DNA of 64,000 nucleotides, taken from positions 62,001 through 126,000 of the forward strand of contig NC_007949.1 in the NCBI RefSeq assembly GCF_000013865.1, written 5' to 3'. The notes beneath the pieces were generated by a model. The model was given only the letters and a program-made list of their open reading frames with translations, did no database searches and was not told the origin of the DNA. This stretch comes from Polaromonas sp. JS666. Its GTDB lineage: Bacteria; Pseudomonadota; Gammaproteobacteria; Burkholderiales; Burkholderiaceae_C. Below, one piece after another: positions 1 through 64,000 of this stretch. Both the position numbers and the translations under genes were made by a program. How positions within the stretch are numbered: the first letter of the stretch is position 1; the number at the start of each line of letters is the position of its first letter.

Positions 1-784
1 ATGCACCTGAACGCTGCCAGTTCGGGAGGCGACCGCGGGCAACGTACCAGTCGAGCGTACCGCCTCCCGGATCCACCACCAACACCCACCCTTCTTTGAA
101 AATCTCCCTATGCGTTGTACCGTAGCTCACCAATGCGCCCTGGGGTTGAACAATGACTGAGGCCTTTTCAACCGTGATCCGGCGCATGGAGCCAGGATTG
201 GACGGATCAGGCAACAGGTGCTCACCAGTTGCGCGAGCGGCCAATCGGTCACGGTTCTCACCAAAGGTGTTCAATGGCAGACCCATAACGAGGTGTCGAA
301 TCACCAACTCGCTGGTAGCCTTGGCATCCTGGGCAATGTAGTGGAACGCACCGCGCATTAGTGCGTGGTACTTGTCGGTCATGCTGTAGTCGGCCAGCAC
401 TTCGCGGGGTTCGCGACCGCTGCTGTACAGAATGGCATCACGTCCAACAAAGTAGTTCACGTCATCCACGTCGACCACGGAGCCATCAGGCTTGCCGTGC
501 AACGCTGTCTGCATACTCATGCTGGCAGGCAGTCGGGGTGCCAGGCTGGGGAAGAGGGCGGTAGCAATAGTGCTGGCGTTACCCACCAACTTACGGCCCA
601 GAGTCAGTTTGGTAGAGAAATAACCAATGTCCACCGCGCGAACGTCCACCACCACAGGGGTTTCAGGTTTCATAGAAGCAATAGTGCTGGCGTTACCCTC
701 CAGGTTACGGGCCAGAGTCAGTTTTGTAGAGAAATAGCCAACGTCCACCGCGCGAACGTCCACCATAGGGGTTTCAGGTTTCAT
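1..784 (-). CDS. parM: ParM/StbA-like actin-type plasmid segregation ATPase (partial, 3' end off window)
   Basis: Reading leftward from an ATG at 784, the frame stays open to the window edge. It has actin-family ATPase motifs: a phosphate-1-like strand (DVGYFSTKLTL) and a phosphate-2-like strand (VVDPGGGTLDWYV). Proteins of this family polymerise with ATP and push plasmid copies apart through a ParR-centromere complex. The gene lies beside a phased palindrome cluster (863-959) that could be that centromere or an operator. A GGAGA ribosome site lies just upstream of 784. Oddly, the first 37 residues are repeated almost exactly as the next 38 (second copy starts at the ATG at 673), so the phosphate-1 loop occurs twice. 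The family call rests on the two motifs and the context; a parR gene would be off the left edge. Confidence 0.75.
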   Translation of the reverse strand, partial: MKPETPMVDVRAVDVGYFSTKLTLARNLEGNASTIASMKPETPVVVDVRAVDIGYFSTKLTLGRKLVGNASTIATALFPSLAPRLPASMSMQTALHGKPDGSVVDVDDVNYFVGRDAILYSSGREPREVLADYSMTDKYHALMRGAFHYIAQDAKATSELVIRHLVMGLPLNTFGENRDRLAARATGEHLLPDPSNPGSMRRITVEKASVIVQPQGALVSYGTTHREIFKEGWVLVVDPGGGTLDWYVARGRLPNWQRSGA

Positions 785-862
785 AGAAGCTCTCCAGTTA
801 AATGCAACACAAGGTGTGTTGATAAAAATTCTAGGTGAACAAGTAGCTTCTGTGTGGAGGTC

Positions 863-959
863 TGGACAGAAAAGTCCATAGACAGGACATTTCTGTCCAA
901 TCAAGTAGCGCCGTCGGGAGGTTGGACAGAAATGTCCAGCTTGTGGACTTTTCTGTCCA
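863..959. repeat. Four phased 16-bp palindromes (parC-like centromere or operator)
   Basis: Four copies of a 16-bp palindrome related to TGGACAGAAAAGTCCA start at 863, 884, 923 and 944. Spacing is 21, 39 and 21 bp, so each pair sits two helical turns apart, and within each pair the second copy is inverted. They lie about 80 bp upstream of the parM-like start. Such phased sites upstream of parM are typical of ParR or other ribbon-helix-helix binding. Confidence 0.7.
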
Positions 960-2367
960 CTGAATCACGCCTGTTTTGAATCACGCAGTGAGCTATTCAG
1001 TGATTCCAAATAAGAGGGCACAAGCAGGTACTCGAATGTGCATGTGCGAGGTCCAGCATCGCAATGCCCAGCCCCACTAGCCACCTTCCAAAGCCTTGCC
1101 CTTGGCTGTATATCCACAGCTCATCTTGGAACCGAATCAAGAGGATTATTAAAGCCTGAGTGATGGGGAAACCCGCGCCACCACTGACTCTCCATTGAAC
1201 CCTAAAACCCTGTAACTGCGCCTGAGAGAAAAGTTGAACCCATGGACAACACAAACACCACCACGATTTATCCACAGTCCGCTTGCAACGCAAAACACAT
1301 TGCATTAAACTCGCGGCTGTGTCGGCCCCGTGCCGCTCGCAGTTCAACTGACTGCATTCAACAAGCCCAGATACGCATACGTGATTTGGCCCTTCAAACG
1401 AAGGAACTCCAGGTAGTTGAACTACCGCCGCCGTTTCGGCATGCCGCGAGGCAAAAACGCTCACAAGAGCAGTCCCTTTTTGAGTTTTGGTTGGCGTTTC
1501 GCTAATCAAAGTCACACTGAGGCATTCAGGTTATGAGTCTTGATACTCATAGAGCCGCGAAACAAGTCACCGACTCTGTTGTCGTCGGAAGTGGTGCGCC
1601 TCGTTTTGAGGTCGGCCCGTTAGCAAACTCTTTATGTGCTGGTACCCCCAGCCTGCCTGTCTTAGTTCCTCTGGTGAGGGCGAAGCGGGAGCCGCGCAAG
1701 CGGCACGCGAATAGACACCTACGTTCCATGCTTCTGCTCTTCCCCCCTCAAAGGCACTGCCTTGTAAGAAGCGGGTATGAGACAACCGATCCGCCTGTCC
1801 GCTTGAGGATGGGAGCCCACAGGGGCCTACAAAGGGATTTGGTCGTAAAACAGAAGTATTGGGGTCTCCACGTCAGAAGGAGATCAAGTAGGTGATAGAC
1901 ACCGGCGACGAGCCGAGTGAAGCGTGGTCCTCTTAAAGGACTCTGGAGAGATCCAGCAACCCCTTGCGCCCTCCCATCACGGGGCGCAGGAGACTCAGCA
2001 ATGAGTTGCCCCCCTTCGCACGGGTCAGGCAGGAGAGTTTGCTAACGAGCCGCGACCAAACCTGACACATGCCCACCTGGGGCCGCAAAAAAACAGAAAA
2101 CCAATCACCAGCGTGCCATGGGACGAAACACCGTGGAGGGACAGGTGCGCCCTTGTGAGGCCAGTGACGCCAGCACCAGAGGAATTTTGGAAGCGAGATT
2201 GAAAAGCGCGATGCCTTTGCCAGCGACCAAGACAGACAACAGCACGCTATTCCCACGCGTGGACACAGACACGGCCGCGGCCAGCTATGGAACAGCACAC
2301 ACCTACCTGATGGGCTTCGTGCCTTCCAACGCAAACCAATAAGTACATCTAAACCGGAACAGTAGAT
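960..2367. other. Long region without a convincing gene; two DnaA-box-like sequences
   Basis: No frame here has a good ribosome site or a recognisable protein. A perfect DnaA box TTATCCACA lies at 1268-1276, and a near match (ATATCCACA) lies near 1112. The placement between a partition gene and a recombinase would suit a replication or transfer site, but no iterons were seen here. Frames at 997-1515 (minus) and 2118-2342 (plus) are open but look unlike proteins. Confidence 0.35.
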
Positions 2368-3831
2368 ATGACCCAACAGCTCCAACTGCCTCTCGACGGC
2401 GGCAAAGAACCCAGCGCCCGGGAAGTCAACCGCCAGATCTCCGCAGAACTAAAGAGCGCCAAGCGCAGCGCCCAGGCCAAACGGGCAGGCACCGGTGCGG
2501 GTTTGAGCGTCCTGCAGCGCGCCCAGCAACGCCACAAAAAGAACCCCAAGGCGCAACTGGCCATGTTCCTCGGGGAATTCACCATTCGTGCCGGTACCGG
2601 CCGTGCCCGCCCCATATCCGAGCGCACCCGCACCCACTACGGCGACGAACTCATGCGCATGCTCGATGAACTGCGCGAGATCCGGGCCGGAGTTCAGAAC
2701 ATCGGCGAAATCGGAAAAAGCCACGCCGTCAAACTCATCAAACACTGGGGCAGTAAGGGCCAGGCCGCATCCACCATCCAGAACAAGATCAGCATCCTGC
2801 GCCGCTTCCTCACCTTCATCGGGAAAGACAGTGCCATCCCCAAGGGACAGGACCTGAAAACCTGGCTCAACCAGCAGGGCGTCACCGCACCCGTTACCCG
2901 CCAGAACATCCCCACCGAAAGCAAGGCATGGGATGAAAACCAGGTAGACCTGCACAAGGTACTGACCGAGCTGCGCAAGGAAAGCGCCATCACCGCCATG
3001 CAGTTGGAGGTACAGGCGGCATTCGGCCTGCGCATGAAGGAATCCCTGCAGCTCAATCCCCAGGCGGCGGACTGCGGAACCTTCCTGCGCGTCGTACACG
3101 GCACCAAAGGCGGCTTGCCACGCGACGTTGACTTTGAAGACGACCCCGTCATGCGCGAGTGGCAGAGAGATGTACTCGAGCGGGCAAAACTCTACGCCCA
3201 GCGAAATCGCAAGGGAACTCTGTCCATCCAGGGCAAGCGCCTCGACCAGAGCAAGGCCCACTTCTACTATCAGTGCGGCAAGGTAGGTATCACCCGCAAC
3301 CAACTCGGCGTCACCGCCCACGGCCTGCGCCACCAGTACGCCGCCCGCCGGTATGCCCGACTGGCAGGGATGGGGGCGCCAGTGACCAGGAACGCCCCTC
3401 TGCACGTCACCGACGAGGTGCGCAGCGCCGATCTGGCCGCCCGGGAACAGATCAGCCGCGAACTCGGCCACTTCCGCCCCGACATTACCCAGGCTTACAC
3501 CGGCTCCCTGCCCATGATGGAAAAGGGCCGCAAACAGCGTATCCGTGACTGGGTCGAACGCACAGAAGAGAACCCTGAATTCCAGACCGCCATGAAAGAC
3601 GCCGGCGTTGTCTCCGTCTGGATGGGGGGACGCTTTGCCATGGGTCTGGAGGCCGAAGCCAGCGAAAAATTCCGGCTCATCGTCCGGACCGCCAGCTGCC
3701 AGCCCCTGGATGGGGATGCCCGCTTCATGCTCAAACAGCGCCTCATGGGCATGTACGACCGCGCCATCGACCTCAGCGAGCACTTTGAAGCCGGTTCGCC
3801 CGACGACACCTTTGAACTCATGGTCCGTTGA
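2368..3831 (+). CDS. Tyrosine recombinase / phage-type integrase
   Basis: The 487-residue protein has the catalytic set of a tyrosine recombinase in order: an Arg in GLRMKES (about residue 221), a Lys in HGTKGG, the box HGLRH (His318, Arg321), a His in LGHF (368) and the nucleophile Tyr in QAYTG (377). A basic helical region and a core-binding-like segment precede it. A tail of about 110 residues follows the Tyr, longer than usual for integrases and more like plasmid-resolution or large accessory recombinases. It cuts and rejoins DNA at specific sites; no att site could be recognised nearby. It is the first gene of a rightward series continuing to about 10.6 kb. Confidence 0.85.
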   Translation: MTQQLQLPLDGGKEPSAREVNRQISAELKSAKRSAQAKRAGTGAGLSVLQRAQQRHKKNPKAQLAMFLGEFTIRAGTGRARPISERTRTHYGDELMRMLDELREIRAGVQNIGEIGKSHAVKLIKHWGSKGQAASTIQNKISILRRFLTFIGKDSAIPKGQDLKTWLNQQGVTAPVTRQNIPTESKAWDENQVDLHKVLTELRKESAITAMQLEVQAAFGLRMKESLQLNPQAADCGTFLRVVHGTKGGLPRDVDFEDDPVMREWQRDVLERAKLYAQRNRKGTLSIQGKRLDQSKAHFYYQCGKVGITRNQLGVTAHGLRHQYAARRYARLAGMGAPVTRNAPLHVTDEVRSADLAAREQISRELGHFRPDITQAYTGSLPMMEKGRKQRIRDWVERTEENPEFQTAMKDAGVVSVWMGGRFAMGLEAEASEKFRLIVRTASCQPLDGDARFMLKQRLMGMYDRAIDLSEHFEAGSPDDTFELMVR

Positions 3832-3884
3832 TTCAGATCGACACCAGCCCCTCATCCCACATCAACCATTGAAAGGAAAACATC

Positions 3885-3983
3885 ATGCCCAGAGTAACCG
3901 TTGCCATTGCAACAAATAGCATGCGATCCGGCTGGATTTGCTCACGGCCACAAACCGGAAATGCCTCGGTCGTTCAAGGCTGA
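3885..3983 (+). CDS. Small ORF of 32 codons
   Basis: A good ribosome site (GAAAGGAAAA) stands 5 nt before the ATG, and the frame encodes 32 residues beginning MPRVTVAIATNSM. It follows the recombinase by about 50 bp and precedes the interrupted gene at 4068. The spacing and ribosome site suggest it is translated. No family was recognised. Confidence 0.4.
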   Translation: MPRVTVAIATNSMRSGWICSRPQTGNASVVQG

Positions 3984-4067
3984 TCGCCCAATTGCTCAAC
4001 CAGCCCCACGTCGTCGATCACTCGCCAATCCCGTAGACCCCACCAACCCTTCAAAAAGGAAATCACT

Positions 4068-4076
4068 ATGAGCCTA
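4068..4076 (+). pseudogene. Detached 5' end of the gene at 5008, cut off by the IS element
   Basis: An AAAAAGGAAA ribosome site and ATG AGC CTA stand directly left of the insertion. Removing the element and one TA copy joins this ATG in frame to the coding sequence at 5002-5898, giving an original N-terminus of MSLTSMSSN. The insertion therefore separated the gene from its own ribosome site after two and a third codons. Confidence 0.75.
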
Positions 4077-4499
4077 TCCGTAAATTATGTTGATCTTCAA
4101 CGGCACCTTGCGCAGCGCGATGATGGCGGCGGCTATGTGGTTCAGCGCAACGAAGCTGCGTTTGAGCTTCTCGTATCGCACCAGCAGCTTGCGGAAGCGA
4201 TTGAACCAGCTGTGGCAGACCTCGACCACCCAACGCCGAGCCTTCTTTGTGGGATCGCGCCGCTTGGCATCGGCCTCCTTGCCACGATCAACGACGTGAG
4301 GAATGTAGCCGTGGGACTCGATGATCTCCAACGCGCGCCGGCCTCGGTAACCGGCATCGGCGCACAGATGCTTGCTGCGCCGCGCGCCTGGTGTCTTGCG
4401 CTTGACCATGATGGTCTGCAGCACGGCATCGAGTTGCGTCACGTCATGCTCATTGGCTCCGGTCACGACGAGCGACAACGGGACGCCACGGCCGTCCAC
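4074..4499 (-). CDS. IS5-family transposase, downstream frame (OrfB)
   Basis: This frame continues the DDE transposase fold with LLVDGRGVPLSLVVTGAN, a DAGYRGRR segment with the second Asp, and a C-terminal RWVVEVCHSWFNRFRKLLVRYEK region, given here by its landmarks RWVVE and WFNRFRKLLVRYEK. The last holds the Glu and the Y-x2-R-x3-E-x6-K signature of IS4/IS5 transposases. It overlaps OrfA by 50 bp and needs the frame change at the A run to be joined to it. It ends inside the left inverted repeat. Confidence 0.85.
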   Translation of the reverse strand: MDGRGVPLSLVVTGANEHDVTQLDAVLQTIMVKRKTPGARRSKHLCADAGYRGRRALEIIESHGYIPHVVDRGKEADAKRRDPTKKARRWVVEVCHSWFNRFRKLLVRYEKLKRSFVALNHIAAAIIALRKVPLKINIIYG

Positions 4500-4999
4500 C
4501 AGCAGGTGGCGCTTGCTCCCCTTTTTTCCCCCGATCGGTCGGGTTGCGTCCGACCGCCTCTTGCGCTAATGGAGCCTTGAACATGGCCCCGTCGATACTC
4601 TGCCAACGCCAAGCGATGCCTTCCATCTGGTCGTACTCGGCAAGCCCGGCTTTCCAGATGGCCTCGAACACGCCAGCGGCCTCCCACTCCAGGAACCGCT
4701 TGTGCACCGCACTGGCACTGCCGAAGCGCTCCTTGGGCAGCGCCTTCCATTGGCAGCCCGTGCGCAACACGTACACGACCGCCTCGAACACTTGTCGTGC
4801 TGGCTTGGGTGGCCGCCCAGCTCCCGCCTTGCGCAGGTACTCCTTGTCCGCGCTGCGCTCGCGCACCGGAATCAACGGCTCGACGCGCCGCCAAAATTCA
4901 TCGGTCACCACCCACGATTCGACTCGCTTGCGTGTCGCCATGCATTCGCCCCGACGCCGTGTGAACTACGGCTCAGGACCAGAGTGTACTATTTACGGA
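4077..4999 (-). mobile_element. IS5-family insertion sequence, about 923 bp
   Basis: The element is bounded by inverted repeats beginning TCCGTAAAT (left, 4077) and ending ATTTACGGA (right, 4999). It is flanked by a duplicated TA (4075-4076 and 5000-5001). It carries two overlapping leftward transposase frames. Size, two-frame layout and short target duplication fit the IS427-like branch of the IS5 family. The subgroup is inferred from memory of the family. Confidence 0.85.
4450..4941 (-). CDS. IS5-family transposase, upstream frame (OrfA)
   Basis: The 163-codon frame encodes the N-terminal part of an IS5/DUF4096-type transposase: a start like TDEFWRRVEPLIP, a basic GRPPKPARQVFEAVVYVLRTG stretch shortened here to its landmarks GRPPK and RTGCQWKALP, then WQSIDGAMFKAPL with the first catalytic Asp. 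Near its end a run of six A on the coding strand (plus-strand T run 4522-4527) marks where the homology passes into the frame one base later. The full transposase is therefore either made by frameshifting or broken by an indel at this run. Confidence 0.85.
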   Translation of the reverse strand: MATRKRVESWVVTDEFWRRVEPLIPVRERSADKEYLRKAGAGRPPKPARQVFEAVVYVLRTGCQWKALPKERFGSASAVHKRFLEWEAAGVFEAIWKAGLAEYDQMEGIAWRWQSIDGAMFKAPLAQEAVGRNPTDRGKKGEQAPPAGGRPWRPVVARRDRSQ

Positions 5000-5007
5000 T
5001 AACTTCT

Positions 5008-5898
5008 ATGTCATCCAACACCCTGCCAGAACAAACCAGCAACCAACCTCCCGCCGGGGATGTCCGCATGGCCTTCACTGTATGCACGCATGAACTGCGC
5101 GCAGCGCGCCTCTTCATGGACTACGACGAAAAAGCTACACCTGGCCTGGTGCTCAGCGCCTGTGCCTTGAACGCCCGCATGGTCGCCCATGACAAAACCA
5201 GCATGTACTTCCAGCGGCTGTGCCCCGTCCAGATCCGCGGCTGGGATGGCCAGGACACCGTGGTGGTTGTGCCCCTGGAACTCATAGACAGGGCGCTCGC
5301 CTACGAAGACCAGTTGGGCGAGGGTGGGGACCGCTATGGCACTGTCCAGATCCTCGTCACGCCCGGCATGCCCAATCCGTTGGGGCAGGTCGACCACGCG
5401 CAGCGTCGCCAGGTGGAAATTGTTTCAGTCCACCGCACCTTTGCCGATCGGGAAACCATCTGCCGCGTACATCACTTTGAGCGCTTCCTCCCGCGTAAGG
5501 AAGAAGCAATCACACAGGCTGAGTATTCCTTTCTGCACCACAGCCGCATCCAGCAGGCCTACGAACTCTTCGCGCTCATTCCCGACCCGCCTGCCATCAA
5601 ATCCCACGGCGCAAAGCCCGGAATCGTCGCGATCAACGAGAACACCCTGCTGCTGGTCATGCCCATGAGCAAGGAACTGCCTGAAGACACCCCCGATTGG
5701 GCCTACATGCAGGCCACGCCCCGATTTGAGCTCGACCCAAAGGCACCGGTGCGGTACGGCAAGCCATGGGGGCAGCCATTCGCAGACAGTACCCCCGAGG
5801 ACCTGGCGGGTGAAGAAACACTCGCCCTGCGCGCGCAACAAGTGCGCGCGGAACAAGCCTCGAACGATGCCACGGCGTCCAACACCATCTTCCAATAA
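5008..5898 (+). CDS. Unknown protein, 5' end displaced by IS insertion
   Basis: From the ATG at 5008 the frame gives about 297 residues (MSSNTLPEQTSNQ onwards) with no domain I recognise. It looks soluble, with an acidic, Ala- and Gln-rich tail. The insertion at 4077-4999 removed the original start and ribosome site; the present ATG is codon 6 of the original gene and has no clear ribosome site. Expression is therefore probably reduced or driven from the IS. The next gene follows 27 bp after its stop, so insertion may also have polar effects. Confidence 0.6.
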   Translation: MSSNTLPEQTSNQPPAGDVRMAFTVCTHELRAARLFMDYDEKATPGLVLSACALNARMVAHDKTSMYFQRLCPVQIRGWDGQDTVVVVPLELIDRALAYEDQLGEGGDRYGTVQILVTPGMPNPLGQVDHAQRRQVEIVSVHRTFADRETICRVHHFERFLPRKEEAITQAEYSFLHHSRIQQAYELFALIPDPPAIKSHGAKPGIVAINENTLLLVMPMSKELPEDTPDWAYMQATPRFELDPKAPVRYGKPWGQPFADSTPEDLAGEETLALRAQQVRAEQASNDATASNTIFQ

Positions 5899-5925
5899 CA
5901 CAGCCCCACCAGACAAGGAAACACC

Positions 5926-6366
5926 GTGCCAACTTTTACCCACGCCCCCGCCGCCCAGATCGAGAAACACATCCTGGAGAACCCCGGCGCCTCCAACTGG
6001 CTGCGCTCCACCTTCGAACTCGCCATCCAGCGCGACCCGGTGGATGCCCTGCAGGATGCCGAGGTGCTGGTGACCGCGCTGCGCACGCGGTCCCTGGATG
6101 CCTACTCCGTTGGGGCACCCTTCAACGCCCAACTCACCGCCGCCTTGCTCCAGCAGCACGCCGATGCCCTGGGCCAGCTGGGCCAGCTGGGCAAGAATCC
6201 CGTTCAGGACGTGCGCCCGAGCGACAACGCCAGGCTCAAGGGAGACATCACCGTGGTGGTGATGCAGCTCGACCAGGTTGCTCGTGAACTTTGCACATCC
6301 GCCGAACCTTCGCAACCTACGGATGGGGAAACCTCTCCCCAGTCCGTGACAGGGCAGTTGTATTGA
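5926..6366 (+). CDS. Unknown 146-residue protein
   Basis: The frame starts at a GTG with AAGGAAA 5 nt upstream and encodes a helical, acidic protein beginning MPTFTHAPAAQIEKHILENPG. A short GQL repeat (LGQLGQLGKN) lies near residue 85. It sits in the rightward accessory series right after the interrupted gene and probably shares its transcript. I recognise no family. Confidence 0.55.
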   Translation: MPTFTHAPAAQIEKHILENPGASNWLRSTFELAIQRDPVDALQDAEVLVTALRTRSLDAYSVGAPFNAQLTAALLQQHADALGQLGQLGKNPVQDVRPSDNARLKGDITVVVMQLDQVARELCTSAEPSQPTDGETSPQSVTGQLY

Positions 6367-6411
6367 TCGCCCACTGGACGGAAGCCACTAACACAGGAAA
6401 TGGATAACACC

Positions 6412-6519
6412 ATGCAAGTCCAACCTCCCTCAGCACTCGATCTGCGCTGCCCTATGGCGTTGGCAGTCTGTAGCTCGGATCACTCGGTAATGGAAATTTG
6501 GGAACGCACAATTCGATGA
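6412..6519 (+). CDS. Small ORF coupled to the NYN gene
   Basis: A 35-codon frame (MQVQPPSALDLRCPMALAV onwards) begins at an ATG preceded by ACAGGAAATGG. It ends with TGA overlapping the ATG of the next gene (ATGA at 6516-6519). That overlap suggests translational coupling and supports 6516 as the NYN start. It could be a leader peptide instead of a working protein. Confidence 0.4.
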   Translation: MQVQPPSALDLRCPMALAVCSSDHSVMEIWERTIR

Positions 6520-7223
6520 ACGTACTCCTGATTGATGCAGAAAACCTCAACGGTGAATCTTTCGTCTTTGAGGCGTATCGCCACGTAGAACGTGCCTATG
6601 GACCAGTGCAGATGTGTGCAGCCTTTGGCGCAAAGCTCCACCTTCAATACCTCGACAAGGCAGATCGCCTGCTCGGAATTTCGCGCATTGAGACGGAGTT
6701 TGCAATAAAAAACAGAGCTGATCAGGCGCTGATACGTCATGCGAAAGCGCTCACCAATCAACCCCAAAAACCGAAGCTGATTGCAATTGCGTCTGGTGAC
6801 AAGGACTTCTTGGACACGGCTTTATGGCTACGCCACAGGGGGGTAGCAACAGCATGTCTTGCCCGTGCGAACATCATGACCAAGCTCGCGGTGAGTTGCT
6901 ACGACAGTTGCTATCCCATGGACCAAAGGCGCATGGCCATGCCATCGCCGCAGCATCGAACGATTGCAATCCTGGACTGTCTGCATGAATTGCATGCTGG
7001 CGAAACAATTGAACTCAATGAGGCGGTTCGTCGCTTGCGAAAGTGGCGGATAGCCGCTAAAGGCACCGCCGGAATCAATGCACTGACGGAAGTAATGGAT
7101 GAGTTTGACGTATTTGAAGATCAAGGCAGGCAATGGCTCAGACTAAAAGCCACAACCACCTCACAGCGGCCTGGTGGACGCAAGGACCAGGGAAACCATT
7201 TCCGTCGGTGCATTGACAGGTAG
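6516..7223 (+). CDS. NYN-domain (PIN-like) putative ribonuclease
   Basis: The N-terminal ~140 residues match the NYN/LabA-like fold: MNVLLIDAENLN with the first metal-binding Asp, NRADQALIRHA with a further Asp, and IASGDKDFLDTALWL with the SGDKDF box. NYN proteins are metal-dependent nucleases thought to act on RNA. The remainder (about 95 residues) resembles a small winged helix or LOTUS-like tail, seen only as a helix pattern. I chose the ATG at 6516 over the in-frame TTG at 6498 because the NYN strand begins right there and the ATGA overlap couples it to the preceding small ORF. Confidence 0.75.
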   Translation: MNVLLIDAENLNGESFVFEAYRHVERAYGPVQMCAAFGAKLHLQYLDKADRLLGISRIETEFAIKNRADQALIRHAKALTNQPQKPKLIAIASGDKDFLDTALWLRHRGVATACLARANIMTKLAVSCYDSCYPMDQRRMAMPSPQHRTIAILDCLHELHAGETIELNEAVRRLRKWRIAAKGTAGINALTEVMDEFDVFEDQGRQWLRLKATTTSQRPGGRKDQGNHFRRCIDR

Positions 7224-7458
7224 CCAATCCGGTCTACCTTGAATCCATCCATGTAAGGCATGTCAGCAGCATGAACACCACCGCCAGCCCCGTACCCATT
7301 GGGGCCCGAGCGCGCCAGGACGTGCGATGCCCTCGCCGCCGTAGTGCGGGCCTACCGCAACGAATTTCGCCAAACCCTTCCATTGACAAACCCGCAACCC
7401 GTGTGAAGCTGGTTTCAACCCTTTAGCCATTTCATAGATTCCAACAGGAGAACCCCAT

Positions 7459-8118
7459 ATGACCCGTACCGCATCCTTGTTCAAAGCAGCCATGGTGTCC
7501 GCGCTGATGCTGGCCTGCAGCCACAGCTTCGCTTTTGACATCTCCTCCATGTTGATGAAGACCGCTGGGCACGCCATCTTCAGCGAAGGCAAGAAATTCA
7601 GCGAGGGAGTCTCCAGCAAGCCTTCCCACACCGTTGCGGCCGCCGGCACAGTCGAAGTGGCGTTTTCCCCCAACGAAGGCGCCGAAGCCCTGATTGTGAA
7701 AGTCATCGACAGCGCACAGCGCGAGATTCGCGTTCTGAGCTACAGCTTCACCAGTGCGCCAGTGACCCAGGCCCTGCTCAACGCCAAAAAGCGGGGAGTG
7801 GACATCAAACTGGTGGCCGACCACAAGAACAACGTGGCCGAAGATCGCAGCGGCAAGGCCCGTGCCGCCCTGTCTGCGCTGGTGAATGCCGGTGTGGACG
7901 TGCGCACCATCAACGTCTACGCCATCCATCACGACAAGGTGATTCTGGTGGACGGCATCACCACCGAGCTGGGCAGCTACAACTACAGCGCCGCCGCGGC
8001 CAGCAGAAACAGCGAAAACGTGCTGGTGAACTGGAACAACCCGGCCCTGGCAAAGGTGTACCTCGACCACTTCCAGCGCAATTACCGCCAGTCCACCCCG
8101 TATGAACTCCGGTACTGA
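7459..8118 (+). CDS. Secreted phospholipase-D-family nuclease (Nuc-like)
   Basis: The protein begins with a signal peptide (hydrophobic stretch LFKAAMVSALMLACSHSFAF). After it comes a single PLD domain with one HKD motif, HHDKVILVD, followed by the typical GSYNYS-N-EN-LV strand. Single-HKD members such as the Nuc endonuclease of IncN plasmids work as dimers in the periplasm and cut DNA non-specifically. An AACAGGAGA ribosome site precedes the ATG. The gene sits among plasmid accessory genes, where Nuc homologues are common. Confidence 0.85.
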   Translation: MTRTASLFKAAMVSALMLACSHSFAFDISSMLMKTAGHAIFSEGKKFSEGVSSKPSHTVAAAGTVEVAFSPNEGAEALIVKVIDSAQREIRVLSYSFTSAPVTQALLNAKKRGVDIKLVADHKNNVAEDRSGKARAALSALVNAGVDVRTINVYAIHHDKVILVDGITTELGSYNYSAAAASRNSENVLVNWNNPALAKVYLDHFQRNYRQSTPYELRY

Positions 8119-8119
8119 A

Positions 8120-8377
8120 ATGGAAACCTTGACCATGCAAGAAACCATCGACGCTATCGAAAAAGCAAAGTGGGAAGTCGTCGCAGCGATCCACCGGGCC
8201 GGCCGTGCGTTCGACACGCACAGCGAATACCCCGTCCTTTTGGGGCGCCTGCAGGATTGCCTGAAAACGTTGGAGGAAACGAAGAACCAAGCCGTACGCA
8301 TCAAGTCGGCTGCCGATTCAGACCCCGGCGAACCTTACTTCGCGGGCCGCGACTCCGAGTTCGATGCCGCCAGCTGA
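8120..8377 (+). CDS. Unknown small protein, about 85 residues
   Basis: The frame follows the PLD nuclease directly. An upstream ATG at 8102 would overlap that gene by 17 bp, while the ATG at 8120 starts just after its stop; either start is possible and neither has a strong ribosome site. The product is a helical soluble protein (METLTMQETIDAIEKAKWEV onwards). No family was recognised. Confidence 0.45.
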   Translation: METLTMQETIDAIEKAKWEVVAAIHRAGRAFDTHSEYPVLLGRLQDCLKTLEETKNQAVRIKSAADSDPGEPYFAGRDSEFDAAS

Positions 8378-8581
8378 CGTGAAGTCCTGCCGGAAGCTGA
8401 CTACCTATGCTGCTCACCGACAGCACCCACGCTAGCCTCACTGCCCAATTCGGGGGGACGCCGAACCATGGGCGACAACATCAGCCGTGCAGATTCAGTG
8501 CTCACTGACGTTGCCCATACGCCATTGACAGATGCGGGTTCCATGCGACTCTGAGTTACAACCCATATCTCAACACCCTAC

Positions 8582-9115
8582 ATGAGCAATTCCAGCCCCA
8601 CAGCACACGCACGTAACCCGGATCGGCTTTCAGTGGCCGACTACCGTGTTCTGGTAGCCAAGGGCACCATCACCTTGCCCAGCTCCAGTGCATCCGAAAA
8701 GACCTCCAAAGGCGCGAAGCGCGCCAGCCCCGAGGAGGATTTGCATCGTTCCTGCTTCGAGTGGGCCGATCTGCAGACCATGCGCCATCCGATTCTCCAG
8801 TACCTGGTGCACGTCCCCAACGGCGGTGCCCGCTCCAAAGGGGAAGCCGGAAAACTCAAGGCCATGGGCACCAAACCCGGCATCCCCGATTTCGTTCTCC
8901 CGCGCGCCCGCGGCTCCTGGCGGGGCCTTGCCATTGAGCTCAAGTCCGATACAGGGCGGCTTAAGGAAGAACAGAAATTCTGGCTTCGGGGGCTGGAGGC
9001 CGAGGGCTATCTGACAAGCGTTTGCCGATCGCTGGAGGCCTTTGAAGCGCTGGTACTGGCCTTCCTGAACGGCAAACCAGAACCGGCCTGCGTGGAACGG
9101 GGCTGGAATGCGTAG
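8582..9115 (+). CDS. VRR-NUC domain protein
   Basis: After about 55 poorly conserved residues the protein shows a VRR-NUC fold: HRSCFEWADLQ, a PNGGARSKGEAGKLKAMG segment, then PGIPDFVLP and LAIELKSDTGRLKEEQ. These provide the Asp, the E-x-K and the trailing Gln of this PD-(D/E)XK branch. VRR-NUC proteins are endonucleases of phages and plasmids related to the nuclease of FAN1. It is in the same direction as its neighbours, with 31 bp to the next gene. Confidence 0.85.
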   Translation: MSNSSPTAHARNPDRLSVADYRVLVAKGTITLPSSSASEKTSKGAKRASPEEDLHRSCFEWADLQTMRHPILQYLVHVPNGGARSKGEAGKLKAMGTKPGIPDFVLPRARGSWRGLAIELKSDTGRLKEEQKFWLRGLEAEGYLTSVCRSLEAFEALVLAFLNGKPEPACVERGWNA

Positions 9116-9145
9116 CCCACGAACTTCGAACTTTGGGAGATTCCC

Positions 9146-10111
9146 ATGAACACATCAACCGACACCACACCGGCCCCTACGAGCGAAGTTGAGGGATTGC
9201 GTGCCGAAGTGCGCCGCCTCGAACAGCTGCTGCAGGGTAAATTCAACAAGGAAACCCTGCTGACCAGCATGGAGGGAAACCGGCTGGCACTGCAGGGTGG
9301 CGCTGCGTCCCTGCTGGCTGAAATGTTCGCCGCGCAGTTTGACGGATGCACCGCTGAGAACTACCTGGAAGTGACCTTCACATCCAGCCAGATCCTGCCG
9401 GGTGAGCGCTTTGTCGTGACTGTCCAGAAATGCTCCGGGCAAACACCTCACGAGCTGCGACAGGCTGCGGAGGATCGCTGCACGGAGCTGGCCCGCCAGG
9501 TCAACCTGGGCAAGTGCATCGTGCGCGAGGACATGCAGACCGGGATGGAGCGCACACAGGAGTTGATCACGATCCGCGATCAGACTTCCAAACGCGAAAT
9601 CATCGTGCCCCTGCTGATGGAACTGGATAACGAGGTCTTCACCACTGAACAGATCAATGACATTGGCCGCCACATCCGTGACAACTGCGGCCCAGCGACT
9701 TCGAGCAAGGTGAAGGCCCTGATGGGTGTGCCCGCCTTCCAATACCGCGTTCGGCCGTGGCTGCTGGAGTGCTTCGGGGCAGCGATTGCCGGAGACAAGA
9801 CTGAACGGTCGAATCGGTTTCTGGAGGAGGCCATCGAGCTTTACCAGTCCGCAAACCGCACACGCAGCGACGCCCACCAGCTGGTCGACTATGTGTTCGA
9901 CCGGCCGATCGGCGAAAAGCCTCAGGAAGTTGGCGGTGTCATGCTCACGCTGGCCGCGTTTTGCCTGGCCCACAAGTTGGACATGCACCAGTGCGGAGAA
10001 GTCGAGCTGGCCCGGGTCTGGACCAAAGTGGAGCAGATCCGCGTCAAACAGGCCGCAAAGCCCAAGGATTCGCCTCTCCCCGTGCACGTGGCCGCTGGAG
10101 GATGGCTATGA
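9146..10111 (+). CDS. Protein with C-terminal MazG-like domain
   Basis: The start has a GGGAGATTCCC ribosome site. Residues ~15-40 look like a short coiled coil. The middle (about 45-200) is unknown. The last ~100 residues match phage MazG-like all-alpha NTP pyrophosphohydrolase segments: RFLEEAIELYQS with the E-E pair, then DAHQLVDYVFDRPIGE, QEVGGVMLTLAAFC and a KPKDSPLP tail. Such domains hydrolyse nucleotides or act as nucleotide sensors in phage and plasmid genomes. The fusion to an unknown N-terminal half is unusual. Confidence 0.65.
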   Translation: MNTSTDTTPAPTSEVEGLRAEVRRLEQLLQGKFNKETLLTSMEGNRLALQGGAASLLAEMFAAQFDGCTAENYLEVTFTSSQILPGERFVVTVQKCSGQTPHELRQAAEDRCTELARQVNLGKCIVREDMQTGMERTQELITIRDQTSKREIIVPLLMELDNEVFTTEQINDIGRHIRDNCGPATSSKVKALMGVPAFQYRVRPWLLECFGAAIAGDKTERSNRFLEEAIELYQSANRTRSDAHQLVDYVFDRPIGEKPQEVGGVMLTLAAFCLAHKLDMHQCGEVELARVWTKVEQIRVKQAAKPKDSPLPVHVAAGGWL

Positions 10112-10241
10112 GCGCGAAGTTGGCCTACTCCGTGGTGCTGCCACTTGGGCCCCCATCAAGCGCATACGCCGGCTACTGCAGGCCTCCGCTCCCTGAAACC
10201 AGCCCATTCCTGAATTGAAAAACCCAATCTCAAAACCAGCA

Positions 10242-10589
10242 ATGAACAACAGCCCGACGCCAGCAGCCGCAGACATTCCCGTCACCGACAACCTTGAAGA
10301 TCTGCTGCGCGAGGTCCAGCGCCGCTACACCCGGGATGACGATCTACCGGACGACCTGCTGCAACGGATTGAGCAGCTGCTCTGCGCGCTGCAAGCCTCC
10401 GATTCCGCCGCCACGCCTCAGCCCGTGATGGAAATCACCATACGCCAGGCGTTGGAACTGGTGGGCTTCTTCGGTGGCCACCGACCCTTGCATGAACATT
10501 CAACCGTCCAGGGCTGGATTGATGGCGTGGTGCACGGAATTCCGCCGGTGATAACCGCGCCGCCCGATGGACAGGGCAAACCGGAGTAA
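10242..10589 (+). CDS. Unknown small protein
   Basis: An in-frame TTG at 10215 and an ATG at 10242 (MNNSPTPAAADIPVTDNL) are both possible starts. The protein is acidic and helical, ending PPVITAPPDGQGKPE. It is the last gene of the rightward series before the repeat-rich non-coding stretch at 10.6-11.1 kb. No domain was recognised. Confidence 0.45.
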   Translation: MNNSPTPAAADIPVTDNLEDLLREVQRRYTRDDDLPDDLLQRIEQLLCALQASDSAATPQPVMEITIRQALELVGFFGGHRPLHEHSTVQGWIDGVVHGIPPVITAPPDGQGKPE

Positions 10590-10828
10590 TCATGGTCAGG
10601 GCCACGGTGATCACAGAACTGGGCGAAGAGATCCAGTGCGCGAAGTGGGCTAAATGTGCCCATCGCCTCGAAAAGGTAAAACGAGCGGATTCTCACTCTG
10701 AGGCCGGGTGTCAGCCGCGGACTGAAAGCGCGTAAAACTGGCGGTTGAGGGCGGTTTTGATTTAACCGACGTGAAAATTGAAGGTCGGCAATGGTGGTAA
10801 ACGTAGACCCGCAAAGCAGCGGAGGATG

Positions 10829-10903
10829 CCGGTCGTCAGTGTCGGCTTACCAGCACCTCAATTGACTTCCAGTCAACGGTCATTCATGACCGGCTCTTGC
10901 CGA
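10829..10903. repeat. 75-bp dispersed repeat, copy 1 (partner 14078-14153)
   Basis: This non-coding segment is about 85 percent identical by eye to 14078-14153. Both contain GTCGGCTTACC, TTCCAGTCAA and ACCGGCTCTTG in the same order. The two copies bracket the genes at 11122 and 11680. The surrounding 10590-11121 contains no convincing gene. Confidence 0.7.
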
Positions 10904-11121
10904 CCCTGAAGGAACTTGCAAGGCATCGAATTCGTCGCCCTAAAGCCGCCGGTCGGACATCCCCCGGTAGTCCGTAGGAGGCCAGCCCCGTCGAGAAGTG
11001 CATTACAGCCACGGCTGGAAGTGCCTGCGCCGCAGTCGCGTCCAGGTAGATATGCGCAAACCGGCCAGCCCTTTGACACGTTGTTGCTGCTCTGTCATTA
11101 TCTGACCAAGGGGGTCACCAC

Positions 11122-11463
11122 ATGCCAAAGATTCGCTTCAGCAAGACCGACGCTGCAGTCCTGCAACGAATACGCAGGATCGAAAAGCTCGGCGACGAAG
11201 GAGCTCGTTTCATCCTTGGCGCATCAGTGGTTGATCTCCTATTAGCGATGGGTAACCCAGTCGAATTTACAGTCACCTTTGCCAATTCCGATTTTGACTC
11301 CATGGCTAAAGGTGCGATGAACATCCAGAAGATTGCCGCGTGTGCCTCTGCGGAGATAATTCTTTTGCATCTTGAAGTTGGTCCCAATTCTCCGACTGAC
11401 GATGCCAAAGACTACTTCGAGCGCTTGCTTGATCAAGTCAATAAACGCTGCGAAAGCTCGTGA
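11122..11463 (+). CDS. Unknown 113-residue protein
   Basis: The ATG is preceded by AAGGGGGTCACC. The product begins MPKIRFSKTDAAVLQRIRRI, is mixed helix and strand, and has no family I recognise. It lies in the repeat-bracketed module 10.8-14.1 kb and looks like a cassette-type orphan gene. Confidence 0.5.
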   Translation: MPKIRFSKTDAAVLQRIRRIEKLGDEGARFILGASVVDLLLAMGNPVEFTVTFANSDFDSMAKGAMNIQKIAACASAEIILLHLEVGPNSPTDDAKDYFERLLDQVNKRCESS

Positions 11464-11679
11464 ATCGCGACGCAGTGACGATCGACTTATCACAGGCTAG
11501 GTTCGAGGCGTAGCGACCATTTTTCCGCATCTTCTCGCCTGCTCGTTTCATCCGGACGTTCGTGCGATGCGTATTCTGGGACGAGGCTGGCCTTTAGCAA
11601 AATACTACGGCTTAGGGATTCGCCCGTGTTGTAAACATGGCACCATCGGCCCCACACAACGAACAAGCATGGAGAGTCC

Positions 11680-13593
11680 ATGAGCGAAATCCACTTCGTG
11701 TCTGTAACGGTAAGCGCGGCATTGGTAATGTCCGTAGTGCTGACCTCTCCTGCTCATGCACAACGCGCAATCAACGATCTAAGGCCTATCGAGCGGGCGT
11801 ATCCATTCCAAGGCGCCTACCTTGGCCAAGGGTACGATTACGTGACTGGCCGATTCCTTCCAACGATCTGCGTGACTGGTGGCGATGAAGCGCTCCCGAC
11901 GCAATCAGCGTCGGCGAACTACAAGCTTCTCGAGGACAAGGAGACCCTCTTCGAGTCGATGAAGCTTAGTGCCGAGGGTAGCTACGACGCCGGCGCAGCT
12001 TCAGCAAGCATCAAGGCGGAATACGCGAAAAGTGTGACCATTGACCATGTGCGCAGAAACGTCCTCGCGAACATTGAGTCGATGAACGGCGGCAAGCAAT
12101 TGATTCCAGCCGCCAGCAAGGCCAGCCTTCTAATCAACACGTTACTTGCGAACGAAATTGCGAACGACACGAAAGCGGGATCAACTACGGCCAAGTTCCG
12201 CGCGAAATGTGGTGACGGATTCGTTGCCGCAATCCGCCATGGCGTCAGGTACCACCTTGTATTTTCATACAAGCTCGATGCAGAGGAAATTCAGGAGAGC
12301 CTGAAAGTGGAGGCGTCGGGCAAGTACGGCGCCGCCAAGGCGAAGGCGTCGATGGAAAGGATCAAAACGAAGAAGGGATCGGCAGCGCAGACGGAGGTGT
12401 CGTACTTATCTGATGGCGGAGGCAAGAAAGAACTTCCGATAGACGCAGCTGGCGCAATCGAGTGGATTAAGACCTCCGTCAATGTTGGCAAGGACGACGT
12501 ATCGCCATTGGAAGTGGTCGTCATGCCTTACTCGACGATCCCTGACTTCAGCGAGAAGCTGCGCTCCAGGGCTCTGCCGTCTGCGGATATGCAGTACCTC
12601 GGGTCCCATTATTGGAGAATCGTCGACCTTTTGGGTCTCTATACAGCCGCCGTCAACGCACCTGCTAGCTACTACAGACCATTCATGACGCCTCAGCAAG
12701 TCAGTGACTCCGCGGATGCATTGCGGTCGGCGGCGTTCTGCATTCCTGAGATACTCAACTACTGCGCCGCTACCGGGAAGTGTCAGTCTGACGACATCGA
12801 AAGGTGGGCGAAGTCAGAGAAGCCTGAATACTGCAGGGCCGCCATCCCAGGCGGGTCCGAGAGTGAAGAGCAAGCGCAGAGGAAAACGGAAGTCGCAAGG
12901 CTGATTTTCGGAACGCAGTACCTCCGTCGCGTTGCAAACATCGCAGCCGCAAACAGTGTCTCCCCCCCGTTCTCAGTTCAAGGACTTAAGGCGTTGCAAC
13001 CAGTGACAGCCGCTCCACTGATTGCCGCAGCCGCTGCAAATGAGGCCGCCGACAAGAAGTCGCCTTTCGTATCGGCGCTGATTGTTGCAGACAAGGCTGA
13101 TGAGCCGTGGGACTCCTCTCCCTACGATGTATATCTGCAATTTCTTGTGCGAGCGCCTCTCAAGCGTGATTGGACCGACAACAAACAAGGTCTCAAGCCG
13201 TCAGATGAAGTTCAGTTGATCATCGACTATTGCAAGGGACAAGATCTTGCATGCGGTTCGCTGACCTACCCCGCCTTTTCCCAGAATTCGCCCAATGCCG
13301 ATACTGTCAAGCTGATCAATGAGGCAGTTGCCATGTATCTTGCCCGCGTTAAGTTGGCCAGTATTTCCAATGCAATGTGTGACATAGAACTCAGCCATCC
13401 GCTCTGCCTAACGCCTAATCAGCTTATTGGGTATGTGCAAGACGGCAACAACTTCAGGAACGTCAGGAACGGAAACGCTGGTGCTTTTGTGGCACTTGTG
13501 ACGCCTCAAGCGCCTGCTAAGCCTCCAAGGAAGGAGCCGCCACCGCCGCGATGCGGTGCAAAGCCAAGTGGAGCGGCGTGTCCGCCGACGTAA
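11680..13593 (+). CDS. Large secreted protein of unknown function
   Basis: The 637-residue protein starts with a signal peptide (VTVSAALVMSVVLTSPAHAQ, cleavage after AHA). It continues with Ala- and Lys-rich helices (residues ~100-230), and its pairs of Cys suggest disulfides. The C-terminus is proline-rich (PPRKEPPPP). It therefore probably acts in the periplasm or outside. The stretch LSAEGSYDAGAASASIKAEY recalls the amphipathic segments of pore-forming proteins, but that is only an impression. It is alone in a module bounded by dispersed repeats, and the gene end abuts an IS66 remnant. Confidence 0.6.
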   Translation: MSEIHFVSVTVSAALVMSVVLTSPAHAQRAINDLRPIERAYPFQGAYLGQGYDYVTGRFLPTICVTGGDEALPTQSASANYKLLEDKETLFESMKLSAEGSYDAGAASASIKAEYAKSVTIDHVRRNVLANIESMNGGKQLIPAASKASLLINTLLANEIANDTKAGSTTAKFRAKCGDGFVAAIRHGVRYHLVFSYKLDAEEIQESLKVEASGKYGAAKAKASMERIKTKKGSAAQTEVSYLSDGGGKKELPIDAAGAIEWIKTSVNVGKDDVSPLEVVVMPYSTIPDFSEKLRSRALPSADMQYLGSHYWRIVDLLGLYTAAVNAPASYYRPFMTPQQVSDSADALRSAAFCIPEILNYCAATGKCQSDDIERWAKSEKPEYCRAAIPGGSESEEQAQRKTEVARLIFGTQYLRRVANIAAANSVSPPFSVQGLKALQPVTAAPLIAAAAANEAADKKSPFVSALIVADKADEPWDSSPYDVYLQFLVRAPLKRDWTDNKQGLKPSDEVQLIIDYCKGQDLACGSLTYPAFSQNSPNADTVKLINEAVAMYLARVKLASISNAMCDIELSHPLCLTPNQLIGYVQDGNNFRNVRNGNAGAFVALVTPQAPAKPPRKEPPPPRCGAKPSGAACPPT

Positions 13594-13840
13594 TCGCACC
13601 CGCCGATAAGCCGGTCTGGCACAGCAAGCTCGTCACCGACGACTGTAGCGGTTACAAGGCCTTCCTTGAGCTTGAAGTGACCGAGGTCGGCTGCATAGCA
13701 CCCGCTCGGCTCAATTTCAGAACCAGGGGATACAACGACAGCCAAGTCATGAGCAGTACCTGAAGTTCTGCGTTGAGCTGCAGGACGTCGAGCGGGAGAG
13801 ACGTTTCGCCAGACACGGTGGGACCGCTAAACGCTTGCGT
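13551..13840 (+). pseudogene. Remnant of an IS66-type transposase gene
   Basis: One frame reads TDDCSGYKAFLELEVTEVGC, which matches the DGYAGY...VTEVGCWAHARRKF block of IS66 TnpC. After a small deletion the next frame continues with NDSQV, then KFCVELQDVERE, as in the same family. Start, Walker-like parts and catalytic end are missing, so this is a decayed fragment. It overlaps the last codons of the secreted-protein gene in another frame. Confidence 0.6.
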
Positions 13841-13925
13841 TCATGCCGCGGTGGGCGGAGCGGTGCCGCGCGCGATTGTTACCAACTGGACGACCAGATA
13901 GCAGCCGGTCACTAGCGACTCTTAA

Positions 13926-14049
13926 TGGCCGGGTGCGGGTGCAGCAATCCTCGAAATCGGCGCCACATTGCCGACACCCAACCTGTCGATATCAACGTCG
14001 GGTATGGAGCGAGCAGCTTGAATAAGCCTATGTCAGCAGTCAGTCTGAA
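13926..14049. repeat. About 120-bp repeat left of the Lamassu-like pair (partner 17436-17560)
   Basis: This segment shares, in order, TGGCCGGGTGC, GGTGCAGC, CGCCACATTGC, GTCGGGTATGGAGCGAGCA and GCAGTCAGTCTG with 17436-17560. The two direct copies flank the Lamassu-like genes, so the module may have moved by recombination between such repeats. A second dispersed repeat (14078-14153) follows directly. The rest of 13.84-14.35 kb holds no clear gene. Confidence 0.65.
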
Positions 14050-14077
14050 GCAGCCTTCTGCTTTTCAGCGTTTGCTG

Positions 14078-14153
14078 CCGATCGTCGGTGTCGGCTTACC
14101 GGCAACCCAATTGATTTCCAGTCAAACGGTCGTTCATAACCGGCTCTTGACGA
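14078..14153. repeat. 75-bp dispersed repeat, copy 2 (partner 10829-10903)
   Basis: See the copy at 10829-10903. This one lies between the IS66 remnant and the Lamassu-like pair. It is the same orientation as copy 1. Confidence 0.7.
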
Positions 14154-14349
14154 GACAAAGCGGAAGTCGGTGCCCCATAAATCAACACCATAAAGCGGAC
14201 GTTCGCATAATCGCCCTAATGGGGAATTGGCAATCACTGCACTGCCCTCCAGAATGACCGCTATTGCAGTCATTGAAGATAGTTACCCGCTTAAGCAGGC
14301 AGTTAGTTCTTTGTGTTCCATTACCCAAAATATTCAAAGAATCTAAGAG

Positions 14350-16098
14350 CTATTCCGAAGTGTCTTGCAAAACTTCAATGCGTTGATTTGCCAATCGAAC
14401 ATTGACGCCTTCGGCTACGGCGTCAACCAGATTCTGCAACTCATCAGATATCTCGTCATATAGCGTTGCGTCAAGTAATCCATATGGCGTAGTAAGTTCA
14501 ATGACAGTGCCATCGAACGGCAACCCCTGTGGACGTTCTTCGACGGCCAGGATCAATTGCTGACCGGCAGGTGTCCGCTTGACAATGAAATTCAACATCT
14601 GCGAAAGATGTTCCGCGTCCTGACCTTGCTGATTGGGCGAATCAACAACTACAGGAAAAATCTTTGCATCGCCCTTTTCCTTCGCCGTGTGCAGTACAGC
14701 GAACTGATACGCCAATAATGATCTAGGCAAGGCGCTTCCACTGGCAGTGATGCCTGCATCAGGCTTCTTCTTAACGTCGTCACGTAAGTCTTGAACGCCC
14801 AGCTCGCTGGCGAAGAGTTCAAAGCGTTCGGCATAGAAGGCATTGATTTCTTTTGTTCGTTCAGGCACGTCAAATTTGGCGGCCTTGTCCTTCAGGTCTG
14901 CAGATAATTCCTCGTGCTTTGCAAGTTGCTTTTTGAGGGAGTCCATATCCTTTGTAAATGCACCACGAACGACTTCCGAGCTTTGACTGTCCACCACATC
15001 CTGCAGGCGCAATGCGCCTTTTTTCACCTGCAAAGTCTTTTCTATCTCCAACGACTTAAGCTTCACCCTATTTAGCTTCCCCTGAATCCCGGCGAGGGAT
15101 TCATCAACCTTCTGCCTTTCCGACTCCAGCTCGGCGGCAATTTTCCTGAGAGTCACCGCGTCATCTACAAGCTCTAGACGGATGGGGAATCCATTTTCAT
15201 GGGTAGTACCGCAGGTAGGGCACAGCAATGTTGGATCAACTTTGCTTTCGGTGAGGTACTTCAAGTCACCTTCAAGGTCACGCAAGGCATCCTTAGCCAT
15301 CGCTATTTGCGTACTCAAGGATTCCTTGACGGAGGCCAACTCAAAAGCCTTGCTTCGCAGTGACTCTTGCTCTTGTTTCAGTTGGGTTGAATTGCGCAAT
15401 AGGTCGGCAATCTCCTGCTTGAATGCACCAGTATCCATGCGCACGGTTACTCGTGGCAATGCTTTTTTTACCCGAACAAGTGCGGCTTGCACAACGCCTA
15501 GTTCATGGGACACCTTACCAATTTCAGCCTTAGCCTTTGTTTCTTCAAACTTGGCAAGGTAGTAGCCGTTTGGTCGTTGCCCGGTCACGTAAGAAGTAAG
15601 CGGCTTCTGCCACGTAGAAAACTGAGTGAGCTTGTCAAAGGAGTTCCACTGCTTCTGCCAGCTACCATCCTGATCGAAATAGAACGGCAAAAAAAGAAAT
15701 GGAGGCGTGGCCTGTGCCAACGTTTCCTGGTGCGTTGGCAGCATCAACCGAAAGTCGAACAGATGCGCAAGTATCTCCGACCATTCGCTGGATTTTGTTG
15801 TGACCTTCATGGTGCCCGTTGATTCATTCCTCAAGGCAAATACATTGGCGCGCCGATACGCTAGGTAATCGACCCCATCCAGATCGAAGCGAAGAACGGA
15901 TATCGCCAGGTTGTCCCAGCGATCAGTCTTACCCTTGGTCTCGCACCCCAGCGTCTTGAATATGTGCTTGACCAGCGTCGATTTCCCCGTGTGATTCTTG
16001 CCCACCAGCAAGGTCATCTTCGGGTTGAATTCGACGCTGCGCGCTGCTCTCGATGCTTCTGATACTAGCCAGAGCTTTTTGAATCGCAAACTTTTCAT
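14350..16098 (-). CDS. lmuB: SMC/Rad50-like ATPase, Lamassu LmuB-like
   Basis: The 582-residue protein has a Walker A loop GKNHTGKST at 33-41, long coiled coils, a zinc hook CPTC (Cys293, Cys296) near the middle and a C-terminal ABC half with PVVVDSPNQQGQD as Walker B. This Rad50-like plan fits LmuB of Lamassu, which senses unusual DNA ends and switches on its partner nuclease. It lies 52 bp downstream of the Cap4-type gene on the same strand, as expected for a two-gene Lamassu. At 582 residues it is short for the family but no part seems missing. No separate LmuC gene was found; a small overlapping frame in the 52-bp gap looks spurious. Confidence 0.8.
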   Translation of the reverse strand: MKSLRFKKLWLVSEASRAARSVEFNPKMTLLVGKNHTGKSTLVKHIFKTLGCETKGKTDRWDNLAISVLRFDLDGVDYLAYRRANVFALRNESTGTMKVTTKSSEWSEILAHLFDFRLMLPTHQETLAQATPPFLFLPFYFDQDGSWQKQWNSFDKLTQFSTWQKPLTSYVTGQRPNGYYLAKFEETKAKAEIGKVSHELGVVQAALVRVKKALPRVTVRMDTGAFKQEIADLLRNSTQLKQEQESLRSKAFELASVKESLSTQIAMAKDALRDLEGDLKYLTESKVDPTLLCPTCGTTHENGFPIRLELVDDAVTLRKIAAELESERQKVDESLAGIQGKLNRVKLKSLEIEKTLQVKKGALRLQDVVDSQSSEVVRGAFTKDMDSLKKQLAKHEELSADLKDKAAKFDVPERTKEINAFYAERFELFASELGVQDLRDDVKKKPDAGITASGSALPRSLLAYQFAVLHTAKEKGDAKIFPVVVDSPNQQGQDAEHLSQMLNFIVKRTPAGQQLILAVEERPQGLPFDGTVIELTTPYGLLDATLYDEISDELQNLVDAVAEGVNVRLANQRIEVLQDTSE

Positions 16099-16149
16099 GC
16101 TTGCCCTTCCTTAAATTTCTTACCAAGCGGAGTGCGTTCGTTAGCTTGC

Positions 16150-17235
16150 TCATTGATTGACCCTGTACAGGATCGCTGCAAGCAAGTAGTGCTTATCGAG
16201 CATGGTGAAAGTTGAGGCTTGCGCAGATGTTGCTATTTCGCCCTCGATCCAATTTGCGACATCCCAAGACCGTACAAGGTTGCTCGGTATCACTGGAACG
16301 AGTCGATCAATAGACTGCTCAAGCGCTGCCACAACCGCTCCACCCCTACCAGCTTTGTCAATCAGGTAGCGGCGGGCTTCATCTTTCACTTTGTTGCGGT
16401 CAACGAACGGAACGTTTTCTTGAACTAGCGCAGCGATGGCGGATTCAATGATTTCGCTATCCGGCTTTCGCGCCAGCGTGGTTGCCAACATTTCATTGAA
16501 CTGACTCTTTGCGATACCCCTGATCTTGCAGAGTTCTTCAAAAGTGACTGCGTCCTGCGTTGAGGTAGCCCGAATCTTCAGTTCGCCGTAGAGGGCCTTA
16601 CAAAATACATCAGCCCGAGCGCTGTGCGTTGGGAACTTCTGTCCCAAATATGACGATACTTTCCCAATGGCGTGATTTTCCAAATCATCCATAGCCAGAG
16701 GGCTTTTGATGAACGTCAGTGACCCAAATTCAATTTCCTGCTCAGTGCAACTGAGTTCGCCAGCAATCGACTTCTGCAGTGACTCTTTCAAGTCCTTTTC
16801 TATTTCGCTGGCACTGAACTGTTCATGATCGGTGGATGCCTTCCCGTCATGCAGAGTCAAGTCAACCGGCGCATTGCTCACGAAAGCAATTGACGCGCTC
16901 GAATCGGGCGATATGCGTTTAGATTCATAAAGCTTCGCAAGAATGGACATCCCGTCTTTGGGGGGCTTTGACAAGGTTGTCTTCGTCCACTTGACGCCGG
17001 TAGCACCTTCCTTCTTCTTGATCTGGAAAAGGTCGAGTTCCGTAGGTGTGCTGGCAGCATTGAGCACCGCAACATCTTCGATGAACTCAATGAGCAGGAG
17101 GTAGTCATCTTGTTCGAGGTCAAGCTTGAGTAAATGGCAAAGTGCCCAGTAGCGCTGAAACTCATGGCCTTTGCCGCCATGCCGCCCACCGCGCTCCTTT
17201 GTGAGCGAATCATTTAGATTTTCATGAAATGGCAT
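16150..17235 (-). CDS. lmuA: Cap4-type (DUF4297) nuclease, Lamassu LmuA-like
   Basis: The N-terminal ~75 residues match the DUF4297/Cap4 nuclease fold: RGGRHGGKGHEFQRYWALC, LIEFIEDVAV with an acidic pair, and DLFQIKKKEG with the Q-x-K end of a PD-(D/E)XK core. The rest (about 285 residues) is the helical region that in Lamassu contacts the SMC ATPase. LmuA cuts DNA once LmuB senses invading DNA ends, killing or arresting the infected cell. The gene is upstream of lmuB in one operon, and the pair is flanked by direct repeats. An alternative name would be a two-component ABC/DUF4297 defence pair. Confidence 0.8.
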   Translation of the reverse strand: MPFHENLNDSLTKERGGRHGGKGHEFQRYWALCHLLKLDLEQDDYLLLIEFIEDVAVLNAASTPTELDLFQIKKKEGATGVKWTKTTLSKPPKDGMSILAKLYESKRISPDSSASIAFVSNAPVDLTLHDGKASTDHEQFSASEIEKDLKESLQKSIAGELSCTEQEIEFGSLTFIKSPLAMDDLENHAIGKVSSYLGQKFPTHSARADVFCKALYGELKIRATSTQDAVTFEELCKIRGIAKSQFNEMLATTLARKPDSEIIESAIAALVQENVPFVDRNKVKDEARRYLIDKAGRGGAVVAALEQSIDRLVPVIPSNLVRSWDVANWIEGEIATSAQASTFTMLDKHYLLAAILYRVNQ

Positions 17236-17435
17236 CCACTCCCCTTTTTCTTCTGACGACTACTCAATCCAGCTTTCACACGGCACACAGGATGATTCAT
17301 TGATGATGGTACGTTATCGTATTGGTGACCGCAAATTTGTCCCCCAAAATGAGTGGTTCTGTGAATGCTCGCTTCCACCACAAGCGGGACACTGAGCACG
17401 CCGCCTAAACGCAGACATTAGCCAATTACTGCTTC

Positions 17436-17560
17436 TGGCCGGGTGCAGGTGCAGCGAACATCTATATCGACGCCACATTGCTGACGGTCACGCTGCTGAT
17501 GTGTCAATGTCGGGTATGGAGCGAGCATTTCGGGTAGCCCTAAGTCGGCAGTCAGTCTGT
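17436..17560. repeat. About 120-bp repeat right of the Lamassu-like pair (partner 13926-14049)
   Basis: This is the second copy of the repeat at 13926-14049, in the same orientation, with the same ordered blocks and some length differences. The stretch 17240-17650 has no gene. Confidence 0.65.
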
Positions 17561-17648
17561 ACCTGGCATTCAAGCGAAATCTTGCACAACACCCCGCCCA
17601 CTGACTCTTGAAGACTGACTCCAGACATTCGGGGCGGCCGACAGCAGT

Positions 17649-17730
17649 CGTTCAACGTCGGAGATGACCGGCGTCCTATAGGCGGGCGAAGCCCGCCTAT
17701 AGGACGTCCGCGTCGATCGACCTGTTATGC
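17649..17730 (-). other. attC-like recombination site of the 17725-18474 cassette
   Basis: On the minus strand the gene stop TAA lies inside GCATAAC, as is common for cassette genes. A long imperfect palindrome follows, folding on GGCGGGC-TTCG-CCCGCC with a 19-bp arm, and the site ends near CGTTGAAC. The same CAGCAGTCGTTCAAC string recurs at 34684-34698 next to another cassette gene. Confidence 0.5.
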
Positions 17731-18474
17731 CTCAGCGCGGAGTTCTGCGACATGGCCATTGTCACTCACGAGAAAAATTCGCTTAAAGCAATGCTGAAGC
17801 CGGAGCGCCCTGAATGCAAGCTGGTATGAGTCCGCATCCGCCAACCAGTAGTCATTGAAGAGTGCCAGCCAAATCGAACCAGGAAGGTCTTTGCAGATAT
17901 CGTGCTTCGTATGGATCCTGTCCTCCAAGAGCAGTCGCGCATTGAATCCAACGTCGGGAGAAGAATGGTCATTCCCAACAAGACCAACGATTCTCTTCTC
18001 CGAGAGCCGCCGTCGAATGACCCGGATGCGTACATACGCACCTTCGATGCGCCGTTCAGCTTCGAATCCGAGTTCGGGCGCGGCAACGATCTCTTGGATC
18101 CAGGAAAAGAGCCTTGTCCTGAATCGGCCGCCGCTATCAGCGGGCATCTCCAAGTGAACGAACACGTCTACATCATCGGGCAAGAGCGGGCCGAGTCTGC
18201 TATTCAGGTCGTCAACCACCCTCAGCCCGAAGCTGTCGTCTGTGGCCCGGTTGCCCAAAGATCCGTCGGGGCGGACGGTGAACTGAGCTAGTCGAGTGAC
18301 CTCTACCCCGACGCGCTGCCCATCAATCACGAGCACCAAGTCGGGCGGATCCTCTCCGTCTTCGAGTCGTACGCGATTCGCGCCGCCTAGGTGACACACG
18401 AGAGAGCGCCCGACGAAAGCCTCATCCTCACGCATCCTGCGCTGCTCCCCCTGAAGCGTGACGTTGGAGGTCAC
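17725..18474 (-). CDS. Cassette-type protein with a PD-(D/E)XK-like core
   Basis: The frame starts at a GTG (18474); an ATG about 40 bp later (MREDEAFVG) is the alternative. Residues ~35-65 read EDPPDLVLVIDGQRVGVEVT. The Asp, spacing and E-V-T pattern resemble restriction-endonuclease folds, although the usual Lys is replaced by Thr. The remainder is mixed alpha/beta with no known family. The stop codon lies in an attC-like site and another attC-like site lies upstream, so it is probably a mobile gene cassette. Nuclease function is inference from one motif. Confidence 0.55.
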   Translation of the reverse strand: MTSNVTLQGEQRRMREDEAFVGRSLVCHLGGANRVRLEDGEDPPDLVLVIDGQRVGVEVTRLAQFTVRPDGSLGNRATDDSFGLRVVDDLNSRLGPLLPDDVDVFVHLEMPADSGGRFRTRLFSWIQEIVAAPELGFEAERRIEGAYVRIRVIRRRLSEKRIVGLVGNDHSSPDVGFNARLLLEDRIHTKHDICKDLPGSIWLALFNDYWLADADSYQLAFRALRLQHCFKRIFLVSDNGHVAELRAEA

Positions 18475-18483
18475 CGAGCGACC

Positions 18484-18558
18484 TGTTATGCCTCATGGAA
18501 GAAGGCCTCCGCTTGCGCCTCGCCAACCCGGGCAGGAAGTCCCAGTAAAGGGTTAGGT
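18484..18558 (-). other. attC-like site between two cassette genes
   Basis: On the minus strand the site runs from ACCTAAC, which contains the stop codon of the GFA gene, to GCATAAC. The outer arms CGACCT and AGGTCG are complementary. Size (about 75 bp) and position directly after a stop codon fit an integron attC. Confidence 0.55.
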
Positions 18559-19050
18559 CGCATTCTGTGCGCTCCAGCCAGTTGGCGTTGCCTGGCGCCA
18601 GAGCACTACAAGCTCCATTCGATCGGCCGGCCCGGTGTCATATTGCTTCGCACCGGCTGGAATGGTCACCCACGGCAATGCGCTTCGCGTCCATAGATGA
18701 GCGACAGGCTCGAACTCCCGATGGTTGTGGAGAGTGCCAGGCAGAAGAATCGCCAGTTCAGGCTTGTCCTCAGGCTCGGCCCACAGGCGAGTGTCGCAAT
18801 CAACGCAGATCTTGGCTCGGCGGTGGCGCCCCTCACCAAACGAGAAAGTCCGTAGCTCCGGCGACCCTTGCTTCACCGTCAAGGCACTACGCTCCACCCA
18901 CATGGCCAGACGCATGGCTGCACCGGACCGACGCTGGCAATCTGTGCAGTGGCACGCGTAGTAGGTGATGGGCCAACCCGTGAGCTCGTATTGCACCTTG
19001 CCGCACAGGCAGGCACCTGTGTACGGTGGTGGGGTGCTTGGAACTCGCAT
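18553..19050 (-). CDS. GFA / CENP-V family zinc-binding protein
   Basis: The 165-residue protein has the family pattern: CLCGKVQYEL near residue 14, CHCTDCQRRSG near 35, and CVDCDTRLWAE near 80, giving the paired Cys that bind two zinc ions. The family includes glutathione-dependent formaldehyde-activating enzyme (Gfa), but most plasmid and cassette members have unknown substrates. It is the first gene of a leftward cassette series, directly downstream of the ~220-bp repeat at 19063-19290. Confidence 0.8.
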   Translation of the reverse strand: MRVPSTPPPYTGACLCGKVQYELTGWPITYYACHCTDCQRRSGAAMRLAMWVERSALTVKQGSPELRTFSFGEGRHRRAKICVDCDTRLWAEPEDKPELAILLPGTLHNHREFEPVAHLWTRSALPWVTIPAGAKQYDTGPADRMELVVLWRQATPTGWSAQNAT

Positions 19051-19062
19051 ATGCGACCTAAC

Positions 19063-19290
19063 GAATAGCGTTTATCTGCCGCAAGGCGATGCGGTATAAC
19101 GTGGCAACTTCAACTACAAAAACTGGCATTTAGGTTTGTCTCACTTGGATTGTTTGCTCCATTAAAAATAGCGACAAACCCGTCAACTGTTAAGAAATGG
19201 CTCGCTCCACATTTGGAACGATTCTCGACCAAACGTTGTGGTTTGAACATCCCCCAATTGAGGGGACTGCCGACAGACCGCTCTCGCTGC
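19063..19290. repeat. About 220-bp direct repeat, copy 1 (partner 38061-38285)
   Basis: By eye the two copies are about 85 percent identical over more than 200 bp, including shared runs such as CATTAAAAATAGCGACAAAC and GGTTTGAACATCCCCCA. Each copy lies immediately upstream of the first gene of a leftward cassette series and joins it at a (G/A)CCTAAC core (19056-19062 here). This is the place expected for an integron attI site. No integrase gene is present in the window. Confidence 0.75.
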
Positions 19291-19513
19291 ATAGCGCTGT
19301 TGGTGGATTCAGAGTTCATTGCCACCAACCTGGTTAAAACAGGCTGGAACTGCGAACAGTATTTTCCAGCGTACGCATCTGACCATTGGTGACAACTTTT
19401 GTTATTAGAAAAACACGGGAATCACTCTTCTTCAAAAAATGACATGATTTCGAAAAATTGTCATCCCTATGGAATTTTTGACAGCTTTTATTTATACGAT
19501 CATGGTGCACTCA

Positions 19514-20701
19514 TTACGGGAACTCCTTTGTGCCGGCCGCAGCTGGTGCCGACAGGACTGTCAAATCCTTTCGTTCCAGCCAGGCGCTCTGCACGAACGG
19601 GTCTGTGACCGCATAGACGCCATGACCCTTGCGCATGATGATATTCGCATCACGCAGTTCCTCCGCAACGCGCTGCACTTGGTCAGCGGTCACCTCGCGG
19701 CGGACGACATTCGCGTACTCTGCGAGGGCTTCCCCAGCAAACAGGCCGGTTGCATCACCGCCGGCGCGGGCGATCCGGTCGAAGATGGCGGCCGCCAGCG
19801 TCCCGAGGTCTTCCACCTTGCGCAGTTCGACGTCGGCGGCCGCACTCTTTAGGGTGGTTGCGATCACGGGCAGCAACTTGTCGGCATCTTCTTGTGCGTG
19901 CTGTTGCAGCTGCCGCAGGGCCCGGTTCATTTCTTCCGGCCGGCACCCGAGCGTCCTGAACGCTTCGACGGCCACAGCCAGGCTCGGAACCGTCTTGGCG
20001 CCTTCGGCAGTGATGCCCATGAGCACGTACTCGACGTAGTCGTTGCCCAGGGTGGGGTAGTCCACCGACGTCGCGCCCACGAAGGCTTGGTTGCGCTGGC
20101 GCGTCATCTCGGCGACCTGGGCCCGGTGCGACCCCGTCCCAATGAAGAGGAAGTGCCCCGGCGTTTTTGGCCGCGGGTTGATAGCGTCGCGTGCGGCTTT
20201 AATGGCGAGCAGCATCTGGCTGCCATCGTCGCCGGCAAGCGCCTGCTGAACCTCGTCCACAATCAGCACAACGTCCGTCTTGGCTAGGTCGACGACTTCG
20301 GTCAGGGCCTGCGCCAGGGTTGGCCCGTTTTTTCCACCGACGTCGTGCAGCTGGAAGCCAAACTTAAGCCCCACACCGCCCAGCTCGAGTCCCTTGAGCC
20401 GCTTAAGGCGAACGAGCACGCTCGAGGTGGGCCTTTGCAGGTCTTCCAGGCTCTTGCGGATCGCAGCGTGGATGAGGGTGGCGGGGTCCGCCTTCGTATC
20501 TGCCCACAGGTCCACGTAGATCACCACGGCACCCATGGCCTCCAGCGCGGGAATCAGGTCCTGCTGCAGAAAGGTCGTCTTGCCGGTGCGTCGTTGCCCG
20601 GAAAGGAAGAGCCCAGAGCGTAGCCCCTGGTCCAGCATGCCAGGCTGCAGTAGTTGCTTGGCCATACCCTCGGCGAGGGCGGTGCGTTGGTAGTAGTCCA
20701 T
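19514..20701 (-). CDS. AAA-type ATPase of unknown role
   Basis: The 395-residue protein has a Walker A GQRRTGKTTF near residue 37 and a Walker B VVLIVDEVQQ near 150. It also has a sensor-like FIGTGSHR strand and a C-terminal helical part resembling a winged helix (TDPFVQSAW). This resembles plasmid-borne AAA_ATPases related to the archaeal/STAND group, which often act as stand-alone regulators or defence components. It is divergent from umuD and ends near 19.5 kb by the ~220-bp repeat. The ~220 bp between the repeat and its stop hold no gene. Confidence 0.65.
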   Translation of the reverse strand: MDYYQRTALAEGMAKQLLQPGMLDQGLRSGLFLSGQRRTGKTTFLQQDLIPALEAMGAVVIYVDLWADTKADPATLIHAAIRKSLEDLQRPTSSVLVRLKRLKGLELGGVGLKFGFQLHDVGGKNGPTLAQALTEVVDLAKTDVVLIVDEVQQALAGDDGSQMLLAIKAARDAINPRPKTPGHFLFIGTGSHRAQVAEMTRQRNQAFVGATSVDYPTLGNDYVEYVLMGITAEGAKTVPSLAVAVEAFRTLGCRPEEMNRALRQLQQHAQEDADKLLPVIATTLKSAAADVELRKVEDLGTLAAAIFDRIARAGGDATGLFAGEALAEYANVVRREVTADQVQRVAEELRDANIIMRKGHGVYAVTDPFVQSAWLERKDLTVLSAPAAAGTKEFP

Positions 20702-20820
20702 TTACTGTGATTTAGTCAAATATGATAATTAGCAGTATTGACTAAAATGCGCAAAAGTCAACTCGTGAAGCGAGATCCCCCCACCACCAGGGTAGGTAGG
20801 AATTTTCAGTGAAAATCGTA

Positions 20821-20840
20821 TACTGGATGGATGTACAGTA
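20821..20840. promoter_or_regulatory. LexA box of the umuDC operon
   Basis: The 20-mer TACTGGATGGATGTACAGTA has the CTG-N10-CAG core and outer TA of the LexA operator. It overlaps a -10-like TATACT at 20818-20823. It predicts SOS induction of the mutagenic polymerase genes that follow. Confidence 0.85.
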
Positions 20841-20851
20841 CAGTTGCACCA

Positions 20852-21271
20852 ATGACGCCAGTAGCGGCATCGCATGCGCCGATGCCGGTCAAGCGCATCC
20901 GGGGCACAGTCAAGGCGGGCTTCCCATCACCAGCTGAGGATCTGGGCGCCGAGCGCCTGAACTTGGCCAGCCTGCTCGGGAGCGACAAGGAAGACGCCTT
21001 TTTTATGATGGCCAGCGGCCACTCCATGGTCAAGTTCGGCATCTTCGACGGCGACCTGCTGCTAATCCGCAAGCGCAAACGCCCTCGGGATGGCCATATC
21101 GTGATCGCCGACGTTGACGGCGAGTTTTTGGTCAAGATGCTCTACAAGCGCGCCGGCCAGGTCAAGCTCGTGTCAGGCAACCCAGAAATCCCGGATCTCG
21201 AGCCAAAAGACGGTCAGACCATTCGCGTCTGGGGAGTGGTCACCAGCAGCATCAAGACGTTCACAGCGTGA
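20852..21271 (+). CDS. umuD: UmuD-like SOS mutagenesis protein
   Basis: The protein is an S24-type self-cleaving peptidase: a [10 protein letters not shown] segment with the Ala-Gly cleavage pair, the catalytic Ser in [10 protein letters not shown], and the Lys in FLVKMLYKR. After RecA-stimulated cleavage UmuD' joins UmuC to form polymerase V. The ATG at 20831 lies inside the LexA box, so I prefer the ATG at 20852; 20881 is also possible. umuC begins 10 bp downstream. Confidence 0.85.
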
Positions 21272-21281
21272 GGTATCCGCT

Positions 21282-22580
21282 GTGTATGCATTGGTGGATG
21301 GGAACAACTTCTACGTGAGCTGTGAGCGCGTATTCCAGCCCAGGCTGGAGGGCGTGCCAGTCGTCGTCTTGAGCAACAACGACGGATGTGCGGTGGCCAG
21401 AAGCAACGAAGCCAAGGCCTTGGGCATCGCCATGGGAGCTCCCTGGTTCAAGATCAAGCACTTTGCCGATGAAGCGGGGCTGGTCGCCCATTCGGCAAAT
21501 TTCGCGCTCTACGGAGACATGTCAGATCGCATGATGCGTCTGGCCGCCGGCATGGGGCCCCGGCAGGAGATTTACTCCATCGATGAGTCCTTTATCGAAC
21601 TCGGCGGCGTCCAGGGTGACCTGGTGGAACGAGGCCACAAAATTCGTGACCGCATCCTCCAGGGCATAGGCATACCGTGCGGTATTGGCATTGGTGCCAC
21701 CAAGACACTTGCAAAGCTCGCAAATCACGTCGCCAAGACCGCGGAGCGCAAGCCGGGCAGCTACCCGGATCACTTGGCCCAGGTGTGCAACCTTGAGGCG
21801 TTAAGCAAGGGTGAGCTTGAGGCGGTCATGGCCAGAACGGACGTGGGGGAGGTTTGGGGAGTGGGTCGTCAGATCGGCAAGCAGCTGGTCGCCGGCGGCA
21901 TCAAGAGCGTGCTGGATCTGGTGCGCATGGATTCAGGGACGGTTCGGCGCAGATGGTCCGTGGTACTGGAACGCACAGTGCTGGAGCTGCAGGGGGTCTC
22001 ATGCATCGAACTGGAAAATGCCCCGGCCCCAAAACAGGAAATCGCGTGCACGCGCTCGTTTGGGCATCCGGTCACCAGTCAGCATCACCTTGCCGAGGCG
22101 GTAACCGACTTTGCGTCCAGAGCGGCCGAAAAGCTGCGCAAGCAGCACAGCCTGGCTGGCCAAGTGCTGGTCTTCATCCGTACGAGCCCGTTCCGGCAGT
22201 GCACGCAGTACAGCCGATCGGTGACCGTACCCATGCGCCGCCCCAGCTGCGACAGCGCCGTGATCGTGAATGCAGCCTTGCTGGGCCTGCAGGCCATTTA
22301 CCGCGAGGGGTTCAACTATGCCAAAGCCGGGATCATGCTGCTGGACCTGCAAGGGAACACAAACCGGCAAGGTGAGCTGGACTTGGAGGGCGACGAAGCA
22401 CAAGACCGCTCCACATTGATGCTGGCCATGGATGAACTCAATAAGCGCTTTGGCAAGGGAACGGTGCTTCTGGGTTGCGCGGGGCTGGGCGGCAACCGGC
22501 GCGCATGGTCAATGAAACAGGAACGCCGCACGCCGGGGTACACCACTTGTTGGGAAGACATACCCGTTGCGAAAAGCTGA
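21282..22580 (+). CDS. umuC: UmuC-like Y-family DNA polymerase subunit
   Basis: From the GTG at 21282 ([18 protein letters not shown]) the protein runs 432 residues. It contains the Y-family catalytic landmarks [20 protein letters not shown] and [10 protein letters not shown] and a C-terminal little-finger region. It copies damaged DNA with low fidelity as part of polymerase V. The frame is open further upstream into umuD, but homology begins at this GTG. Together with umuD this is a RulAB/MucAB-type plasmid SOS operon. Confidence 0.9.
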
Positions 22581-22768
22581 CGAGACTATCGTGGCCAGGT
22601 CGAAATGGGTGATGAAGCTCACACCGCAATCCTTGGCAAGCCAGGATTGCTGTTGACCCGTAAAGTCCAAACTTTCTGGCATTGCAAATTCGACAGGTGG
22701 CGATCGGCTTGAAGTAAGTAGAGTCCGTGGTAATTTCAATACACGAACTTTCTTCACAACAAGAGCTC

Positions 22769-23563
22769 ATGCATTCAATCAACCCATCAGACGGCGCCCA
22801 AGCGATAGCGGCAACCGCCACCGGCAACACGGCAAAGCTGCTCGCAATTGTCGAGGTAGAAGAAGGGCAAAAGGTTCAGTGTCAGGAGCCTGGTTGCGGC
22901 CACGGTGTCTACAAACGCATCCATGTTGTGGCCACTGGCGGCAACATCATGGTGATGGGTTCTACTTGCTTCGAAAAGCGTTTCGGTTCCGCGCAACACC
23001 TACAACCCGAATACTCAGGGAATGGGGCAGGGCGCCGGCTCACTGAAGAGCAACGCCAGATGCTGCTGCAAAACACTGCTCATCTGATCGCCCTTTTCGA
23101 TGAGGAGGCAACAGCCAACCGGGCAAGGCAGCTTGAGGCCCTGGAACGCAGCCGCAAAGCGCTTGCGGATCGTCAAGCCCTGTTTGATGCAAGAAGCGCA
23201 GCCCTGCGCCAGATGCGCGCGGCCGAGATGCCGTCGCAGATAACTATGCCGACCATGCCGTGGCGATGGGTGAAGCCCATGTCCTCCATGGCATATTTCC
23301 ACTTGCCAGATGGGCAGGGGTGGATTCGAGTGATGCATGGCACCGGTACCCATTATTTGATGCCATGGCCAGCGTCGGAAGGATGGGATGAGGCGCTCCC
23401 GCCCACAGTAGGTAGCCCAGACTTGGAGCTGGGTGGCTATCGAGTCAACAACATTGTTGCCTGCGTCGGATTCCTGCGTAAACACGCCCTATGGGAGCAG
23501 GTTGGCATATGGCGCGACATCATGGACGCTATATCCAAGCACAATAAAAGGCTCATAACCTAG
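22769..23563 (+). CDS. Unknown protein with a zinc-finger-like N-terminus
   Basis: The likely start is the ATG at 22769 (MHSINPSDGAQ); an in-frame GTG at 22727 is possible. Residues ~38-80 contain a CQEPGCGHGVYKRIHV block and a GSTCFEKRFG block, which could bind zinc. A coiled-coil-like Arg/Glu/Ala-rich region follows (~105-165), then a C-terminal part with several Trp. No named family recognised. It follows umuC by about 190 bp, which contain no gene. Confidence 0.55.
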   Translation: MHSINPSDGAQAIAATATGNTAKLLAIVEVEEGQKVQCQEPGCGHGVYKRIHVVATGGNIMVMGSTCFEKRFGSAQHLQPEYSGNGAGRRLTEEQRQMLLQNTAHLIALFDEEATANRARQLEALERSRKALADRQALFDARSAALRQMRAAEMPSQITMPTMPWRWVKPMSSMAYFHLPDGQGWIRVMHGTGTHYLMPWPASEGWDEALPPTVGSPDLELGGYRVNNIVACVGFLRKHALWEQVGIWRDIMDAISKHNKRLIT

Positions 23564-23638
23564 CAATCACCAAGATCATCGTTGCCTGGGAAACGAATGT
23601 CTCTTTCTCAAAGCAATGACAAGCTCCGCGCTGATGGC

Positions 23639-23764
23639 TAGAATGAATCCACTTTGGCTAACTGCCAATTTGCTGGTCATGTGCCAGCCTTCAACTTTGT
23701 TTTTAGTTTTCACCCATTGGGCACCGTCCCAATGGGGATGTGCCCTTAACCAATAGGACACATC
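23639..23764 (+). promoter_or_regulatory. Structured leader, family member L1
   Basis: The promoter ATGACA (23616) - 17 nt - TAGAAT (23639) is followed by a hairpin GCTGG/CCAGC (23672-23688). The three-part element is GGGCACC (23719), CCC-AAT-GGG and GTGCCC (23740-23745). GATGTG (23737-23742) can instead pair with CACATC (23759-23764) just before the ATG. The two pairings share GTG and exclude each other. Confidence 0.75.
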
Positions 23765-24187
23765 ATGAAGATCATCAACAGCCCCGTACGTAATGTTAGT
23801 CCCGACATCGAGTCCTCCAATGACCCTCGATCCAGGGGCTGGGCTTCCAAGCCGAAAGCAATTGCCCAAGCGAAGAAGATCGCGCGTAAGCGTGAACGTG
23901 CCATGCTGCGTCCTTTGGCAACAAAGGAGCTGCTGCGAGAGCATTTGGTCACCGTCGCTGAACAGCGGGCGGCGGCCCGTTTTGAGCGTGAATACGCTTA
24001 CTACGATTTGATGCGCAAACTGACCAGGCAGAGCCGCAAGCACGCATCGCGTGCAAAGCAGCACAAACCGGAATGTGGCGTCGAACTTCCGATTGGAGAA
24101 ATCCGCGTGGAAATTCGTATTGAGTACGTGGTAGCTGGTGAGCGTCGCGAGTCTGCGCTCCTGGCGTCATGTGCAATTGACGATTGA
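23765..24187 (+). CDS. Unknown basic 140-residue protein under leader L1
   Basis: The product is highly basic (KAIAQAKKIARKRERAMLRP, then many Arg and Lys), so it may bind nucleic acid. It is the only gene outside the 41-55 kb cluster with the shared leader RNA. A strong terminator follows its stop, making it a single-gene unit. Confidence 0.6.
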   Translation: MKIINSPVRNVSPDIESSNDPRSRGWASKPKAIAQAKKIARKRERAMLRPLATKELLREHLVTVAEQRAAARFEREYAYYDLMRKLTRQSRKHASRAKQHKPECGVELPIGEIRVEIRIEYVVAGERRESALLASCAIDD

Positions 24188-24213
24188 AAGTCACCTCAAC
24201 GGTGACGTTCCGA

Positions 24214-24248
24214 AAGGCCCTCGAACTGTTCAAGTTCGGGGGCTTTTT
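24214..24248 (+). terminator. Rho-independent terminator after 23765-24187
   Basis: A GC-rich hairpin GCCCTCGAACT / AAGTTCGGGGGC is followed by a run of five T. Confidence 0.9.
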
Positions 24249-24475
24249 CATTGGATAAATCGAACGGACCGACTGCGCAACAACGACGAAACGTTGGTCA
24301 TAAATGCGTTGCCTACGCATTGCGCGCTATGAGCGAATGGAAAGCGGATGGTGAACTGTGACCCGGCAACACAGTCCGATACTGCCTCGGAGCCGCCGGC
24401 CACTGCCTAGAATGGGCTGCGAGCAGCAGAATTCCACAGGCCCCATAGAGAGCCACTTAACTTTTCAGGGACGAC

Positions 24476-27400
24476 ATGCCTCACCAGCTCCGGCGGATCA
24501 TCGCCATCAATATCAGGAATCCAAACGGAGGATTGCCGTCCGGCCGTATCGCGGAGCTTGACCCCCGTGGTGGCGTCCTTGCAGTCGGCGACAACGGGGT
24601 AGGCAAGACGACGTTCCTGCGGCTGATGCCAATCTTCTATGGAGCCACCCCAACCCAGGTGCTCAAGGGTACCGGCCGCTCCAGCATGATCACCTACACC
24701 CTGCCAGACCCAAGCAGCGCCGTAGCCTATGAGTACGAGCGGGAAAGTGCCACTGACCTGCGCACGGTAGTGATGCATGCCCGCGCTGGTGAAGAAGCTC
24801 CCCAGTTCCACATCATCCACGGCGGCTACCAGGAAACCTACTTCTACGACGAAAACAATCAGTACGTGGGGCGGGATGAATTCAAGGCCCGCGTCGAAGC
24901 CATGGGTGTGGAAGTCACCCGCCGGCTCAGCCTGCATCAGTACCGGGCCGTGATCCTCAATGAGCGCCTGTCCACCAAGGAAGGGATTGAGCTCCGCCGC
25001 CTGGCGGCACTGCATTCCCTCGGGCCCCGCGCGCTGTACAACCTGGACCAGATTTCAGCGGCCATGGCCAATGAAAGGATCAACTTCCGCGACCTGCAAA
25101 ACATCGTCCTGGAGCGTGTGTCCGATGCCCACACGGTAGGGGTCAAGCCCACCAACGTGCGCGAACTCAAGCAGAACAAGGAATCCGTGTCCCGCTGGAT
25201 GGAAGCCCGCGCCCATCTGGCCGACATTCTCAAACGCAAGCCTGATGCCCAGCGCATCAAGGAACGGGTGGCAAGGATCAAAGGACTGCACCTGGAGCTG
25301 TGTTCCCTGCACGTGGCCGTCAAAAGCGCCTTGGGGCAAGCCAACATCGAGCATGAGCAGCTGCTTGCCCAGCACAAGGACCACACCAACCGGTTCAAGG
25401 AACAGGACGATGCCATTCAGGAATCGATTCGGGGGCTGGTAAACACCAAGGAACAGGCAGATAGCGCGTTTCAGGCTAAACGCGCCATGGTGGCCAGCGC
25501 GGTGGACCGGCAAACTCATTTCGAGCGCATTGACGTTCCAACGATGGCCGTTCTGGACGACACCGAGGCCGACCTGCAGGCGCAGAAGGCCTCCAAGGAA
25601 AGTGAGCGCGACACACTGACCAAAGCCGCGGGCGACATCACCAGGAAGCGGGATGAACGCAAGGGCATCATCGAGCAGGGCGCTTCTACCCAGATTGCGG
25701 ACATCGACGCACGTAGCCAGCAGTCATTGCGCGACTCGATGGTCAGCTTGAAAGCCCTGAATCAGGCGCAGGAAGATGCACTACTGGCGCTGGCCACGCC
25801 TGCTAGGTTGGCTGAAATTGCGGCCGATCGGGTCAAGATCGGCATCGCCGAAGGCGAAGTAAGACAAAAGCTCCAGAACCCAGTGGCCACGGCACAAACC
25901 CGGGCTGATCGCAAAGCTGCAGACGAAGATGCCACCCGCTGGGCCGACGAGCTCACAAAGGCACAACGTGAAGTCAACAAGACGCGGGACGGCCATGACA
26001 CCGCGCGCCGTGCCACTGACCAGTCTCTTGCCCAGCTACGGCTGTTGGAACAGGAAGCCCAGGACCTGACCGGTCATATGGAGCAGCTGCAGGCCTCGTT
26101 GACCCCGGAGGCAGGCTCCCTGCTGGAGTTCATCCGAGGGGGTGACCCGTCCATGTGGGCCAATACCGCAAAACTGCTGGAACCCGCCTTGCTGGCGCGT
26201 ACCGACCTTTACCCCACGCTGGCGCCAGATGCCCTGGATGGCGTATCCACCGATGGATCGGTCACAGTAGGACCTGTCAGCATCCGTGTGCAGGAGCTGG
26301 ACGTGCCGGCATGGTTTGACATGCAGGAAGTGCGCGATGCACTGGAGCGCAAACAAGCCCAGGCCAACCAGGTCGCGGACGCACTCAAGCAGGCCACGGA
26401 GACGGCGAGGAAGCTCGGCGCCCAGGCCAAGCAGGCTGAAACAGCCTATGAAGGCGCCAAAGCCCACGAATCCCTGACCCAGGCCGCTTTGGATTCGGCA
26501 CGCCAGAAGAAAGGGCGGCTGGACAAGGTGGTACTGGAAGAAGAACGCGCATTCAAGGAATCCGCGACGGCCGAACGCAGCACCTTGCAGGAGCGCAGCC
26601 GGTCATTGGACGCCGAGGAAAAGCGCATTTCGCAGGGCATTGAGGCAGCCCGTCAGGCCATACGAGACGACTTCAAGGCCCAGCGTGATCGCCAGGACCA
26701 AGCCGACCAGAATGCCGAGTTGCGATTCAAAACCGAGAAGCAGGCAGTGCAGTCCCGCAAAGACGATGACTTGGCACGCCTGCAGGACGACTATGAGCGC
26801 AGTCTGGCCGGCATGGGACTCGACCCGCGCCGGGTTTCAGATCTGGAAACCGCAATTCAGAAGCTGGGGGCCCAGCTCGACAGCATTGCACGCAATCGCC
26901 ATGAGGTGAGCGCGTGGCGGGAGTTCTGCCGCGAGCAGCTTCCTTCGCTGGAATCCGACAAACTGGAGCGCGACCGCCTGGAACAGCGCGCGCGCGATGT
27001 GGGCAAGCAGCTGCAGGGGGAGCGTGAGCGATCTGATGCTTTGGCGGCACAGGTGAAGCAAACATTGGATGACATTGACCGCAGCATAGAAGTCCGTAAG
27101 CGGGAAGCCCAGCGCCTGGAAGACTTACTGACACATGGTCTCAAGGACTTCCTGGACCACGTGCCGGCACATTTGCATGTGGACTGGAGCGTGCCTGACC
27201 TCGAAAACTCCATCAAGTCCCGGCGCAGCGCAATGGAAACCGAGGCAGACGAGCTGCAAAAGGACAACCGTTCTCTGCGCAATGAGTTGGTCAAGCATCC
27301 CGGCGGCCCAGCTGACTGGCTGGACCACAAGGAACGGGACTTGCCGGACCGCCAGATCCTGTTGCCCCATCAGTACCTGTGTGCCCAGGCGGAGGTGTTG

Positions 27401-28180
27401 TGCGACTGGTTTGAGCCCATGGAGAGTGGCCCCTATATCGACCAATTGAACAAGGAAATGCAGGGCTTCTTCAGCCTGGCGGGCGAGTTCGTCCGTGTTC
27501 TGGATCTGTTTGAGCGCCGTGTTCAGACCTTCAACAGCGATTTGAGCAAAGCCCTGTCTGCGACCAAGCGCTTTGAACGCTTCCGGGACTTGTCCGTGAC
27601 GGTCAGCTCCAGCGTGAGCCAGCTGGACTACATCAAGGTATTGCGCCAGATGCAGGACAAGGGCAATCGCAATCCCATGGCCTACCGTTCGGTCATGCGT
27701 ACTGAGCAGGATCTGCCATCCGACGGAGATGCAGTCCTGGTGCGAACATTTAGGGACATCCTGCAGAACGATGGTGGTTTCAAGATCAACCTCAATGAGC
27801 AGGTAAAGCTGGAGTGCACTCTGTACGAGAATGGGCAACGCCGCACCATCAGCAATGAAGAAGAATTCCGATCGGTGTCGTCCAATGGGAACTCCGCGCT
27901 CATCACGGCCATGTTTCTCATGGGATTCGTGCAGATGATCCGCGGGGACTCCCCGGTACGTCTCACCTGGGTCACAGATGAAGTTTCTCGCTTCGACCCT
28001 AAAAATTTGGGCGCGTTTCTCCAGACGCTGGACCAGCACAAGATCGATGTCATCAGCGCATGCCCGAGCATCGACCCCGCTTTAGCGCGCTTCTTCCCCC
28101 GCCTGTCCATCTTTGAAGGCAATGGCGCCATCTATACGACAGAGCAACAATTCGCGGGAGCCACACATGGCCAAGATTGA
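24476..28180 (+). CDS. jetC: SMC/MukB-like ATPase of a Wadjet/Mks-type system
   Basis: The 1234-residue protein has a Walker A GDNGVGKTT at 38-46 and a Walker B TWVTDEV with Asp1168-Glu1169. Between them lie very long Lys/Glu/Gln/Ala-rich coiled coils with a globular break around residues 540-620, a MukB/JetC-like plan. In Wadjet this motor extrudes DNA loops on plasmids and delivers them to the JetD nuclease. It is the first gene of a four-gene operon and overlaps the next gene by 14 bp. In known Wadjet and MksFEBG operons the SMC gene is third, so the order here differs. A housekeeping-type Mks condensin is an alternative, but the fourth (Toprim) gene argues for defence. Confidence 0.85.
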   Translation: MPHQLRRIIAINIRNPNGGLPSGRIAELDPRGGVLAVGDNGVGKTTFLRLMPIFYGATPTQVLKGTGRSSMITYTLPDPSSAVAYEYERESATDLRTVVMHARAGEEAPQFHIIHGGYQETYFYDENNQYVGRDEFKARVEAMGVEVTRRLSLHQYRAVILNERLSTKEGIELRRLAALHSLGPRALYNLDQISAAMANERINFRDLQNIVLERVSDAHTVGVKPTNVRELKQNKESVSRWMEARAHLADILKRKPDAQRIKERVARIKGLHLELCSLHVAVKSALGQANIEHEQLLAQHKDHTNRFKEQDDAIQESIRGLVNTKEQADSAFQAKRAMVASAVDRQTHFERIDVPTMAVLDDTEADLQAQKASKESERDTLTKAAGDITRKRDERKGIIEQGASTQIADIDARSQQSLRDSMVSLKALNQAQEDALLALATPARLAEIAADRVKIGIAEGEVRQKLQNPVATAQTRADRKAADEDATRWADELTKAQREVNKTRDGHDTARRATDQSLAQLRLLEQEAQDLTGHMEQLQASLTPEAGSLLEFIRGGDPSMWANTAKLLEPALLARTDLYPTLAPDALDGVSTDGSVTVGPVSIRVQELDVPAWFDMQEVRDALERKQAQANQVADALKQATETARKLGAQAKQAETAYEGAKAHESLTQAALDSARQKKGRLDKVVLEEERAFKESATAERSTLQERSRSLDAEEKRISQGIEAARQAIRDDFKAQRDRQDQADQNAELRFKTEKQAVQSRKDDDLARLQDDYERSLAGMGLDPRRVSDLETAIQKLGAQLDSIARNRHEVSAWREFCREQLPSLESDKLERDRLEQRARDVGKQLQGERERSDALAAQVKQTLDDIDRSIEVRKREAQRLEDLLTHGLKDFLDHVPAHLHVDWSVPDLENSIKSRRSAMETEADELQKDNRSLRNELVKHPGGPADWLDHKERDLPDRQILLPHQYLCAQAEVLCDWFEPMESGPYIDQLNKEMQGFFSLAGEFVRVLDLFERRVQTFNSDLSKALSATKRFERFRDLSVTVSSSVSQLDYIKVLRQMQDKGNRNPMAYRSVMRTEQDLPSDGDAVLVRTFRDILQNDGGFKINLNEQVKLECTLYENGQRRTISNEEEFRSVSSNGNSALITAMFLMGFVQMIRGDSPVRLTWVTDEVSRFDPKNLGAFLQTLDQHKIDVISACPSIDPALARFFPRLSIFEGNGAIYTTEQQFAGATHGQD

Positions 28181-28841
28181 ATCAGCCCTCAAGCACCTTG
28201 CCAAAGGTGACTTCATCTGCCCCGTGCACTACCCGGAAGAGTTCGACGCTCTCCAGGACCCCATCGGTCGGAACAAGGCTACGGAGTGGCTGCAGACCAT
28301 TGGATACCGGCTGGCCCGGTTGAGCGATGACGGCGCCTTCTTCATGGCTTACGAGGTGCCAACGGTTGAAATGCGCAACCGCTTCCGTGAAGACCTCAAA
28401 ACCATCCGCAACCGCCTGGAGCCCTATGTGGGGTTCATGGAAACTTTGCGTCAGGCCCAGGGCCGCAATCCCCAGATCCATGCAGGCGACATGGTGTGGC
28501 TCACTGAAATCAGCGAACAGGTGCGCGGCTCAGCGCTGCTGGACCGCCGCCTGTCAGACATGCGGGAATTAGCCGATGCACGGGTGGCAGACGGTGGGGC
28601 GACCATCCACCGCGTTCAGCGCATGTTCAACTTGCTGGAAAACGAAGGCTACCTGGTGGAAACAAACACGACCAGCAAAGGCTACACGTTCACGGGCAAA
28701 GTCGAGTATTTGTACCAGCTCATAGCCTTCATAGCTGAAAACACACCGCACCTCTCCGATGACGAGGTTGTAGACCAACTCGACAGCCAGACGCGGATCG
28801 ACACATCGGGCCCTGCCGCTGGGGGAGCGCCCCAGTCATGA
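28167..28841 (+). CDS. jetB: MukE/JetB-like subunit
   Basis: The start is the ATG at 28167 (MAKIESALKHLAKGDFICPV) with GGGAG upstream, overlapping the SMC gene by 14 bp. The 224-residue product is a tandem winged-helix type protein, seen in DGAFFMAYEVPT, RVQRMFNLLENEGYL and YTFTGKVEYLYQLIAF. Size and position suit the KITE subunit (MukE, MksE, JetB) that binds the kleisin and DNA. Its stop overlaps the next start as ATGA. Confidence 0.75.
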   Translation: MAKIESALKHLAKGDFICPVHYPEEFDALQDPIGRNKATEWLQTIGYRLARLSDDGAFFMAYEVPTVEMRNRFREDLKTIRNRLEPYVGFMETLRQAQGRNPQIHAGDMVWLTEISEQVRGSALLDRRLSDMRELADARVADGGATIHRVQRMFNLLENEGYLVETNTTSKGYTFTGKVEYLYQLIAFIAENTPHLSDDEVVDQLDSQTRIDTSGPAAGGAPQS

Positions 28842-30061
28842 GTTCGCCCATCAAGGATGTGCTGAAAGCGCTTCACCACAACGCGGACGTGGTGGAGCAG
28901 GCCTTACATGGGGTCATCGAATCCGAAGGCACGAACAGCAACCCATCCATTGCCGCACTTCGACAGGCAAGCGCCCTGCGTGCCGCCGGCGAAGATGGCT
29001 ACCGCTTACACCCGCGCCTGCGCGAATACCTTCACGATCATCTGCAGCTCTTTCCAGCGTTCCAGAGCTTGGCTGAAATCGGCTCTCGTATCTCGCAGGT
29101 CAACAATCTGTGGATGGAGGTGGACGATGTACGCCGTTCCGCTGACACCGAGACAGTGAACACCATCGTGGACACTATTCAGACCACGGTCTTCGACATT
29201 GCCGATAGCGTGGACCGCAACATGCTGTTCCTGCAGACCCTGATGTCCACCAGGTATGGCAACGTGCGCTCGCTGGAAGCCAAGAAAAGCCAAAACCGGT
29301 TCTACCAGCAGCAGACCAACACCTTGGCCGATGATCTGACGCGCTTGTCCAGGGTGTGCGACAAGGTGGAACACGAAGCCAGCACGCGGGGGATGGAAGA
29401 CCTGGCACGTTTCATACGGCGAAACCTGCTTTCCCGCATCCTGGTTTGGCAACAGTCCATGTCCGAAATGCAGACCCATCTCAGCAAAGAGATATACCGA
29501 ATGCGGGAGGTCGAGCGCAACCACAAGCTGCTCGCACGCATGGATATGCTTCTCCGGCAACAGCCAGGATGGCGTGGATTTGAGGCCGATTTGGGAGGTG
29601 ACATACCCGATTTCCTGATGGCTGCGTCGTTGCCTGCGATCGGGGCCCATGTAGAGCCTTTGGACACGGACGCCCAGATCTTCGATGAGATGCAAAAGCT
29701 CGCCGCCTCGCTGCCAGCCAAGCAGATTGAGCCTGAACCATTGGAAGTGAAACGCTATACCCGCGTGATCGACCCACCCTATGAGCAGGAGCAATCGGAC
29801 GCCGCCGTAGCACTTGAGCGCCTGATTCAGACAGTCCAAACATCTACCTCAGAAATGTCCCTGATGGACTGGCGGCTGACCGACGACAAGGCCCAGAGCG
29901 TGGAGCCTCATATTTGGCTCGTGTTCGCTGTGATGGGGCTGCGCGGCCGGAAGTTGCCGGTGAGCCTGGTCAACAACGGCGCGAGGCCTGGAGAGCGGTT
30001 CTCGCACTCCTTTGGCGATGCCATTGCGCACCCAGCAACCGCAGCGCGAGCTAATGCATGA
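28838..30061 (+). CDS. jetA: MukF/JetA-like kleisin subunit
   Basis: The 407-residue protein begins with a winged-helix-like region (YRLHPRLREYLHDHL). A long helical middle follows with ISQVNNLWMEVDDVRRSAD-type helices, a feature of MukF/MksF kleisins, and the end is a small domain. It would bridge the SMC heads and hold the MukE-like subunits. It overlaps its neighbours on both sides by ATGA, so all four proteins are probably made in fixed ratio. Assignment rests on size, helix pattern and operon position. Confidence 0.75.
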   Translation: MSSPIKDVLKALHHNADVVEQALHGVIESEGTNSNPSIAALRQASALRAAGEDGYRLHPRLREYLHDHLQLFPAFQSLAEIGSRISQVNNLWMEVDDVRRSADTETVNTIVDTIQTTVFDIADSVDRNMLFLQTLMSTRYGNVRSLEAKKSQNRFYQQQTNTLADDLTRLSRVCDKVEHEASTRGMEDLARFIRRNLLSRILVWQQSMSEMQTHLSKEIYRMREVERNHKLLARMDMLLRQQPGWRGFEADLGGDIPDFLMAASLPAIGAHVEPLDTDAQIFDEMQKLAASLPAKQIEPEPLEVKRYTRVIDPPYEQEQSDAAVALERLIQTVQTSTSEMSLMDWRLTDDKAQSVEPHIWLVFAVMGLRGRKLPVSLVNNGARPGERFSHSFGDAIAHPATAARANA

Positions 30062-30858
30062 ATCCACGAATAGTCGATTACCTCAGGAGACTCGTTGCCG
30101 ACAGCGCACCCGAGCGGCGCCACGGTGAAATAGCGGACAGATTGGCCGGCGCGGAAGGAATCGGCAAAATCAAAGGTGCGCGGGTGCTCTACACCGATGA
30201 CGACTTCGCGAAAGCTCGGAACCTGCTCACCTCGCGGGGATTTGACATCAGTGCACCAGCGGGTGACTTTTCCCGTAGCAACGCACCGCGGGGAAGTTCC
30301 GAAAAGTCCGGCGCGCTGCGTGTCACCGACGATCTGGTCGCAGTGGTCCCAATAGGGATGCCAGCCCTTCAACACCTTCCAGGGAGCGTACTCACACTTG
30401 GTTCGCATGCCGCGCAGGCCTTGCCCTACGAGGTCTTGCTTGTCAGCGAAAACCTGGAACCCATGCTCCAAATGCATACCTACAGTTGGATGGGGACCTA
30501 CACAAGAGGACGGCCAACACTGGCCTTGTTTCGCGGAGCACCAGGTTACTTCCGCACCGATGTAGCTGCAGGCTTCATTCAGCGAGACACGCGCCCCACA
30601 CTAGCCTTCTTCGACTTTGACCCCAAAGGACTGTCTATGGCGGCTTCTCTCCCACGACGGGAAGCTCTATGCATGCCATCTTGGCCGGAGTTGCAGGCTG
30701 CAACGCTGCGGAACAGGCGCACCAATCTGTTCACGCAATCACTACACACCAGTCGGCCGCACCTCGATCGTCCTGGCCACGATCAGGACATTGCACTGGC
30801 GTGGAGCCGGCTCAAGGAGTTGGCCCTTGGCTTGGATCAGGAACACTTCCCTCGCTGA
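30058..30858 (+). CDS. jetD: Short Toprim nuclease subunit, JetD/MksG-like
   Basis: The 266-residue protein has a winged-helix-like N-terminus (to about residue 70). A Toprim-like C-terminal part follows with LLVSENLEP (Glu131) and FFDFDPKGL (Asp186, Asp188), the acidic set that binds metal in JetD and topoisomerase VI-A. In Wadjet this subunit cleaves the extruded plasmid. It is much shorter than the ~380 residues I associate with JetD, mainly because the N-terminal arm is reduced. It starts at ATGA overlapping the kleisin gene. Confidence 0.8.
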   Translation: MNPRIVDYLRRLVADSAPERRHGEIADRLAGAEGIGKIKGARVLYTDDDFAKARNLLTSRGFDISAPAGDFSRSNAPRGSSEKSGALRVTDDLVAVVPIGMPALQHLPGSVLTLGSHAAQALPYEVLLVSENLEPMLQMHTYSWMGTYTRGRPTLALFRGAPGYFRTDVAAGFIQRDTRPTLAFFDFDPKGLSMAASLPRREALCMPSWPELQAATLRNRRTNLFTQSLHTSRPHLDRPGHDQDIALAWSRLKELALGLDQEHFPR

Positions 30859-30998
30859 TTGGCCGGGCAAAAATGGGGCTGGGCCAGGCCAACAGCCGGC
30901 GTGGGCATGGACGCAAGCCCAGCAGGTCCCCAGAACGACACTTGACTTGGCCGAAGCCTAATTACGACGACCCCAAGGGCACACAGAGAGGTGTTCTC

Positions 30999-31346
30999 TT
31001 ACGAACTCGGAGTCCTTGTGGAAATCTCAGCCGCCCGCTGCAGCAGGCCCTGGCAGTAGGCTTGGGGGTAGTGCGACTGACAGGCCTTCCAAAAGGCGTT
31101 ACGGTGCTCTACAGCAGCCTCCGCTACCGCCTGCGCGGCTACCTCCTGCACAAGCTTGCCACGCAAGCCCACGCAATCATCCACGCTGGCCACTCCGACC
31201 AACCGACAGCTGCGCAAAGCTGCCACAAGCAGGGATGCGGAGACGGAAGCGTGAGTCGACACTTCACGCTCGATGACCTCGGCCGAAGGCTTGCATCCAG
31301 CTACCAGCAGCGCAAGGGCTACCACCCCGAAAGCGAACTTAGGCAT
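30999..31346 (-). CDS. Small lipoprotein
   Basis: The 115-residue protein has a lipoprotein signal: basic start MPKFAFGVVALALL, lipobox LVAGC. The mature part carries four Cys (SCRL, DDCVG, KACQ, AYCQG) that could form disulfides. Such exported proteins are common in plasmid transfer or entry-exclusion regions, but no named family was recognised. It is convergent with the Wadjet-like operon. Confidence 0.65.
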   Translation of the reverse strand: MPKFAFGVVALALLVAGCKPSAEVIEREVSTHASVSASLLVAALRSCRLVGVASVDDCVGLRGKLVQEVAAQAVAEAAVEHRNAFWKACQSHYPQAYCQGLLQRAAEISTRTPSS

Positions 31347-31558
31347 ACGGCCCCCTTTTTCCGCAATCTTAGCTGCCTGGCAGTGTCAGTTCATTGAGTG
31401 GTGGGGACCTGACCAATGGTCCGAAAGCAACAATCTGCCAAATTATTTGTAGGCGTGGGCATTTCCACGGCTCAATGCACTACTTTCCGTCCGTTGACTG
31501 GCAGCCATTAGACAAGTTCGTGCCTTACAGTTCCTCCATCACTCACTAGGAGTCTGCT

Positions 31559-33028
31559 GTGGCCAGTGCCACCCAATCAAAACTTACCGCGGCTCAATCT
31601 AAATCCGTTCGCATCCTTGCGAGCGGTGAGCAATTCGACTTGAAACGGTTGAGCGATCCATCGCAGGCCGAGAACTTTCAAGCCGCGCTCGACGAAGCAC
31701 GTCACAAATTCGGCCACGCCCTGTGCATGTGCCGCCCCACTCCCCTGAAATTGCAGGTACGCCTCAGAGAAGGAAAGTACCACCTGGCTGTTTGGCCAGA
31801 GCAGGGGCCAATGCATGATAGCTCTTGCATTTTCTTCCGCGAAGACGAAGCTGGCCCTGAAACAGAGATCACCACTCAGGTGAAAGAAAACGAGGATGGA
31901 AGCCGGGAAATCCGCCTGACCTTCACTCTGGACCGTACGACCCTTGCGAGCACGCCACGGCCACAAACTGCCTCCCGCTTGAGCGTTGACGATCACAAGC
32001 TGCCCGAACAGGCATCGCTGCGTGGCCTGTTGCATTTGCTGTGGGCAGAAGCGAACCTCACGCGCTGGCATCCGAGCTGGGAGCGTGACTGGGGCCGCGC
32101 GCGCTACGAACTCATCCAGGCCGCCAGTCACCTCACCATCAAAGGCGCACCGCTTAGTGAGCGCCTGTACGTGCCACGGCCCTACCGTGAGTCGATGAAG
32201 GATGAAATTAACCGCGAGTGGGACAGGTTTACCCGCAGTCTTGCCCGTGGACAGGTTGAAGTCATCAAAAGCGCCCTGATTGTGGCCCCAGTTCGAAAGT
32301 TCGTTGAGCATCCTGCCCAGGAGGGCGGAAAATCAACGGCCCTCATGCACCTGCGTCATATGCGCAGTCCAATTGGCCTGAATGAGGCGACTTACGCATT
32401 CCTGCAAAACCAGTGCAAAACCGCGGTACGTCGTGTCTTCGTCAATGCAGAGGAACACGAGCGCGAGAATGAACCGCGCCCGGCGGGCTGGATCCATCTG
32501 CCGCAGCCGGAGGTCATTGCCATTGCCCACGTCGAAGCGAACACCCGGGGCGCAATTTGGGCTCGCGGCGTTTGGCTGTTGTCCGTGCACCCGCGAGTGT
32601 TCATCCCGGCCGGAAACACCGATGACATCCTTCTGATTGACGCATTGATGCGTGGTGGCCACCAGTTCAGCCGCCTGCTTACCTCGCAGCAGCCGATGGC
32701 CCGCACCCGGCCCGAGTGGACGCTGCGACACGTGTATGACCCCAATGGGGTGCCGGTGCCACGGGCAGCGCTTGAGATCTTGAGCAATGGCGCGATGCCG
32801 GAGTTCGTGAGCAAGCGTGCTGAACTCGCGGACGCACTGGCCGCCAAAGGCATGCCGGTGTGGACGTGGACGCCAATGGGGCGCCAGCTCGATCGGGTGG
32901 TTCCACCCCTTCCCCCGCCAGAAGGCATGCAAAAGAGTAGCGCCTTGCAAACGCTTCGTGCAATTGCTTCTGCACCAGGCACTTTTTATGCCTACGGCTC
33001 AGGCAATGAGCGCCAATTTAACCGTTAA
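31559..33028 (+). CDS. DUF1173-type protein
   Basis: The start is a GTG with AGGAG 7 nt upstream. The 489-residue protein opens with a strand-rich region holding CMCRP and SCIFF cysteines. It continues through LLHLLWAEANLTRWHPSW and ends with a region of HVYDPNGVPVPRAALEIL and MPVWTWTPM. This pattern recalls the DUF1173 family, found on large proteobacterial plasmids and integrative elements and of unknown function. It heads a three- or four-gene series with two bactofilins. Confidence 0.65.
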   Translation: MASATQSKLTAAQSKSVRILASGEQFDLKRLSDPSQAENFQAALDEARHKFGHALCMCRPTPLKLQVRLREGKYHLAVWPEQGPMHDSSCIFFREDEAGPETEITTQVKENEDGSREIRLTFTLDRTTLASTPRPQTASRLSVDDHKLPEQASLRGLLHLLWAEANLTRWHPSWERDWGRARYELIQAASHLTIKGAPLSERLYVPRPYRESMKDEINREWDRFTRSLARGQVEVIKSALIVAPVRKFVEHPAQEGGKSTALMHLRHMRSPIGLNEATYAFLQNQCKTAVRRVFVNAEEHERENEPRPAGWIHLPQPEVIAIAHVEANTRGAIWARGVWLLSVHPRVFIPAGNTDDILLIDALMRGGHQFSRLLTSQQPMARTRPEWTLRHVYDPNGVPVPRAALEILSNGAMPEFVSKRAELADALAAKGMPVWTWTPMGRQLDRVVPPLPPPEGMQKSSALQTLRAIASAPGTFYAYGSGNERQFNR

Positions 33029-33039
33029 AGGAGAGCTAC

Positions 33040-33624
33040 ATGATGACAACCGCAACCACCCCAGGATCCGAGGCCCAAGGCGTAGCCACGCTTCACCCGC
33101 CCCTGTCCCGAATCCCCGACATGCTGAGAGCCGAAGTCGCGGCTGTTGCACCGGCACTGCCCGATCCAGCGTCTACGCCACTGGTGGCGACAGCAGCACA
33201 AATACTGCGCCCCGCAACTGAACCTTTGCGCTTTGTCCAGAAGGTCAGCGAGTCCCGCCATGCATCCGTACAGCAGGCCTCCGACCAGGTCCGTGAAGAC
33301 CGTATTTGTGTCCTGCCCAAAGGGCTGACATTTACTGGAGAAGCACACTACCCATGCGACGTGCGAATTGACGGCATCGTGGATGGCACGGTGACTGCCG
33401 AACCAAACCGCACGATCACGGTCGAAAGTGAGGGTAAGTTCAAGGGTTCGCTCAAGGCAACCCATGTCCGCATCAATGGCGAAGCCGATGGCGACATTGC
33501 CGCTACTGGTGGGCTTGCCAGTTTTGGCCAGAAATCGGTTTTCAAGGGTCACATTACCTATGGCCGCCTGACGATTGCCGAAGGTGCCGATGTCGAAGCT
33601 TCCATGAAGAAGCTCGCCGCCTGA
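33040..33624 (+). CDS. Bactofilin (polymer-forming cytoskeletal protein), first of two
   Basis: AAAGGAGAGC precedes the ATG. A disordered N-terminus of ~90 residues leads to a bactofilin beta-helix (about 95-190) with repeated short strands: VRIDGIVDGTV, FKGSLKATHVRINGEADGDI, FKGHITYGRLTIAEGADVE. Bactofilins assemble without nucleotide into membrane-linked filaments. A second, different bactofilin gene follows 37 bp after. Confidence 0.85.
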   Translation: MMTTATTPGSEAQGVATLHPPLSRIPDMLRAEVAAVAPALPDPASTPLVATAAQILRPATEPLRFVQKVSESRHASVQQASDQVREDRICVLPKGLTFTGEAHYPCDVRIDGIVDGTVTAEPNRTITVESEGKFKGSLKATHVRINGEADGDIAATGGLASFGQKSVFKGHITYGRLTIAEGADVEASMKKLAA

Positions 33625-33661
33625 TCCAGCCCCACAGCCAACGAATTAAAGGAATTTGATC

Positions 33662-34069
33662 ATGAACACATTGGCCACGCTTGCGAAGTCACCCGAGCCC
33701 CGCCTCTTCCCGGCAACAATCCTTCAAACCCAATTCACGGTGCTGCCCAAGTCAGCGACCATGACAGGCGACATGGCGGCCTCCGAAGACCTTGGCATTC
33801 GTCTCGACGGTGAGTACACCGGCAAGATCGAGCTGGGAAAGGCGGGGTCCATCCATATCGCCGGCGGCGCAACTGTTACCACCGAGCTGATCATTGCGGA
33901 TTACATCTACGTAGAAGGCACGGTGAACGGCAAGCTCCACGCCCGAAAAGGCATGGAGCTCAGCCCCACGGCCAAAGTCAAGGGCAGCATCCAGTACGAC
34001 GCCGATCTGGACATGCACCCTGGTGCCCGCATTTCCGGCCAAATCAACGGCCCTGAGACCAACCTGTAA
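33662..34069 (+). CDS. Bactofilin, second of two
   Basis: AAAGGAAT precedes the ATG at 33662. The ~135-residue product has the bactofilin repeat pattern: IRLDGEYTGKI, IHIAGGATVTTELI, YVEGTVNGKLHARKGMEL, VKGSIQYDADL. It differs enough from the first copy to be a distinct subunit, so the two may co-polymerise. Its job on a plasmid is unknown; positioning of a transfer or partition apparatus is a guess. Confidence 0.85.
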   Translation: MNTLATLAKSPEPRLFPATILQTQFTVLPKSATMTGDMAASEDLGIRLDGEYTGKIELGKAGSIHIAGGATVTTELIIADYIYVEGTVNGKLHARKGMELSPTAKVKGSIQYDADLDMHPGARISGQINGPETNL

Positions 34070-34082
34070 TGCCAAGGGCTGC

Positions 34083-34709
34083 ATGAAAAGAAACGAAGAG
34101 CAGTTCTGGGCAAACTTGTTGGTGGGCAGCAAGCCGGGATGGTCGGTGAGCATGGCCGAATGTTGGGGCGAGAGCAGCGCAGCCCCGGCGCATCTATCAG
34201 CCAATGTCTACACCTTCGACACCAGCACCGGCTGGAGCGGAACCTGCGCGGTCACCCCTGACGACTTGATTCAGGCGGCGGACATTCTGGAAGGCTCCCC
34301 TATTAGGCGAAATGCGGCCATCGGCTACGCTCACCGTGAACTGGTCCGTGCAGCAGACGGGAAAGCCACTGCCAGGGAGGATGTCACTCGGCGCGCCATG
34401 GTGCTGAATATGTATTACATAGCCCAGTCACAAACACTGAAGGTGGTTCGTACGCGTTATGGCTCGGTGAGAGGGCACTGGCTGTGCTTGCTCTACCGCT
34501 TCACGCTGGGACAGAGCATGATTCGACCTGTTTTTCGAAGCAACGTTATCGGCCCCAAGTCAATGTCACAGGACATGCTTGCCCAGTGGGCCGGCGAAGT
34601 GATGCATGAGGACCGGAACGCCCAGGACTCTGGGCTGCAGCGCCAGCTGCGCGCCGGCAATGAACTGCTGCTTAAAGATCCCACAGCAGTCGTTCAACAT
34701 TCGAGGTGA
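34083..34709 (+). CDS. Unknown protein whose last codons run into a cassette junction
   Basis: The frame (MKRNEEQFWANLLVGSKPGW onwards) is about 208 residues with helical segments and basic C-terminal parts. The last ten or so codons (DPTAVVQHSR) are read from a CAGCAGTCGTTCAAC sequence that also occurs at an attC-like site (17644). The original C-terminus was therefore probably replaced when the cassette array joined here. The gene follows the bactofilins by 13 bp. Confidence 0.5.
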   Translation: MKRNEEQFWANLLVGSKPGWSVSMAECWGESSAAPAHLSANVYTFDTSTGWSGTCAVTPDDLIQAADILEGSPIRRNAAIGYAHRELVRAADGKATAREDVTRRAMVLNMYYIAQSQTLKVVRTRYGSVRGHWLCLLYRFTLGQSMIRPVFRSNVIGPKSMSQDMLAQWAGEVMHEDRNAQDSGLQRQLRAGNELLLKDPTAVVQHSR

Positions 34710-34725
34710 GGCGAGGGGTTAGCCG
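34684..34725 (-). other. Partial attC-like site after the 34726-36000 gene
   Basis: On the minus strand GGCTAACCCCTCGCCTCA begins 3 bp after the stop and runs to GTTGAACGACTGCTGTG, the same tail as at 17644-17656. The second core expected of a full attC is missing, so the site seems truncated by the junction to the bactofilin region. Confidence 0.45.
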
Positions 34726-36000
34726 TCACTCGCTGGAGCGCTTCTTGCGCTCATACACCTGCTCATGCGACGGCACAAGTGTGAGTTCGACCAACTCCGA
34801 CAGGCCCTGCTCTAGGTTACCCGGTATGACTTTGCTGTCGACGATCTTGAGTGCTCCGCTGAGCAACTTGGACAGCATCTGATCCGGTGGATCGCCCGGC
34901 ATGGAGCACGCGCTAGTCAAGCTTCCTCGCCCTGCAAGAATGTCTACCAATTGAGATCCTGGAATGCTTATCTTCACGGCGCCTGTTCCTTGAAGCCGAA
35001 TTATCAGCCGGTTAGTCGTTCGAATCATGTGCTTCGGAGGATCTTCGGTCCAACGATCCAGCGTGAAAGCGTAGGCCCAGCGATTGAAGTTCAGCCGGCC
35101 CAGTTTCTGGATCTCATCTTGTGAGAGAGGGCTGCGACAGTGCCTGTCAGAAACCGGATAGAACGTTGCCTTCGCAATTCTGCTCCAACCGTGAACGAAG
35201 TCTTGCACGTCGGAGATCTGGGCCACAAATACACCAGATATTGCGCCCGCCTTGGACAGGGCCGCGCTCAATGCGTCCTCTAGTCGGAAAGGCTGCGTAC
35301 TCGATGTAGGAGATACGGCGCGGCTGGTATCGCTTCCCATGCAGACAACGCGTGGGCCGTCGACCTTGTGCTGCCGTCGCTTTCCAAGGAGCGCGCGGTA
35401 GGCGGCATGTTCCTCGATGGTTTTCGGTGACTCTTGGACCAAACCACCGCCCGATTGAAATCTGGACCTCTTCGGCGTTGCGCTCAAAGTGACCGTCCAC
35501 CTTGTCAATGTCGTCTTGTGTTCAGCAAACTGTCGTGATTTGAGTACGTTGAAGAAGGCAGCGACCTCGGGGTCACGCAAGAAGACCTTCCTTTTATCCA
35601 TAGGCGGAACAGTGCGCACAGGCCCGGCTAGATTATTGACATCACCAAAGAAGTCGCAGCGAACATCTCCATCAAACCCGATGCGTTGGGCCTCTTCATG
35701 CACCCAGTCCGACACGGCACGGCTGCGGCGCTCCTCTTCCGCAAACCGTTCGTGCAGGTATGTGACCTCGATCCAGACGAAGCGCTCGTCTGAGAAATAC
35801 AGTTTGATGTCTGGACCTCCCTTCGGGTCTTCGTACTCGATTCGGCCAAGCTGGCTTGCAGCCTCGACCACAATCATTTCCCACACTGCGGCGACCCGCG
35901 TGCTGCTTCGCCTCAAGTTACCGCGTAGCATCGGCAGCGTTCTACCTGCGATCGCTTCACAGCGTCGCAGTAGCTCAGCCGCCTGCTCTTCCTTCAGCAC
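34726..36000 (-). CDS. Cassette-type protein with a restriction-endonuclease-like motif
   Basis: The frame is open from 36117, but the upstream attC-like site ends near 36084, so a start at the GTG at 36000 (MLKEEQAAELLRR, about 424 residues) is more likely. Residues ~50-85 include YEDPKGGPDIKLYF and FVWIEVTYLHE. The G-x-PD...E-V pattern resembles PD-(D/E)XK nucleases, again with Thr where Lys is usual. The rest shows no family. It lies between attC-like sites in a leftward array, so it is probably a mobile cassette. Confidence 0.5.
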   Translation of the reverse strand: MLKEEQAAELLRRCEAIAGRTLPMLRGNLRRSSTRVAAVWEMIVVEAASQLGRIEYEDPKGGPDIKLYFSDERFVWIEVTYLHERFAEEERRSRAVSDWVHEEAQRIGFDGDVRCDFFGDVNNLAGPVRTVPPMDKRKVFLRDPEVAAFFNVLKSRQFAEHKTTLTRWTVTLSATPKRSRFQSGGGLVQESPKTIEEHAAYRALLGKRRQHKVDGPRVVCMGSDTSRAVSPTSSTQPFRLEDALSAALSKAGAISGVFVAQISDVQDFVHGWSRIAKATFYPVSDRHCRSPLSQDEIQKLGRLNFNRWAYAFTLDRWTEDPPKHMIRTTNRLIIRLQGTGAVKISIPGSQLVDILAGRGSLTSACSMPGDPPDQMLSKLLSGALKIVDSKVIPGNLEQGLSELVELTLVPSHEQVYERKKRSSE

Positions 36001-36083
36001 TGCTCTCGCCTGCGTGGTCGCTCGGATGCGGGAGCGTCCAGGTAAGTGCGCATCTGACAGCTCACGGCGGGGCCTTTGGTGAC

Positions 36084-36168
36084 GGCTAACGTAAAGGGAA
36101 CCGGCGCATTGGGCCAAGGGACCGCGTAGCGGCCCGACGGCCCAAGGCGTCCATATACAAAATTAGAC
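36084..36168 (-). other. attC-like site of the 36163-36672 cassette
   Basis: On the minus strand the site runs from GTCTAAT, which contains the stop codon TAA, to CGTTAGCC. The inner arms TTGGGCC and GGCCCAA pair. The segment CCCTTTACGTTAGCC is typical of the right end of attC sites. Confidence 0.65.
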
Positions 36169-36672
36169 GGCTCTGTGAAATTCACCCGTGGCCTCCCAGA
36201 ACCTGAGTTGCTTGCTTGAGTACGCCTTTCCGTTCGCACCCTTTACACATATTCGCACAGGATGCATCAAGGAAAAGCTGCGGTCGTCGTACTTTGGCGG
36301 AGTCTCAATATGCAGCTCCTTCATAAAGGTCGTTAGGGGGATTCCGATCGTGTGAGAGTCATTGGGCTTCAGGAGTACCTCGCGCACTTCCGGTCCCCAA
36401 AAGTCCTGTCGCCACGCATCCAGCACGTTGCCGCTAGAGATGACTTCTAGACTTCTCATATCTAGCAGCACCGACCTCGCTCCCAAATTCGAGATGGTGA
36501 GGTTGACAATGCTCATCGGCTGGTCGCTTTCGTCCCGGAAGTCCGCCGAGGTCCCGGCGTCCAATCCGAAGTCCACCAAGATTCGACGTTCCCAGCGAGT
36601 CAGCGCAAAGGTTGCTAGGCTCATGAAGAATCCGAGCACACCCGCAACCTTCGAGAGCTCGTCGATCGTCAT
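36163..36672 (-). CDS. Single-pass membrane protein, cassette-type
   Basis: The 169-residue protein has one N-terminal membrane segment (VAGVLGFFMSLATFAL), then a soluble beta-rich domain with LTISNLGARSVLLDMRSLEV. Proteins of this plan are common orphan cassette products with unknown roles. The stop codon is embedded in an attC-like core. Confidence 0.6.
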   Translation of the reverse strand: MTIDELSKVAGVLGFFMSLATFALTRWERRILVDFGLDAGTSADFRDESDQPMSIVNLTISNLGARSVLLDMRSLEVISSGNVLDAWRQDFWGPEVREVLLKPNDSHTIGIPLTTFMKELHIETPPKYDDRSFSLMHPVRICVKGANGKAYSSKQLRFWEATGEFHRAV

Positions 36673-36802
36673 ACCTGATGTCTAACGAATGAAGGGGCTT
36701 CCCCGTCACAAGTGAGCCGCGCGCAGTGATGGTTTCTGTTTGAAAAAGGTGGAGAAGCCATACCGTGGCGACATTGCCTAAATCTTGAGCCGAATCTAAC
36801 TG

Positions 36803-37012
36803 CTATCGTGCAACCGCGACTAATACGCCAATCACTATTTGCACGCCTATCGTTCCAAGATAGAGAATGCCTCGCTGTTTCTGCGAGCGGGCGAAATTAT
36901 AAATTGCGAGAAGAATAGGAAGTACGATTGGGAGCACGAAACATAGTGCAGCCATAACCCAGTCGCCTGCAGAAAGTGCATCCTTCTTTTCTGTGATTTC
37001 AATTGTCGTCAT
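36803..37012 (-). CDS. Small two-helix membrane protein
   Basis: AAGGAGAT precedes the ATG. The 69-residue protein has two membrane segments (WVMAALCFVLPIVLPILLAI and LYLGTIGVQIVIGVLVAV) joined by a basic loop SQKQRG. It sits between attC sites in the leftward array. The non-coding stretch after its stop (36673-36802) has a GTCTAAC core but no complete attC that I can trace. Confidence 0.6.
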   Translation of the reverse strand: MTTIEITEKKDALSAGDWVMAALCFVLPIVLPILLAIYNFARSQKQRGILYLGTIGVQIVIGVLVAVAR

Positions 37013-37053
37013 TGGTTGGGATCTCCTTGCTTGAGGGAACGCTGGAATATACG

Positions 37054-37141
37054 TGCCTAACGTAAAGATGACCTGACCACCAACATTTGCGGCGAAGCCG
37101 CCTCCTGCTGTTGTGGGTCCAGTTGAGTGAGGGGTTAGGCA
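37054..37141 (-). other. Integron attC site (canonical)
   Basis: The site has GCCTAAC and GTTAGGC cores at its two ends, 88 bp apart. Inner arms include GGTGGTCAGGTCATCTTTAC and a central GGCGGCTTCGCCGC hairpin, as in classical 59-base elements. It lies directly downstream of the 37159-38022 gene in its reading direction. Confidence 0.85.
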
Positions 37142-37158
37142 TCAGTCGAGCAGCTCGG

Positions 37159-38022
37159 CTACTTGATGACCAAAGTTGCTAGGCGATTCGAAACCTTCTC
37201 CGCCAGTTCATTTAGCCCCTGTTCATTGGGAAGGTATTTGATGTGTCGAATATGCCGAAGATCGAATGGGATGTCGGATTCGTGCTGCGCTATTAGGATG
37301 ACGTCTTGGCCCATGGTGTGCGCGATCCCGGCCTCATAGAAGACGTTGGCGTTCTTGCCGGTCAGGTCGCAGATCACGGCCCGTGCAGTGCCGATGAGCT
37401 TCACCACGTCCTGGATGATTACGTCATCATCCCAGATGTTGTCGGCACGCAAACACCGCATGCCGGCGGCGCCGACTGCGGCTTGAAGGGCGGTGTGCAC
37501 GCCAGTGAACTCCGCATTGAATGGCATCATCACCGCTACGAGCTTTGGGTCAACTGGCCCTTCGGGCAGTTTGAATATCGTCGGTTTGATACGACCGATG
37601 CTTTCCGTGAAAAGCACGCGGAACAAGTCGGCGTCCTTGACTGCCCAGTGATTTGTTTGGAAATCATCGAAGAACCGTTTGCTGATGACAAAGTGAAGCG
37701 GCGCCGCGAGCGACTCGAGCACAGAGTTGGCGATCGGTGGCACATCGGCACTGAGTTCGTACTCGACTTGGTACTCCGCCGACCCGCGTCTGATCTTGGT
37801 GATCTTGCCAACTCTTGCCATCACGGGGAAGTCCGGATCGCTGCTTGATTCGTTCGTGAGGATGGTAGGCAGCGCCATCAATGCGGCGGTGTCAAGCACG
37901 CCGCCCGGAGCATATCGATTCTCCAGATCCTTATCCGTGTGCTGGAAAACCCGGCCATGTTGCATCGTCAATGAGCCGCGTGGCGCGGCGACGTCCATAC
38001 CAGTGACTATGAGATTGAACAT
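37159..38022 (-). CDS. Protein with C-terminal nucleoside deoxyribosyltransferase/TIR-like domain
   Basis: GGGGAG precedes the ATG at 38022. The first ~140 residues are unknown. The last ~130 read VAVMMPFN, RCLRADNIWDD, ARAVICDLTGKNANVFYEAG and DIPFDLRHIRHIKY, a pattern of the 2-deoxyribosyltransferase-like group related to TIR domains. The Glu in NVFYEAG is the candidate catalytic residue. Such domains occur as NAD- or nucleotide-targeting effectors in phage defence. It is the first gene of the array next to the ~220-bp repeat, and a canonical attC follows it. Confidence 0.7.
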   Translation of the reverse strand: MFNLIVTGMDVAAPRGSLTMQHGRVFQHTDKDLENRYAPGGVLDTAALMALPTILTNESSSDPDFPVMARVGKITKIRRGSAEYQVEYELSADVPPIANSVLESLAAPLHFVISKRFFDDFQTNHWAVKDADLFRVLFTESIGRIKPTIFKLPEGPVDPKLVAVMMPFNAEFTGVHTALQAAVGAAGMRCLRADNIWDDDVIIQDVVKLIGTARAVICDLTGKNANVFYEAGIAHTMGQDVILIAQHESDIPFDLRHIRHIKYLPNEQGLNELAEKVSNRLATLVIK

Positions 38023-38060
38023 CAACTCCCCGTTGAAGTGCGTGTTTTCTGATGCCTAAC

Positions 38061-38285
38061 GAAGGTATAACGCAAGGTGCTGCGGTATAACGTGGCAACT
38101 TGAACTATAAGAACTGACATTTAGGCTCGTCCCACTTGGATAGTTTGCTACATTAAAAATAGCGACAAACCCGGCACCTGGTAAGAAGTGGCTCGCTCCA
38201 CATTTGGAGCGATTCTCAACCAACCGTTGTGGTTTGAACATCCCCCATTTGAGGGGGCTACCGATAGACCGCTCTCGCCGGGAAG
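38061..38285. repeat. About 220-bp direct repeat, copy 2 (attI-like position)
   Basis: See the copy at 19063-19290. A GCCTAAC core (38054-38060) joins it to the first cassette. The right side ends about 80 bp before the stop of the replication gene. Confidence 0.75.
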
Positions 38286-38367
38286 CGGTTGACCGGGTCA
38301 ATGGTGATCGCCAGCAATCTGCTCAACGAATACAGGTACGGTGGTCAGTTCGCATGGGCATTCGCAA

Positions 38368-39885
38368 TCAGCGGTCGGGCTCTATCGAATCCAGCCGCCA
38401 CGCCATCCAGGCATCGAAATTCTTGTCTTCGGGGTTTGTAAGGATCCGGTCCAACACATCGGGCCGGTCCGTTGCTAGCCATCCCCGTAGGATGCTCAGC
38501 GCCCCAACACTCTTGGGACTCCATCCATTTTTGATCAGAAGCTGGGCCTTTGCCGCCGCCGGGCTGCCCTCAAATGACCTGATGATTTCGTCCCGGTCCA
38601 CCTCGTCCAAGTCGTAGAGCTTGGCCGCAAACACATCGGACACGTGCTTTGAAAACTCTTCCTTTCGGCGTGCATGCCGCAAGTCGGCCGCGCGCTGCGC
38701 TTCCTGCGCCTTCGCCTCGGCCTCGATCTTTTCATGGTCCAGATCATCTCCCACGGCACCAGAAGCAATATTGGCCAGGATGCCGCTGAAGTAGGACTTC
38801 TTGGAGGTGATGGGCCGGCCAGCAGCTTTCAGCCTGCCTTCGGCCGCCTTGAGTCGCAGGATGGAATCAGCCACTTCCTCATAGGAGTGGGCCTGACTCA
38901 GGTTTTCAATTTCTGTCTGGGTGAAGCCCAGGCGCTCCAGGACGCGTAACACGTCGTCCGGCCAGGTGAGGGGCAGCCCGAGTGAAGGTTGCTTTTTCGG
39001 GATGAACTTGAACTGGAGCTTTGATACTCTGGTGCCGGAACGATATTCCTTGAGCTCAAGCGTGTAGCTCAATGCCTGGATGTCGTTGACCCGGCGAATG
39101 GCATCCATCAGCACGCGCCTTTTGAAATCGCCGTAGTTGACCACTCGCTTGCCCTGCTCGGGATCCTCGACCACATACCTGGACTGGCCCATCAGCAGCT
39201 CAACCCATGTAGCCGTCGGCAGGACCGCAGTGACCTTGGCATGGGTGTTCACATACCTCCAGGCGTTTTGATAAAGCGCGTAGCTGGCGGCCGTCCCAAG
39301 GCCTTCCATGGCCTGAAGCGACAGGGTGGCCCAATTGCTGGGCTCCAGCACGATCTCCAGGATCGAGGGATCAATCGAAAAGCGGATGAGCCCGCGCCTA
39401 TGCCCGCGCCCGTAGCCCAATGAAGCGAGGAAGTGGCTCTTCATCTCCCACTCAACCTCAGAGTCTTCTCCCACGATGTTCCAACGCAGGCTCATTTCAA
39501 AGAGCTGGTCCAGCTCCTCATAGATGCGCTCATAGTTCTTGCCAGGGATTCCGGCCAACCGCGCCAGATCAGTCACCCGAGTTTCAAACATCGGCGACAG
39601 GCGCTCGGTTCGAACTCGATCGAGCATTTGCTTGTCGCGCTTGCGGAAGTCAATCTGGGCCACCAGGATGCAAGCATCGAACAGGCGCCGGCTATTGAGG
39701 CTTTGGCTGTGCTCCGGGCGCAACGGGGTAGCATGGATGGCACTCACCGCCTTGCGGATGCTCCTGATCGTCTCTGGGATGATCAGATCCTCGGTCGGGA
39801 ATAGCGACGGCTGGTCAGGCTCCCGCCGCCGCATGTCGAAGCCGCGGTCCTCAGGATCGATGGCAGTTGGCTCGGTGGTGCTCAC
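38368..39885 (-). CDS. repA: Rep_3-family plasmid replication initiator
   Basis: The 505-residue protein has the two winged-helix domains of RepA/RepE-type initiators: FDACILVAQIDFRKRDKQ, SPMFETRVTDLARLAGIPG, LIRFSIDPSILEIV, and TAASYALYQNAWRYVNT. A long charged C-terminal extension (after about residue 320) is unusual in length and contains a coiled-coil-like Ala/Glu/Arg stretch. It would bind iterons and open the origin. The putative iterons lie just upstream of its start (39898-40060), as is usual. It is divergent from the gene at 40410. Confidence 0.85.
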   Translation of the reverse strand: MSTTEPTAIDPEDRGFDMRRREPDQPSLFPTEDLIIPETIRSIRKAVSAIHATPLRPEHSQSLNSRRLFDACILVAQIDFRKRDKQMLDRVRTERLSPMFETRVTDLARLAGIPGKNYERIYEELDQLFEMSLRWNIVGEDSEVEWEMKSHFLASLGYGRGHRRGLIRFSIDPSILEIVLEPSNWATLSLQAMEGLGTAASYALYQNAWRYVNTHAKVTAVLPTATWVELLMGQSRYVVEDPEQGKRVVNYGDFKRRVLMDAIRRVNDIQALSYTLELKEYRSGTRVSKLQFKFIPKKQPSLGLPLTWPDDVLRVLERLGFTQTEIENLSQAHSYEEVADSILRLKAAEGRLKAAGRPITSKKSYFSGILANIASGAVGDDLDHEKIEAEAKAQEAQRAADLRHARRKEEFSKHVSDVFAAKLYDLDEVDRDEIIRSFEGSPAAAKAQLLIKNGWSPKSVGALSILRGWLATDRPDVLDRILTNPEDKNFDAWMAWRLDSIEPDR

Positions 39886-39897
39886 ATGGACATCTTA

Positions 39898-40060
39898 ATC
39901 GATGGCAACAAGGGGGCACTCGTTGCCATCGATCGAGCATACGGTGCGCAAGTATGCAGTTCTGCCATGGATCGACTGCCCATCTGCCATGCCTGGTATG
40001 CAGTTTTGCTGCTTTACGCTGGCCCGTGCCATCGGTAGTATGCAGATCCACCATGGACAA
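39898..40060. repeat. Iteron-like repeats and inverted repeat; putative origin and rep operator
   Basis: A perfect 12-bp inverted repeat ATCGATGGCAAC / GTTGCCATCGAT (39898-39909, 39922-39933) lies next to the rep start. GTATGCAG repeats start at 39952, 39996 and 40038, and TGCCAT elements occur at 39925, 39963, 39985 and 40027, with spacings near multiples of 21-22 bp. Iterons upstream of a Rep_3 gene mark the origin; the inverted repeat is a likely autorepression site. Confidence 0.65.
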
Positions 40061-40409
40061 CGAGCTAAGTCCTTGATTTTGCTTGTGATTCTCAAATGGA
40101 ACATTCAGAATGTTTTTTGCGATCCTGAAACAAACTGGAAGCGATCCCCGCCATGACGATGGGAGTGGGGCGCTGCTGGTTGTCGGTTTTGATGAGATTC
40201 AACTCAAAAACCGGGCGATTCGCCCTATTTAAGGCCGATTTTCTGACCATTGCCAGAAGGGGAAGCCAAACAATCATGGCAGATTCGCATACTTTTCCTA
40301 GGTATGCGTGATATGCGCGCGCAGCAGAACACCGCTTAACAAGTAAATACACATCGTTTTGCGATATGCGGCAGTATGTCCAGTATTCCAAACCGCTACA
40401 CTTCAGACT

Positions 40410-40892
40410 GTGCAAGACGACAGTGAAACCCGAAAACTCGATGCCATCGTTGGGGCTGCCATCAAGGCATTGGCCGAGAGCGGTGCCGCGGATGAGTTTG
40501 TCGGTGCATTTGCCGCGTCTCACCGTGCCAAGGTGGCCAGCGTCCTTGGGGCCTCAGAACCCGCGCAAGATTCACAAGACTTGCTGACCATCGTGACGAA
40601 AGCAGTAGGCTTGGCCATGGAGCAGGCCGGGATAGGCAAGCGCAAGGAACCAATCACGAAACGGGTCAACGTCGAAATTGCGGGACGCCGGACCTCATTG
40701 ACACTCAGCCGCGCAGTCCTGGACAAGCTCTCCCAAGCCAAAGGAACCAAACAGCAAGCCAAGGCCGTGATTCAGGATCTGGCCAACACGGCGCCTATCG
40801 GCGTGGAAAACCGCTCCGGTTGGGTTGAGGAACGCCTGCTTGGAGTTTTGACGCTCGCCGACCAGGACGGCGCATCAGCTGCGCGGCATTGA
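40410..40892 (+). CDS. Putative ribbon-helix-helix regulator
   Basis: The likely start is the GTG at 40410 (VQDDSETRKLDAIVGAAIK). The C-terminal part reads RVNVEIAGRRTSLTLSRAVLDKL, then QAKAVIQDLANTAP. This strand-helix-helix order with a TSLTLS strand suggests a ribbon-helix-helix DNA-binding domain. It is divergent from the replication initiator across the iterons, so it may control copy number or partition. The family call is inferred from the pattern. The stretch 40893-41040 after it has no clear gene. Confidence 0.5.
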   Translation: MQDDSETRKLDAIVGAAIKALAESGAADEFVGAFAASHRAKVASVLGASEPAQDSQDLLTIVTKAVGLAMEQAGIGKRKEPITKRVNVEIAGRRTSLTLSRAVLDKLSQAKGTKQQAKAVIQDLANTAPIGVENRSGWVEERLLGVLTLADQDGASAARH

Positions 40893-41039
40893 CGGGGAAC
40901 ACGGCCAAGGGCACCGTCGGCACTGCTGCAAGCTCATAAACAACAATCAGCCGACTGAACCGGCACTTCAGTGCGCCAAAAGTTCGTTCCAGTGGAAATC
41001 TTGTCGTCATAGCGGTGTGAGGGCCAGCCAGCCACGTGA

Positions 41040-41216
41040 CCCAGCCTTAGAATTTATTCACTTTTGGCGCAGTCCAAATTTGCCGGTCAGTTGGGTAACA
41101 CCAGCCAGTGCCAGCCTTACACCACGGCCTCCTTGCGGGGTCGAAACATCGTCAATGCCCAGCAGGGGACTACGTCCTGAGGGCGTATTCCTATGGGCCT
41201 CACCACGGGAACCTCA
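41040..41216 (+). promoter_or_regulatory. Structured leader, divergent family member L2
   Basis: A TAGAAT -10 at about 41048 is followed by a CCAAATTTGCCGGTCAGTTGG stretch reminiscent of other leaders, shortened here to CCAAATTTGCCGG. The three-part element near 41164-41193 is AGGGGACTAC, GTCC-TGA-GGGC and GTATTCCT. Pairing is weaker than in the other copies. Confidence 0.45.
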
Positions 41217-41587
41217 TGACCTTCAATATCAAATCAAGCATCAAGCAATTGGTGCGCACTTTCGCCATGTTTGTGACTCTGGCCGCTGCTTTGACTTGCT
41301 CCATGCATGCCACTGCCAACCAGGACGATCAACAGGCAACTCAGTCCCTGCAGGTGTTCTTTGTCTCTGCCATTTTGCAACGTGCCGATGACGCGACCAC
41401 GATGAAGCTTGTCCATGGTGTGCAGAGTGCACCGACAAGCGCAGAGGCAGAACTGTCGTTTGTGAAGCTGATCAAAAGTGACTTTCCAGGCTATTCGGTA
41501 TTCACCATGCTCACCTCCTCGGCGAATTCATTCAAGCCAGCAGCCTACGGAAAAAAGGGAAAGAAGTCACTCGCGGTCAGCATCTGA
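41217..41587 (+). CDS. Secreted or periplasmic unknown protein
   Basis: From the ATG at 41217 (MTFNIKSSIKQL) the protein has a signal peptide (LVRTFAMFVTLAAALTCSMHATA, landmarks FAMFVTLAAALTCS and ATA) and a mature part of about 90 residues ending KKGKKSLAVSI. No family recognised. It is the first of the run of leader-controlled small genes. Confidence 0.55.
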
Positions 41588-41612
41588 ATGCAGGTCCAGC
41601 CGGCCGCCTGGG

Positions 41613-41765
41613 TTGACGATCCTCAGGAAGTCTGTTTAAATTAATTCGCTTTCGGACATTCCGAATTCGCTGACACATGTCAGCCTTCAACAACCCCCGA
41701 CGGGAACCAAGGTTCCCATGGGGGAAATCTCTTGGAACTCGTCAATCCCTTTAATGGAGATTGAA
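41613..41765 (+). promoter_or_regulatory. Structured leader, family member L3
   Basis: The promoter TTGACG (41613) - 17 nt - TTAAAT (41636) is followed by the hairpin GCTGAC-ACAT-GTCAGC (41669-41684). CTTCAACAACCCCCGAC then leads to GGGAACC (41702) and TTCCC-ATG-GGGAA. AATCTC (41726-41731) can pair with GAGATT (41757-41762), which holds the ribosome site. Confidence 0.75.
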
Positions 41766-42062
41766 ATGAAGAGCCAAGCAGTTTATGAAACCAAGTACAA
41801 CGCTTTTTCTGCCCACGTGGACTTCCTCGTGTTGGCCATGTCGGAAGAAGCTGGCACCACTGTCAACAGTGCTGCTAAGGCTGGTGGCGAAGATGGCGTG
41901 CAAGCGCTGTTTGATGCCGTCATGGATGCCGGTCACCGCATGGTGCTGGTGAAAGCTCTCAATTCGCCCGCCATTTCTGGATGGGTGCGTGAGAGGCTGG
42001 AAGTGTTCTTGTACGGTCAGCACAAGCAGCAACCACTGCTGTTCAAGCGGACCTACCACTGA
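41766..42062 (+). CDS. Unknown 98-residue protein under leader L3
   Basis: The ATG at 41766 has GGAG 7 nt upstream; the ATG at 41718 lies inside the leader hairpin and is not a good start. The product (MKSQAVYETKYNAFSAHVDF onwards) is helical with a hydrophobic core; no family recognised. After its stop, 42063-42300 has only very short frames. Confidence 0.6.
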   Translation: MKSQAVYETKYNAFSAHVDFLVLAMSEEAGTTVNSAAKAGGEDGVQALFDAVMDAGHRMVLVKALNSPAISGWVRERLEVFLYGQHKQQPLLFKRTYH

Positions 42063-42295
42063 CCAATGGAGAATGGCTGGAAATATGCCATGGCGAGGAA
42101 AGCTCACGCTATCCGCAGAGAAATCTGCACTCGTTGAAAGCCACTGACTACGGTGGCAATTTCATCCTGATCAAGCCCACAAGGCTTGGTCAGACCCTTT
42201 TCCAAGAGGCAGCGCACGCTGCATCTTCAACGAAGCGCCGCCGCAACTGAGGTTGCCGTGTGGCACCGTGCAGACACCAAGCCTGTGACGCCTTT

Positions 42296-42357
42296 AGCAC
42301 CCCCGGGGACTCAACCCCGAGGGGCGGGGTCTCCAAAAAATCAGGAGAAAAAGACCC
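42296..42357 (+). promoter_or_regulatory. Structured leader, family member L4
   Basis: GGGGACTC (42305) pairs with GGTCTCC (42328-42334) around CCC-CGAG-GGG. The same GGGTCTCC can pair with GGAG and GACCC just before the ATG, hiding the ribosome site. No clear first hairpin or promoter was found here. Confidence 0.65.
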
Positions 42358-42663
42358 ATGCAAATCATCCTTACTGTTCCGCTGATTGTTGAGACAGTCC
42401 TGCAGGGAAAACTGGAGTTGCTGCCCGTGCACATGACATCTCGCCCGAGCACCAGTCCGGCAAAGAGGAGCGCATTCTTGAAGCCGCAAGGCCAGTGCAT
42501 TCCGCTTGCCCCCAAGGAGGTCGAGCGCTGCAAAGCCTACATGCTTAAGCATGAAACCGAGGCATTGAGCGAAGATGCCTCCACCGCCTTCACGATCGAC
42601 GGGAATGCGCTGCAGGAATGCCAGCCAGACGTCATGGACGTTGATCACCAGCCGGAGGATTGA
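42358..42663 (+). CDS. Unknown 101-residue protein under leader L4
   Basis: AGGAGAAAAAG precedes the ATG. The protein starts MQIILTVPLIVETVLQGKLE and ends acidic (DVMDVDHQPED). The first 20 residues are hydrophobic but look like a folded strand and helix, not a signal. It lies 4 bp before the next gene, so both share the leader. Confidence 0.55.
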   Translation: MQIILTVPLIVETVLQGKLELLPVHMTSRPSTSPAKRSAFLKPQGQCIPLAPKEVERCKAYMLKHETEALSEDASTAFTIDGNALQECQPDVMDVDHQPED

Positions 42664-42667
42664 GCTC

Positions 42668-43039
42668 ATGGCCACAATCCAACAGACTGTGAGTACAGCG
42701 CAAGAGTACCGATCCAAGCTTGTCTGCGGGGACTGGATCAGGGACCAGAGCAAGCGCTATCAGGCCTTCACCAGCGGGCAGCGCTGGAACGGCTGGGAGT
42801 GCCCTTACTTCGTCTTTGAAGTGGCAAAGCAGCTTGCCCAGGACATGCCGGGCCTGCAATACGACCCCGAAACCGATGAGTTTGTGAGGGAGGACCACAG
42901 TGGCCCTGAATACGAAAGCCTTGAGCGGTTCTCCCCATCAGTGATCGACATCGATGGCGTGCCTACCAAGGTCTATGCGATTGGCGCCTGGTCCTGGTGC
43001 TGGGCGCCATTCGATGAAACGATGGCGGCCGCTACTTGA
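42668..43039 (+). CDS. Unknown 123-residue protein
   Basis: The ATG at 42668 follows GGATTGAGCTC. The product (MATIQQTVSTAQEYRSKL onwards) is rich in aromatic residues (YQAFTSGQRWNGWECPYFVF and AIGAWSWCWAPF). It is coupled to the gene at 42358. A terminator follows, so these two genes form one unit. No family recognised. Confidence 0.6.
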   Translation: MATIQQTVSTAQEYRSKLVCGDWIRDQSKRYQAFTSGQRWNGWECPYFVFEVAKQLAQDMPGLQYDPETDEFVREDHSGPEYESLERFSPSVIDIDGVPTKVYAIGAWSWCWAPFDETMAAAT

Positions 43040-43052
43040 TCGGCGATAAATG

Positions 43053-43087
43053 GTGAGCCTCTTCCCGCAAGGGTGGAGGCTTTTCCT
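43053..43087 (+). terminator. Probable terminator
   Basis: The hairpin AGCCTC-TTCCC-GCAA-GGGTG-GAGGCT is followed by a short T run. Confidence 0.7.
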
Positions 43088-43107
43088 ATTTCTGGGCTTA
43101 GATGAAC

Positions 43108-43272
43108 TTGGCATGCAGCACCAGAGCAGCTAGAATAAATCCGTCTTTGGCCTCGCGCCATTTTCGTCGTCCATGTGACGACCTTCATCTCATTGGCCAT
43201 AAACGGCCGTACCTCACGGGAACCAAGCTTCCCGCAGGGCAGTGTGGTTCCCATTTCTTTTGGAGAAACCAC
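43108..43272 (+). promoter_or_regulatory. Structured leader, family member L5 (clearest copy)
   Basis: The promoter is TTGGCA (43108) - 17 nt - TAGAAT (43131), then the hairpin GTCGTC-CATGT-GACGAC (43166-43182). GGGAACC (43218) pairs with GGTTCCC (43246-43252) around CCC-GCA-GGG. GTGGTT (43244-43249) can instead pair with AACCAC next to the ATG, and the two pairings overlap. Confidence 0.8.
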
Positions 43273-43674
43273 ATGAAAACCAGCACCGCGCCCTTGCAAA
43301 AACCCATTGCAGACGTGTTCCCCTTCGCCTTGCATGAGACCAGCGATGTGCTCGGCAAACCGATGGCCGGATTCGTTCACCAGGGCGTAGTGATCCACGA
43401 CCCCACGGTGACAGAATGCGGCCGGTTTGCTGCCACCCCTGACCTCTACGGGATGACAGATGCGCAAGTGCTTGCCCTGGAGCGTCTGAACTCCACGCTT
43501 GATGAAGCAACGGAAGCGGCCATCAACGCCGGCGCTAACGTGATTCAAAAGGACCTGGGAATCACCACTGGTGATACCGCGGGGACCTATTTCACCGGTG
43601 AAAGTCAGGAGAATATCGCGCGCGTGTTTCTTCGCTACGCGCTTACCGAGATTGCACTCCTGCAGGCTGCATAA
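43273..43674 (+). CDS. Unknown 133-residue protein under leader L5
   Basis: TGGAGAAACC precedes the ATG at 43273. The product starts MKTSTAPLQKPIADVFPFAL and is soluble, with one conserved-looking HQGVVIHDPTVTECGRFAAT block. Upstream in-frame codons lie inside the leader and are not used. The next leader hairpin overlaps its stop codon. Confidence 0.6.
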   Translation: MKTSTAPLQKPIADVFPFALHETSDVLGKPMAGFVHQGVVIHDPTVTECGRFAATPDLYGMTDAQVLALERLNSTLDEATEAAINAGANVIQKDLGITTGDTAGTYFTGESQENIARVFLRYALTEIALLQAA

Positions 43675-43759
43675 GCAGCCAGTCGACTGCAACCAATTAA
43701 CCCCGGATGGGCACCACGCCCTGATGGGGCAGTGCCCTCCAAAAACTGGAGATTTTCAA
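43665..43759 (+). promoter_or_regulatory. Structured leader, family member L6
   Basis: The hairpin GGCTGC-ATAA-GCAGCC (43665-43680) overlaps the previous stop codon. GGGCACC (43709) pairs with GTGCCC (43732-43737) around CCC-TGAT-GGG. CTCC (43737-43740) can pair with the GGAG ribosome site. No promoter of its own was seen, so it may sit within the L5 transcript. Confidence 0.7.
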
Positions 43760-44467
43760 ATGAACTCTGTGCAAACAACACAGGCCCAAACTGCTCCCGC
43801 CAGCTCTTCTCTTGAGCAGCTGCAAGTTCTGGGTTTCACGGATGAGCTCGACTACCAGCAACACCAGAAAGTGATGCAGGCAAGCCAGGAGCTGGCAGCG
43901 CAGCAGTTGGCCACGATGGTTACTGAGGGCGAAAGCCCCAGCAGTGACGCGTTCGTGATCAATGCTGACCTTAACGACCGCTATGCCGATGTCATCATTG
44001 GTGACCGAGCTGAAGCTTACGATGCCATTGAGATTCAAGGTGTACGAAACCTCAATGAGGAAGGCGACCCGATGGGAACCTGCATCGAGGTGGACACCGA
44101 GAATCCGCAGTTCTATTCCGTGTACGTCCGGATCAAGAGCGGCGGGGCCGAATGCGTTGGCGATATGGGAACTCATGCACTGGCGCAGGCCTATGCCAAT
44201 GAACTCCATGTCAAATATGGCTGGCCAGTCAACGACTTCACACTGAAGCGACAACATCAAGCCTTGAACATGATTGTCAAAGTGCGACTGGGTTTCCAAT
44301 CCGCATACGCGTGCATCAAGACCGATACAACGAATCTGGACGTTCGCCTTTCGCCAGGAAAGTCTGCCAAGACATCTCTCGGTGAAACAGTGAAAGAAAT
44401 GCGCGAGAAGGCCGAAAGCATCCTCAAGCGTGCCGACCTGATCGAAGCTGCAGCACAGCAGCTGTAG
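43760..44467 (+). CDS. Unknown 235-residue protein under leader L6
   Basis: From the ATG at 43760 (MNSVQTTQAQTAPASSSLEQL) the protein runs 235 residues and is acidic in the middle. It includes DLNDRYADVIIGDRAEAYDAI and YSVYVRIKSGGAECVGDMGT, with a helical C-terminus. No family recognised. Frames upstream of 43760 fall in the leader. Confidence 0.6.
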   Translation: MNSVQTTQAQTAPASSSLEQLQVLGFTDELDYQQHQKVMQASQELAAQQLATMVTEGESPSSDAFVINADLNDRYADVIIGDRAEAYDAIEIQGVRNLNEEGDPMGTCIEVDTENPQFYSVYVRIKSGGAECVGDMGTHALAQAYANELHVKYGWPVNDFTLKRQHQALNMIVKVRLGFQSAYACIKTDTTNLDVRLSPGKSAKTSLGETVKEMREKAESILKRADLIEAAAQQL

Positions 44468-44477
44468 AACCTGAACC

Positions 44478-44568
44478 AATTCCCCGGCTTACGCGGAATT
44501 TGAAAACCCTGACGGGCACCAATAGCCCGAACGGGTAGGGTGTCCGTCCTTTTTGAAGGATGTGAATC
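44478..44568 (+). promoter_or_regulatory. Structured leader, family member L7
   Basis: A first hairpin AATTCC/GGAATT (44478-44500) precedes GGGCACC (44514), which pairs with GGTGTCC (44539-44545) around CCC-GAAC-GGG. TCCTT can pair with AAGGA, the ribosome site of the TTG start. Confidence 0.7.
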
Positions 44569-44808
44569 TTGTCTACCCAACGTGTACTCGCGGGCGAAAA
44601 ACGACAGCGCTTCTTTGGCCATCTCCGTGCGACAGAAGTCTTGCCCGTCCACCACCTGGTCCGCATATCGCGGTCAAGTGCAAACTACAAGCCATCCGTG
44701 CGCGCAGCAGCCTTGCGGCAGCTAGTTGCACGGGCGCCAATCGAAGTAACCCAAGGGCGCCCGTTCCCAGAACGGCGACGCCTCGTCAGAGCCCATTACG
44801 GGATCTGA
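44569..44808 (+). CDS. Unknown basic 79-residue protein under leader L7
   Basis: The start is a TTG (44569) 7 nt after AAGGATG. The product MSTQRVLAGEKRQRFFGHLR onwards is Arg-rich throughout. The leader position and ribosome site support translation from this weak start codon. No family recognised. Confidence 0.5.
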   Translation: MSTQRVLAGEKRQRFFGHLRATEVLPVHHLVRISRSSANYKPSVRAAALRQLVARAPIEVTQGRPFPERRRLVRAHYGI

Positions 44809-44810
44809 AA

Positions 44811-44876
44811 TCAACCACCCGGAGGGCGCTGCCCAGCTGGGTCGGTGCTCTCCAATCAACAGGAGATGGAAAAATT
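44811..44876 (+). promoter_or_regulatory. Structured leader, family member L8
   Basis: GGAGGGCGC (44821-44829) pairs over nine bases with GTGCTCTCC (44845-44853) around CCC-AGCT-GGG. TCTCC (44849-44853) can instead pair with GGAGA, the ribosome site, so the pairings exclude each other. Confidence 0.7.
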
Positions 44877-45170
44877 GTGAAAAACGAAAAGGCCACACGA
44901 TTCCTCAAGTTCGTTTTGTTCGTCGCTGCAGCGACCATATCAATGCTGTGGGCAGGCTTTGTCGTCTCCCAGTTATGGAAATGGTTCTTTGTCCCGATGG
45001 GATGGCGCTCAATGACCGCAGTCCAGGGAACTGGGCTGTACATCATTGGGCAAATACTCAATAGCCAAAGAAGTGAACTGATGCCAGCTGACTGGAAGCG
45101 CTGGATCTACGCTATAGGAGTGCCAATTGCAGGACTCATCATCGGATGGGCGATCAAGTCGATTGCCTAG
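44877..45170 (+). CDS. Small membrane protein under leader L8
   Basis: The start is a GTG (44877) after AGGAGATGG. The 97-residue protein has two membrane segments (FLKFVLFVAAATISMLWAGF and WIYAIGVPIAGLIIGWAI) and a short amphipathic middle (WFFVPMGWRSM). No family recognised. A terminator follows. Confidence 0.6.
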   Translation: MKNEKATRFLKFVLFVAAATISMLWAGFVVSQLWKWFFVPMGWRSMTAVQGTGLYIIGQILNSQRSELMPADWKRWIYAIGVPIAGLIIGWAIKSIA

Positions 45171-45207
45171 CCGGCGCAAACCGCAACTCGGTACTGTCAT
45201 AACCACC

Positions 45208-45247
45208 AAGCCCTGTGCTCGTCCTCGTGACAGCCAGGGCTTTTTTC
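45208..45247 (+). terminator. Rho-independent terminator
   Basis: The stem AAGCCCTG / CAGGGCTT ends in six T. Confidence 0.85.
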
Positions 45248-45293
45248 ATGGGCGTCTGGTTTCCTATTTGAACCTCACCCCGATCACGATAGC

Positions 45294-45475
45294 CTGACAG
45301 CAGGACCAAAAATGGCTAGAATTCAGATACTTTAGCCGCGCGCTAATTTGCTGGTCGAGTGCCAGCCATTCAACTGACCACCAGCTGGTCACAACCAATC
45401 AACTGCCCAGGGCGAACACCGCCCACAAGGGTACGTTCATCTTCCTTGGGCTCAATTCAAACGGAGTCAAGGAAA
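45294..45475 (+). promoter_or_regulatory. Structured leader, family member L9
   Basis: The promoter is CTGACA (45294) - 17 nt - TAGAAT (45317), followed by GCTGG/CCAGC (45350-45366). GGGCGAAC (45410) pairs through GAAC with GTTC (45435) around CCC-ACAA-GGG, and CCCAGG pairs with CCTTGGG further out. TTCCTTG (45442-45448) can pair with CAAGGAA, the ribosome site. Confidence 0.75.
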
Positions 45476-45670
45476 ATGAGCAAAAAACAAAAGCGTGTTA
45501 GCAAAAAGTCCATGCCGAAGGGATCGTCCCAAACTGAGCTGGCTCTTAACGCGCTCTTGGCCGGACTGGAAGATCTTGGTTTCGGGACGGATAAAGAGAT
45601 CAACGGCGCTGATGCCGTGGATGCCATCGCTGAGTTGTATGAAGATGTGACTCAGCGTATTCTTGGCTGA
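45476..45670 (+). CDS. Unknown 64-residue protein under leader L9
   Basis: From the ATG at 45476 the product is MSKKQKRVSKKSMPKGSSQT, then an acidic C-terminal half (EINGADAVDAIAELYEDV). The basic N-terminus and acidic end suggest a small regulator or adaptor; this is a guess. The ribosome site AAGGAA is 5 nt upstream. Confidence 0.6.
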   Translation: MSKKQKRVSKKSMPKGSSQTELALNALLAGLEDLGFGTDKEINGADAVDAIAELYEDVTQRILG

Positions 45671-45747
45671 CTTTCGCCATGTTCTTTGGCTTAAGTAGTG
45701 GCCCGAGGTGAATCGCTCTGGCTTGGTCGCCTACCGCGATCAATCGG

Positions 45748-45842
45748 CTGTCACTTCTTGGCAGTCAATCTAAAAAAACAACCCTGATGGGCACCAATTG
45801 CTCTCCAGGGCAGGTGCCTGTTCTTTTTGAAAGGATAGGAAA
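45748..45842 (+). promoter_or_regulatory. Structured leader, family member L10
   Basis: A short hairpin CTGTC/GGCAG precedes GGGCACC (45789), which pairs with GGTGCCT (45813-45819) around GCTC-TCCA-GGGC. CCTGTTC can pair with GAAAGG, the ribosome site. Confidence 0.65.
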
Positions 45843-46070
45843 ATGGCCAAAAGACGCAGAAAGTCGTCTCGGATGGCGAATCTCATCATTCGCATCAACA
45901 GTATTGCCAACGGTATGGCACAGTCCGGGCCAAAAAGCCCGGTCTTCATTGTGAAAAACAAGAAAATAATCAAACTCAAGCGAAATGAGTACGACCGTTT
46001 AGTGGAGGAAGCCGACTCGCTTTCCTACTTTGCCGGCTACCAGATCCGTCCAGAGCAACTCATCAAATAG
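45843..46070 (+). CDS. Unknown basic 75-residue protein under leader L10
   Basis: GAAAGGATAGGA precedes the ATG. The product starts MAKRRRKSSRMANLIIRINS, carries KNKKIIKLKRNEYDRLVEEA and ends near YFAGYQIRPEQLIK. It may bind nucleic acid. No family recognised. Confidence 0.6.
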   Translation: MAKRRRKSSRMANLIIRINSIANGMAQSGPKSPVFIVKNKKIIKLKRNEYDRLVEEADSLSYFAGYQIRPEQLIK

Positions 46071-46080
46071 CAACCAGTGA

Positions 46081-46168
46081 TGCCGGTCCAAACGCAGTTT
46101 GTCGGCACAACTTAACAACCCGGACGGGCACCTTTGACGACATGTGGCTCGAGTGTTGGGAGAGCCGC
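46081..46168 (+). promoter_or_regulatory. Possible degenerate leader L11
   Basis: TGCCGG and CGGCA could form the first hairpin, and AACAACCCGGACGGGCACC is like other copies up to the first arm. The later parts do not fit the pattern. It could be a decayed member. Confidence 0.35.
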
Positions 46169-46453
46169 ATGAACCTAGATTTCAACCGCCTGCTGCAGGG
46201 GAATGCCACGTCCAGGCAGCGCCCGAAAGTGGGCGCGTCGGCATGCATTCTCCCTACGTCGCACCGATCGCCACTTCAGGCATCCCACAAAAAACGACAG
46301 GCTGTGATTGAGGATGAACAAGGGCTTCGCTCCATTGTGTCCCACCACATGGATCGCGTGTCCAAGGATGCCGGAACACGTCAATACAAGTGCAAGGACA
46401 GCTGCGGCACCGGCCAGCCTGCCGGGGCGCCCGTAGCGGCCCCTGACAGCTGA
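46169..46453 (+). CDS. Unknown small protein
   Basis: GGGAGAGCC precedes the ATG at 46169. The frame encodes about 94 residues (MNLDFNRLLQGNATSRQRP onwards) of low complexity that look unlike a folded protein. The opposite strand is also open here. It is included because of the ribosome site and the leader-like sequence upstream. Confidence 0.35.
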   Translation: MNLDFNRLLQGNATSRQRPKVGASACILPTSHRSPLQASHKKRQAVIEDEQGLRSIVSHHMDRVSKDAGTRQYKCKDSCGTGQPAGAPVAAPDS

Positions 46454-46472
46454 CCACACGCACTAATTCTGG

Positions 46473-46823
46473 TCAGCCCTTTTTAACGAGCGACAAGCCT
46501 GAGCGTTGTGGGATAACTTCCCGGTTGAAGGCCTCCAGCTGCTCTGGAGTAGGCGAGTGGCCATACTTTTCGACATAGGCCAGCCTGCGTTTGTCCGCGG
46601 GGAAGTTCGCCTGGCCATCCGGGCCAAATTTGATGCGCTGGGTGTTCTGCGCGAACACTTCACCGACGGTCTCGGTATCTTCGGCGCGGTGCATCGCTGA
46701 TCCGAGGTCGCACATGGCATTGAATTCGTCGACGGTGCGCGGCCGCCACGGTGCCCGTGTCATGGCCTGGAATTGCTGCCACTCGGAATCGGACATTGTG
46801 ACCAGGTGATCGATAACCAACAT
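46473..46823 (-). CDS. Unknown 116-residue protein on the minus strand
   Basis: GCAAGGAGC precedes the ATG at 46823. The product (MLVIDHLVTMSDSEWQQFQ onwards) is helical and acidic with WRPRTVDEFNAMCDLGSAMH. It lies opposite in direction to its neighbours and is divergent from the helix-turn-helix gene at 46959. A CCGGCA/TGCCGG hairpin stands upstream of the ribosome site. Confidence 0.6.
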   Translation of the reverse strand: MLVIDHLVTMSDSEWQQFQAMTRAPWRPRTVDEFNAMCDLGSAMHRAEDTETVGEVFAQNTQRIKFGPDGQANFPADKRRLAYVEKYGHSPTPEQLEAFNREVIPQRSGLSLVKKG

Positions 46824-46958
46824 TTAATGCTCCTTGCCGCCTGCCGGCACGTTGCCGGGGTTTCTTGGTTCTACTTTCTCACGAAATTCAGCTTGCGCAA
46901 GTGGGTTAGATAAATTTGCAGGCCTTGACGAACAGCCATCCTGATGTAGCTTGGTTGC

Positions 46959-47339
46959 ATGACAAATGTTGAAATCACATCAAAGCCAAAGGGGCAATCA
47001 CTGCCATCACAAAAATTCCTGAAACCTCCAACTGAAGCGGATCGTCGCACGGAGGACGCCCTGGTAAGGCTGGGCCAGCGCGTGTCACATGCAAGGCGAG
47101 TCCGCAACTGGACCCAGACCGAGCTGGCAGGGTTGGCAGACATGGGCTTGAGCACAGTGGTGGCTATCGAGTCTGGTAAGGCGGGTGTTGGCATGCGCAA
47201 CTTCCTCCGGGTATTGGATGCCTTGGGCATGCTGGATCATTTCGATTCGGTCCTAGATCCAGCGCGTGACGAAATGCTCGTCCAGCACGGGATTGATTCA
47301 CTTCCGAAACGGGCAAAGGCCAACAGGCGCAGGAGATAG
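46959..47339 (+). CDS. XRE-family helix-turn-helix regulator
   Basis: The 126-residue protein has a central HTH: RLGQRVSHARRVRNWTQTEL, LADMGLSTVVAIESGKAGVG. Flanks are basic at both ends (last residues KRAKANRRRR). It probably represses its own or nearby promoters. Divergent placement from 46473-46823 suggests a two-gene control unit, possibly an antitoxin arrangement, though no toxin family was seen. Confidence 0.8.
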   Translation: MTNVEITSKPKGQSLPSQKFLKPPTEADRRTEDALVRLGQRVSHARRVRNWTQTELAGLADMGLSTVVAIESGKAGVGMRNFLRVLDALGMLDHFDSVLDPARDEMLVQHGIDSLPKRAKANRRRR

Positions 47340-47396
47340 CTTGCTCATTGCGGCCACGGCCCCGCCACTTTGACATTCTCCCCGCCCTACGACTGA

Positions 47397-47539
47397 TAAA
47401 ATGAAAGCGTTCTTGGCCTCGGCCATTTTCGCCGTCCGTGTGACGGCCATCAACACACCGGCCCTTCGCGGCCAACACCCAACGGGAACCATTTTTCCCG
47501 ATTGGGGCATGTGGTTCCCATTACTTTTTGGAGAACTAC
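47397..47539 (+). promoter_or_regulatory. Structured leader, family member L12
   Basis: Upstream sequence aligns with L5 from the -10 (TAAAAT, 47397) to the hairpin GCCGTC-CGTGT-GACGGC (47431). GGGAACC (47485) pairs with GGTTCCC around CCC-GATT-GGG. GTGGTT can instead pair with AACTAC next to the ATG. A TTGACA lies at 47369 but its distance to the -10 is long. Confidence 0.75.
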
Positions 47540-47602
47540 ATGAAACTCATAACCACAGACGAGGATGGTTTGCACAAGCAGACTATCCGTGGCCATGGAT
47601 GA
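47540..47602 (+). CDS. 20-codon ORF directly after leader L12
   Basis: The ATG stands 6 nt after TTGGAGAA at exactly the position where other leaders start their genes. The frame (MKLITTDEDGLHKQTIRGHG) stops after 20 codons and overlaps the next frame. It may be a leader peptide or the 5' part of a frameshifted gene. Confidence 0.4.
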   Translation: MKLITTDEDGLHKQTIRGHG

Positions 47603-47729
47603 TTTCGGCACAGATACCGACCCTTTCTGGGTCGAGATCGCCAACAGTCGCACATTCAGTGCGCCGGTCTTCCTTGATCCTTGGGTGCTGCCGAAAGGCG
47701 CATTCGGGGATTCGTGTGGACCCACTTAA
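47595..47729 (+). CDS. 44-codon ORF overlapping the previous one
   Basis: The frame MDDFGTDTDPFWVEIANSRT onwards begins in the last codons of the 20-codon ORF. The pair could be one 64-codon gene split by a frameshift, or two coupled peptides. The composition looks protein-like (Trp, Phe, Pro well spread). Confidence 0.4.
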   Translation: MDDFGTDTDPFWVEIANSRTFSAPVFLDPWVLPKGAFGDSCGPT

Positions 47730-47730
47730 C

Positions 47731-47814
47731 GCGGTATAAACCGCATCACTACAACCCCAATGGGAGCTCATCTTCCATTGGGGGAGGTGGGCTCCACAAT
47801 ATCGGAGTCAATTC
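47731..47814 (+). promoter_or_regulatory. Structured leader, family member L15
   Basis: The hairpin GCGG-TATAAA-CCGC (47731-47744) is followed by ACAACCCCAAT. GGAGC (47763) pairs with GCTCC (47791) around CC-ATT-GG. GGCTCC can instead pair with GGAGTC, which is the ribosome site; the two share GCTCC. Confidence 0.7.
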
Positions 47815-48603
47815 ATGACAGAAAGTACAAATCACATGGCGCACATCGTGGTAGTCCAGTTCCTGGTTGAGCACGTCGAAGGTGAAGTGGCGACTGAAAC
47901 CATCAATCGCAAACTTCGCACTGTCGTCTCCCCAATTGGCAGCGGTGAAGATGAAGGATCGCCTTTGCTGGATTTCAAGATCGCCGGCGCTGTGCCGGCC
48001 GACGAGAAGACCACGCTGGCGGTTGCGAACCAGTCCTACCGAGAGTGGGAAGTGTTCAACGACGGCAAAGATACTGATCACTACCTGGTGGTGATTGAGG
48101 GCGATGTCTCACCGGTGGTGAGCGGGCGTTACGAGTCCGATCCCAAGCGGGTCCAGGCGGCGCAGGCCTACCGCACCAAACACGGCAACGACGATGGTCT
48201 CTACCGCCTCGATGTACCCAAGGGCACGCCTGTGGCGCTGGGGGCGTTCGCTGGGGCTGAAGTCGAAGGCGGCGAAGTGGATGAGTTAACGAACTTTGTG
48301 GTCAGCGAGATTCTGGAAGGGCGCTGCCCCATCGAGCGCATCAATGTGCCCGGCAGCAAATACTTCACGGTGCTCATTGCCGGCGATGAGCTGGTGGTGG
48401 ACAAAGTCCTCCTGGCGGCGCTTGAGGAGCGGTTCTCCAACGAGTTGGTTGAGTTTTCCAACGGGGTGTCGGACTTCATCCTCCCCAGTGGAAACGTCGA
48501 AAGCGCCATGCAGATTCAGTGGGCCGAAAACACTGCAGCAGGGCACTCCAACCTGTCCCTTGAACAGTGGAAGAAGAAGCATCTGAAAGGGGCCTACAAA
48601 TAG
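47815..48603 (+). CDS. Unknown 262-residue protein under leader L15
   Basis: CGGAGTC precedes the ATG. The protein starts MTESTNHMAHIVVVQFLVEH and has several strand-rich blocks (YLVVIEGDVSPVVSGRYES, VPGSKYFTVLIAGDELVV). It ends in a Lys-rich helix (EQWKKKHLKGAYK). No family recognised. A strong terminator follows. Confidence 0.65.
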   Translation: MTESTNHMAHIVVVQFLVEHVEGEVATETINRKLRTVVSPIGSGEDEGSPLLDFKIAGAVPADEKTTLAVANQSYREWEVFNDGKDTDHYLVVIEGDVSPVVSGRYESDPKRVQAAQAYRTKHGNDDGLYRLDVPKGTPVALGAFAGAEVEGGEVDELTNFVVSEILEGRCPIERINVPGSKYFTVLIAGDELVVDKVLLAALEERFSNELVEFSNGVSDFILPSGNVESAMQIQWAENTAAGHSNLSLEQWKKKHLKGAYK

Positions 48604-48649
48604 GTCGAAGAGATCTCAAGAGAACGTCTGGTGGACGCAAAGCACCGAA

Positions 48650-48688
48650 AGCCTCAACTGCATCGCGCGGTTGAGGTTTTTTTTTGGC
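48650..48688 (+). terminator. Rho-independent terminator
   Basis: The stem GCCTCAAC / GTTGAGG is followed by nine T. Confidence 0.9.
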
Positions 48689-48789
48689 CTGATGGCCGGT
48701 AGACGGGGAGGGAAGGGGAGGAGGGGGAGTAGAAATGCAAACAGGAGGCGCAGAGGCCTCCTGTTGCTGTACGAACAATGGTGTTTCGC

Positions 48790-48972
48790 TTAGGCTGCAG
48801 TCACGGAAGAGTTCAGCAGCTGCCGGGTTTGAAACGCATTCACTTGCGCGCGAACCCGTTCCCGGATTTTGCGATACAAGGGTGCGTTACGCACTTCCGA
48901 GTTGCGAACAACCCTGAGGGTGGTGATGTCGGCGGGCGAAACACCTGCTTTGACCATACTAGATGCAGTCAT
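48790..48972 (-). CDS. Unknown 60-residue protein on the minus strand
   Basis: AGGAGAGCTCC precedes the ATG at 48972. The product starts MTASSMVKAGVSPADITTLR and is basic and helical. A GGAGGC/GCCTCC hairpin follows its stop (48741-48761). The region 48973-49385 on its other side has no convincing gene. Confidence 0.55.
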   Translation of the reverse strand: MTASSMVKAGVSPADITTLRVVRNSEVRNAPLYRKIRERVRAQVNAFQTRQLLNSSVTAA

Positions 48973-49385
48973 GGAGCTCTCCTATCTGAAATCCGGGCAA
49001 GACGCCCCTTCTGTGTTCTGGTCAGAAAACACACAAAGGACGCCTCGCACGGCTCGCCAGGAGGCCCATGCTGCCGATTTCTCGGCACGGCGATTGGAGA
49101 GCTCCCCCTATGCCCTGAAACCAAGGACAGAGAAAACGTCTAAAGCGCCGAGAAGCCGCTGACTACATCCAAGGATGCAGCCGCCAATACACCGGGTTAG
49201 CGGTGCCGATTGGATATACCGAAGTAACACCAACCATTGGTAAATGCGTACACAAGGTACGCGAATGGTCACAGGGACCAAACGAGCTTTCAGTGTATTC
49301 GATTTCAGGGGAAAAATCGACCTCGAAGCTGTTTGCGGCTGGCTGCCGAAGCCTAAAAGTTAGGCACGTTTCAGCAGGAGGAACT

Positions 49386-49781
49386 ATGACGCTCACTGCA
49401 GCTGCCCAGGCGATCACAGGATTTCTAAAAGTAGCCGGCCTCAGCATTCACAGTCAGTTTGTCCGGTGCACCGCGGAAGCCAGATCCCGAATGCCCCATG
49501 TCCGATCGGGCAGCGATGCAGTTCGGGCTGGTGGTTATGAGGACGGAATCACCATTGGTGGCGGAGATGGTGATCGAGCGTCGCTACGTCGTTCGCGGTT
49601 TAAAAACACATCGCTGTTGTTAAAATGGCTGCACTTTGGCTCCGTCCAATTTGCTGGTCATCTGCCAGCCTTTTTGAAGACCACTCGCTGGTCAAAAAAC
49701 ATCAACTGCCCAGGGCGAACATCGCCCAACCGGGCACGTTCACTTACCTTGGGCTTCATCAACTGGAGTAATGGAAAGTGA
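49386..49781 (+). CDS. Uncertain ORF, possibly frameshifted, ending inside leader L13
   Basis: A strong ribosome site (AGGAGGAAC) precedes the ATG at 49386, and the first ~35 residues (MTLTAAAQAITGFLKVAGLS) look protein-like. The frame then runs through the promoter and leader of the next gene, which is unlikely for a real C-terminus. Another frame, 49498-49623 (MSDRAAMQFGLVVMRTESPL onwards), looks better after about codon 37. A single-base change may have broken a ~80-residue gene. Confidence 0.35.
   Translation: MTLTAAAQAITGFLKVAGLSIHSQFVRCTAEARSRMPHVRSGSDAVRAGGYEDGITIGGGDGDRASLRRSRFKNTSLLLKWLHFGSVQFAGHLPAFLKTTRWSKNINCPGRTSPNRARSLTLGFINWSNGK
49621..49777 (+). promoter_or_regulatory. Structured leader, family member L13
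   Basis: After TAAAAT (49621) comes the hairpin GCTGG/CCAGC (49653). GGGCGAAC (49713) pairs through GAAC with GTTC (49738-49741) around GCCC-AACC-GGGC. TTCACTT (49739-49745) can instead pair with AAGTGAA (49775-49781), which contains the GTG start. Confidence 0.75.
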
Positions 49782-50053
49782 ACAATCAAGAATGGAAACC
49801 TGAGTACTCAAAGTGGAGACACGGCGGCTGGTATGTCCATAACGTGCAGTACCCCAGCGGTGCATGTGGATGTGTGAGCAACAATTTCCCTGACAAACAG
49901 TGGCGAATCGTCTGCGATGAGCGTCGCAAGGAGTTGGGGGAGAGCGGGGACTTTACGTTTGAGACCCGCGATCTTGCTGCCCGCGCAGAGCTGGAACTCG
50001 CAAGTGCCCTGGCTGCAAAAGAAGTGAGTTCCGCAACGGCAGCTAGCCAATAG
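49778..50053 (+). CDS. Unknown 91-residue protein under leader L13
   Basis: The GTG start (49778) follows GGAGTAATGG. The product has a WRHGGWYVHNVQYPSGACGC block and CDERRKEL, then an Ala-rich helix. Two Cys close together might bind metal. The pattern recalls small proteins of plasmid accessory regions, but I cannot name a family. Confidence 0.6.
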   Translation: MNNQEWKPEYSKWRHGGWYVHNVQYPSGACGCVSNNFPDKQWRIVCDERRKELGESGDFTFETRDLAARAELELASALAAKEVSSATAASQ

Positions 50054-50181
50054 CGAAACCCCTAACAAAGCCTCATAACCGGCGCATTGGTATGGGGCTG
50101 CCTTTGGCCTTCAGCTCGTGGCGTGAAAACGTACTTGCAGTTGTTAAAGGCGCAATCGAAGAGTTCTAACTAGGACTCTGT

Positions 50182-50286
50182 CTCAACGACGTGTTCCGTC
50201 GTTGAGAAAACATTATTCAACCCACGCGGGGCACACCACCCCGCAGGGGATCGGTGCGTTCTCGCGATTTCAAAAGAGAGATCACG
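50182..50286 (+). promoter_or_regulatory. Structured leader, family member L16
   Basis: The first hairpin is CTCAACGAC-GTGTTCC-GTCGTTGAG (nine base pairs, 50182-50206). GGGGCAC (50228) pairs with GTGC (50254) around CCCC-GCA-GGGG. TTCTC can pair with GAGAG at the ribosome site. A clear -10 at the usual distance was not found. Confidence 0.7.
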
Positions 50287-52047
50287 ATGGACAGGCAGTT
50301 CTATCCAACGCCCAAAGCACTGGGCAGAAAACTATGGGCCAAATTCAAGAACCGTGAATTCCGCCGAGTACTGGAACCCAGTGCCGGCAACGGGGACTTG
50401 GCCAAAGCCGCACCATGGGATGCAGAGCGCTATACGAGCCGCTGCCCCATTGACTGCTGCGAAATCGACATCACCAAACACGGCCGACTGCGCGAGCTGG
50501 GGCTGAACGTGGTGGGTACAGACTTCATGGAGTTCGGAAGTGCTGCGATCTATTCACACGTGATCCTCAACCCACCATTCTTGAACGGTGCAGAGCACGT
50601 CCTCAAAGCATGGGACTTGCTCTGGAATGGAGAGATCGGCGCGATCATCAATGCCGAGAGCTTGCGGAACCCATTCTCTGTCCAGCGAAGACAGCTTCTG
50701 CGCCTGATTCACCAGTATGGTGAGGTCGAGTTTGTGGAAAACGCCTTCATGGTTGAAGATGCCGAGCGTAAAACGCCGGTCGATATAGCGCTGGTTTACC
50801 TCTGCAAAAAAGCAGACACGCAGGCAGAAATATTCGGAACATTGCTCGATGATCTGGCGGCCGACAGGCAAACAGCAGAAAGCTTGGCCGGGGGTTACCA
50901 GAAGGCGCAGGAGGTAATGCTCCCAAACAACTTCATCGAGAACAGCGTGCTGGCTTTCGATGCAGCCGTTATTGCGATGCGGCAAGCTGTAGTGACAATG
51001 GCAAAGGCCAACCATTACGAAGCCTATTTGGGCAGAACGATGGCGGAACTCAACGGGGGCGGGAAGGAAATTCCACCAGATACAAGCGTCAAGTTTGTCC
51101 AGGAAGAAATTGGCATGCGCTATGAAAAGCTCAAGGACAAGGCTTGGACGCTGATTCTGCGATCTTCAAACGTCACGTCAAAGCTGTCATCTGCAGCCCA
51201 AAAGCGCGTTGAAAGCGACTTCAAAGACATTGCAAAACTGGAGTTTACGGTTAAGAATATCTATGGCTTCCTTTGCGGAATCCTGGACAACGCGGGTGCG
51301 ATCCAGTTGGGCATGATGTGCGATGTCTTTGACACCATCAGTCGGTATCACGAAGAAAACACTGTTTTCTATCGGGGTTGGAAATCGAACACCAAGCACC
51401 GAACGTGCGGCATGCGTTTGAAGACCACCCGGTTCATACTGCCCGGGTTCAAGACATCCTCTTTCCGGGGTAGTTTGGAATGGGACTCGGAACGCCTGCT
51501 GGCGGACTTCGACAAGGTCTTCAGCATGATCGATGGCAAATCAGCGCCGGAAGTCAGCCTGGTCAGTGTGTTCAATACGCACTACAACGATCTGGCAAGA
51601 GGCGGGAAACGTGTGAGCAGCAGCTACTTTGACGTTCGCCTGTATCCAGGCGTTGGCACCATCCATTTCTACCCTCGTAGCAAGGAACTGATGGATCGAC
51701 TGAACCGCATGGTTGGCAAGGAACGGGCCTGGCTCCCACCTGATGTGAATCAGGCGGGGCCGGGATTCTGGGCCCAGTACGAAAAGGCGGAAAAATTCGA
51801 TGCCGAACTTCGGCAGGAAGTGCGAAAAAATGGTGGCGCAAGCTACTACCGAGACCACTTCTCAACGCTGTTCTACAGCGGTGCGGATTCCAAGGAAGCG
51901 CTACGGGCGCAGGATGCCATCGATGCGGCAGCAGCTCGTGTTCATGAGCGCCATGGAATCGACATTGATGCGATGATCGAGGTGAAGCCTTCTGACACGC
52001 TGTTGCTTGAAGCAACGAATGTTGGAGAGTTTGAACAAGCTGCGTGA
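50287..52047 (+). CDS. DUF4942-type protein with N-terminal DNA methyltransferase domain
   Basis: The start is the ATG at 50287 (MDRQFYPTPKALGRKLW); an earlier in-frame ATG at 50254 lies in the leader. The first ~190 residues form an SAM-dependent methyltransferase: RRVLEPSAGNGDLAKA as motif I and HVILNPPFLNG as the catalytic NPPF motif, indicating N6-adenine or N4-cytosine methylation. The remaining ~395 residues resemble the DUF4942 region of plasmid and integrative-element proteins. Methylation of plasmid DNA could protect it from restriction on entry. The shared leader suggests co-regulation with the small genes. Confidence 0.8.
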   Translation: MDRQFYPTPKALGRKLWAKFKNREFRRVLEPSAGNGDLAKAAPWDAERYTSRCPIDCCEIDITKHGRLRELGLNVVGTDFMEFGSAAIYSHVILNPPFLNGAEHVLKAWDLLWNGEIGAIINAESLRNPFSVQRRQLLRLIHQYGEVEFVENAFMVEDAERKTPVDIALVYLCKKADTQAEIFGTLLDDLAADRQTAESLAGGYQKAQEVMLPNNFIENSVLAFDAAVIAMRQAVVTMAKANHYEAYLGRTMAELNGGGKEIPPDTSVKFVQEEIGMRYEKLKDKAWTLILRSSNVTSKLSSAAQKRVESDFKDIAKLEFTVKNIYGFLCGILDNAGAIQLGMMCDVFDTISRYHEENTVFYRGWKSNTKHRTCGMRLKTTRFILPGFKTSSFRGSLEWDSERLLADFDKVFSMIDGKSAPEVSLVSVFNTHYNDLARGGKRVSSSYFDVRLYPGVGTIHFYPRSKELMDRLNRMVGKERAWLPPDVNQAGPGFWAQYEKAEKFDAELRQEVRKNGGASYYRDHFSTLFYSGADSKEALRAQDAIDAAAARVHERHGIDIDAMIEVKPSDTLLLEATNVGEFEQAA

Positions 52048-52065
52048 CTCTGGCAATCACTTAAA

Positions 52066-52100
52066 CATTTGGGCCACTCCTTCGGGGGTGGCCTTTTTTG
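52066..52100 (+). terminator. Rho-independent terminator
   Basis: The stem GGCCACTCC-TTC-GGGGGTGGCC is followed by six T. Confidence 0.9.
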
Positions 52101-52108
52101 TTGCCTGT

Positions 52109-52297
52109 ATGGATCTGCAGGCAAAAAAAGGCGATACAAAACCTGACGATCATGAGCAATCGAAGCGATTCGAGAAATCTGCACGTGAGCTTGAGGCTGA
52201 TGAGACTGGCGCAGTGTTCACGCGGGCGCTCGAACGGGTAGCTGCGCCCGGCAAGTGTACGCAGAGCACTAAGCCCGCCCGAAAGGCTACCGAATAG
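52109..52297 (+). CDS. Unknown 62-residue protein
   Basis: The frame MDLQAKKGDTKPDDHEQSKR onwards has a protein-like composition (FEKSARELEADETGAVFTRA). It starts just after the terminator without a clear ribosome site, so it may be the 3' part of an older gene. It overlaps the end of the convergent DUF3800 gene by 11 bp. Confidence 0.4.
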   Translation: MDLQAKKGDTKPDDHEQSKRFEKSARELEADETGAVFTRALERVAAPGKCTQSTKPARKATE

Positions 52298-53237
52298 TTA
52301 TCTTGCTCTTGGCGATCTTCTTCCACAAACGGCGAAGTCCGAGTCGCTCCAACAGCTGCTTCAAGATTCTCAGGTAACGGGCTCGGCGAGCCATCGCTTC
52401 AAACGCAGGGACCACCCTCTCAGGCGGTAGGCCTGTGATCAATTTAGCGACCGAATGCTCGATCGACCTGTCTCTAACTTCTTGTAAACCAGGAACTTTT
52501 GAGAATTTCACTGCCCACGAGGCCACTAACTCGCGCGGCATTTCCATGTATCGATGACGGAACCTAATTGCATTGGCGACATCCATGTGCCGCTTCTCAT
52601 AGTGGGGCTCGGAAACTCTGCGCACATGCCATGCGAGCATGTCTGCTGCCTGCAATGGCAGCACGTCATCGTCGCTTCTAAATATCGGAGGCCCGCCTAG
52701 GGTCGATGCTAGAAGCGGGTCCGAGTGTTTAAGGGGGGTGTACCAAAGTGCCGACAACGGGCCGACATTGCCTTGAATGTCAAAGATCAGGTCTACCGGC
52801 CCCTTCAACCCTTCTGCTTCCAGCGCCTTTGCCACCCCATAGAGGACGCCCACAAAACAAGGAAAGTAGGGATGCCTAAGGTCGTAAGGAACGGCATCCC
52901 TTAACAGTTCTTTGTAGTCCCTGCTGCTAACTGAGCATTCGATTGATATCGGCTTGTACTTTGCAAGGACTGCCGCCAACGCATCGATCTTCCCTTCGCG
53001 CTCTTCCTTGGTAAACCCGCCGAAGTCGGTCATATGCAATGACTTCAGCGCAGGGGCCGCAGCGAGTACAGCCGCCCATTCATCCGAGAATGAAGACCAT
53101 GCTTCGGCAGTTTGTATGTAGCCCGCAAGCACGAGGCGCTTGTCTGACCGCTTGTCGCTTCCAGAGTCGTCTATGTAGGCCTGAAGCACCACCAGATCCT
53201 TTCTGGCGCGCCGTTCAGCTGCATACCCGGAAACCAA
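52287..53237 (-). CDS. DUF3800-family protein
   Basis: The protein has the family marks: LQAYIDDSGSDKRS near the start, LVLAGYIQTAEAW, and DDDVLPLQAADMLAWHVRR near residue 210. The conserved acidic residues give an RNase H-like fold, but biochemical roles are not established. The start is a TTG at 53237 or a GTG about 45 bp inside. DUF3800 genes are common in mobile and defence-rich regions. Confidence 0.8.
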   Translation of the reverse strand: MVSGYAAERRARKDLVVLQAYIDDSGSDKRSDKRLVLAGYIQTAEAWSSFSDEWAAVLAAAPALKSLHMTDFGGFTKEEREGKIDALAAVLAKYKPISIECSVSSRDYKELLRDAVPYDLRHPYFPCFVGVLYGVAKALEAEGLKGPVDLIFDIQGNVGPLSALWYTPLKHSDPLLASTLGGPPIFRSDDDVLPLQAADMLAWHVRRVSEPHYEKRHMDVANAIRFRHRYMEMPRELVASWAVKFSKVPGLQEVRDRSIEHSVAKLITGLPPERVVPAFEAMARRARYLRILKQLLERLGLRRLWKKIAKSKITIR

Positions 53238-53313
53238 TGCATCGATGCCTTTGCGCTACCGTAGGGGCATTCATCTTACGCCACTGCTCCCCGCTTTGGG
53301 ACGGCAAACATCG

Positions 53314-53358
53314 CAAAAAAAAAGCCCTGGTCTGCTTTTTTGGCAGTCCAGGGCTTTT
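53314..53358. terminator. Bidirectional terminator
   Basis: The stem GCCCTGG / CCAGGGC has an A run on its left and T run on its right. It would end the leftward 53371-55084 unit with eight T or more on the minus strand. Confidence 0.85.
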
Positions 53359-53370
53359 CGGTTTCAAGGG

Positions 53371-53673
53371 TCAGTGGCAGCGCAGGCGCTTGAAGCGCTC
53401 GACGACATCAGCCACAGCTGTATCGACGTCGTCGTAAGGGACGGTACCGTCGTCAGCAATCTTTCGTTGTGCATACAGGCCCACGTGGACGTGGACGCCG
53501 CCTTTCTGGCCAGTTGCCCCATCTGGATAGGACACCAGCGCCTGCAGGTAGCGTTCGCCGCCGGCCAGATCCTGGGTCAGGAAGAACCGGCCACGGTTGT
53601 CACTGCCACGGTGCTGCTTGCTTGGTTCAAGCCCATGCTTGCTTGCCAAGGCGTTGATTTCACACTGGTGCAT
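53371..53673 (-). CDS. Unknown 100-residue protein
   Basis: The start at 53673 overlaps the end of the preceding gene by 14 bp, so they are coupled. The product starts MHQCEINALASKHGLEPSKQ and includes RFFLTQDLAGGERYLQALVS and GGVHVHVGLY. No family recognised. It ends just before the bidirectional terminator. Confidence 0.6.
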   Translation of the reverse strand: MHQCEINALASKHGLEPSKQHRGSDNRGRFFLTQDLAGGERYLQALVSYPDGATGQKGGVHVHVGLYAQRKIADDGTVPYDDVDTAVADVVERFKRLRCH

Positions 53674-55084
53674 TGCGTTCTCCTTTGCCTTGGCTCAAGG
53701 GGTCAGATGCGTATTCGCGCCCATCCGCCATGTACAGGGTGACTTGTAAAGAGCCTTCCGTTTTGCTCAAGTCTGCCCGGTGAGGGCCTTCAAAAGCAAC
53801 AGGGTTCAACAGGTCCAGCTCGAAGGCCTCGGCCGACAGTTCAATGCGGTCCCCGTTCTGAATGCCCAACACCATGGGATGATCCATTTTGAGACTCCCG
53901 AACAGCGGGACGTTATATTGGCGCCGACCTTCTGCCTTTGGAGCAGGGTGGGTGAACTGCAGGGTTTCGACCTTGCCTTTCAAAAAGGTCAGCGTGTCGA
54001 AACATATTGCCGTCCCATCCGGCCCGATCGCCATCATGCTCGGGCTTCGAGATTGTCCATAGCGCTGAGCAAGGTCAGCCAACTCCTGATTGAACTGGTC
54101 TGCGTTCTCGCACTTGACGTGCATGACGTCCTGTTCGGCGTAGGTCAGGCATTCAAGTGATGTGGGGTTGACCCACAGACCAAAAAACCAGTCATCTTGC
54201 CAGGTGGAATAGCGTACCCAACCGGCGGCACGCTTCACCAGATCCTGCACAGATGCAGTTGAACCGTTTTCGATAAACCAGCGCTTGACGCTGGCACCAC
54301 TGGCCTTTCGCTCCAGGGGGGCGTTCGGTCTGTGTTCATCCAGCAAGCGGTAGGCTTCTTGCATCCTGCGCACCTGCTCATCGTTCACTGGCATGCCGGG
54401 GCGTGCCCACCAATACAGATCGCCGCCAACCTTGGTTAGGGCCCGGTCAGTTGCAGAAGCGTCCAGTTCGCTGATTCGCATGGTACCCAGACGGGCATCA
54501 AGCGACTCAGCGTAGTAGCCCGCCAGGTTGCGAACGACGCCTTGCGAGTTATTTTCGTACACATCGCAAAACGTGTAGTCATTGCCTTCATGTTTGGTGA
54601 GAACCGCAAGGCACTCATCCGGTCCAATCAGAACGAAACCCGTGTTCTGAGCGAAGCGCAGCCGCTCGCGCAGATCTGCATCACTCAGAGTCGTGGATGG
54701 GTGTACTTCTTCGTAGTAGAGATGCACCTGGTGCAGGGCAAGTACCTTGCCAGCGTGCGTCCTGATGCTTTGTCCCTTCGTCTTGATCGCGCCGGCCTTT
54801 GCATACACAAGGGCGCAGCGCTCAAAGTCGGTCACTCCTGCAAAGTGTTGTTCAGGGCCTGTCAGGCAATCTTCCAAGAACACATCCAGGTATGCGGCGC
54901 CATAGCCGCGGTGTGGGGTGTCCTTCAGCACTGATTCAGCCATTGGCACCAGGACGGTGTCAAAATTGATTTCGGTTGGAACGATCTCGCGCTTGCTCAA
55001 CCGGCTGGCGGCCAGGAAGTTTGCATCCACGTCATGGCCGCAATCGAGAACAGATCCAATGGGGAAAGTAGGTGTGAGTTCCAT
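53660..55084 (-). CDS. Unknown 474-residue protein under leader L14
   Basis: An earlier in-frame ATG exists at 55165, but the codons 55085-55165 lie inside the leader RNA, so the start is the ATG at 55084 (MELTPTFPIGSVLDCGHDVD). The protein is soluble, mixed alpha/beta, with GFVLIGPDECLAVLTKHEG and MMAIGPDGTAICFDTLTFLK. It has no recognised domain. It is the only leftward gene in the leader-controlled set and forms an operon with 53371-53673. Confidence 0.65.
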   Translation of the reverse strand: MELTPTFPIGSVLDCGHDVDANFLAASRLSKREIVPTEINFDTVLVPMAESVLKDTPHRGYGAAYLDVFLEDCLTGPEQHFAGVTDFERCALVYAKAGAIKTKGQSIRTHAGKVLALHQVHLYYEEVHPSTTLSDADLRERLRFAQNTGFVLIGPDECLAVLTKHEGNDYTFCDVYENNSQGVVRNLAGYYAESLDARLGTMRISELDASATDRALTKVGGDLYWWARPGMPVNDEQVRRMQEAYRLLDEHRPNAPLERKASGASVKRWFIENGSTASVQDLVKRAAGWVRYSTWQDDWFFGLWVNPTSLECLTYAEQDVMHVKCENADQFNQELADLAQRYGQSRSPSMMAIGPDGTAICFDTLTFLKGKVETLQFTHPAPKAEGRRQYNVPLFGSLKMDHPMVLGIQNGDRIELSAEAFELDLLNPVAFEGPHRADLSKTEGSLQVTLYMADGREYASDPLSQGKGERNAPV

Positions 55085-55207
55085 AAAGTCTTTCAAAATG
55101 AAAAACGGGAACCCACTATCCCCTACGGAAGTGAATTCCCGTAAGGAGAGGTTGAAGGCTGACATAAAGCCAGCGGTACAGGCTAGGCCAGTAACGCCTA
55201 AATTATA
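55085..55207 (-). promoter_or_regulatory. Structured leader, family member L14 (minus strand)
   Basis: On the minus strand TATAAT (55207-55202) is followed after 33 nt by GCTGGC-TTTAT-GTCAGC (55174-55158). GGGAATTC (55140-55133) pairs with GGGTTCCC (55114-55107) around CC-GTA-GG. GTTTTTC can pair with GAAAGAC at the ribosome site. Confidence 0.75.
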
Positions 55208-55255
55208 GGGCCCGCTTGGGCTTTAAGTCAGCAATAGCATTAGCTTGTAAGCTAA

Positions 55256-56311
55256 TTAATCCTGCAGCGCTCTCTCTGCATGGCTTGCCAGGAAACGACC
55301 ATGGCTGTTCATATAGGCGACACTCAAGTCTTCAAAGACAGCAAACTGGGCTGCATGCAGGACTGATTTCTCACCTTCAATGGTGAAGGCCTCACGCGGC
55401 TGTGGTCGCAGGCCATTTCCTAGGGCTTGCTGCAGCTCCAGGTCTATGAGTTTTTCACCGGCCTTGATTTCTTGAACCGTTTCATCGTCCCACCCCTGGG
55501 ATTCAGCAATTTCCGCGAGTTCGTGCAGATTCTCGGTAGGCTCCAGTTGCAACCATTGAATGGTGCCCTCGAAGTCCAATGCAAGCACTCCAAAGGGCGC
55601 ACCGATCACAACATGCTCAACCCAACCTTGCATTTGAGCCAAATCACCCAACCGCTTTGAAATCAGTGGATCGTTTAAGTGCGATTGCTGGGTGTGGGAA
55701 AGTGTGGGCAGCCAGGTCTGCTGATGCCTCTCGGCAGACTTTAAAAGCAATCCGTGAATGGCCTCAACCACGCGTAGGCGGAGTTCAGGGATGTGCTTTG
55801 GAATGAACTTCTCGATCAAATCGCGGTTGAAGGCATCAACAGCGATTTGTTCATCGGCCTGACCTGTAAGCAAGATCCGAGAACCCTTCCAGCTCTTCAT
55901 TTCATCCAGAAATTGCAGCCCATTTTTGGCCGGCATCGAGTAATCCACAACACAGACCTGTGTTAGCGAAAAACGCTTGGTGCCGTCCTCTCGCCAGTAT
56001 TTGAGGATCTGTGGGATCAGCGGAGCCCCTTCGCGCCAACGATTGACGATCTCCTGCTGGCTCCTGGTGTCGGCTTCCCAGACGGACTGCTCTTGATCCA
56101 AAACTTCTGCACATTTCACGGGGCGCTGGAACAAGCGGACGTGCCAACTATTCGGCATGACCTCGGCGACCATCTGAAGGAAGTCCGGGTCGTCATCAAG
56201 AAAGACGATGCCGCCAGGGCGACAGTAAATTGGAAACTGCATGTAGGGTAGTTGAAGAGTGGTTACGAAGTAGCCCGCCGGGAATTTGTTATTCCTCGAC
56301 AGGTAGCTCAA
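55256..56311 (-). CDS. Response regulator of the CqsS-like pair
   Basis: The receiver domain shows IVFLDDDPDF (acidic pocket), VCVVDYSMPAKNG with the phospho-acceptor Asp at 55945-55943, RILLTGQ and KFIPKHI with the Lys. An insert of about 50 residues lies between the first strand and the Asp, which is unusual. The rest (after ~200 residues) is unknown and is not a typical DNA-binding output. The frame opens at a TTG (56311) overlapping the kinase gene; an ATG at 56242 (MQFPIYCRPGG) is the alternative. Confidence 0.75.
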   Translation of the reverse strand: MSYLSRNNKFPAGYFVTTLQLPYMQFPIYCRPGGIVFLDDDPDFLQMVAEVMPNSWHVRLFQRPVKCAEVLDQEQSVWEADTRSQQEIVNRWREGAPLIPQILKYWREDGTKRFSLTQVCVVDYSMPAKNGLQFLDEMKSWKGSRILLTGQADEQIAVDAFNRDLIEKFIPKHIPELRLRVVEAIHGLLLKSAERHQQTWLPTLSHTQQSHLNDPLISKRLGDLAQMQGWVEHVVIGAPFGVLALDFEGTIQWLQLEPTENLHELAEIAESQGWDDETVQEIKAGEKLIDLELQQALGNGLRPQPREAFTIEGEKSVLHAAQFAVFEDLSVAYMNSHGRFLASHAERALQD

Positions 56312-57617
56312 TCATAAAAGATGCACCGTGGGCAATTTGAGACTTGACGGAAATAGTGCCTCCAGCTCGCTCAACCACCTGCTTGCAGAAGGTCAGACCC
56401 AGGCCATGTCCCGTGCCGGCGTGGGTTGAGAAGAAGGGTTTAAAAATATGCGGCAAAAGCGCTGGATCAATGCCGCCGCCCAAGTCTGTGACCACTAAGT
56501 GACCGCGCTTGCCTTGCCTCATGACTTCGATAGACAGCGCGCCTTCCTGGTACTCGGAGTCAGTGGCCATCAAAGAACGCAGCGCATTTTTGATCAGATT
56601 GTCCAGAACTTGCGAAAACTGGGTGGTAGATGACCGAAAGACAAACTTCTCAGAAACGGTAACTTTTACGCACCGCTTTTCGCGCTCAGATGGGTACGGA
56701 TAAGCCGCGACAGCATTGCTGACCACCGTTGCGGCATCCACCAGCTCTAAATTGGCGGGCAGCTGAAGCAGCCTGGCATTGGCGATTTGCATGTCGATCT
56801 GATGGTTCATGGTCCGAACCAGGGACTGCAAGCGTCCCCCAAGTTTCACCAACTGGGGAGCAGACGGGTGGTCGGGACGACGGTCAACAACCATTTGAAT
56901 GGCATCGCCCAGAAGATTGGCGGCTGAAAGTGGTGTGCGCAGTTCATGGGCCATGATGCCCATCGTGGTCATTGTGCTTTTGATATGAGCGCGCCGTAGA
57001 TTCGCTGAGGACAGACTTAAGGCAAGTCCAATAAACCATGCGAATGCGAAAACCACTGCGTTGATTTTCCCTTGCTGTTCCGGGACGGCCTGGACTTCAG
57101 GGGCAATGATGACAAACAGTGAAGAAGCAAAAAGAATTCCTGTGATCGTGCCTACGCTCGCCAACCGCCAGTCCGTTAGCTGGTAATAAGCTACCACCAT
57201 GACAGCCATGGTTCCCAGCCACATCGTGCTGCCACTATTGCACAGGTACATCCAAGTGAAGAGGACCGGTAAGTTAAGCCAATAGACAGCGCTGAAGACT
57301 TTGTTGGGTAGTTGACTGTTGGGCTCATGACGAACCCAGTAGGTCACCAAAATCAGACTCAGCCCGAGCAAGCTGGCCAGCACGCGAAGTGCCAGATTTT
57401 CATAGGGTTGCGGCAACCAGACCGACCAGATCCAGGAAAACAGGGCGTGGCCCACTAAGAAACAGAGGCCAGCAGCTTTCATGCGCATTGGCGAGAGATG
57501 CAAAATAGGCTCAATGGGCGCGACTATCAGCTCCTCGCGCAGCACTTGCATCGTTTTCCTGGCCGTAAGCAAAGCATTTTGCTTGCCTCTCCTCAACCTT
57601 TTGAATACTTCGAGCAT
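56289..57617 (-). CDS. CqsS-like membrane sensor histidine kinase
   Basis: After ~45 cytoplasmic residues come six membrane helices (about 48-200). They include WSVWLPQPYENLALRVLASL, very like the WFPQPYENLGLR region I remember from the Vibrio autoinducer sensor CqsS. The kinase core follows with IMAHELRTPLSA (His224), LIKNALRSL (N box), VVTDLGGGID and GTGHGLGLTFCK. CqsS/LqsS-type kinases sense alpha-hydroxyketone signals. No cqsA-like synthase lies in the window. The next gene overlaps its 3' end by 23 bp and encodes a response regulator. Confidence 0.75.
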   Translation of the reverse strand: MLEVFKRLRRGKQNALLTARKTMQVLREELIVAPIEPILHLSPMRMKAAGLCFLVGHALFSWIWSVWLPQPYENLALRVLASLLGLSLILVTYWVRHEPNSQLPNKVFSAVYWLNLPVLFTWMYLCNSGSTMWLGTMAVMVVAYYQLTDWRLASVGTITGILFASSLFVIIAPEVQAVPEQQGKINAVVFAFAWFIGLALSLSSANLRRAHIKSTMTTMGIMAHELRTPLSAANLLGDAIQMVVDRRPDHPSAPQLVKLGGRLQSLVRTMNHQIDMQIANARLLQLPANLELVDAATVVSNAVAAYPYPSEREKRCVKVTVSEKFVFRSSTTQFSQVLDNLIKNALRSLMATDSEYQEGALSIEVMRQGKRGHLVVTDLGGGIDPALLPHIFKPFFSTHAGTGHGLGLTFCKQVVERAGGTISVKSQIAHGASFMIELPVEE

Positions 57618-57752
57618 TTACCGATACCGACCGATGGTGAGTTGGACAAATGGCAGCATTGTCCCTGTTCTTATTAGCAGTAGGGGATAGCTGAATCTTT
57701 TGGGCTTGACCATTGCTGTAGCATGAAGCCCTCTTTATCGTTGGACAGAACA

Positions 57753-58196
57753 ATGAACCTAGCCGCTGCATTCAAGAGTGAAATAGCGAGAGTCGCTCGC
57801 AAAGAGTCCCGGGGGGAAACCCAATCCCTAAAAAAAGCCTCTTCGCAGTACCGAACCGATATCGCTGCTCTTAAAAGGAGAGTGGTCGAGTTAGAACGGC
57901 TTGTTGCCAGGCTGAGTAAACACCAGGTGAAAGCGATTCCCCCGCGTGAGCTTGCTGAAAAACCTACGTCAGCGCTTCGTTTTAGCGCGACAGGCCTGGC
58001 TGCACAGCGCAAACGATTAGGTCTTTCTGAAAAAGAGGTTGCATCGATCCTGGGAGTTTCAGATCAGTCGATAAGGAAATGGGAAAGCGGACAGTCGCAT
58101 CCGCGTGCCTCACAACTGCCAGGAATCGCAAGCCTGCGAAGAATGGGCAAAAGGGAAGCTGCAGCCACACTGGCTGAGATATCGAACAGCGCTTGA
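57753..58196 (+). CDS. Helix-turn-helix protein with coiled-coil N-terminus
   Basis: The start is an ATG at 57753 (MNLAAAFKSEIARVARKE) or 57723. Residues ~30-60 form a coiled coil (DIAALKRRVVELERLVARL). The C-terminal part has an XRE-type HTH (LAAQRKRLGLSEKEVASILG, VSDQSIRKWESGQ). It is divergent from the kinase gene, so it may regulate it. The 325 bp between its stop and brxA hold no gene. Confidence 0.75.
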   Translation: MNLAAAFKSEIARVARKESRGETQSLKKASSQYRTDIAALKRRVVELERLVARLSKHQVKAIPPRELAEKPTSALRFSATGLAAQRKRLGLSEKEVASILGVSDQSIRKWESGQSHPRASQLPGIASLRRMGKREAAATLAEISNSA

Positions 58197-58526
58197 CGCT
58201 GTTACGGATTCACAGCGTATCTTTGCACCTGCGAACTGAAATGGAACATAACTGGCCGGATCTTGCGAACTGTCCGTTGAGTTCCTTTGCCTATATGTTG
58301 GCACCGACCCGAGTGTGACCAGGGAAGCCGAGGATTGACTGACCATGCGTCAGTGGCCGGCGGTCCACGATTGCCTTGAACTATTTGGCTATCTGGGTGG
58401 CCAACGATTTGTCGGCTCCCTGGTCACTTCCGAATCGGCAGTGACAGAGCCAGTGGGAGGTAGCCGCAATGCTGATCCCGGGCTGCTGGTAAGCTTGGCG
58501 GCGAAAAACCCTTCATAGGTATTCCT

Positions 58527-59114
58527 CTGTACAACGCAGAAATTTCCGCTGGTTCACTGCTTCCGCTTGAGAGCAAGCGCATCGCATTGCTGCTTTTGGC
58601 ATCGCCCGATGAGGCGGCATGGCGGCACGCCATCGAAGTTGACAATATCCTGCAGAAAAACACCCCCGCCTCCGCCCGCCGGCAGGCAACGCTGATCCGC
58701 AAAAGGCTCACCACGCTCGATCCCCAAGCGTGGACCATGCTCGCCGAGCGAGAGCACGAGGTGGTCATCCAGCTGCTGCTGGCTGCAACGGTCAAGCACA
58801 GCCGGCTGCTCGGTGATTTCATCCGCAACGTGTATACCAACCGGCAACGCCGCCTTGAACCCACGTTGGCTCCCGGCGACTGGCATGAGTTTCTGGTTGA
58901 GTGTGCACACCAGGACCCGCAGGTAGCGGGTTGGTCGGACTCCACCCGGGCCAAACTACTTCAGGTGATTGTTCGCATCCTGGTCGAGGCCAAGTACTTA
59001 GAGAGTGCCCGTTCGATGAAACTGACGCCCAAATCCCTGCACCCCGATGTTAGGCGCTACCTAAGCGTCCGCCATGAAACCTATGTACTCGACTGCCTGG
59101 AGCGCGCCAAATGA
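58527..59114 (+). CDS. brxA: BREX protein BrxA (DUF1819), start codon unclear
   Basis: The sequence YNAEISAGSLLPLESKRIALLL at the start of homology (landmarks YNAEISAGS and ESKRIALLL) and the helical remainder match BrxA, a small DNA-binding protein of BREX. Homology begins at about 58530, but the nearest stop upstream is at 58473 and there is no ATG, GTG or TTG between; only CTG (58527), ATT or ATA could serve. A TTG at 58587 would lose about 20 conserved residues. Its end overlaps brxB as ATGA. Confidence 0.8.
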   Translation: MYNAEISAGSLLPLESKRIALLLLASPDEAAWRHAIEVDNILQKNTPASARRQATLIRKRLTTLDPQAWTMLAEREHEVVIQLLLAATVKHSRLLGDFIRNVYTNRQRRLEPTLAPGDWHEFLVECAHQDPQVAGWSDSTRAKLLQVIVRILVEAKYLESARSMKLTPKSLHPDVRRYLSVRHETYVLDCLERAK

Positions 59115-59692
59115 CGCTGAGTTTTGATGAACGACTGAATCAAATCCTACCGCGGGTGACCTCGCGGGATTTTCTCGACAGCAAGGGCTTAGGGAACGAA
59201 ATCGGGTTCTGGATCTTCGACTACCCGCCCGACCACGAAATGGCGGTGCGTGACTTCATCTCGGGCATCCTATTGCCTGCGCTCGTCAAGCGCCAACCAC
59301 CCATTAACGCCGGGACAGTCGATCTTCTCCAATTGGTAACAGGGTTGCTGGAAGAGCGCAAGTTGCTCGACAAAGCAATTGAAATGCAGCAAAGCAAGGG
59401 CGACGACAGCACACTTGCCGCGCTGCGCTCCGTGCTCAAAGAGGACAAGCTCGCCCAGAAGATTTCCACCCAATTCGACATTCGCGGTCTCGACCTCATG
59501 ATTATTTCCGGCGTGGGCAGCGTCTACCCCATGCTCAGAACCCACACCTTGCTTTCGGCCCTGCATCCCATCATGGGCAACACGCCGCTGCTGATGTTCT
59601 TTCCGGGCCGTTACGACGGGCACTCCCTGCGCTTGTTCAATACGTTGGCGGAAGACCACTACTACCGGGCTTTCCGCCTGGTGCCCGAATAA
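59111..59692 (+). CDS. brxB: BREX protein BrxB (DUF1788)
   Basis: The 193-residue protein matches DUF1788: GFWIFDYPPDHEMAVRDFI near residue 30 and LMIISGVGSVYPMLRTHTLL, then GNTPLLMFFPGRYDG near the C-terminus. BrxB is needed for type 1 BREX defence, though its chemistry is unknown. It is coupled to brxA by ATGA, and brxC starts 54 bp on. Confidence 0.9.
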   Translation: MTLSFDERLNQILPRVTSRDFLDSKGLGNEIGFWIFDYPPDHEMAVRDFISGILLPALVKRQPPINAGTVDLLQLVTGLLEERKLLDKAIEMQQSKGDDSTLAALRSVLKEDKLAQKISTQFDIRGLDLMIISGVGSVYPMLRTHTLLSALHPIMGNTPLLMFFPGRYDGHSLRLFNTLAEDHYYRAFRLVPE

Positions 59693-59746
59693 ACTTGGCG
59701 TCCAGCACGGGTCGCAAACTACAGTTCATCAGGGAGAAACAAGAAC

Positions 59747-62700
59747 ATGAAAATCAGAGACCTTTTTCTCAAGCCAATCGACCGCCCCATCAATGGCGTC
59801 ATCAAAGCCGACCAAATGGACGCCGCCAGCGTCTGGCAAGAGCTGGAAGAATACGTTGTCACCAAGCAGATCAGCGACTACCTGCGCCGCTTCTTTGACG
59901 CCTACCTTGCCGCCATTGACCGCCCGCATGACGCCGCCATCACCGATCGCATGGGAGTCTGGGTTTCCGGTTTCTTCGGCTCGGGCAAGTCCCACTTCAT
60001 CAAGATCCTGTCCTACCTGCTGGAAAACATGGAGGCCACCAATCCCCAGACCGGGGAAAAGCGCCTTGCCAGCCAGTTCTTTGACCACCAAAAGATCAAA
60101 GACGCCATGCTGCTCGCCGACATCCAGCGTGCGGTGCAGGGCACGGCCGATGTCATTCTGTTCAACATCGACGCCAAAGCCGACAGCAAGTCCGATCGCG
60201 ATGCCATCCTGCAAGTCTTTCTGCGGGTCTTCAATGAAAAGCTGGGTTACTCGGGCGACTCACCTCACATTGCCGACATGGAGCGCCACCTCGTCGCCAA
60301 GGGTGCCTACGACGCCTTCAAAGCAGCCTTTGCGGCGTCCAACGGCAGCACCTGGGAACAAGAGCGTGACGCGGTTGATTTCCTGCGTGACGACGTGGTT
60401 GCCGCGCTCGGGCAGGTCCTGAAGATGACGCCAGAGTCCGCCAGCCAATGGTTTGACCGTGCCCGCGACGACTTCCGCATCAACATTGAGGGCTTTGCCA
60501 AGGTGGTCAACGACTACCTTGCGACCCGCGCGGCTAAGCACAAGGTCATCTTTCTGGTCGATGAGGTGGGCCAGTTCATCGGGGCCAATGCCCAGCTCAT
60601 GCTCAGCCTGCAGACCATCACCGAGCAGCTGGGCACCCAGTGCAAGGGCCGTGCCTGGGTCATCGTCACCAGCCAGGAAGACATCGACGCAGCCATCGGC
60701 GAAGCCAACAAAGCCAGGTCGCAAGATTTTTCCAAGATTCAGGGGCGCTTTCATACCCGGCTGTCCCTGGCCAGCAGCAACACCGATGAGGTCATAGGGG
60801 AGCGCCTGCTCGCTAAAACAGAGGCCGCTCATGTCCTCCTGCGTGATGACTTTGCGGGCAGGAGCGATGTCATCAATAATCAACTCGGGTTTGCCGGCAA
60901 TTCGGTCAGCTTGCGTGGTTATAAAGACACGGCCGAGTTTGTCGCTTGCTACCCGTTTGCCCCCTACCAGTTCACGTTACTGCAGAAGATTTTTGAGTCC
61001 ATCCGCAAGGTGGGCGCCACTGGCAAACACCTCTCGCGGGGAGAGCGTTCGCTGCTCGATGCCTTCCAGTCTGCCGCCACGCGCAATGCCGACCACAGCA
61101 CCGATGTGCTGGTCCCGCTGTACGACTTTTACCCGTCGATCGAGAGCTTCATTGACGGGGTGGCCAAGCGCTCCATTGATGAAGCTCCGCTCAACCCCGC
61201 GCTGCAGCCCTATGACAGCTTGCTCCTCAAAGCGATGTTCCTCATCCGTTATATCCCCGACATCGTCAAGCCAAACATCGACAACCTAGCCACCCTGTGC
61301 ATTGACCAGATCGACGCCGACAAGCTCGCCCTAAAGCGCAAGATTCAGGAGAGTCTGGCCCGCCTGGAGCAGCAGCGCCTGGTCAGCCGCAATGGTGACT
61401 TGTGGTTCTTCCTGACCAACGAAGAGCGCGATGTCGCACGCGAAATTGGCCACGTTGATGTCTCCGCATCTGAAAAGTCCCGGCTGCTCGCCGAGCTGAT
61501 TTTTGAGGAAATCCTGGGCAACCAAGCGAAGGTACGTCACCAGGGCACCAAAGCCGACTACGAGTTCAACCGCCTGCTCGATGGCGCTCCTTGGCGTCAG
61601 GCCAGTCATGCCCTGAGCTTTGAAGTGCTGACCCCGCTGGGTGATGAGTACGACAAGCTCCAGCCCGCCAAGTGCATTTTGCGCAGCAGCGAGGGAGCAG
61701 GGCGCGCCATCGTCCGTCTGGCCGAGGGTGAACGCCTCGACATCGAACTGGCGCTCTACCTGCAAATCGAAAAATACATCGTCAGTCCCAAGGCCGACCA
61801 TGCGACCCCGTCGCTCAAGCGAATCCTGGCTGATCGAAAAGACGAAAACCGCGAACGCCGGATGCGCTTGGTGCATCAGCTCTCAGATCTCATGACCACG
61901 GGCGACTTTTACGCCCTGGGCCAGCCGGTAGAGTTCAAGGCCGGCAGTCCCGCGACGGTGCTTGAGGCGCTGCTGAACTACCTCATTACCAATACCTACA
62001 GTAAGTTGCCTTACCTCAAGGTACGTCAGGCCGACCCAATAGCCGAGATCAAGGCCGTGCTTAGCGCTGATGACCTGGGCCAGCACGCGCTGGGGCTAGA
62101 CGGTGATGCAGGCAATGCGCTCGCCATCAAAGAGATGCGCGACTACCTGCAGCTGGCCGCCAGCCAAAATCGGGTGCTGTTGTCTGATGTGGTGGACCGT
62201 TTTGCCGGCATTCCTTGGGGCTGGAAGCCTGAGTGGGAAACCGTGTTGCTCATCGCTCGTCTGTTCATGGCTGGCGAGATCAAACTCATGCTGGAAGGCT
62301 CTGACCTTGATCCCCAATCGGCCGCAGAGCCTCTGACCAAGTCCGTCCGGTTCAAGCAGGTCTCCATCCTCAAGCGAAAAACGGCAGACGCCGGCGCCAT
62401 CAGACGCGCCCGCGAGCTTTACAAGGACCTGTTCAGCAAGCTCGGCCGCGAAGAGGAAGACAGCCTGGTGGCCGACTTCCGCGACCAATTCACTGAATGG
62501 CAAGCTGACCTCAAGAGCTACGCCCATACCGCCGCCACGCCCCATCACCCGGGTAGGGCCGACATCGATACCGCGCTGACCCGGATTTCCCAGCAACTCG
62601 CGGTTCGCGACAGCTTTGCATTCGTCGAGGCGCTGCTGGACGCCAAAGAAGTCTGGCTGGATACTGCGGACGACATCCACGACCTGGTCCACTTTTACAA

Positions 62701-63355
62701 AACCCAAATCACCGCCTGGCGCAAACTGCTCGATGGCTTGCGGGCTTTCGCAGACAACCGTGAAGCCCTCGACAAGGTGCCGCAAGCCGCCGCTGCGCTC
62801 GCCGAGCTGACCCAGATTCGCGACAATCCCAAGCCCTACGGGCAGATCAATCGCATCGAACCGCTGGTCGCCGCTGTCACTGCCGTCAACGAGCAGCTCG
62901 CCCAGGCCCGTCGCGAAAAGGCCCTGCTGTCCATCGACGCCAAGATTGCCGAGGTGCAAGCCAAGCTCGACGCCGTGGGTGCCACGCCCGAGTTGAGCAA
63001 TAAAGCCCTGCGCCCGCTGCAAGACCTCAAGACCCGCATTGCCAGCCAGACCAGCATTGCCCAGATCCTGTACCTGCAGGGCCAGGGCGGCGACGCGATG
63101 GACGACGCAATCGCCCTCATCGAAGAGGCCATGGCAAAGCTCTCTGCGGCCACGGGTGGCACCGCGAAACCCGTGCAGGCGGTCCAGCCTAATGTGGCCC
63201 CGCCGGTTGCAAAACCCACCCGCGTCGTCCGCGCCGCAGAACTCTCCAGCAAGACCTATCTTGAAACTGAAGCTGACGTGGACGCCTTTGTGGTCAAACT
63301 CAGGGCCGAGCTGCTGGCCGCCATTCACTCTGGACAAATGGCGCGGGTGCAATAG
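59747..63355 (+). CDS. brxC: BREX ATPase BrxC
   Basis: The 1202-residue protein starts MKIRDLFLKPIDRPINGVIK, as BrxC/PglY proteins do, with the Walker A GFFGSGKS at 75-82 and a Walker-B-like VIFLVDEVGQFIG near residue 268. Helical C-terminal parts follow. BrxC is the large P-loop ATPase of BREX, needed both for host methylation and phage exclusion. Full family length; no break seen. Usually pglX follows; here an antitoxin-type gene comes first. Confidence 0.95.
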   Translation: MKIRDLFLKPIDRPINGVIKADQMDAASVWQELEEYVVTKQISDYLRRFFDAYLAAIDRPHDAAITDRMGVWVSGFFGSGKSHFIKILSYLLENMEATNPQTGEKRLASQFFDHQKIKDAMLLADIQRAVQGTADVILFNIDAKADSKSDRDAILQVFLRVFNEKLGYSGDSPHIADMERHLVAKGAYDAFKAAFAASNGSTWEQERDAVDFLRDDVVAALGQVLKMTPESASQWFDRARDDFRINIEGFAKVVNDYLATRAAKHKVIFLVDEVGQFIGANAQLMLSLQTITEQLGTQCKGRAWVIVTSQEDIDAAIGEANKARSQDFSKIQGRFHTRLSLASSNTDEVIGERLLAKTEAAHVLLRDDFAGRSDVINNQLGFAGNSVSLRGYKDTAEFVACYPFAPYQFTLLQKIFESIRKVGATGKHLSRGERSLLDAFQSAATRNADHSTDVLVPLYDFYPSIESFIDGVAKRSIDEAPLNPALQPYDSLLLKAMFLIRYIPDIVKPNIDNLATLCIDQIDADKLALKRKIQESLARLEQQRLVSRNGDLWFFLTNEERDVAREIGHVDVSASEKSRLLAELIFEEILGNQAKVRHQGTKADYEFNRLLDGAPWRQASHALSFEVLTPLGDEYDKLQPAKCILRSSEGAGRAIVRLAEGERLDIELALYLQIEKYIVSPKADHATPSLKRILADRKDENRERRMRLVHQLSDLMTTGDFYALGQPVEFKAGSPATVLEALLNYLITNTYSKLPYLKVRQADPIAEIKAVLSADDLGQHALGLDGDAGNALAIKEMRDYLQLAASQNRVLLSDVVDRFAGIPWGWKPEWETVLLIARLFMAGEIKLMLEGSDLDPQSAAEPLTKSVRFKQVSILKRKTADAGAIRRARELYKDLFSKLGREEEDSLVADFRDQFTEWQADLKSYAHTAATPHHPGRADIDTALTRISQQLAVRDSFAFVEALLDAKEVWLDTADDIHDLVHFYKTQITAWRKLLDGLRAFADNREALDKVPQAAAALAELTQIRDNPKPYGQINRIEPLVAAVTAVNEQLAQARREKALLSIDAKIAEVQAKLDAVGATPELSNKALRPLQDLKTRIASQTSIAQILYLQGQGGDAMDDAIALIEEAMAKLSAATGGTAKPVQAVQPNVAPPVAKPTRVVRAAELSSKTYLETEADVDAFVVKLRAELLAAIHSGQMARVQ

Positions 63356-63386
63356 TGGGGCCTTGTCCAAGCGAAGGTGGTTAAGT

Positions 63387-63412
63387 GTCCAAAAATGGAC
63401 TACTATTAGTCC
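63387..63412. promoter_or_regulatory. Overlapping palindromes, putative antitoxin operator
   Basis: GTCCA-AAAA-TGGAC (63387-63400) overlaps GGACTA-CTAT-TAGTCC (63397-63412), 32 bp before the next start. Both share a GGAC/GTCC core. It would suit autorepression by the following gene. Confidence 0.6.
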
Positions 63413-63443
63413 AGTTTAAGACAACTTCTCAGGAGTTCGCACC

Positions 63444-64000
63444 GTGTCAACTACAACCTCCAGGACTCACACCGCAACCCGACGCGAACCGCAAGGCAGG
63501 ACCGTAAAGGTTTTGAAGGTGGGCAGCTCAGGAAAATCAGTGCCGTCTGCCCTGGTTTATCACCCAGGCAAGGGGGCGATCAGAGTTTTTACAGACTCCG
63601 TCTCCCGTGCCTCTCCGCTTTCGCTGGTGGAGCTCGAGCGGCAAGGCGTTCCTGCCCGGCTATTCAACGATCTGCGTGATGAGATGGGGTTGTCTTCGGC
63701 CCGAATGGGGGAGATTTTCAAGTTTCCACGGTCCACACTAGCCAGCAAGATTAAATCCAAGGCGCCTCTGACGGGCCGTGAGGGGCTGGCCACCATCAAG
63801 ATGGTCAAGCTGCTCGCCCAGGCGCAGCGCATTGTGGACAACAGCACCAGTGAGCAGGCAGAGGGTTTTGATACGGCGCACTGGCTTGGCCAGTGGCTCG
63901 AACAACCCCAGCCGGCGCTCAATGGCCTGCGCCCATCTGACCTTCTGGATACCGAGACGGGCACGCAGATGGTTCACCAATTGTTGGGCGCCATGGAGAG
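63444..64000 (+). CDS. DUF2384 (Xre/MbcA/ParS-type) antitoxin, 3' end off window
   Basis: The GTG start (63444) has AGGAG 8 nt upstream. The N-terminal ~55 residues are of low complexity. The middle has an HTH-like region (RLFNDLRDEMGLSSARMGEI, PRSTLASKIKSK). The C-terminal part ends in a LEQPQPALNGLRPSDLLDTE block, the signature of the Xre/MbcA/ParS toxin-binding domain. Such antitoxins pair with RES-domain or related toxins, which would be expected just past the window edge. Its place inside a BREX operon is notable. Confidence 0.85.
   Translation, partial: MSTTTSRTHTATRREPQGRTVKVLKVGSSGKSVPSALVYHPGKGAIRVFTDSVSRASPLSLVELERQGVPARLFNDLRDEMGLSSARMGEIFKFPRSTLASKIKSKAPLTGREGLATIKMVKLLAQAQRIVDNSTSEQAEGFDTAHWLGQWLEQPQPALNGLRPSDLLDTETGTQMVHQLLGAME

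Follow-up and report, generated by a model that had tools for sequence, protein, structure and literature searches.

Why should one plasmid place similar structured leaders directly before so many of its genes, and what could such a leader do there? The question arises from the window, the whole stretch of DNA analysed here (64,000 nt), for which a preliminary description had proposed that leaders immediately ahead of start codons form a structured, covarying family, reused by one plasmid at 14 or more genes of a cluster and at a further gene at 23765. The observation proved real, as judged by 14 window leaders and by the P3 shuffle tests given below, and the leader family extends beyond the 64,000-nt window. 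Of 16 candidate leaders parsed, a structure descriptor supports 13 and a covariance model one more, the minus-strand copy at 55082-55150, which gives 14 supported leaders; neither the descriptor nor the covariance model finds the degenerate candidates at ~41158 and ~46119. Before the start codon the leaders have a common design, consisting of a two-part hairpin P3 (CCC-x-GGG..CCC-x-GGG), a helix P4 that closes the Shine-Dalgarno (SD) sequence and AUG, and an alternative helix between an arm 1 and an arm 3. The features, with their support by descriptor, covariance model R2 or other means, are:

23608..23694 (+): optional 5' module of a leader, with promoter-like boxes ATGACA-N17-TAGAAT (by reading), hairpin P1 TTGGC/GCCAA and hairpin P2 GCTGG/CCAGC (both predicted by folding), then CCTTCAAC
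23710..23767 (+): core leader of the gene at 23765, P3 CCCATTGGG/CCCAATGGG (descriptor, R2 E 0.01, fold); P4 GATGTG..CACATC over SD and AUG (fold)
41156..41218 (+): doubtful degenerate copy (by eye)
41692..41768 (+): core leader of an ORF with ATG 41766, 98 aa (descriptor, R2 E 3e-6)
42297..42360 (+): core leader of the gene at 42358 (descriptor, R2 E 0.0028)
43208..43275 (+): core leader of the gene at 43273, arm 1 GGGAACC, arm 3 GGTTCCC (descriptor, R2 E 2e-9)
43699..43762 (+): core leader of a frame with ATG 43760, 26 nt past the upstream stop (descriptor, R2)
44504..44571 (+): core leader of a frame with TTG 44569, 79 aa (descriptor, R2 E 3.5e-12)
44815..44877 (+): core leader of a gene probably starting at GTG 44877, arm 1 GGAGGGCGC, arm 3 GTGCTCTCC (descriptor, R2)
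45403..45478 (+): core leader of the gene at 45476 (descriptor; R2 weak, E 4.8)
45779..45845 (+): core leader of the gene at 45843 (descriptor, R2 E 1.7e-14)
46116..46171 (+): doubtful copy without the second CCC..GGG pair (by eye and fold)
47475..47542 (+): core leader at ATG 47540 (descriptor, R2)
47752..47817 (+): core leader of the gene at 47815, 15 nt past the upstream stop (descriptor, R2)
49706..49780 (+): core leader of the gene at 49778, GTG (descriptor only)
50218..50289 (+): core leader of a DUF4942 methyltransferase-like gene at 50287 (descriptor, R2; Pfam for the gene)
55082..55150 (-): core leader of the minus-strand gene 53660-55084 (R2 E 4.5e-6); sole window copy opposite the relaxase strand (relaxase on +)

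Several copies have peculiarities of their own. A GGTTCCC sits within P3 of the leader at 41692..41768, the ATG at 47540 opens a frame of only 20 codons (read by eye) that overlaps the next start (ATGGATGA), and in the doubtful copy at 46116..46171 a P4 (GTGGCTC/GAGCCGC) still spans the start. The stretch 45403..45478 is also kept in a Rhodoferax ferrireducens plasmid (87.6% identity match). Similar 5' modules were seen by eye at 43100-43185, 45285-45370 and 47375-47450; for a second 5' module a first pattern matched nothing and a looser one was used. PADLOC, run on ten genes, returned weak methyltransferase matches only, for one of the ten.

With filters off, R2 recovered 12 of the 14 supported window leaders at E<=0.01 (the seed alignment for the covariance model, A4, had 8 rows). 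A further match at 23003 (E 0.026) is probably due to chance, and the minus-strand one at 41688 (E 0.1) is a leader's mirror image. The descriptor matched 32 times on the 360-kb replicon, where a few matches look doubtful, and five times on the 338-kb replicon, versus once and not at all in the reversed sequences, while an anchor scan that did not require the alternative helix gave 37 anchors, several of them minus-strand mirror images, versus none in four reversed scans. Among the best 150 of 1045 candidates scored in the own genome, 30 were model matches at E<=0.05, all of them on two plasmids (21 + 9), and the 5.2-Mb chromosome had none at this threshold.

The ~65 nt ahead of the start codon hold, in this order, C1 (CCC), G1/arm 1 (GGGnACC), C2 (CCC), G2 (GGG) and arm 3 (GGTnCCC), followed mostly by a U-rich stretch and then the SD and AUG, and the alternative helix arm 1:arm 3 excludes both P3 and P4. 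The preliminary description had paired a first with a third arm around a small CCC-GGG hairpin; that pairing is right, but it is one of two competing folds, the other of which, P3+P4, is predicted to dominate in the full-length RNA. The closed fold that hides the SD/AUG lay outside that description, as did the spread to MOBH elements and the published SXT bet copy. Covariation in P3 was assessed in two alignments, A6 (behind model R2) and A8 (later matches), both fitted to the structure, which favours the result: none of 500 shuffles reached the observed percentage paired, the number of cells changed on both sides or the covariation score in either alignment, while pairs changed on both sides were reached by 14 (A6) and 5 (A8) and further pair types by 51 (A6) and 39 (A8) of 500. 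Conservation covers only the small P3 and a nearly G-free CAACCC flank, and no sizeable aptamer was seen.

If the arms are true partners, they should pair better within their own leader than with arms from another. Of the 150 aligned matches, 138 distinct sequences were located, and 128-133 with a placeable GGG arm, SD word or helix entered the tests. Both arm 1:arm 3 and arm 3:SD-AUG were better in true than in swapped partners, a result reached by none of 5000 permutations with the 37 anchors and by none of 2000 within-genome permutations with 133 leaders (z -18.1 and -15.2, respectively). For arm 1:arm 3 the same held (0/2000) in a separate set of 44 leaders from 27 other loci, kept from 54 later matches with 6 repeats of the first set removed, 42 of them with the helix. 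Pairing of arm 3 with arm 1 and with the SD is therefore leader-specific.

Length decides which pairing is predicted to win. In folding predictions, whose thermodynamic error may exceed the difference between the two states, RNA ending 4 nt past arm 3 adopts the open state B in 111 of 128 leaders and full-length RNA the closed state A in 110 of 128; swapping the 3' tails weakened the effect, with 60-75 of 133 closed, so that about half of the leaders stayed closed. The separate set behaved alike (short RNA in B 33/42, full RNA in A 39/42, tails swapped 18-23/42); before the six shared leaders were removed, the figures were 36/48 for early B, 45/48 for late P3 and 23-30/48 after swapping. Predicted SD openness is 0.15 in A versus 0.42 in B. 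Counter-cases exist: even at full length, B is the predicted state for 18 of the 128 leaders, for 2 of the 14 in pRA1 and for the pKAZ3 yfbR copy, and for R27 the short RNA is in B for only one of five copies examined. Together, the permutation tests and the length flip point to mutually exclusive sequestor and antisequestor helices at the SD, as far as the folding model can be trusted.

On balance, we favour the reading, which we regard as fairly probable, that the leaders of MOBH conjugative plasmids and ICEs form one family of bistable elements that attenuate translation in cis. In the closed state A, C1:G2 and G1:C2 would form P3 and arm 3 would pair with the SD/AUG as P4, so that ribosomes would be kept off; in the open state B, the arm 1:arm 3 helix would form around a C2:G2 mini-hairpin and the SD/AUG would be released. 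During transcription B would be preferred until the SD/AUG strand emerges, upon which rewiring to A is predicted; translation would therefore be low by default and possible on nascent RNA, or whenever some factor holds the leader in B, perhaps via the U-rich, nearly G-free CAACCC flank or P3. We infer that the whole family works alike and that a trigger exists, and likewise its nature.

The same B state could be read differently, namely as an intrinsic terminator before the SD, built from the GC-rich arm 1:arm 3 stem and the U-rich tract, with P3 as antiterminator. The truncated RNA prefers B just when RNA polymerase would be at the tract, which is U-rich past arm 3 in many betaproteobacterial copies: T makes up 0.44-0.66 at the first seven positions past arm 3, the 12 nt before GGAG hold 45% T in 101 leaders versus 27% in 130 other ORFs of the replicon, and at least five T in eight occur in 62 of 133 leaders. 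However, only 28 of 133 pass a d'Aubenton-Carafa-type score and 13 of 14 pRA1 copies lack four consecutive T between arm 3 and the SD, both of which weaken this transcription attenuator; spacers are A-rich or mixed in several window copies, P4 pairing with the SD/AUG would serve no purpose, and a review (PMC4542580) presents the published copy as a translational attenuator. We consider termination rather unlikely.

Placement speaks to the remaining readings. The expectation that model matches lie before start codons and not at random positions was borne out: in 145 of 150 aligned matches, some of which are one locus fetched twice, an ORF of at least 35 aa begins within 12 nt of the model end, in 130 exactly at it; the start is ATG in 139, and the genes fall in 103 protein clusters. 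In pRA1, the end of the match coincides with an annotated start in 10 of 14 cases (bet, exo, VWA, dcm, yfbR and others), in R27 in all six. According to upstream stops taken from an ORF scan and not from annotation, 44 of 134 copies lie 0-40 nt behind the preceding stop, i.e., inside operons, and control would therefore act per gene. A ribosome ending the upstream gene might then cover C1 (CAACCC), melt P3, free arm 1 and open the next gene, and the stop indeed lies 7-18 nt before C1 in 25 of the 46 copies with a stop within 80 nt. Yet 66 of 134 copies have a gap of at least 120 nt to the upstream stop, some with promoter-like modules of their own, and such coupling appears improbable as the general explanation. 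That the many copies per replicon are mobile or selfish hairpins spread round the plasmid without a regulatory role is harder still to believe, given their exact position before start codons, the leader-specific pairing and the conservation of their cores, which show 96% identity between IncA and IncC plasmids compared with 79% in the 100 nt upstream and were the better conserved part in 10 of 10 pairs tested.

Where else, then, does the family occur? A MOBH relaxase was found in 30 of 37 leader-positive versus 18 of 262 leader-negative genomes (the leader and relaxase surveys were taken as the same 299 genomes from their equal numbers and handles), and the leader family marks MOBH conjugative elements. 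In the larger surveys, scoring was confined to the top 17, 18 and 13 candidates of each genome, so that per-genome counts are lower bounds. We found 14 model matches in an IncA, 15 in an IncC and 6 in an IncHI1 plasmid, before exo, ssb, dcm and other genes, and 30 in a Simplicispira plasmid. Three exact patterns, run against IMG/VR in view of a possible virus origin, had no match, a weak exclusion since exact patterns are insensitive.

The relaxase strand holds 140 of 141 counted leaders, these being matches at E<=0.001 plus later ones to ~E 0.0019 on contigs with a relaxase within 360 kb; the count leaves out matches on relaxase-less contigs, the window copy at 55082 (-) and the Rhodoferax plasmid, where the relaxase strand holds 13 of 16. 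In the F-plasmid geometry, genes expressed from the transferred strand would lie on the relaxase strand. The hairpins might accordingly act as DNA on the entering strand, serving there as single-strand promoters or protein sites, with RNA folding as a by-product; Frpo elements fold into hairpins before such genes (excerpts of PMC11541004), and a further inverted repeat is conserved upstream of some copies. But the core precedes gene after gene, including the 44 of 134 just behind a stop, which leaves little room for a promoter; the SD and AUG take part in the pairing; and G.T exceeds A.C cells (87:12 in arm 1:arm 3, 46:26 in P4, 41:21 in P3), favouring the sense strand, although the ratio is similar (25:4) in chimeric leaders. 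Promoter-like boxes in the window, by reading, lie upstream of the hairpins and not inside them. A role as DNA has little probability in our view, and we return to translational attenuation.

The element precedes many genes that are unrelated to one another (accessory, DNA-metabolism and methylase genes), nearly always on a single strand, and would in this way join them in a common post-transcriptional regulon. More speculatively, and with the odds rather against it, MOBH plasmids and ICEs throughout Pseudomonadota might share this three-strand, transcription-rewired RNA switch as a 'regulon tag'. One post-transcriptional signal would then open all the tagged genes of an element together, as many as tens of unrelated genes for cargo, repair and methylation on the relaxase strand, and would most likely be linked to the plasmid's or ICE's entry into a new host or its establishment there. 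Among the 12 ORFs (of C2 or Simplicispira) common to six of seven replicon sets there was no plasmid-encoded RNA-binding regulator; these ORFs are backbone genes (relaxase, helicase, exonuclease, primase and similar). No ORF was common to all seven sets, of which those of G187 and Rhodoferax are incomplete and C2 lacks its last 405 bases. IncA/C and IncHI1 plasmids carry multidrug resistance, and if attenuation holds for many DNA-metabolism genes, transcript levels would mislead on protein levels, and a single factor could control many functions together. With well over a hundred copies of one architecture and two states, the family also offers a natural set for the study of co-transcriptional RNA rewiring.

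Among known systems, radC RNA lies upstream of DNA-handling genes of mobile elements, and the preliminary description had been reminded of it. The motif is listed for Proteobacteria (excerpts of PMC2864571). Its model RF01754 (cut-off 40 bits) reached at best 18.7 bits in the own genome, with seven weak matches, all chromosomal, and in seven other genomes rich in leaders no match passed the cut-off (best 24.1 bits); the model has 149 positions versus 67 here and does not match these leaders, so identity with radC RNA is not upheld. Nor did any other of 4227 Rfam families match in the window at E<=1; laxer E-values gave weak matches far below the cut-offs, mostly to eukaryotic families. STAXI, which recurs close to ssb, topoisomerase, antirestriction and integrase genes (excerpts of PMC2864571), is alike in being repeated and structured but consists of tandem pseudoknots, and RF01728 had no match in the window (E<=1), in eight leader-rich loci (gathering) or in the pRA1 region (E<=0.5). 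EGeRS1 of pLS20-family plasmids likewise comprises repeated structured regions before establishment genes (excerpts of PMC8708921), yet these measure 400-600 bp in Bacillus plasmids and are not described there as an SD-closing 65-nt leader; Frpo/ssi also precede establishment genes, but Frpo is a DNA promoter and likewise not described as an SD-closing leader (excerpts of PMC11541004). Among the papers listed for PRTRC plasmids and Polaromonas, none was seen to concern such leaders. Translational riboswitches and RNA thermometers have exclusive sequestor and antisequestor helices at the SD. The leaders share these helices but measure ~65 nt in all, without a sizeable aptamer.

The closest counterpart is SXT bet, with a translational attenuator upstream (Garriss et al. 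2013, via the excerpted review PMC4542580) that hinders expression of the highly transcribed bet/exo and also occurs in IncA/C plasmids. Translational attenuation has been shown by others for this one copy only, as far as the excerpted review tells, and regulation of IncA/C and SXT genes has been mapped there at the promoter level (AcaCD/SetCD). In pRA1 (IncA), a model match at 76807-76885 (E 0.0026) ends at the bet start and hence occupies the same position upstream of bet in an IncA/C-type element; in the IncC plasmid pKAZ3, the bet leader gave no model match at E<=0.05, while a homologous stretch before bet aligns with the pRA1 copy. Position and a remark in the same excerpted review suggest that leader family and SXT attenuator may be equated. 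As far as seen, the attenuator was described there for one gene pair, whereas the family found here stands before unrelated genes and has an explicit second, open state in the predicted folding.

Fourteen leaders in the window share one layout, each directly 5′ of a start codon: strand C1 (CCC), mostly 2–5 nt, strand G1/arm 1 (GGGnACC and variants), a loop, strand C2 (CCC), 1–6 nt, strand G2 (GGG), arm 3 (GGTnCCC and variants), a spacer, the SD sequence and the AUG. A descriptor scan yielded 32 matches on replicon C2 (360,405 bp) and 5 on C3 (338,007 bp), against 1 and 0 in the reversed sequence. The window covers bases 62001–126000 of C2. Searching 820 kb from this genome's plasmids and related ones with the covariance model R1, built from 8 leader copies, gave 45 matches (E ≤ 0.06), and these served to build the model R2. 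With filters off, R2 recovered 12 window leaders at E ≤ 0.01, bearing out the structured leader family before start codons proposed in the preliminary description. When the best 150 of 1045 candidates from the 5.9-Mb genome (three contigs) were scored at E ≤ 0.05, R2 matched 21 sites on replicon C2 and 9 on C3 (30 in total) and none on the 5.2-Mb chromosome. A leader-like conserved stretch of different layout precedes a 60-aa minus-strand ORF at 48975–49165 (−) of the window, with 78.8% identity over ~110 bp to a Hydrogenophaga plasmid.

Among the 150 aligned matches, 145 are followed within 12 nt of the model end by an ORF (minimum 35 aa), which begins exactly at the end in 130 and with ATG in 139. 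These ORFs fall into 103 clusters, and numerous proteins behind leaders have no assigned function. Genes found behind leaders include:

Window: gene for a DUF4942 protein
Aligned leader matches: cytosine methylase, DUF6094 and DUF3150 genes
pRA1: bet, exo, VWA and yfbR
Simplicispira: a nuclease-like gene and a RecT gene (RecT by partial match)
IncC: ssb, with the leader within 3 nt

The nearest upstream stop is 0–40 nt away in 44/134 copies, and a gap of at least 120 nt occurs in 66/134. The Simplicispira suum plasmid carries 30 distinct sites, all within one 30-kb block and none in the remaining 110 kb; by table comparison, the end of 21 of these sites coincides with an annotated start. At window 47540–47602, the frame that follows a leader is just 20 codons long and overlaps the next start (ATGGATGA); it may encode a short leader peptide or belong to a broken gene.

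RNAfold folded most of 16 parsed leaders into a closed state of P3 plus hairpin P4, whose pairing places arm 3 over the SD and often the AUG. The arm 1:arm 3 helix of the preliminary description held up as a leader-specific pairing, but rather as a competitor of this predicted fold. For 37 anchors, duplex energies of both arm 1:arm 3 and arm 3:SD-AUG were better for true than for swapped partners in 5000/5000 permutations. The same was true in 2000/2000 permutations of 133 leaders with swaps kept inside the same group of genomes (25 small-source leaders forming one mixed group; z −18.1 and −15.2, respectively), and 0/2000 permutations matched arm 1:arm 3 in a separate set of 44 leaders from 27 other loci, from which repeats of the first set had been removed. 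Both pairings are thus specific to the individual leader. The P3 covariation score was 0.250 against 0.080 shuffled in A6, the alignment behind R2, and 0.251 against 0.103 in the later matches (A8), with 0/500 shuffles as high in either, both alignments having been fitted to the structure; the level of further pair types was matched by 51/500 and 39/500 shuffles. G·T exceeded A·C cells in arm 1:arm 3 (87 to 12), P4 (46 to 26) and P3 (41 to 21), an excess that favours pairing on the RNA-like strand, although a similar ratio (25 to 4) is seen in chimeric leaders.

In predicted folding, RNA ending 4 nt past arm 3 preferred arm 1:arm 3 in 111/128 leaders, P3 dominated in 110/128 when the RNA reached AUG+12, and 93/128 switched between these lengths; the full-length leader at equilibrium likewise adopted P3 in 110/128. 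Exchanging 3′ tails among leaders lowered P3 dominance to 60–75/133, indicating that the SD/AUG strand of a given leader fits that leader's switch in particular; a separate set showed the early arm 1:arm 3 state in 33/42, late P3 in 39/42 and swapped-tail P3 in 18–23/42. Predicted mean SD openness was 0.15 in P3 leaders and 0.42 in leaders of the other state. By default the gene would be closed through SD/AUG sequestration, and would open when arm 3 is kept paired to arm 1, for instance while the RNA is nascent or when some factor intervenes. A terminator is a fair rival because many betaproteobacterial copies carry a U-rich tract directly 3′ of arm 3; however, only 28/133 leaders pass the terminator score, and in pRA1 the architecture persists in 13/14 copies that have no four-T run after arm 3. 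All 14 pRA1 copies are predicted to pass through the arm 1:arm 3 state and 12/14 to end closed, while on R27 5/5 end closed and only 1/5 pass through it, which very slightly weakens the proposed mechanism. In one further R27 copy, ahead of an AAA ATPase gene (179759–179820, −), different bases take the place of the CCC/GGG blocks and, judged by eye, still pair.

The flank 5′ of C1 is U-rich, contains hardly any G and is possibly a binding site; positions −3 to −1 typically read CAA (A 91% at −1, A 77% at −2, C 65% at −3; n = 137). Further upstream, a module seen in several places combines promoter-like boxes, hairpins P1 and P2, and then CCTTCAAC or similar:

Window 23608–23694: own-plasmid 5′ module
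Window 43100–43185: own-plasmid 5′ module
Window 45285–45370: own-plasmid 5′ module
Window 47375–47450: own-plasmid 5′ module
Locus L014, around 7770 and around 9336: own-plasmid 5′ module

Leaders with this module seem to have a promoter of their own. A second conserved 5′ module (17 sequences from L045, L048, L055, L057, L086, L090 and L094) starts with an inverted repeat TTTCC-nAAGC...GCTTnGGAAA, followed by GCnTAnTGC, a hairpin resembling CGGnAGCTGGCCG and the word CAGCA; it may be a promoter or a hairpin formed by single-stranded DNA.

R2 at E ≤ 0.001 was positive in 37/299 genomes of the family (32/141 genera). At that threshold a survey of the class (own family counted in) gave 20/274 positive genomes; a survey of the phylum at E ≤ 1e-4 gave 10/398, one of them outside the class. 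A MOBH relaxase (PF07514) was present in 21/23 chosen leader-positive genomes and, among the 299 family genomes, in 30/37 leader-positive versus 18/262 leader-negative ones (Fisher p 3e-22), leaving 7 leader-positive genomes without it. On contigs with a relaxase, 140/141 leaders from 38 elements lie on its strand; the window copy at 55082 (−) and 3/16 copies on the Rhodoferax plasmid run against this rule. Gene content and strand bias suggest a possible tie to establishment after transfer. Leader matches per plasmid were:

IncA pRA1: 14
IncC pKAZ3: 15
IncHI1 R27: 6
Rhodoferax plasmid: 16
Hydrogenophaga pBPS33-1: 8

None was found in IncT Rts1 (also typed MOBH), F, R751 or pALIDE02. The Rhodoferax replicon with 16 matches also carries a type IV CRISPR (csf) locus (11367–18625), and the leader-bearing block of pRA1 a ctRNA_p42d match below threshold (26662–26698; 29.5 bits, cut-off 50; E 0.011).

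A 201-bp pRA1 stretch comprising the bet leader and bet start matched 782 plasmid records, 779 of them over at least 80%. For 10 pRA1 leaders with annotated starts, IncA–IncC identity was 96% in leader cores, 91% in gene starts and 79% in the 100 nt upstream, cores exceeding upstream in 10/10 and gene starts in 8/10.

The Rfam search returned no family at its threshold, and none for the window at E ≤ 1; the papers listed by the literature search included no evident description of such a leader family. PMC2864571 lists a Burkholderiales-1 motif without Rfam accession. According to the SXT/IncA/C review (PMC4542580), a translational attenuator reported in 2013 upstream of SXT bet also occurs in IncA/C plasmids, its role there not yet investigated. 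Since the IncA bet leader occupies the place of that attenuator, the mechanism class is, on that account, already known for one copy, while, within the literature searched, the family as such, its multiplicity of copies, its design with two states and the rules on MOBH and strand appear to be new.
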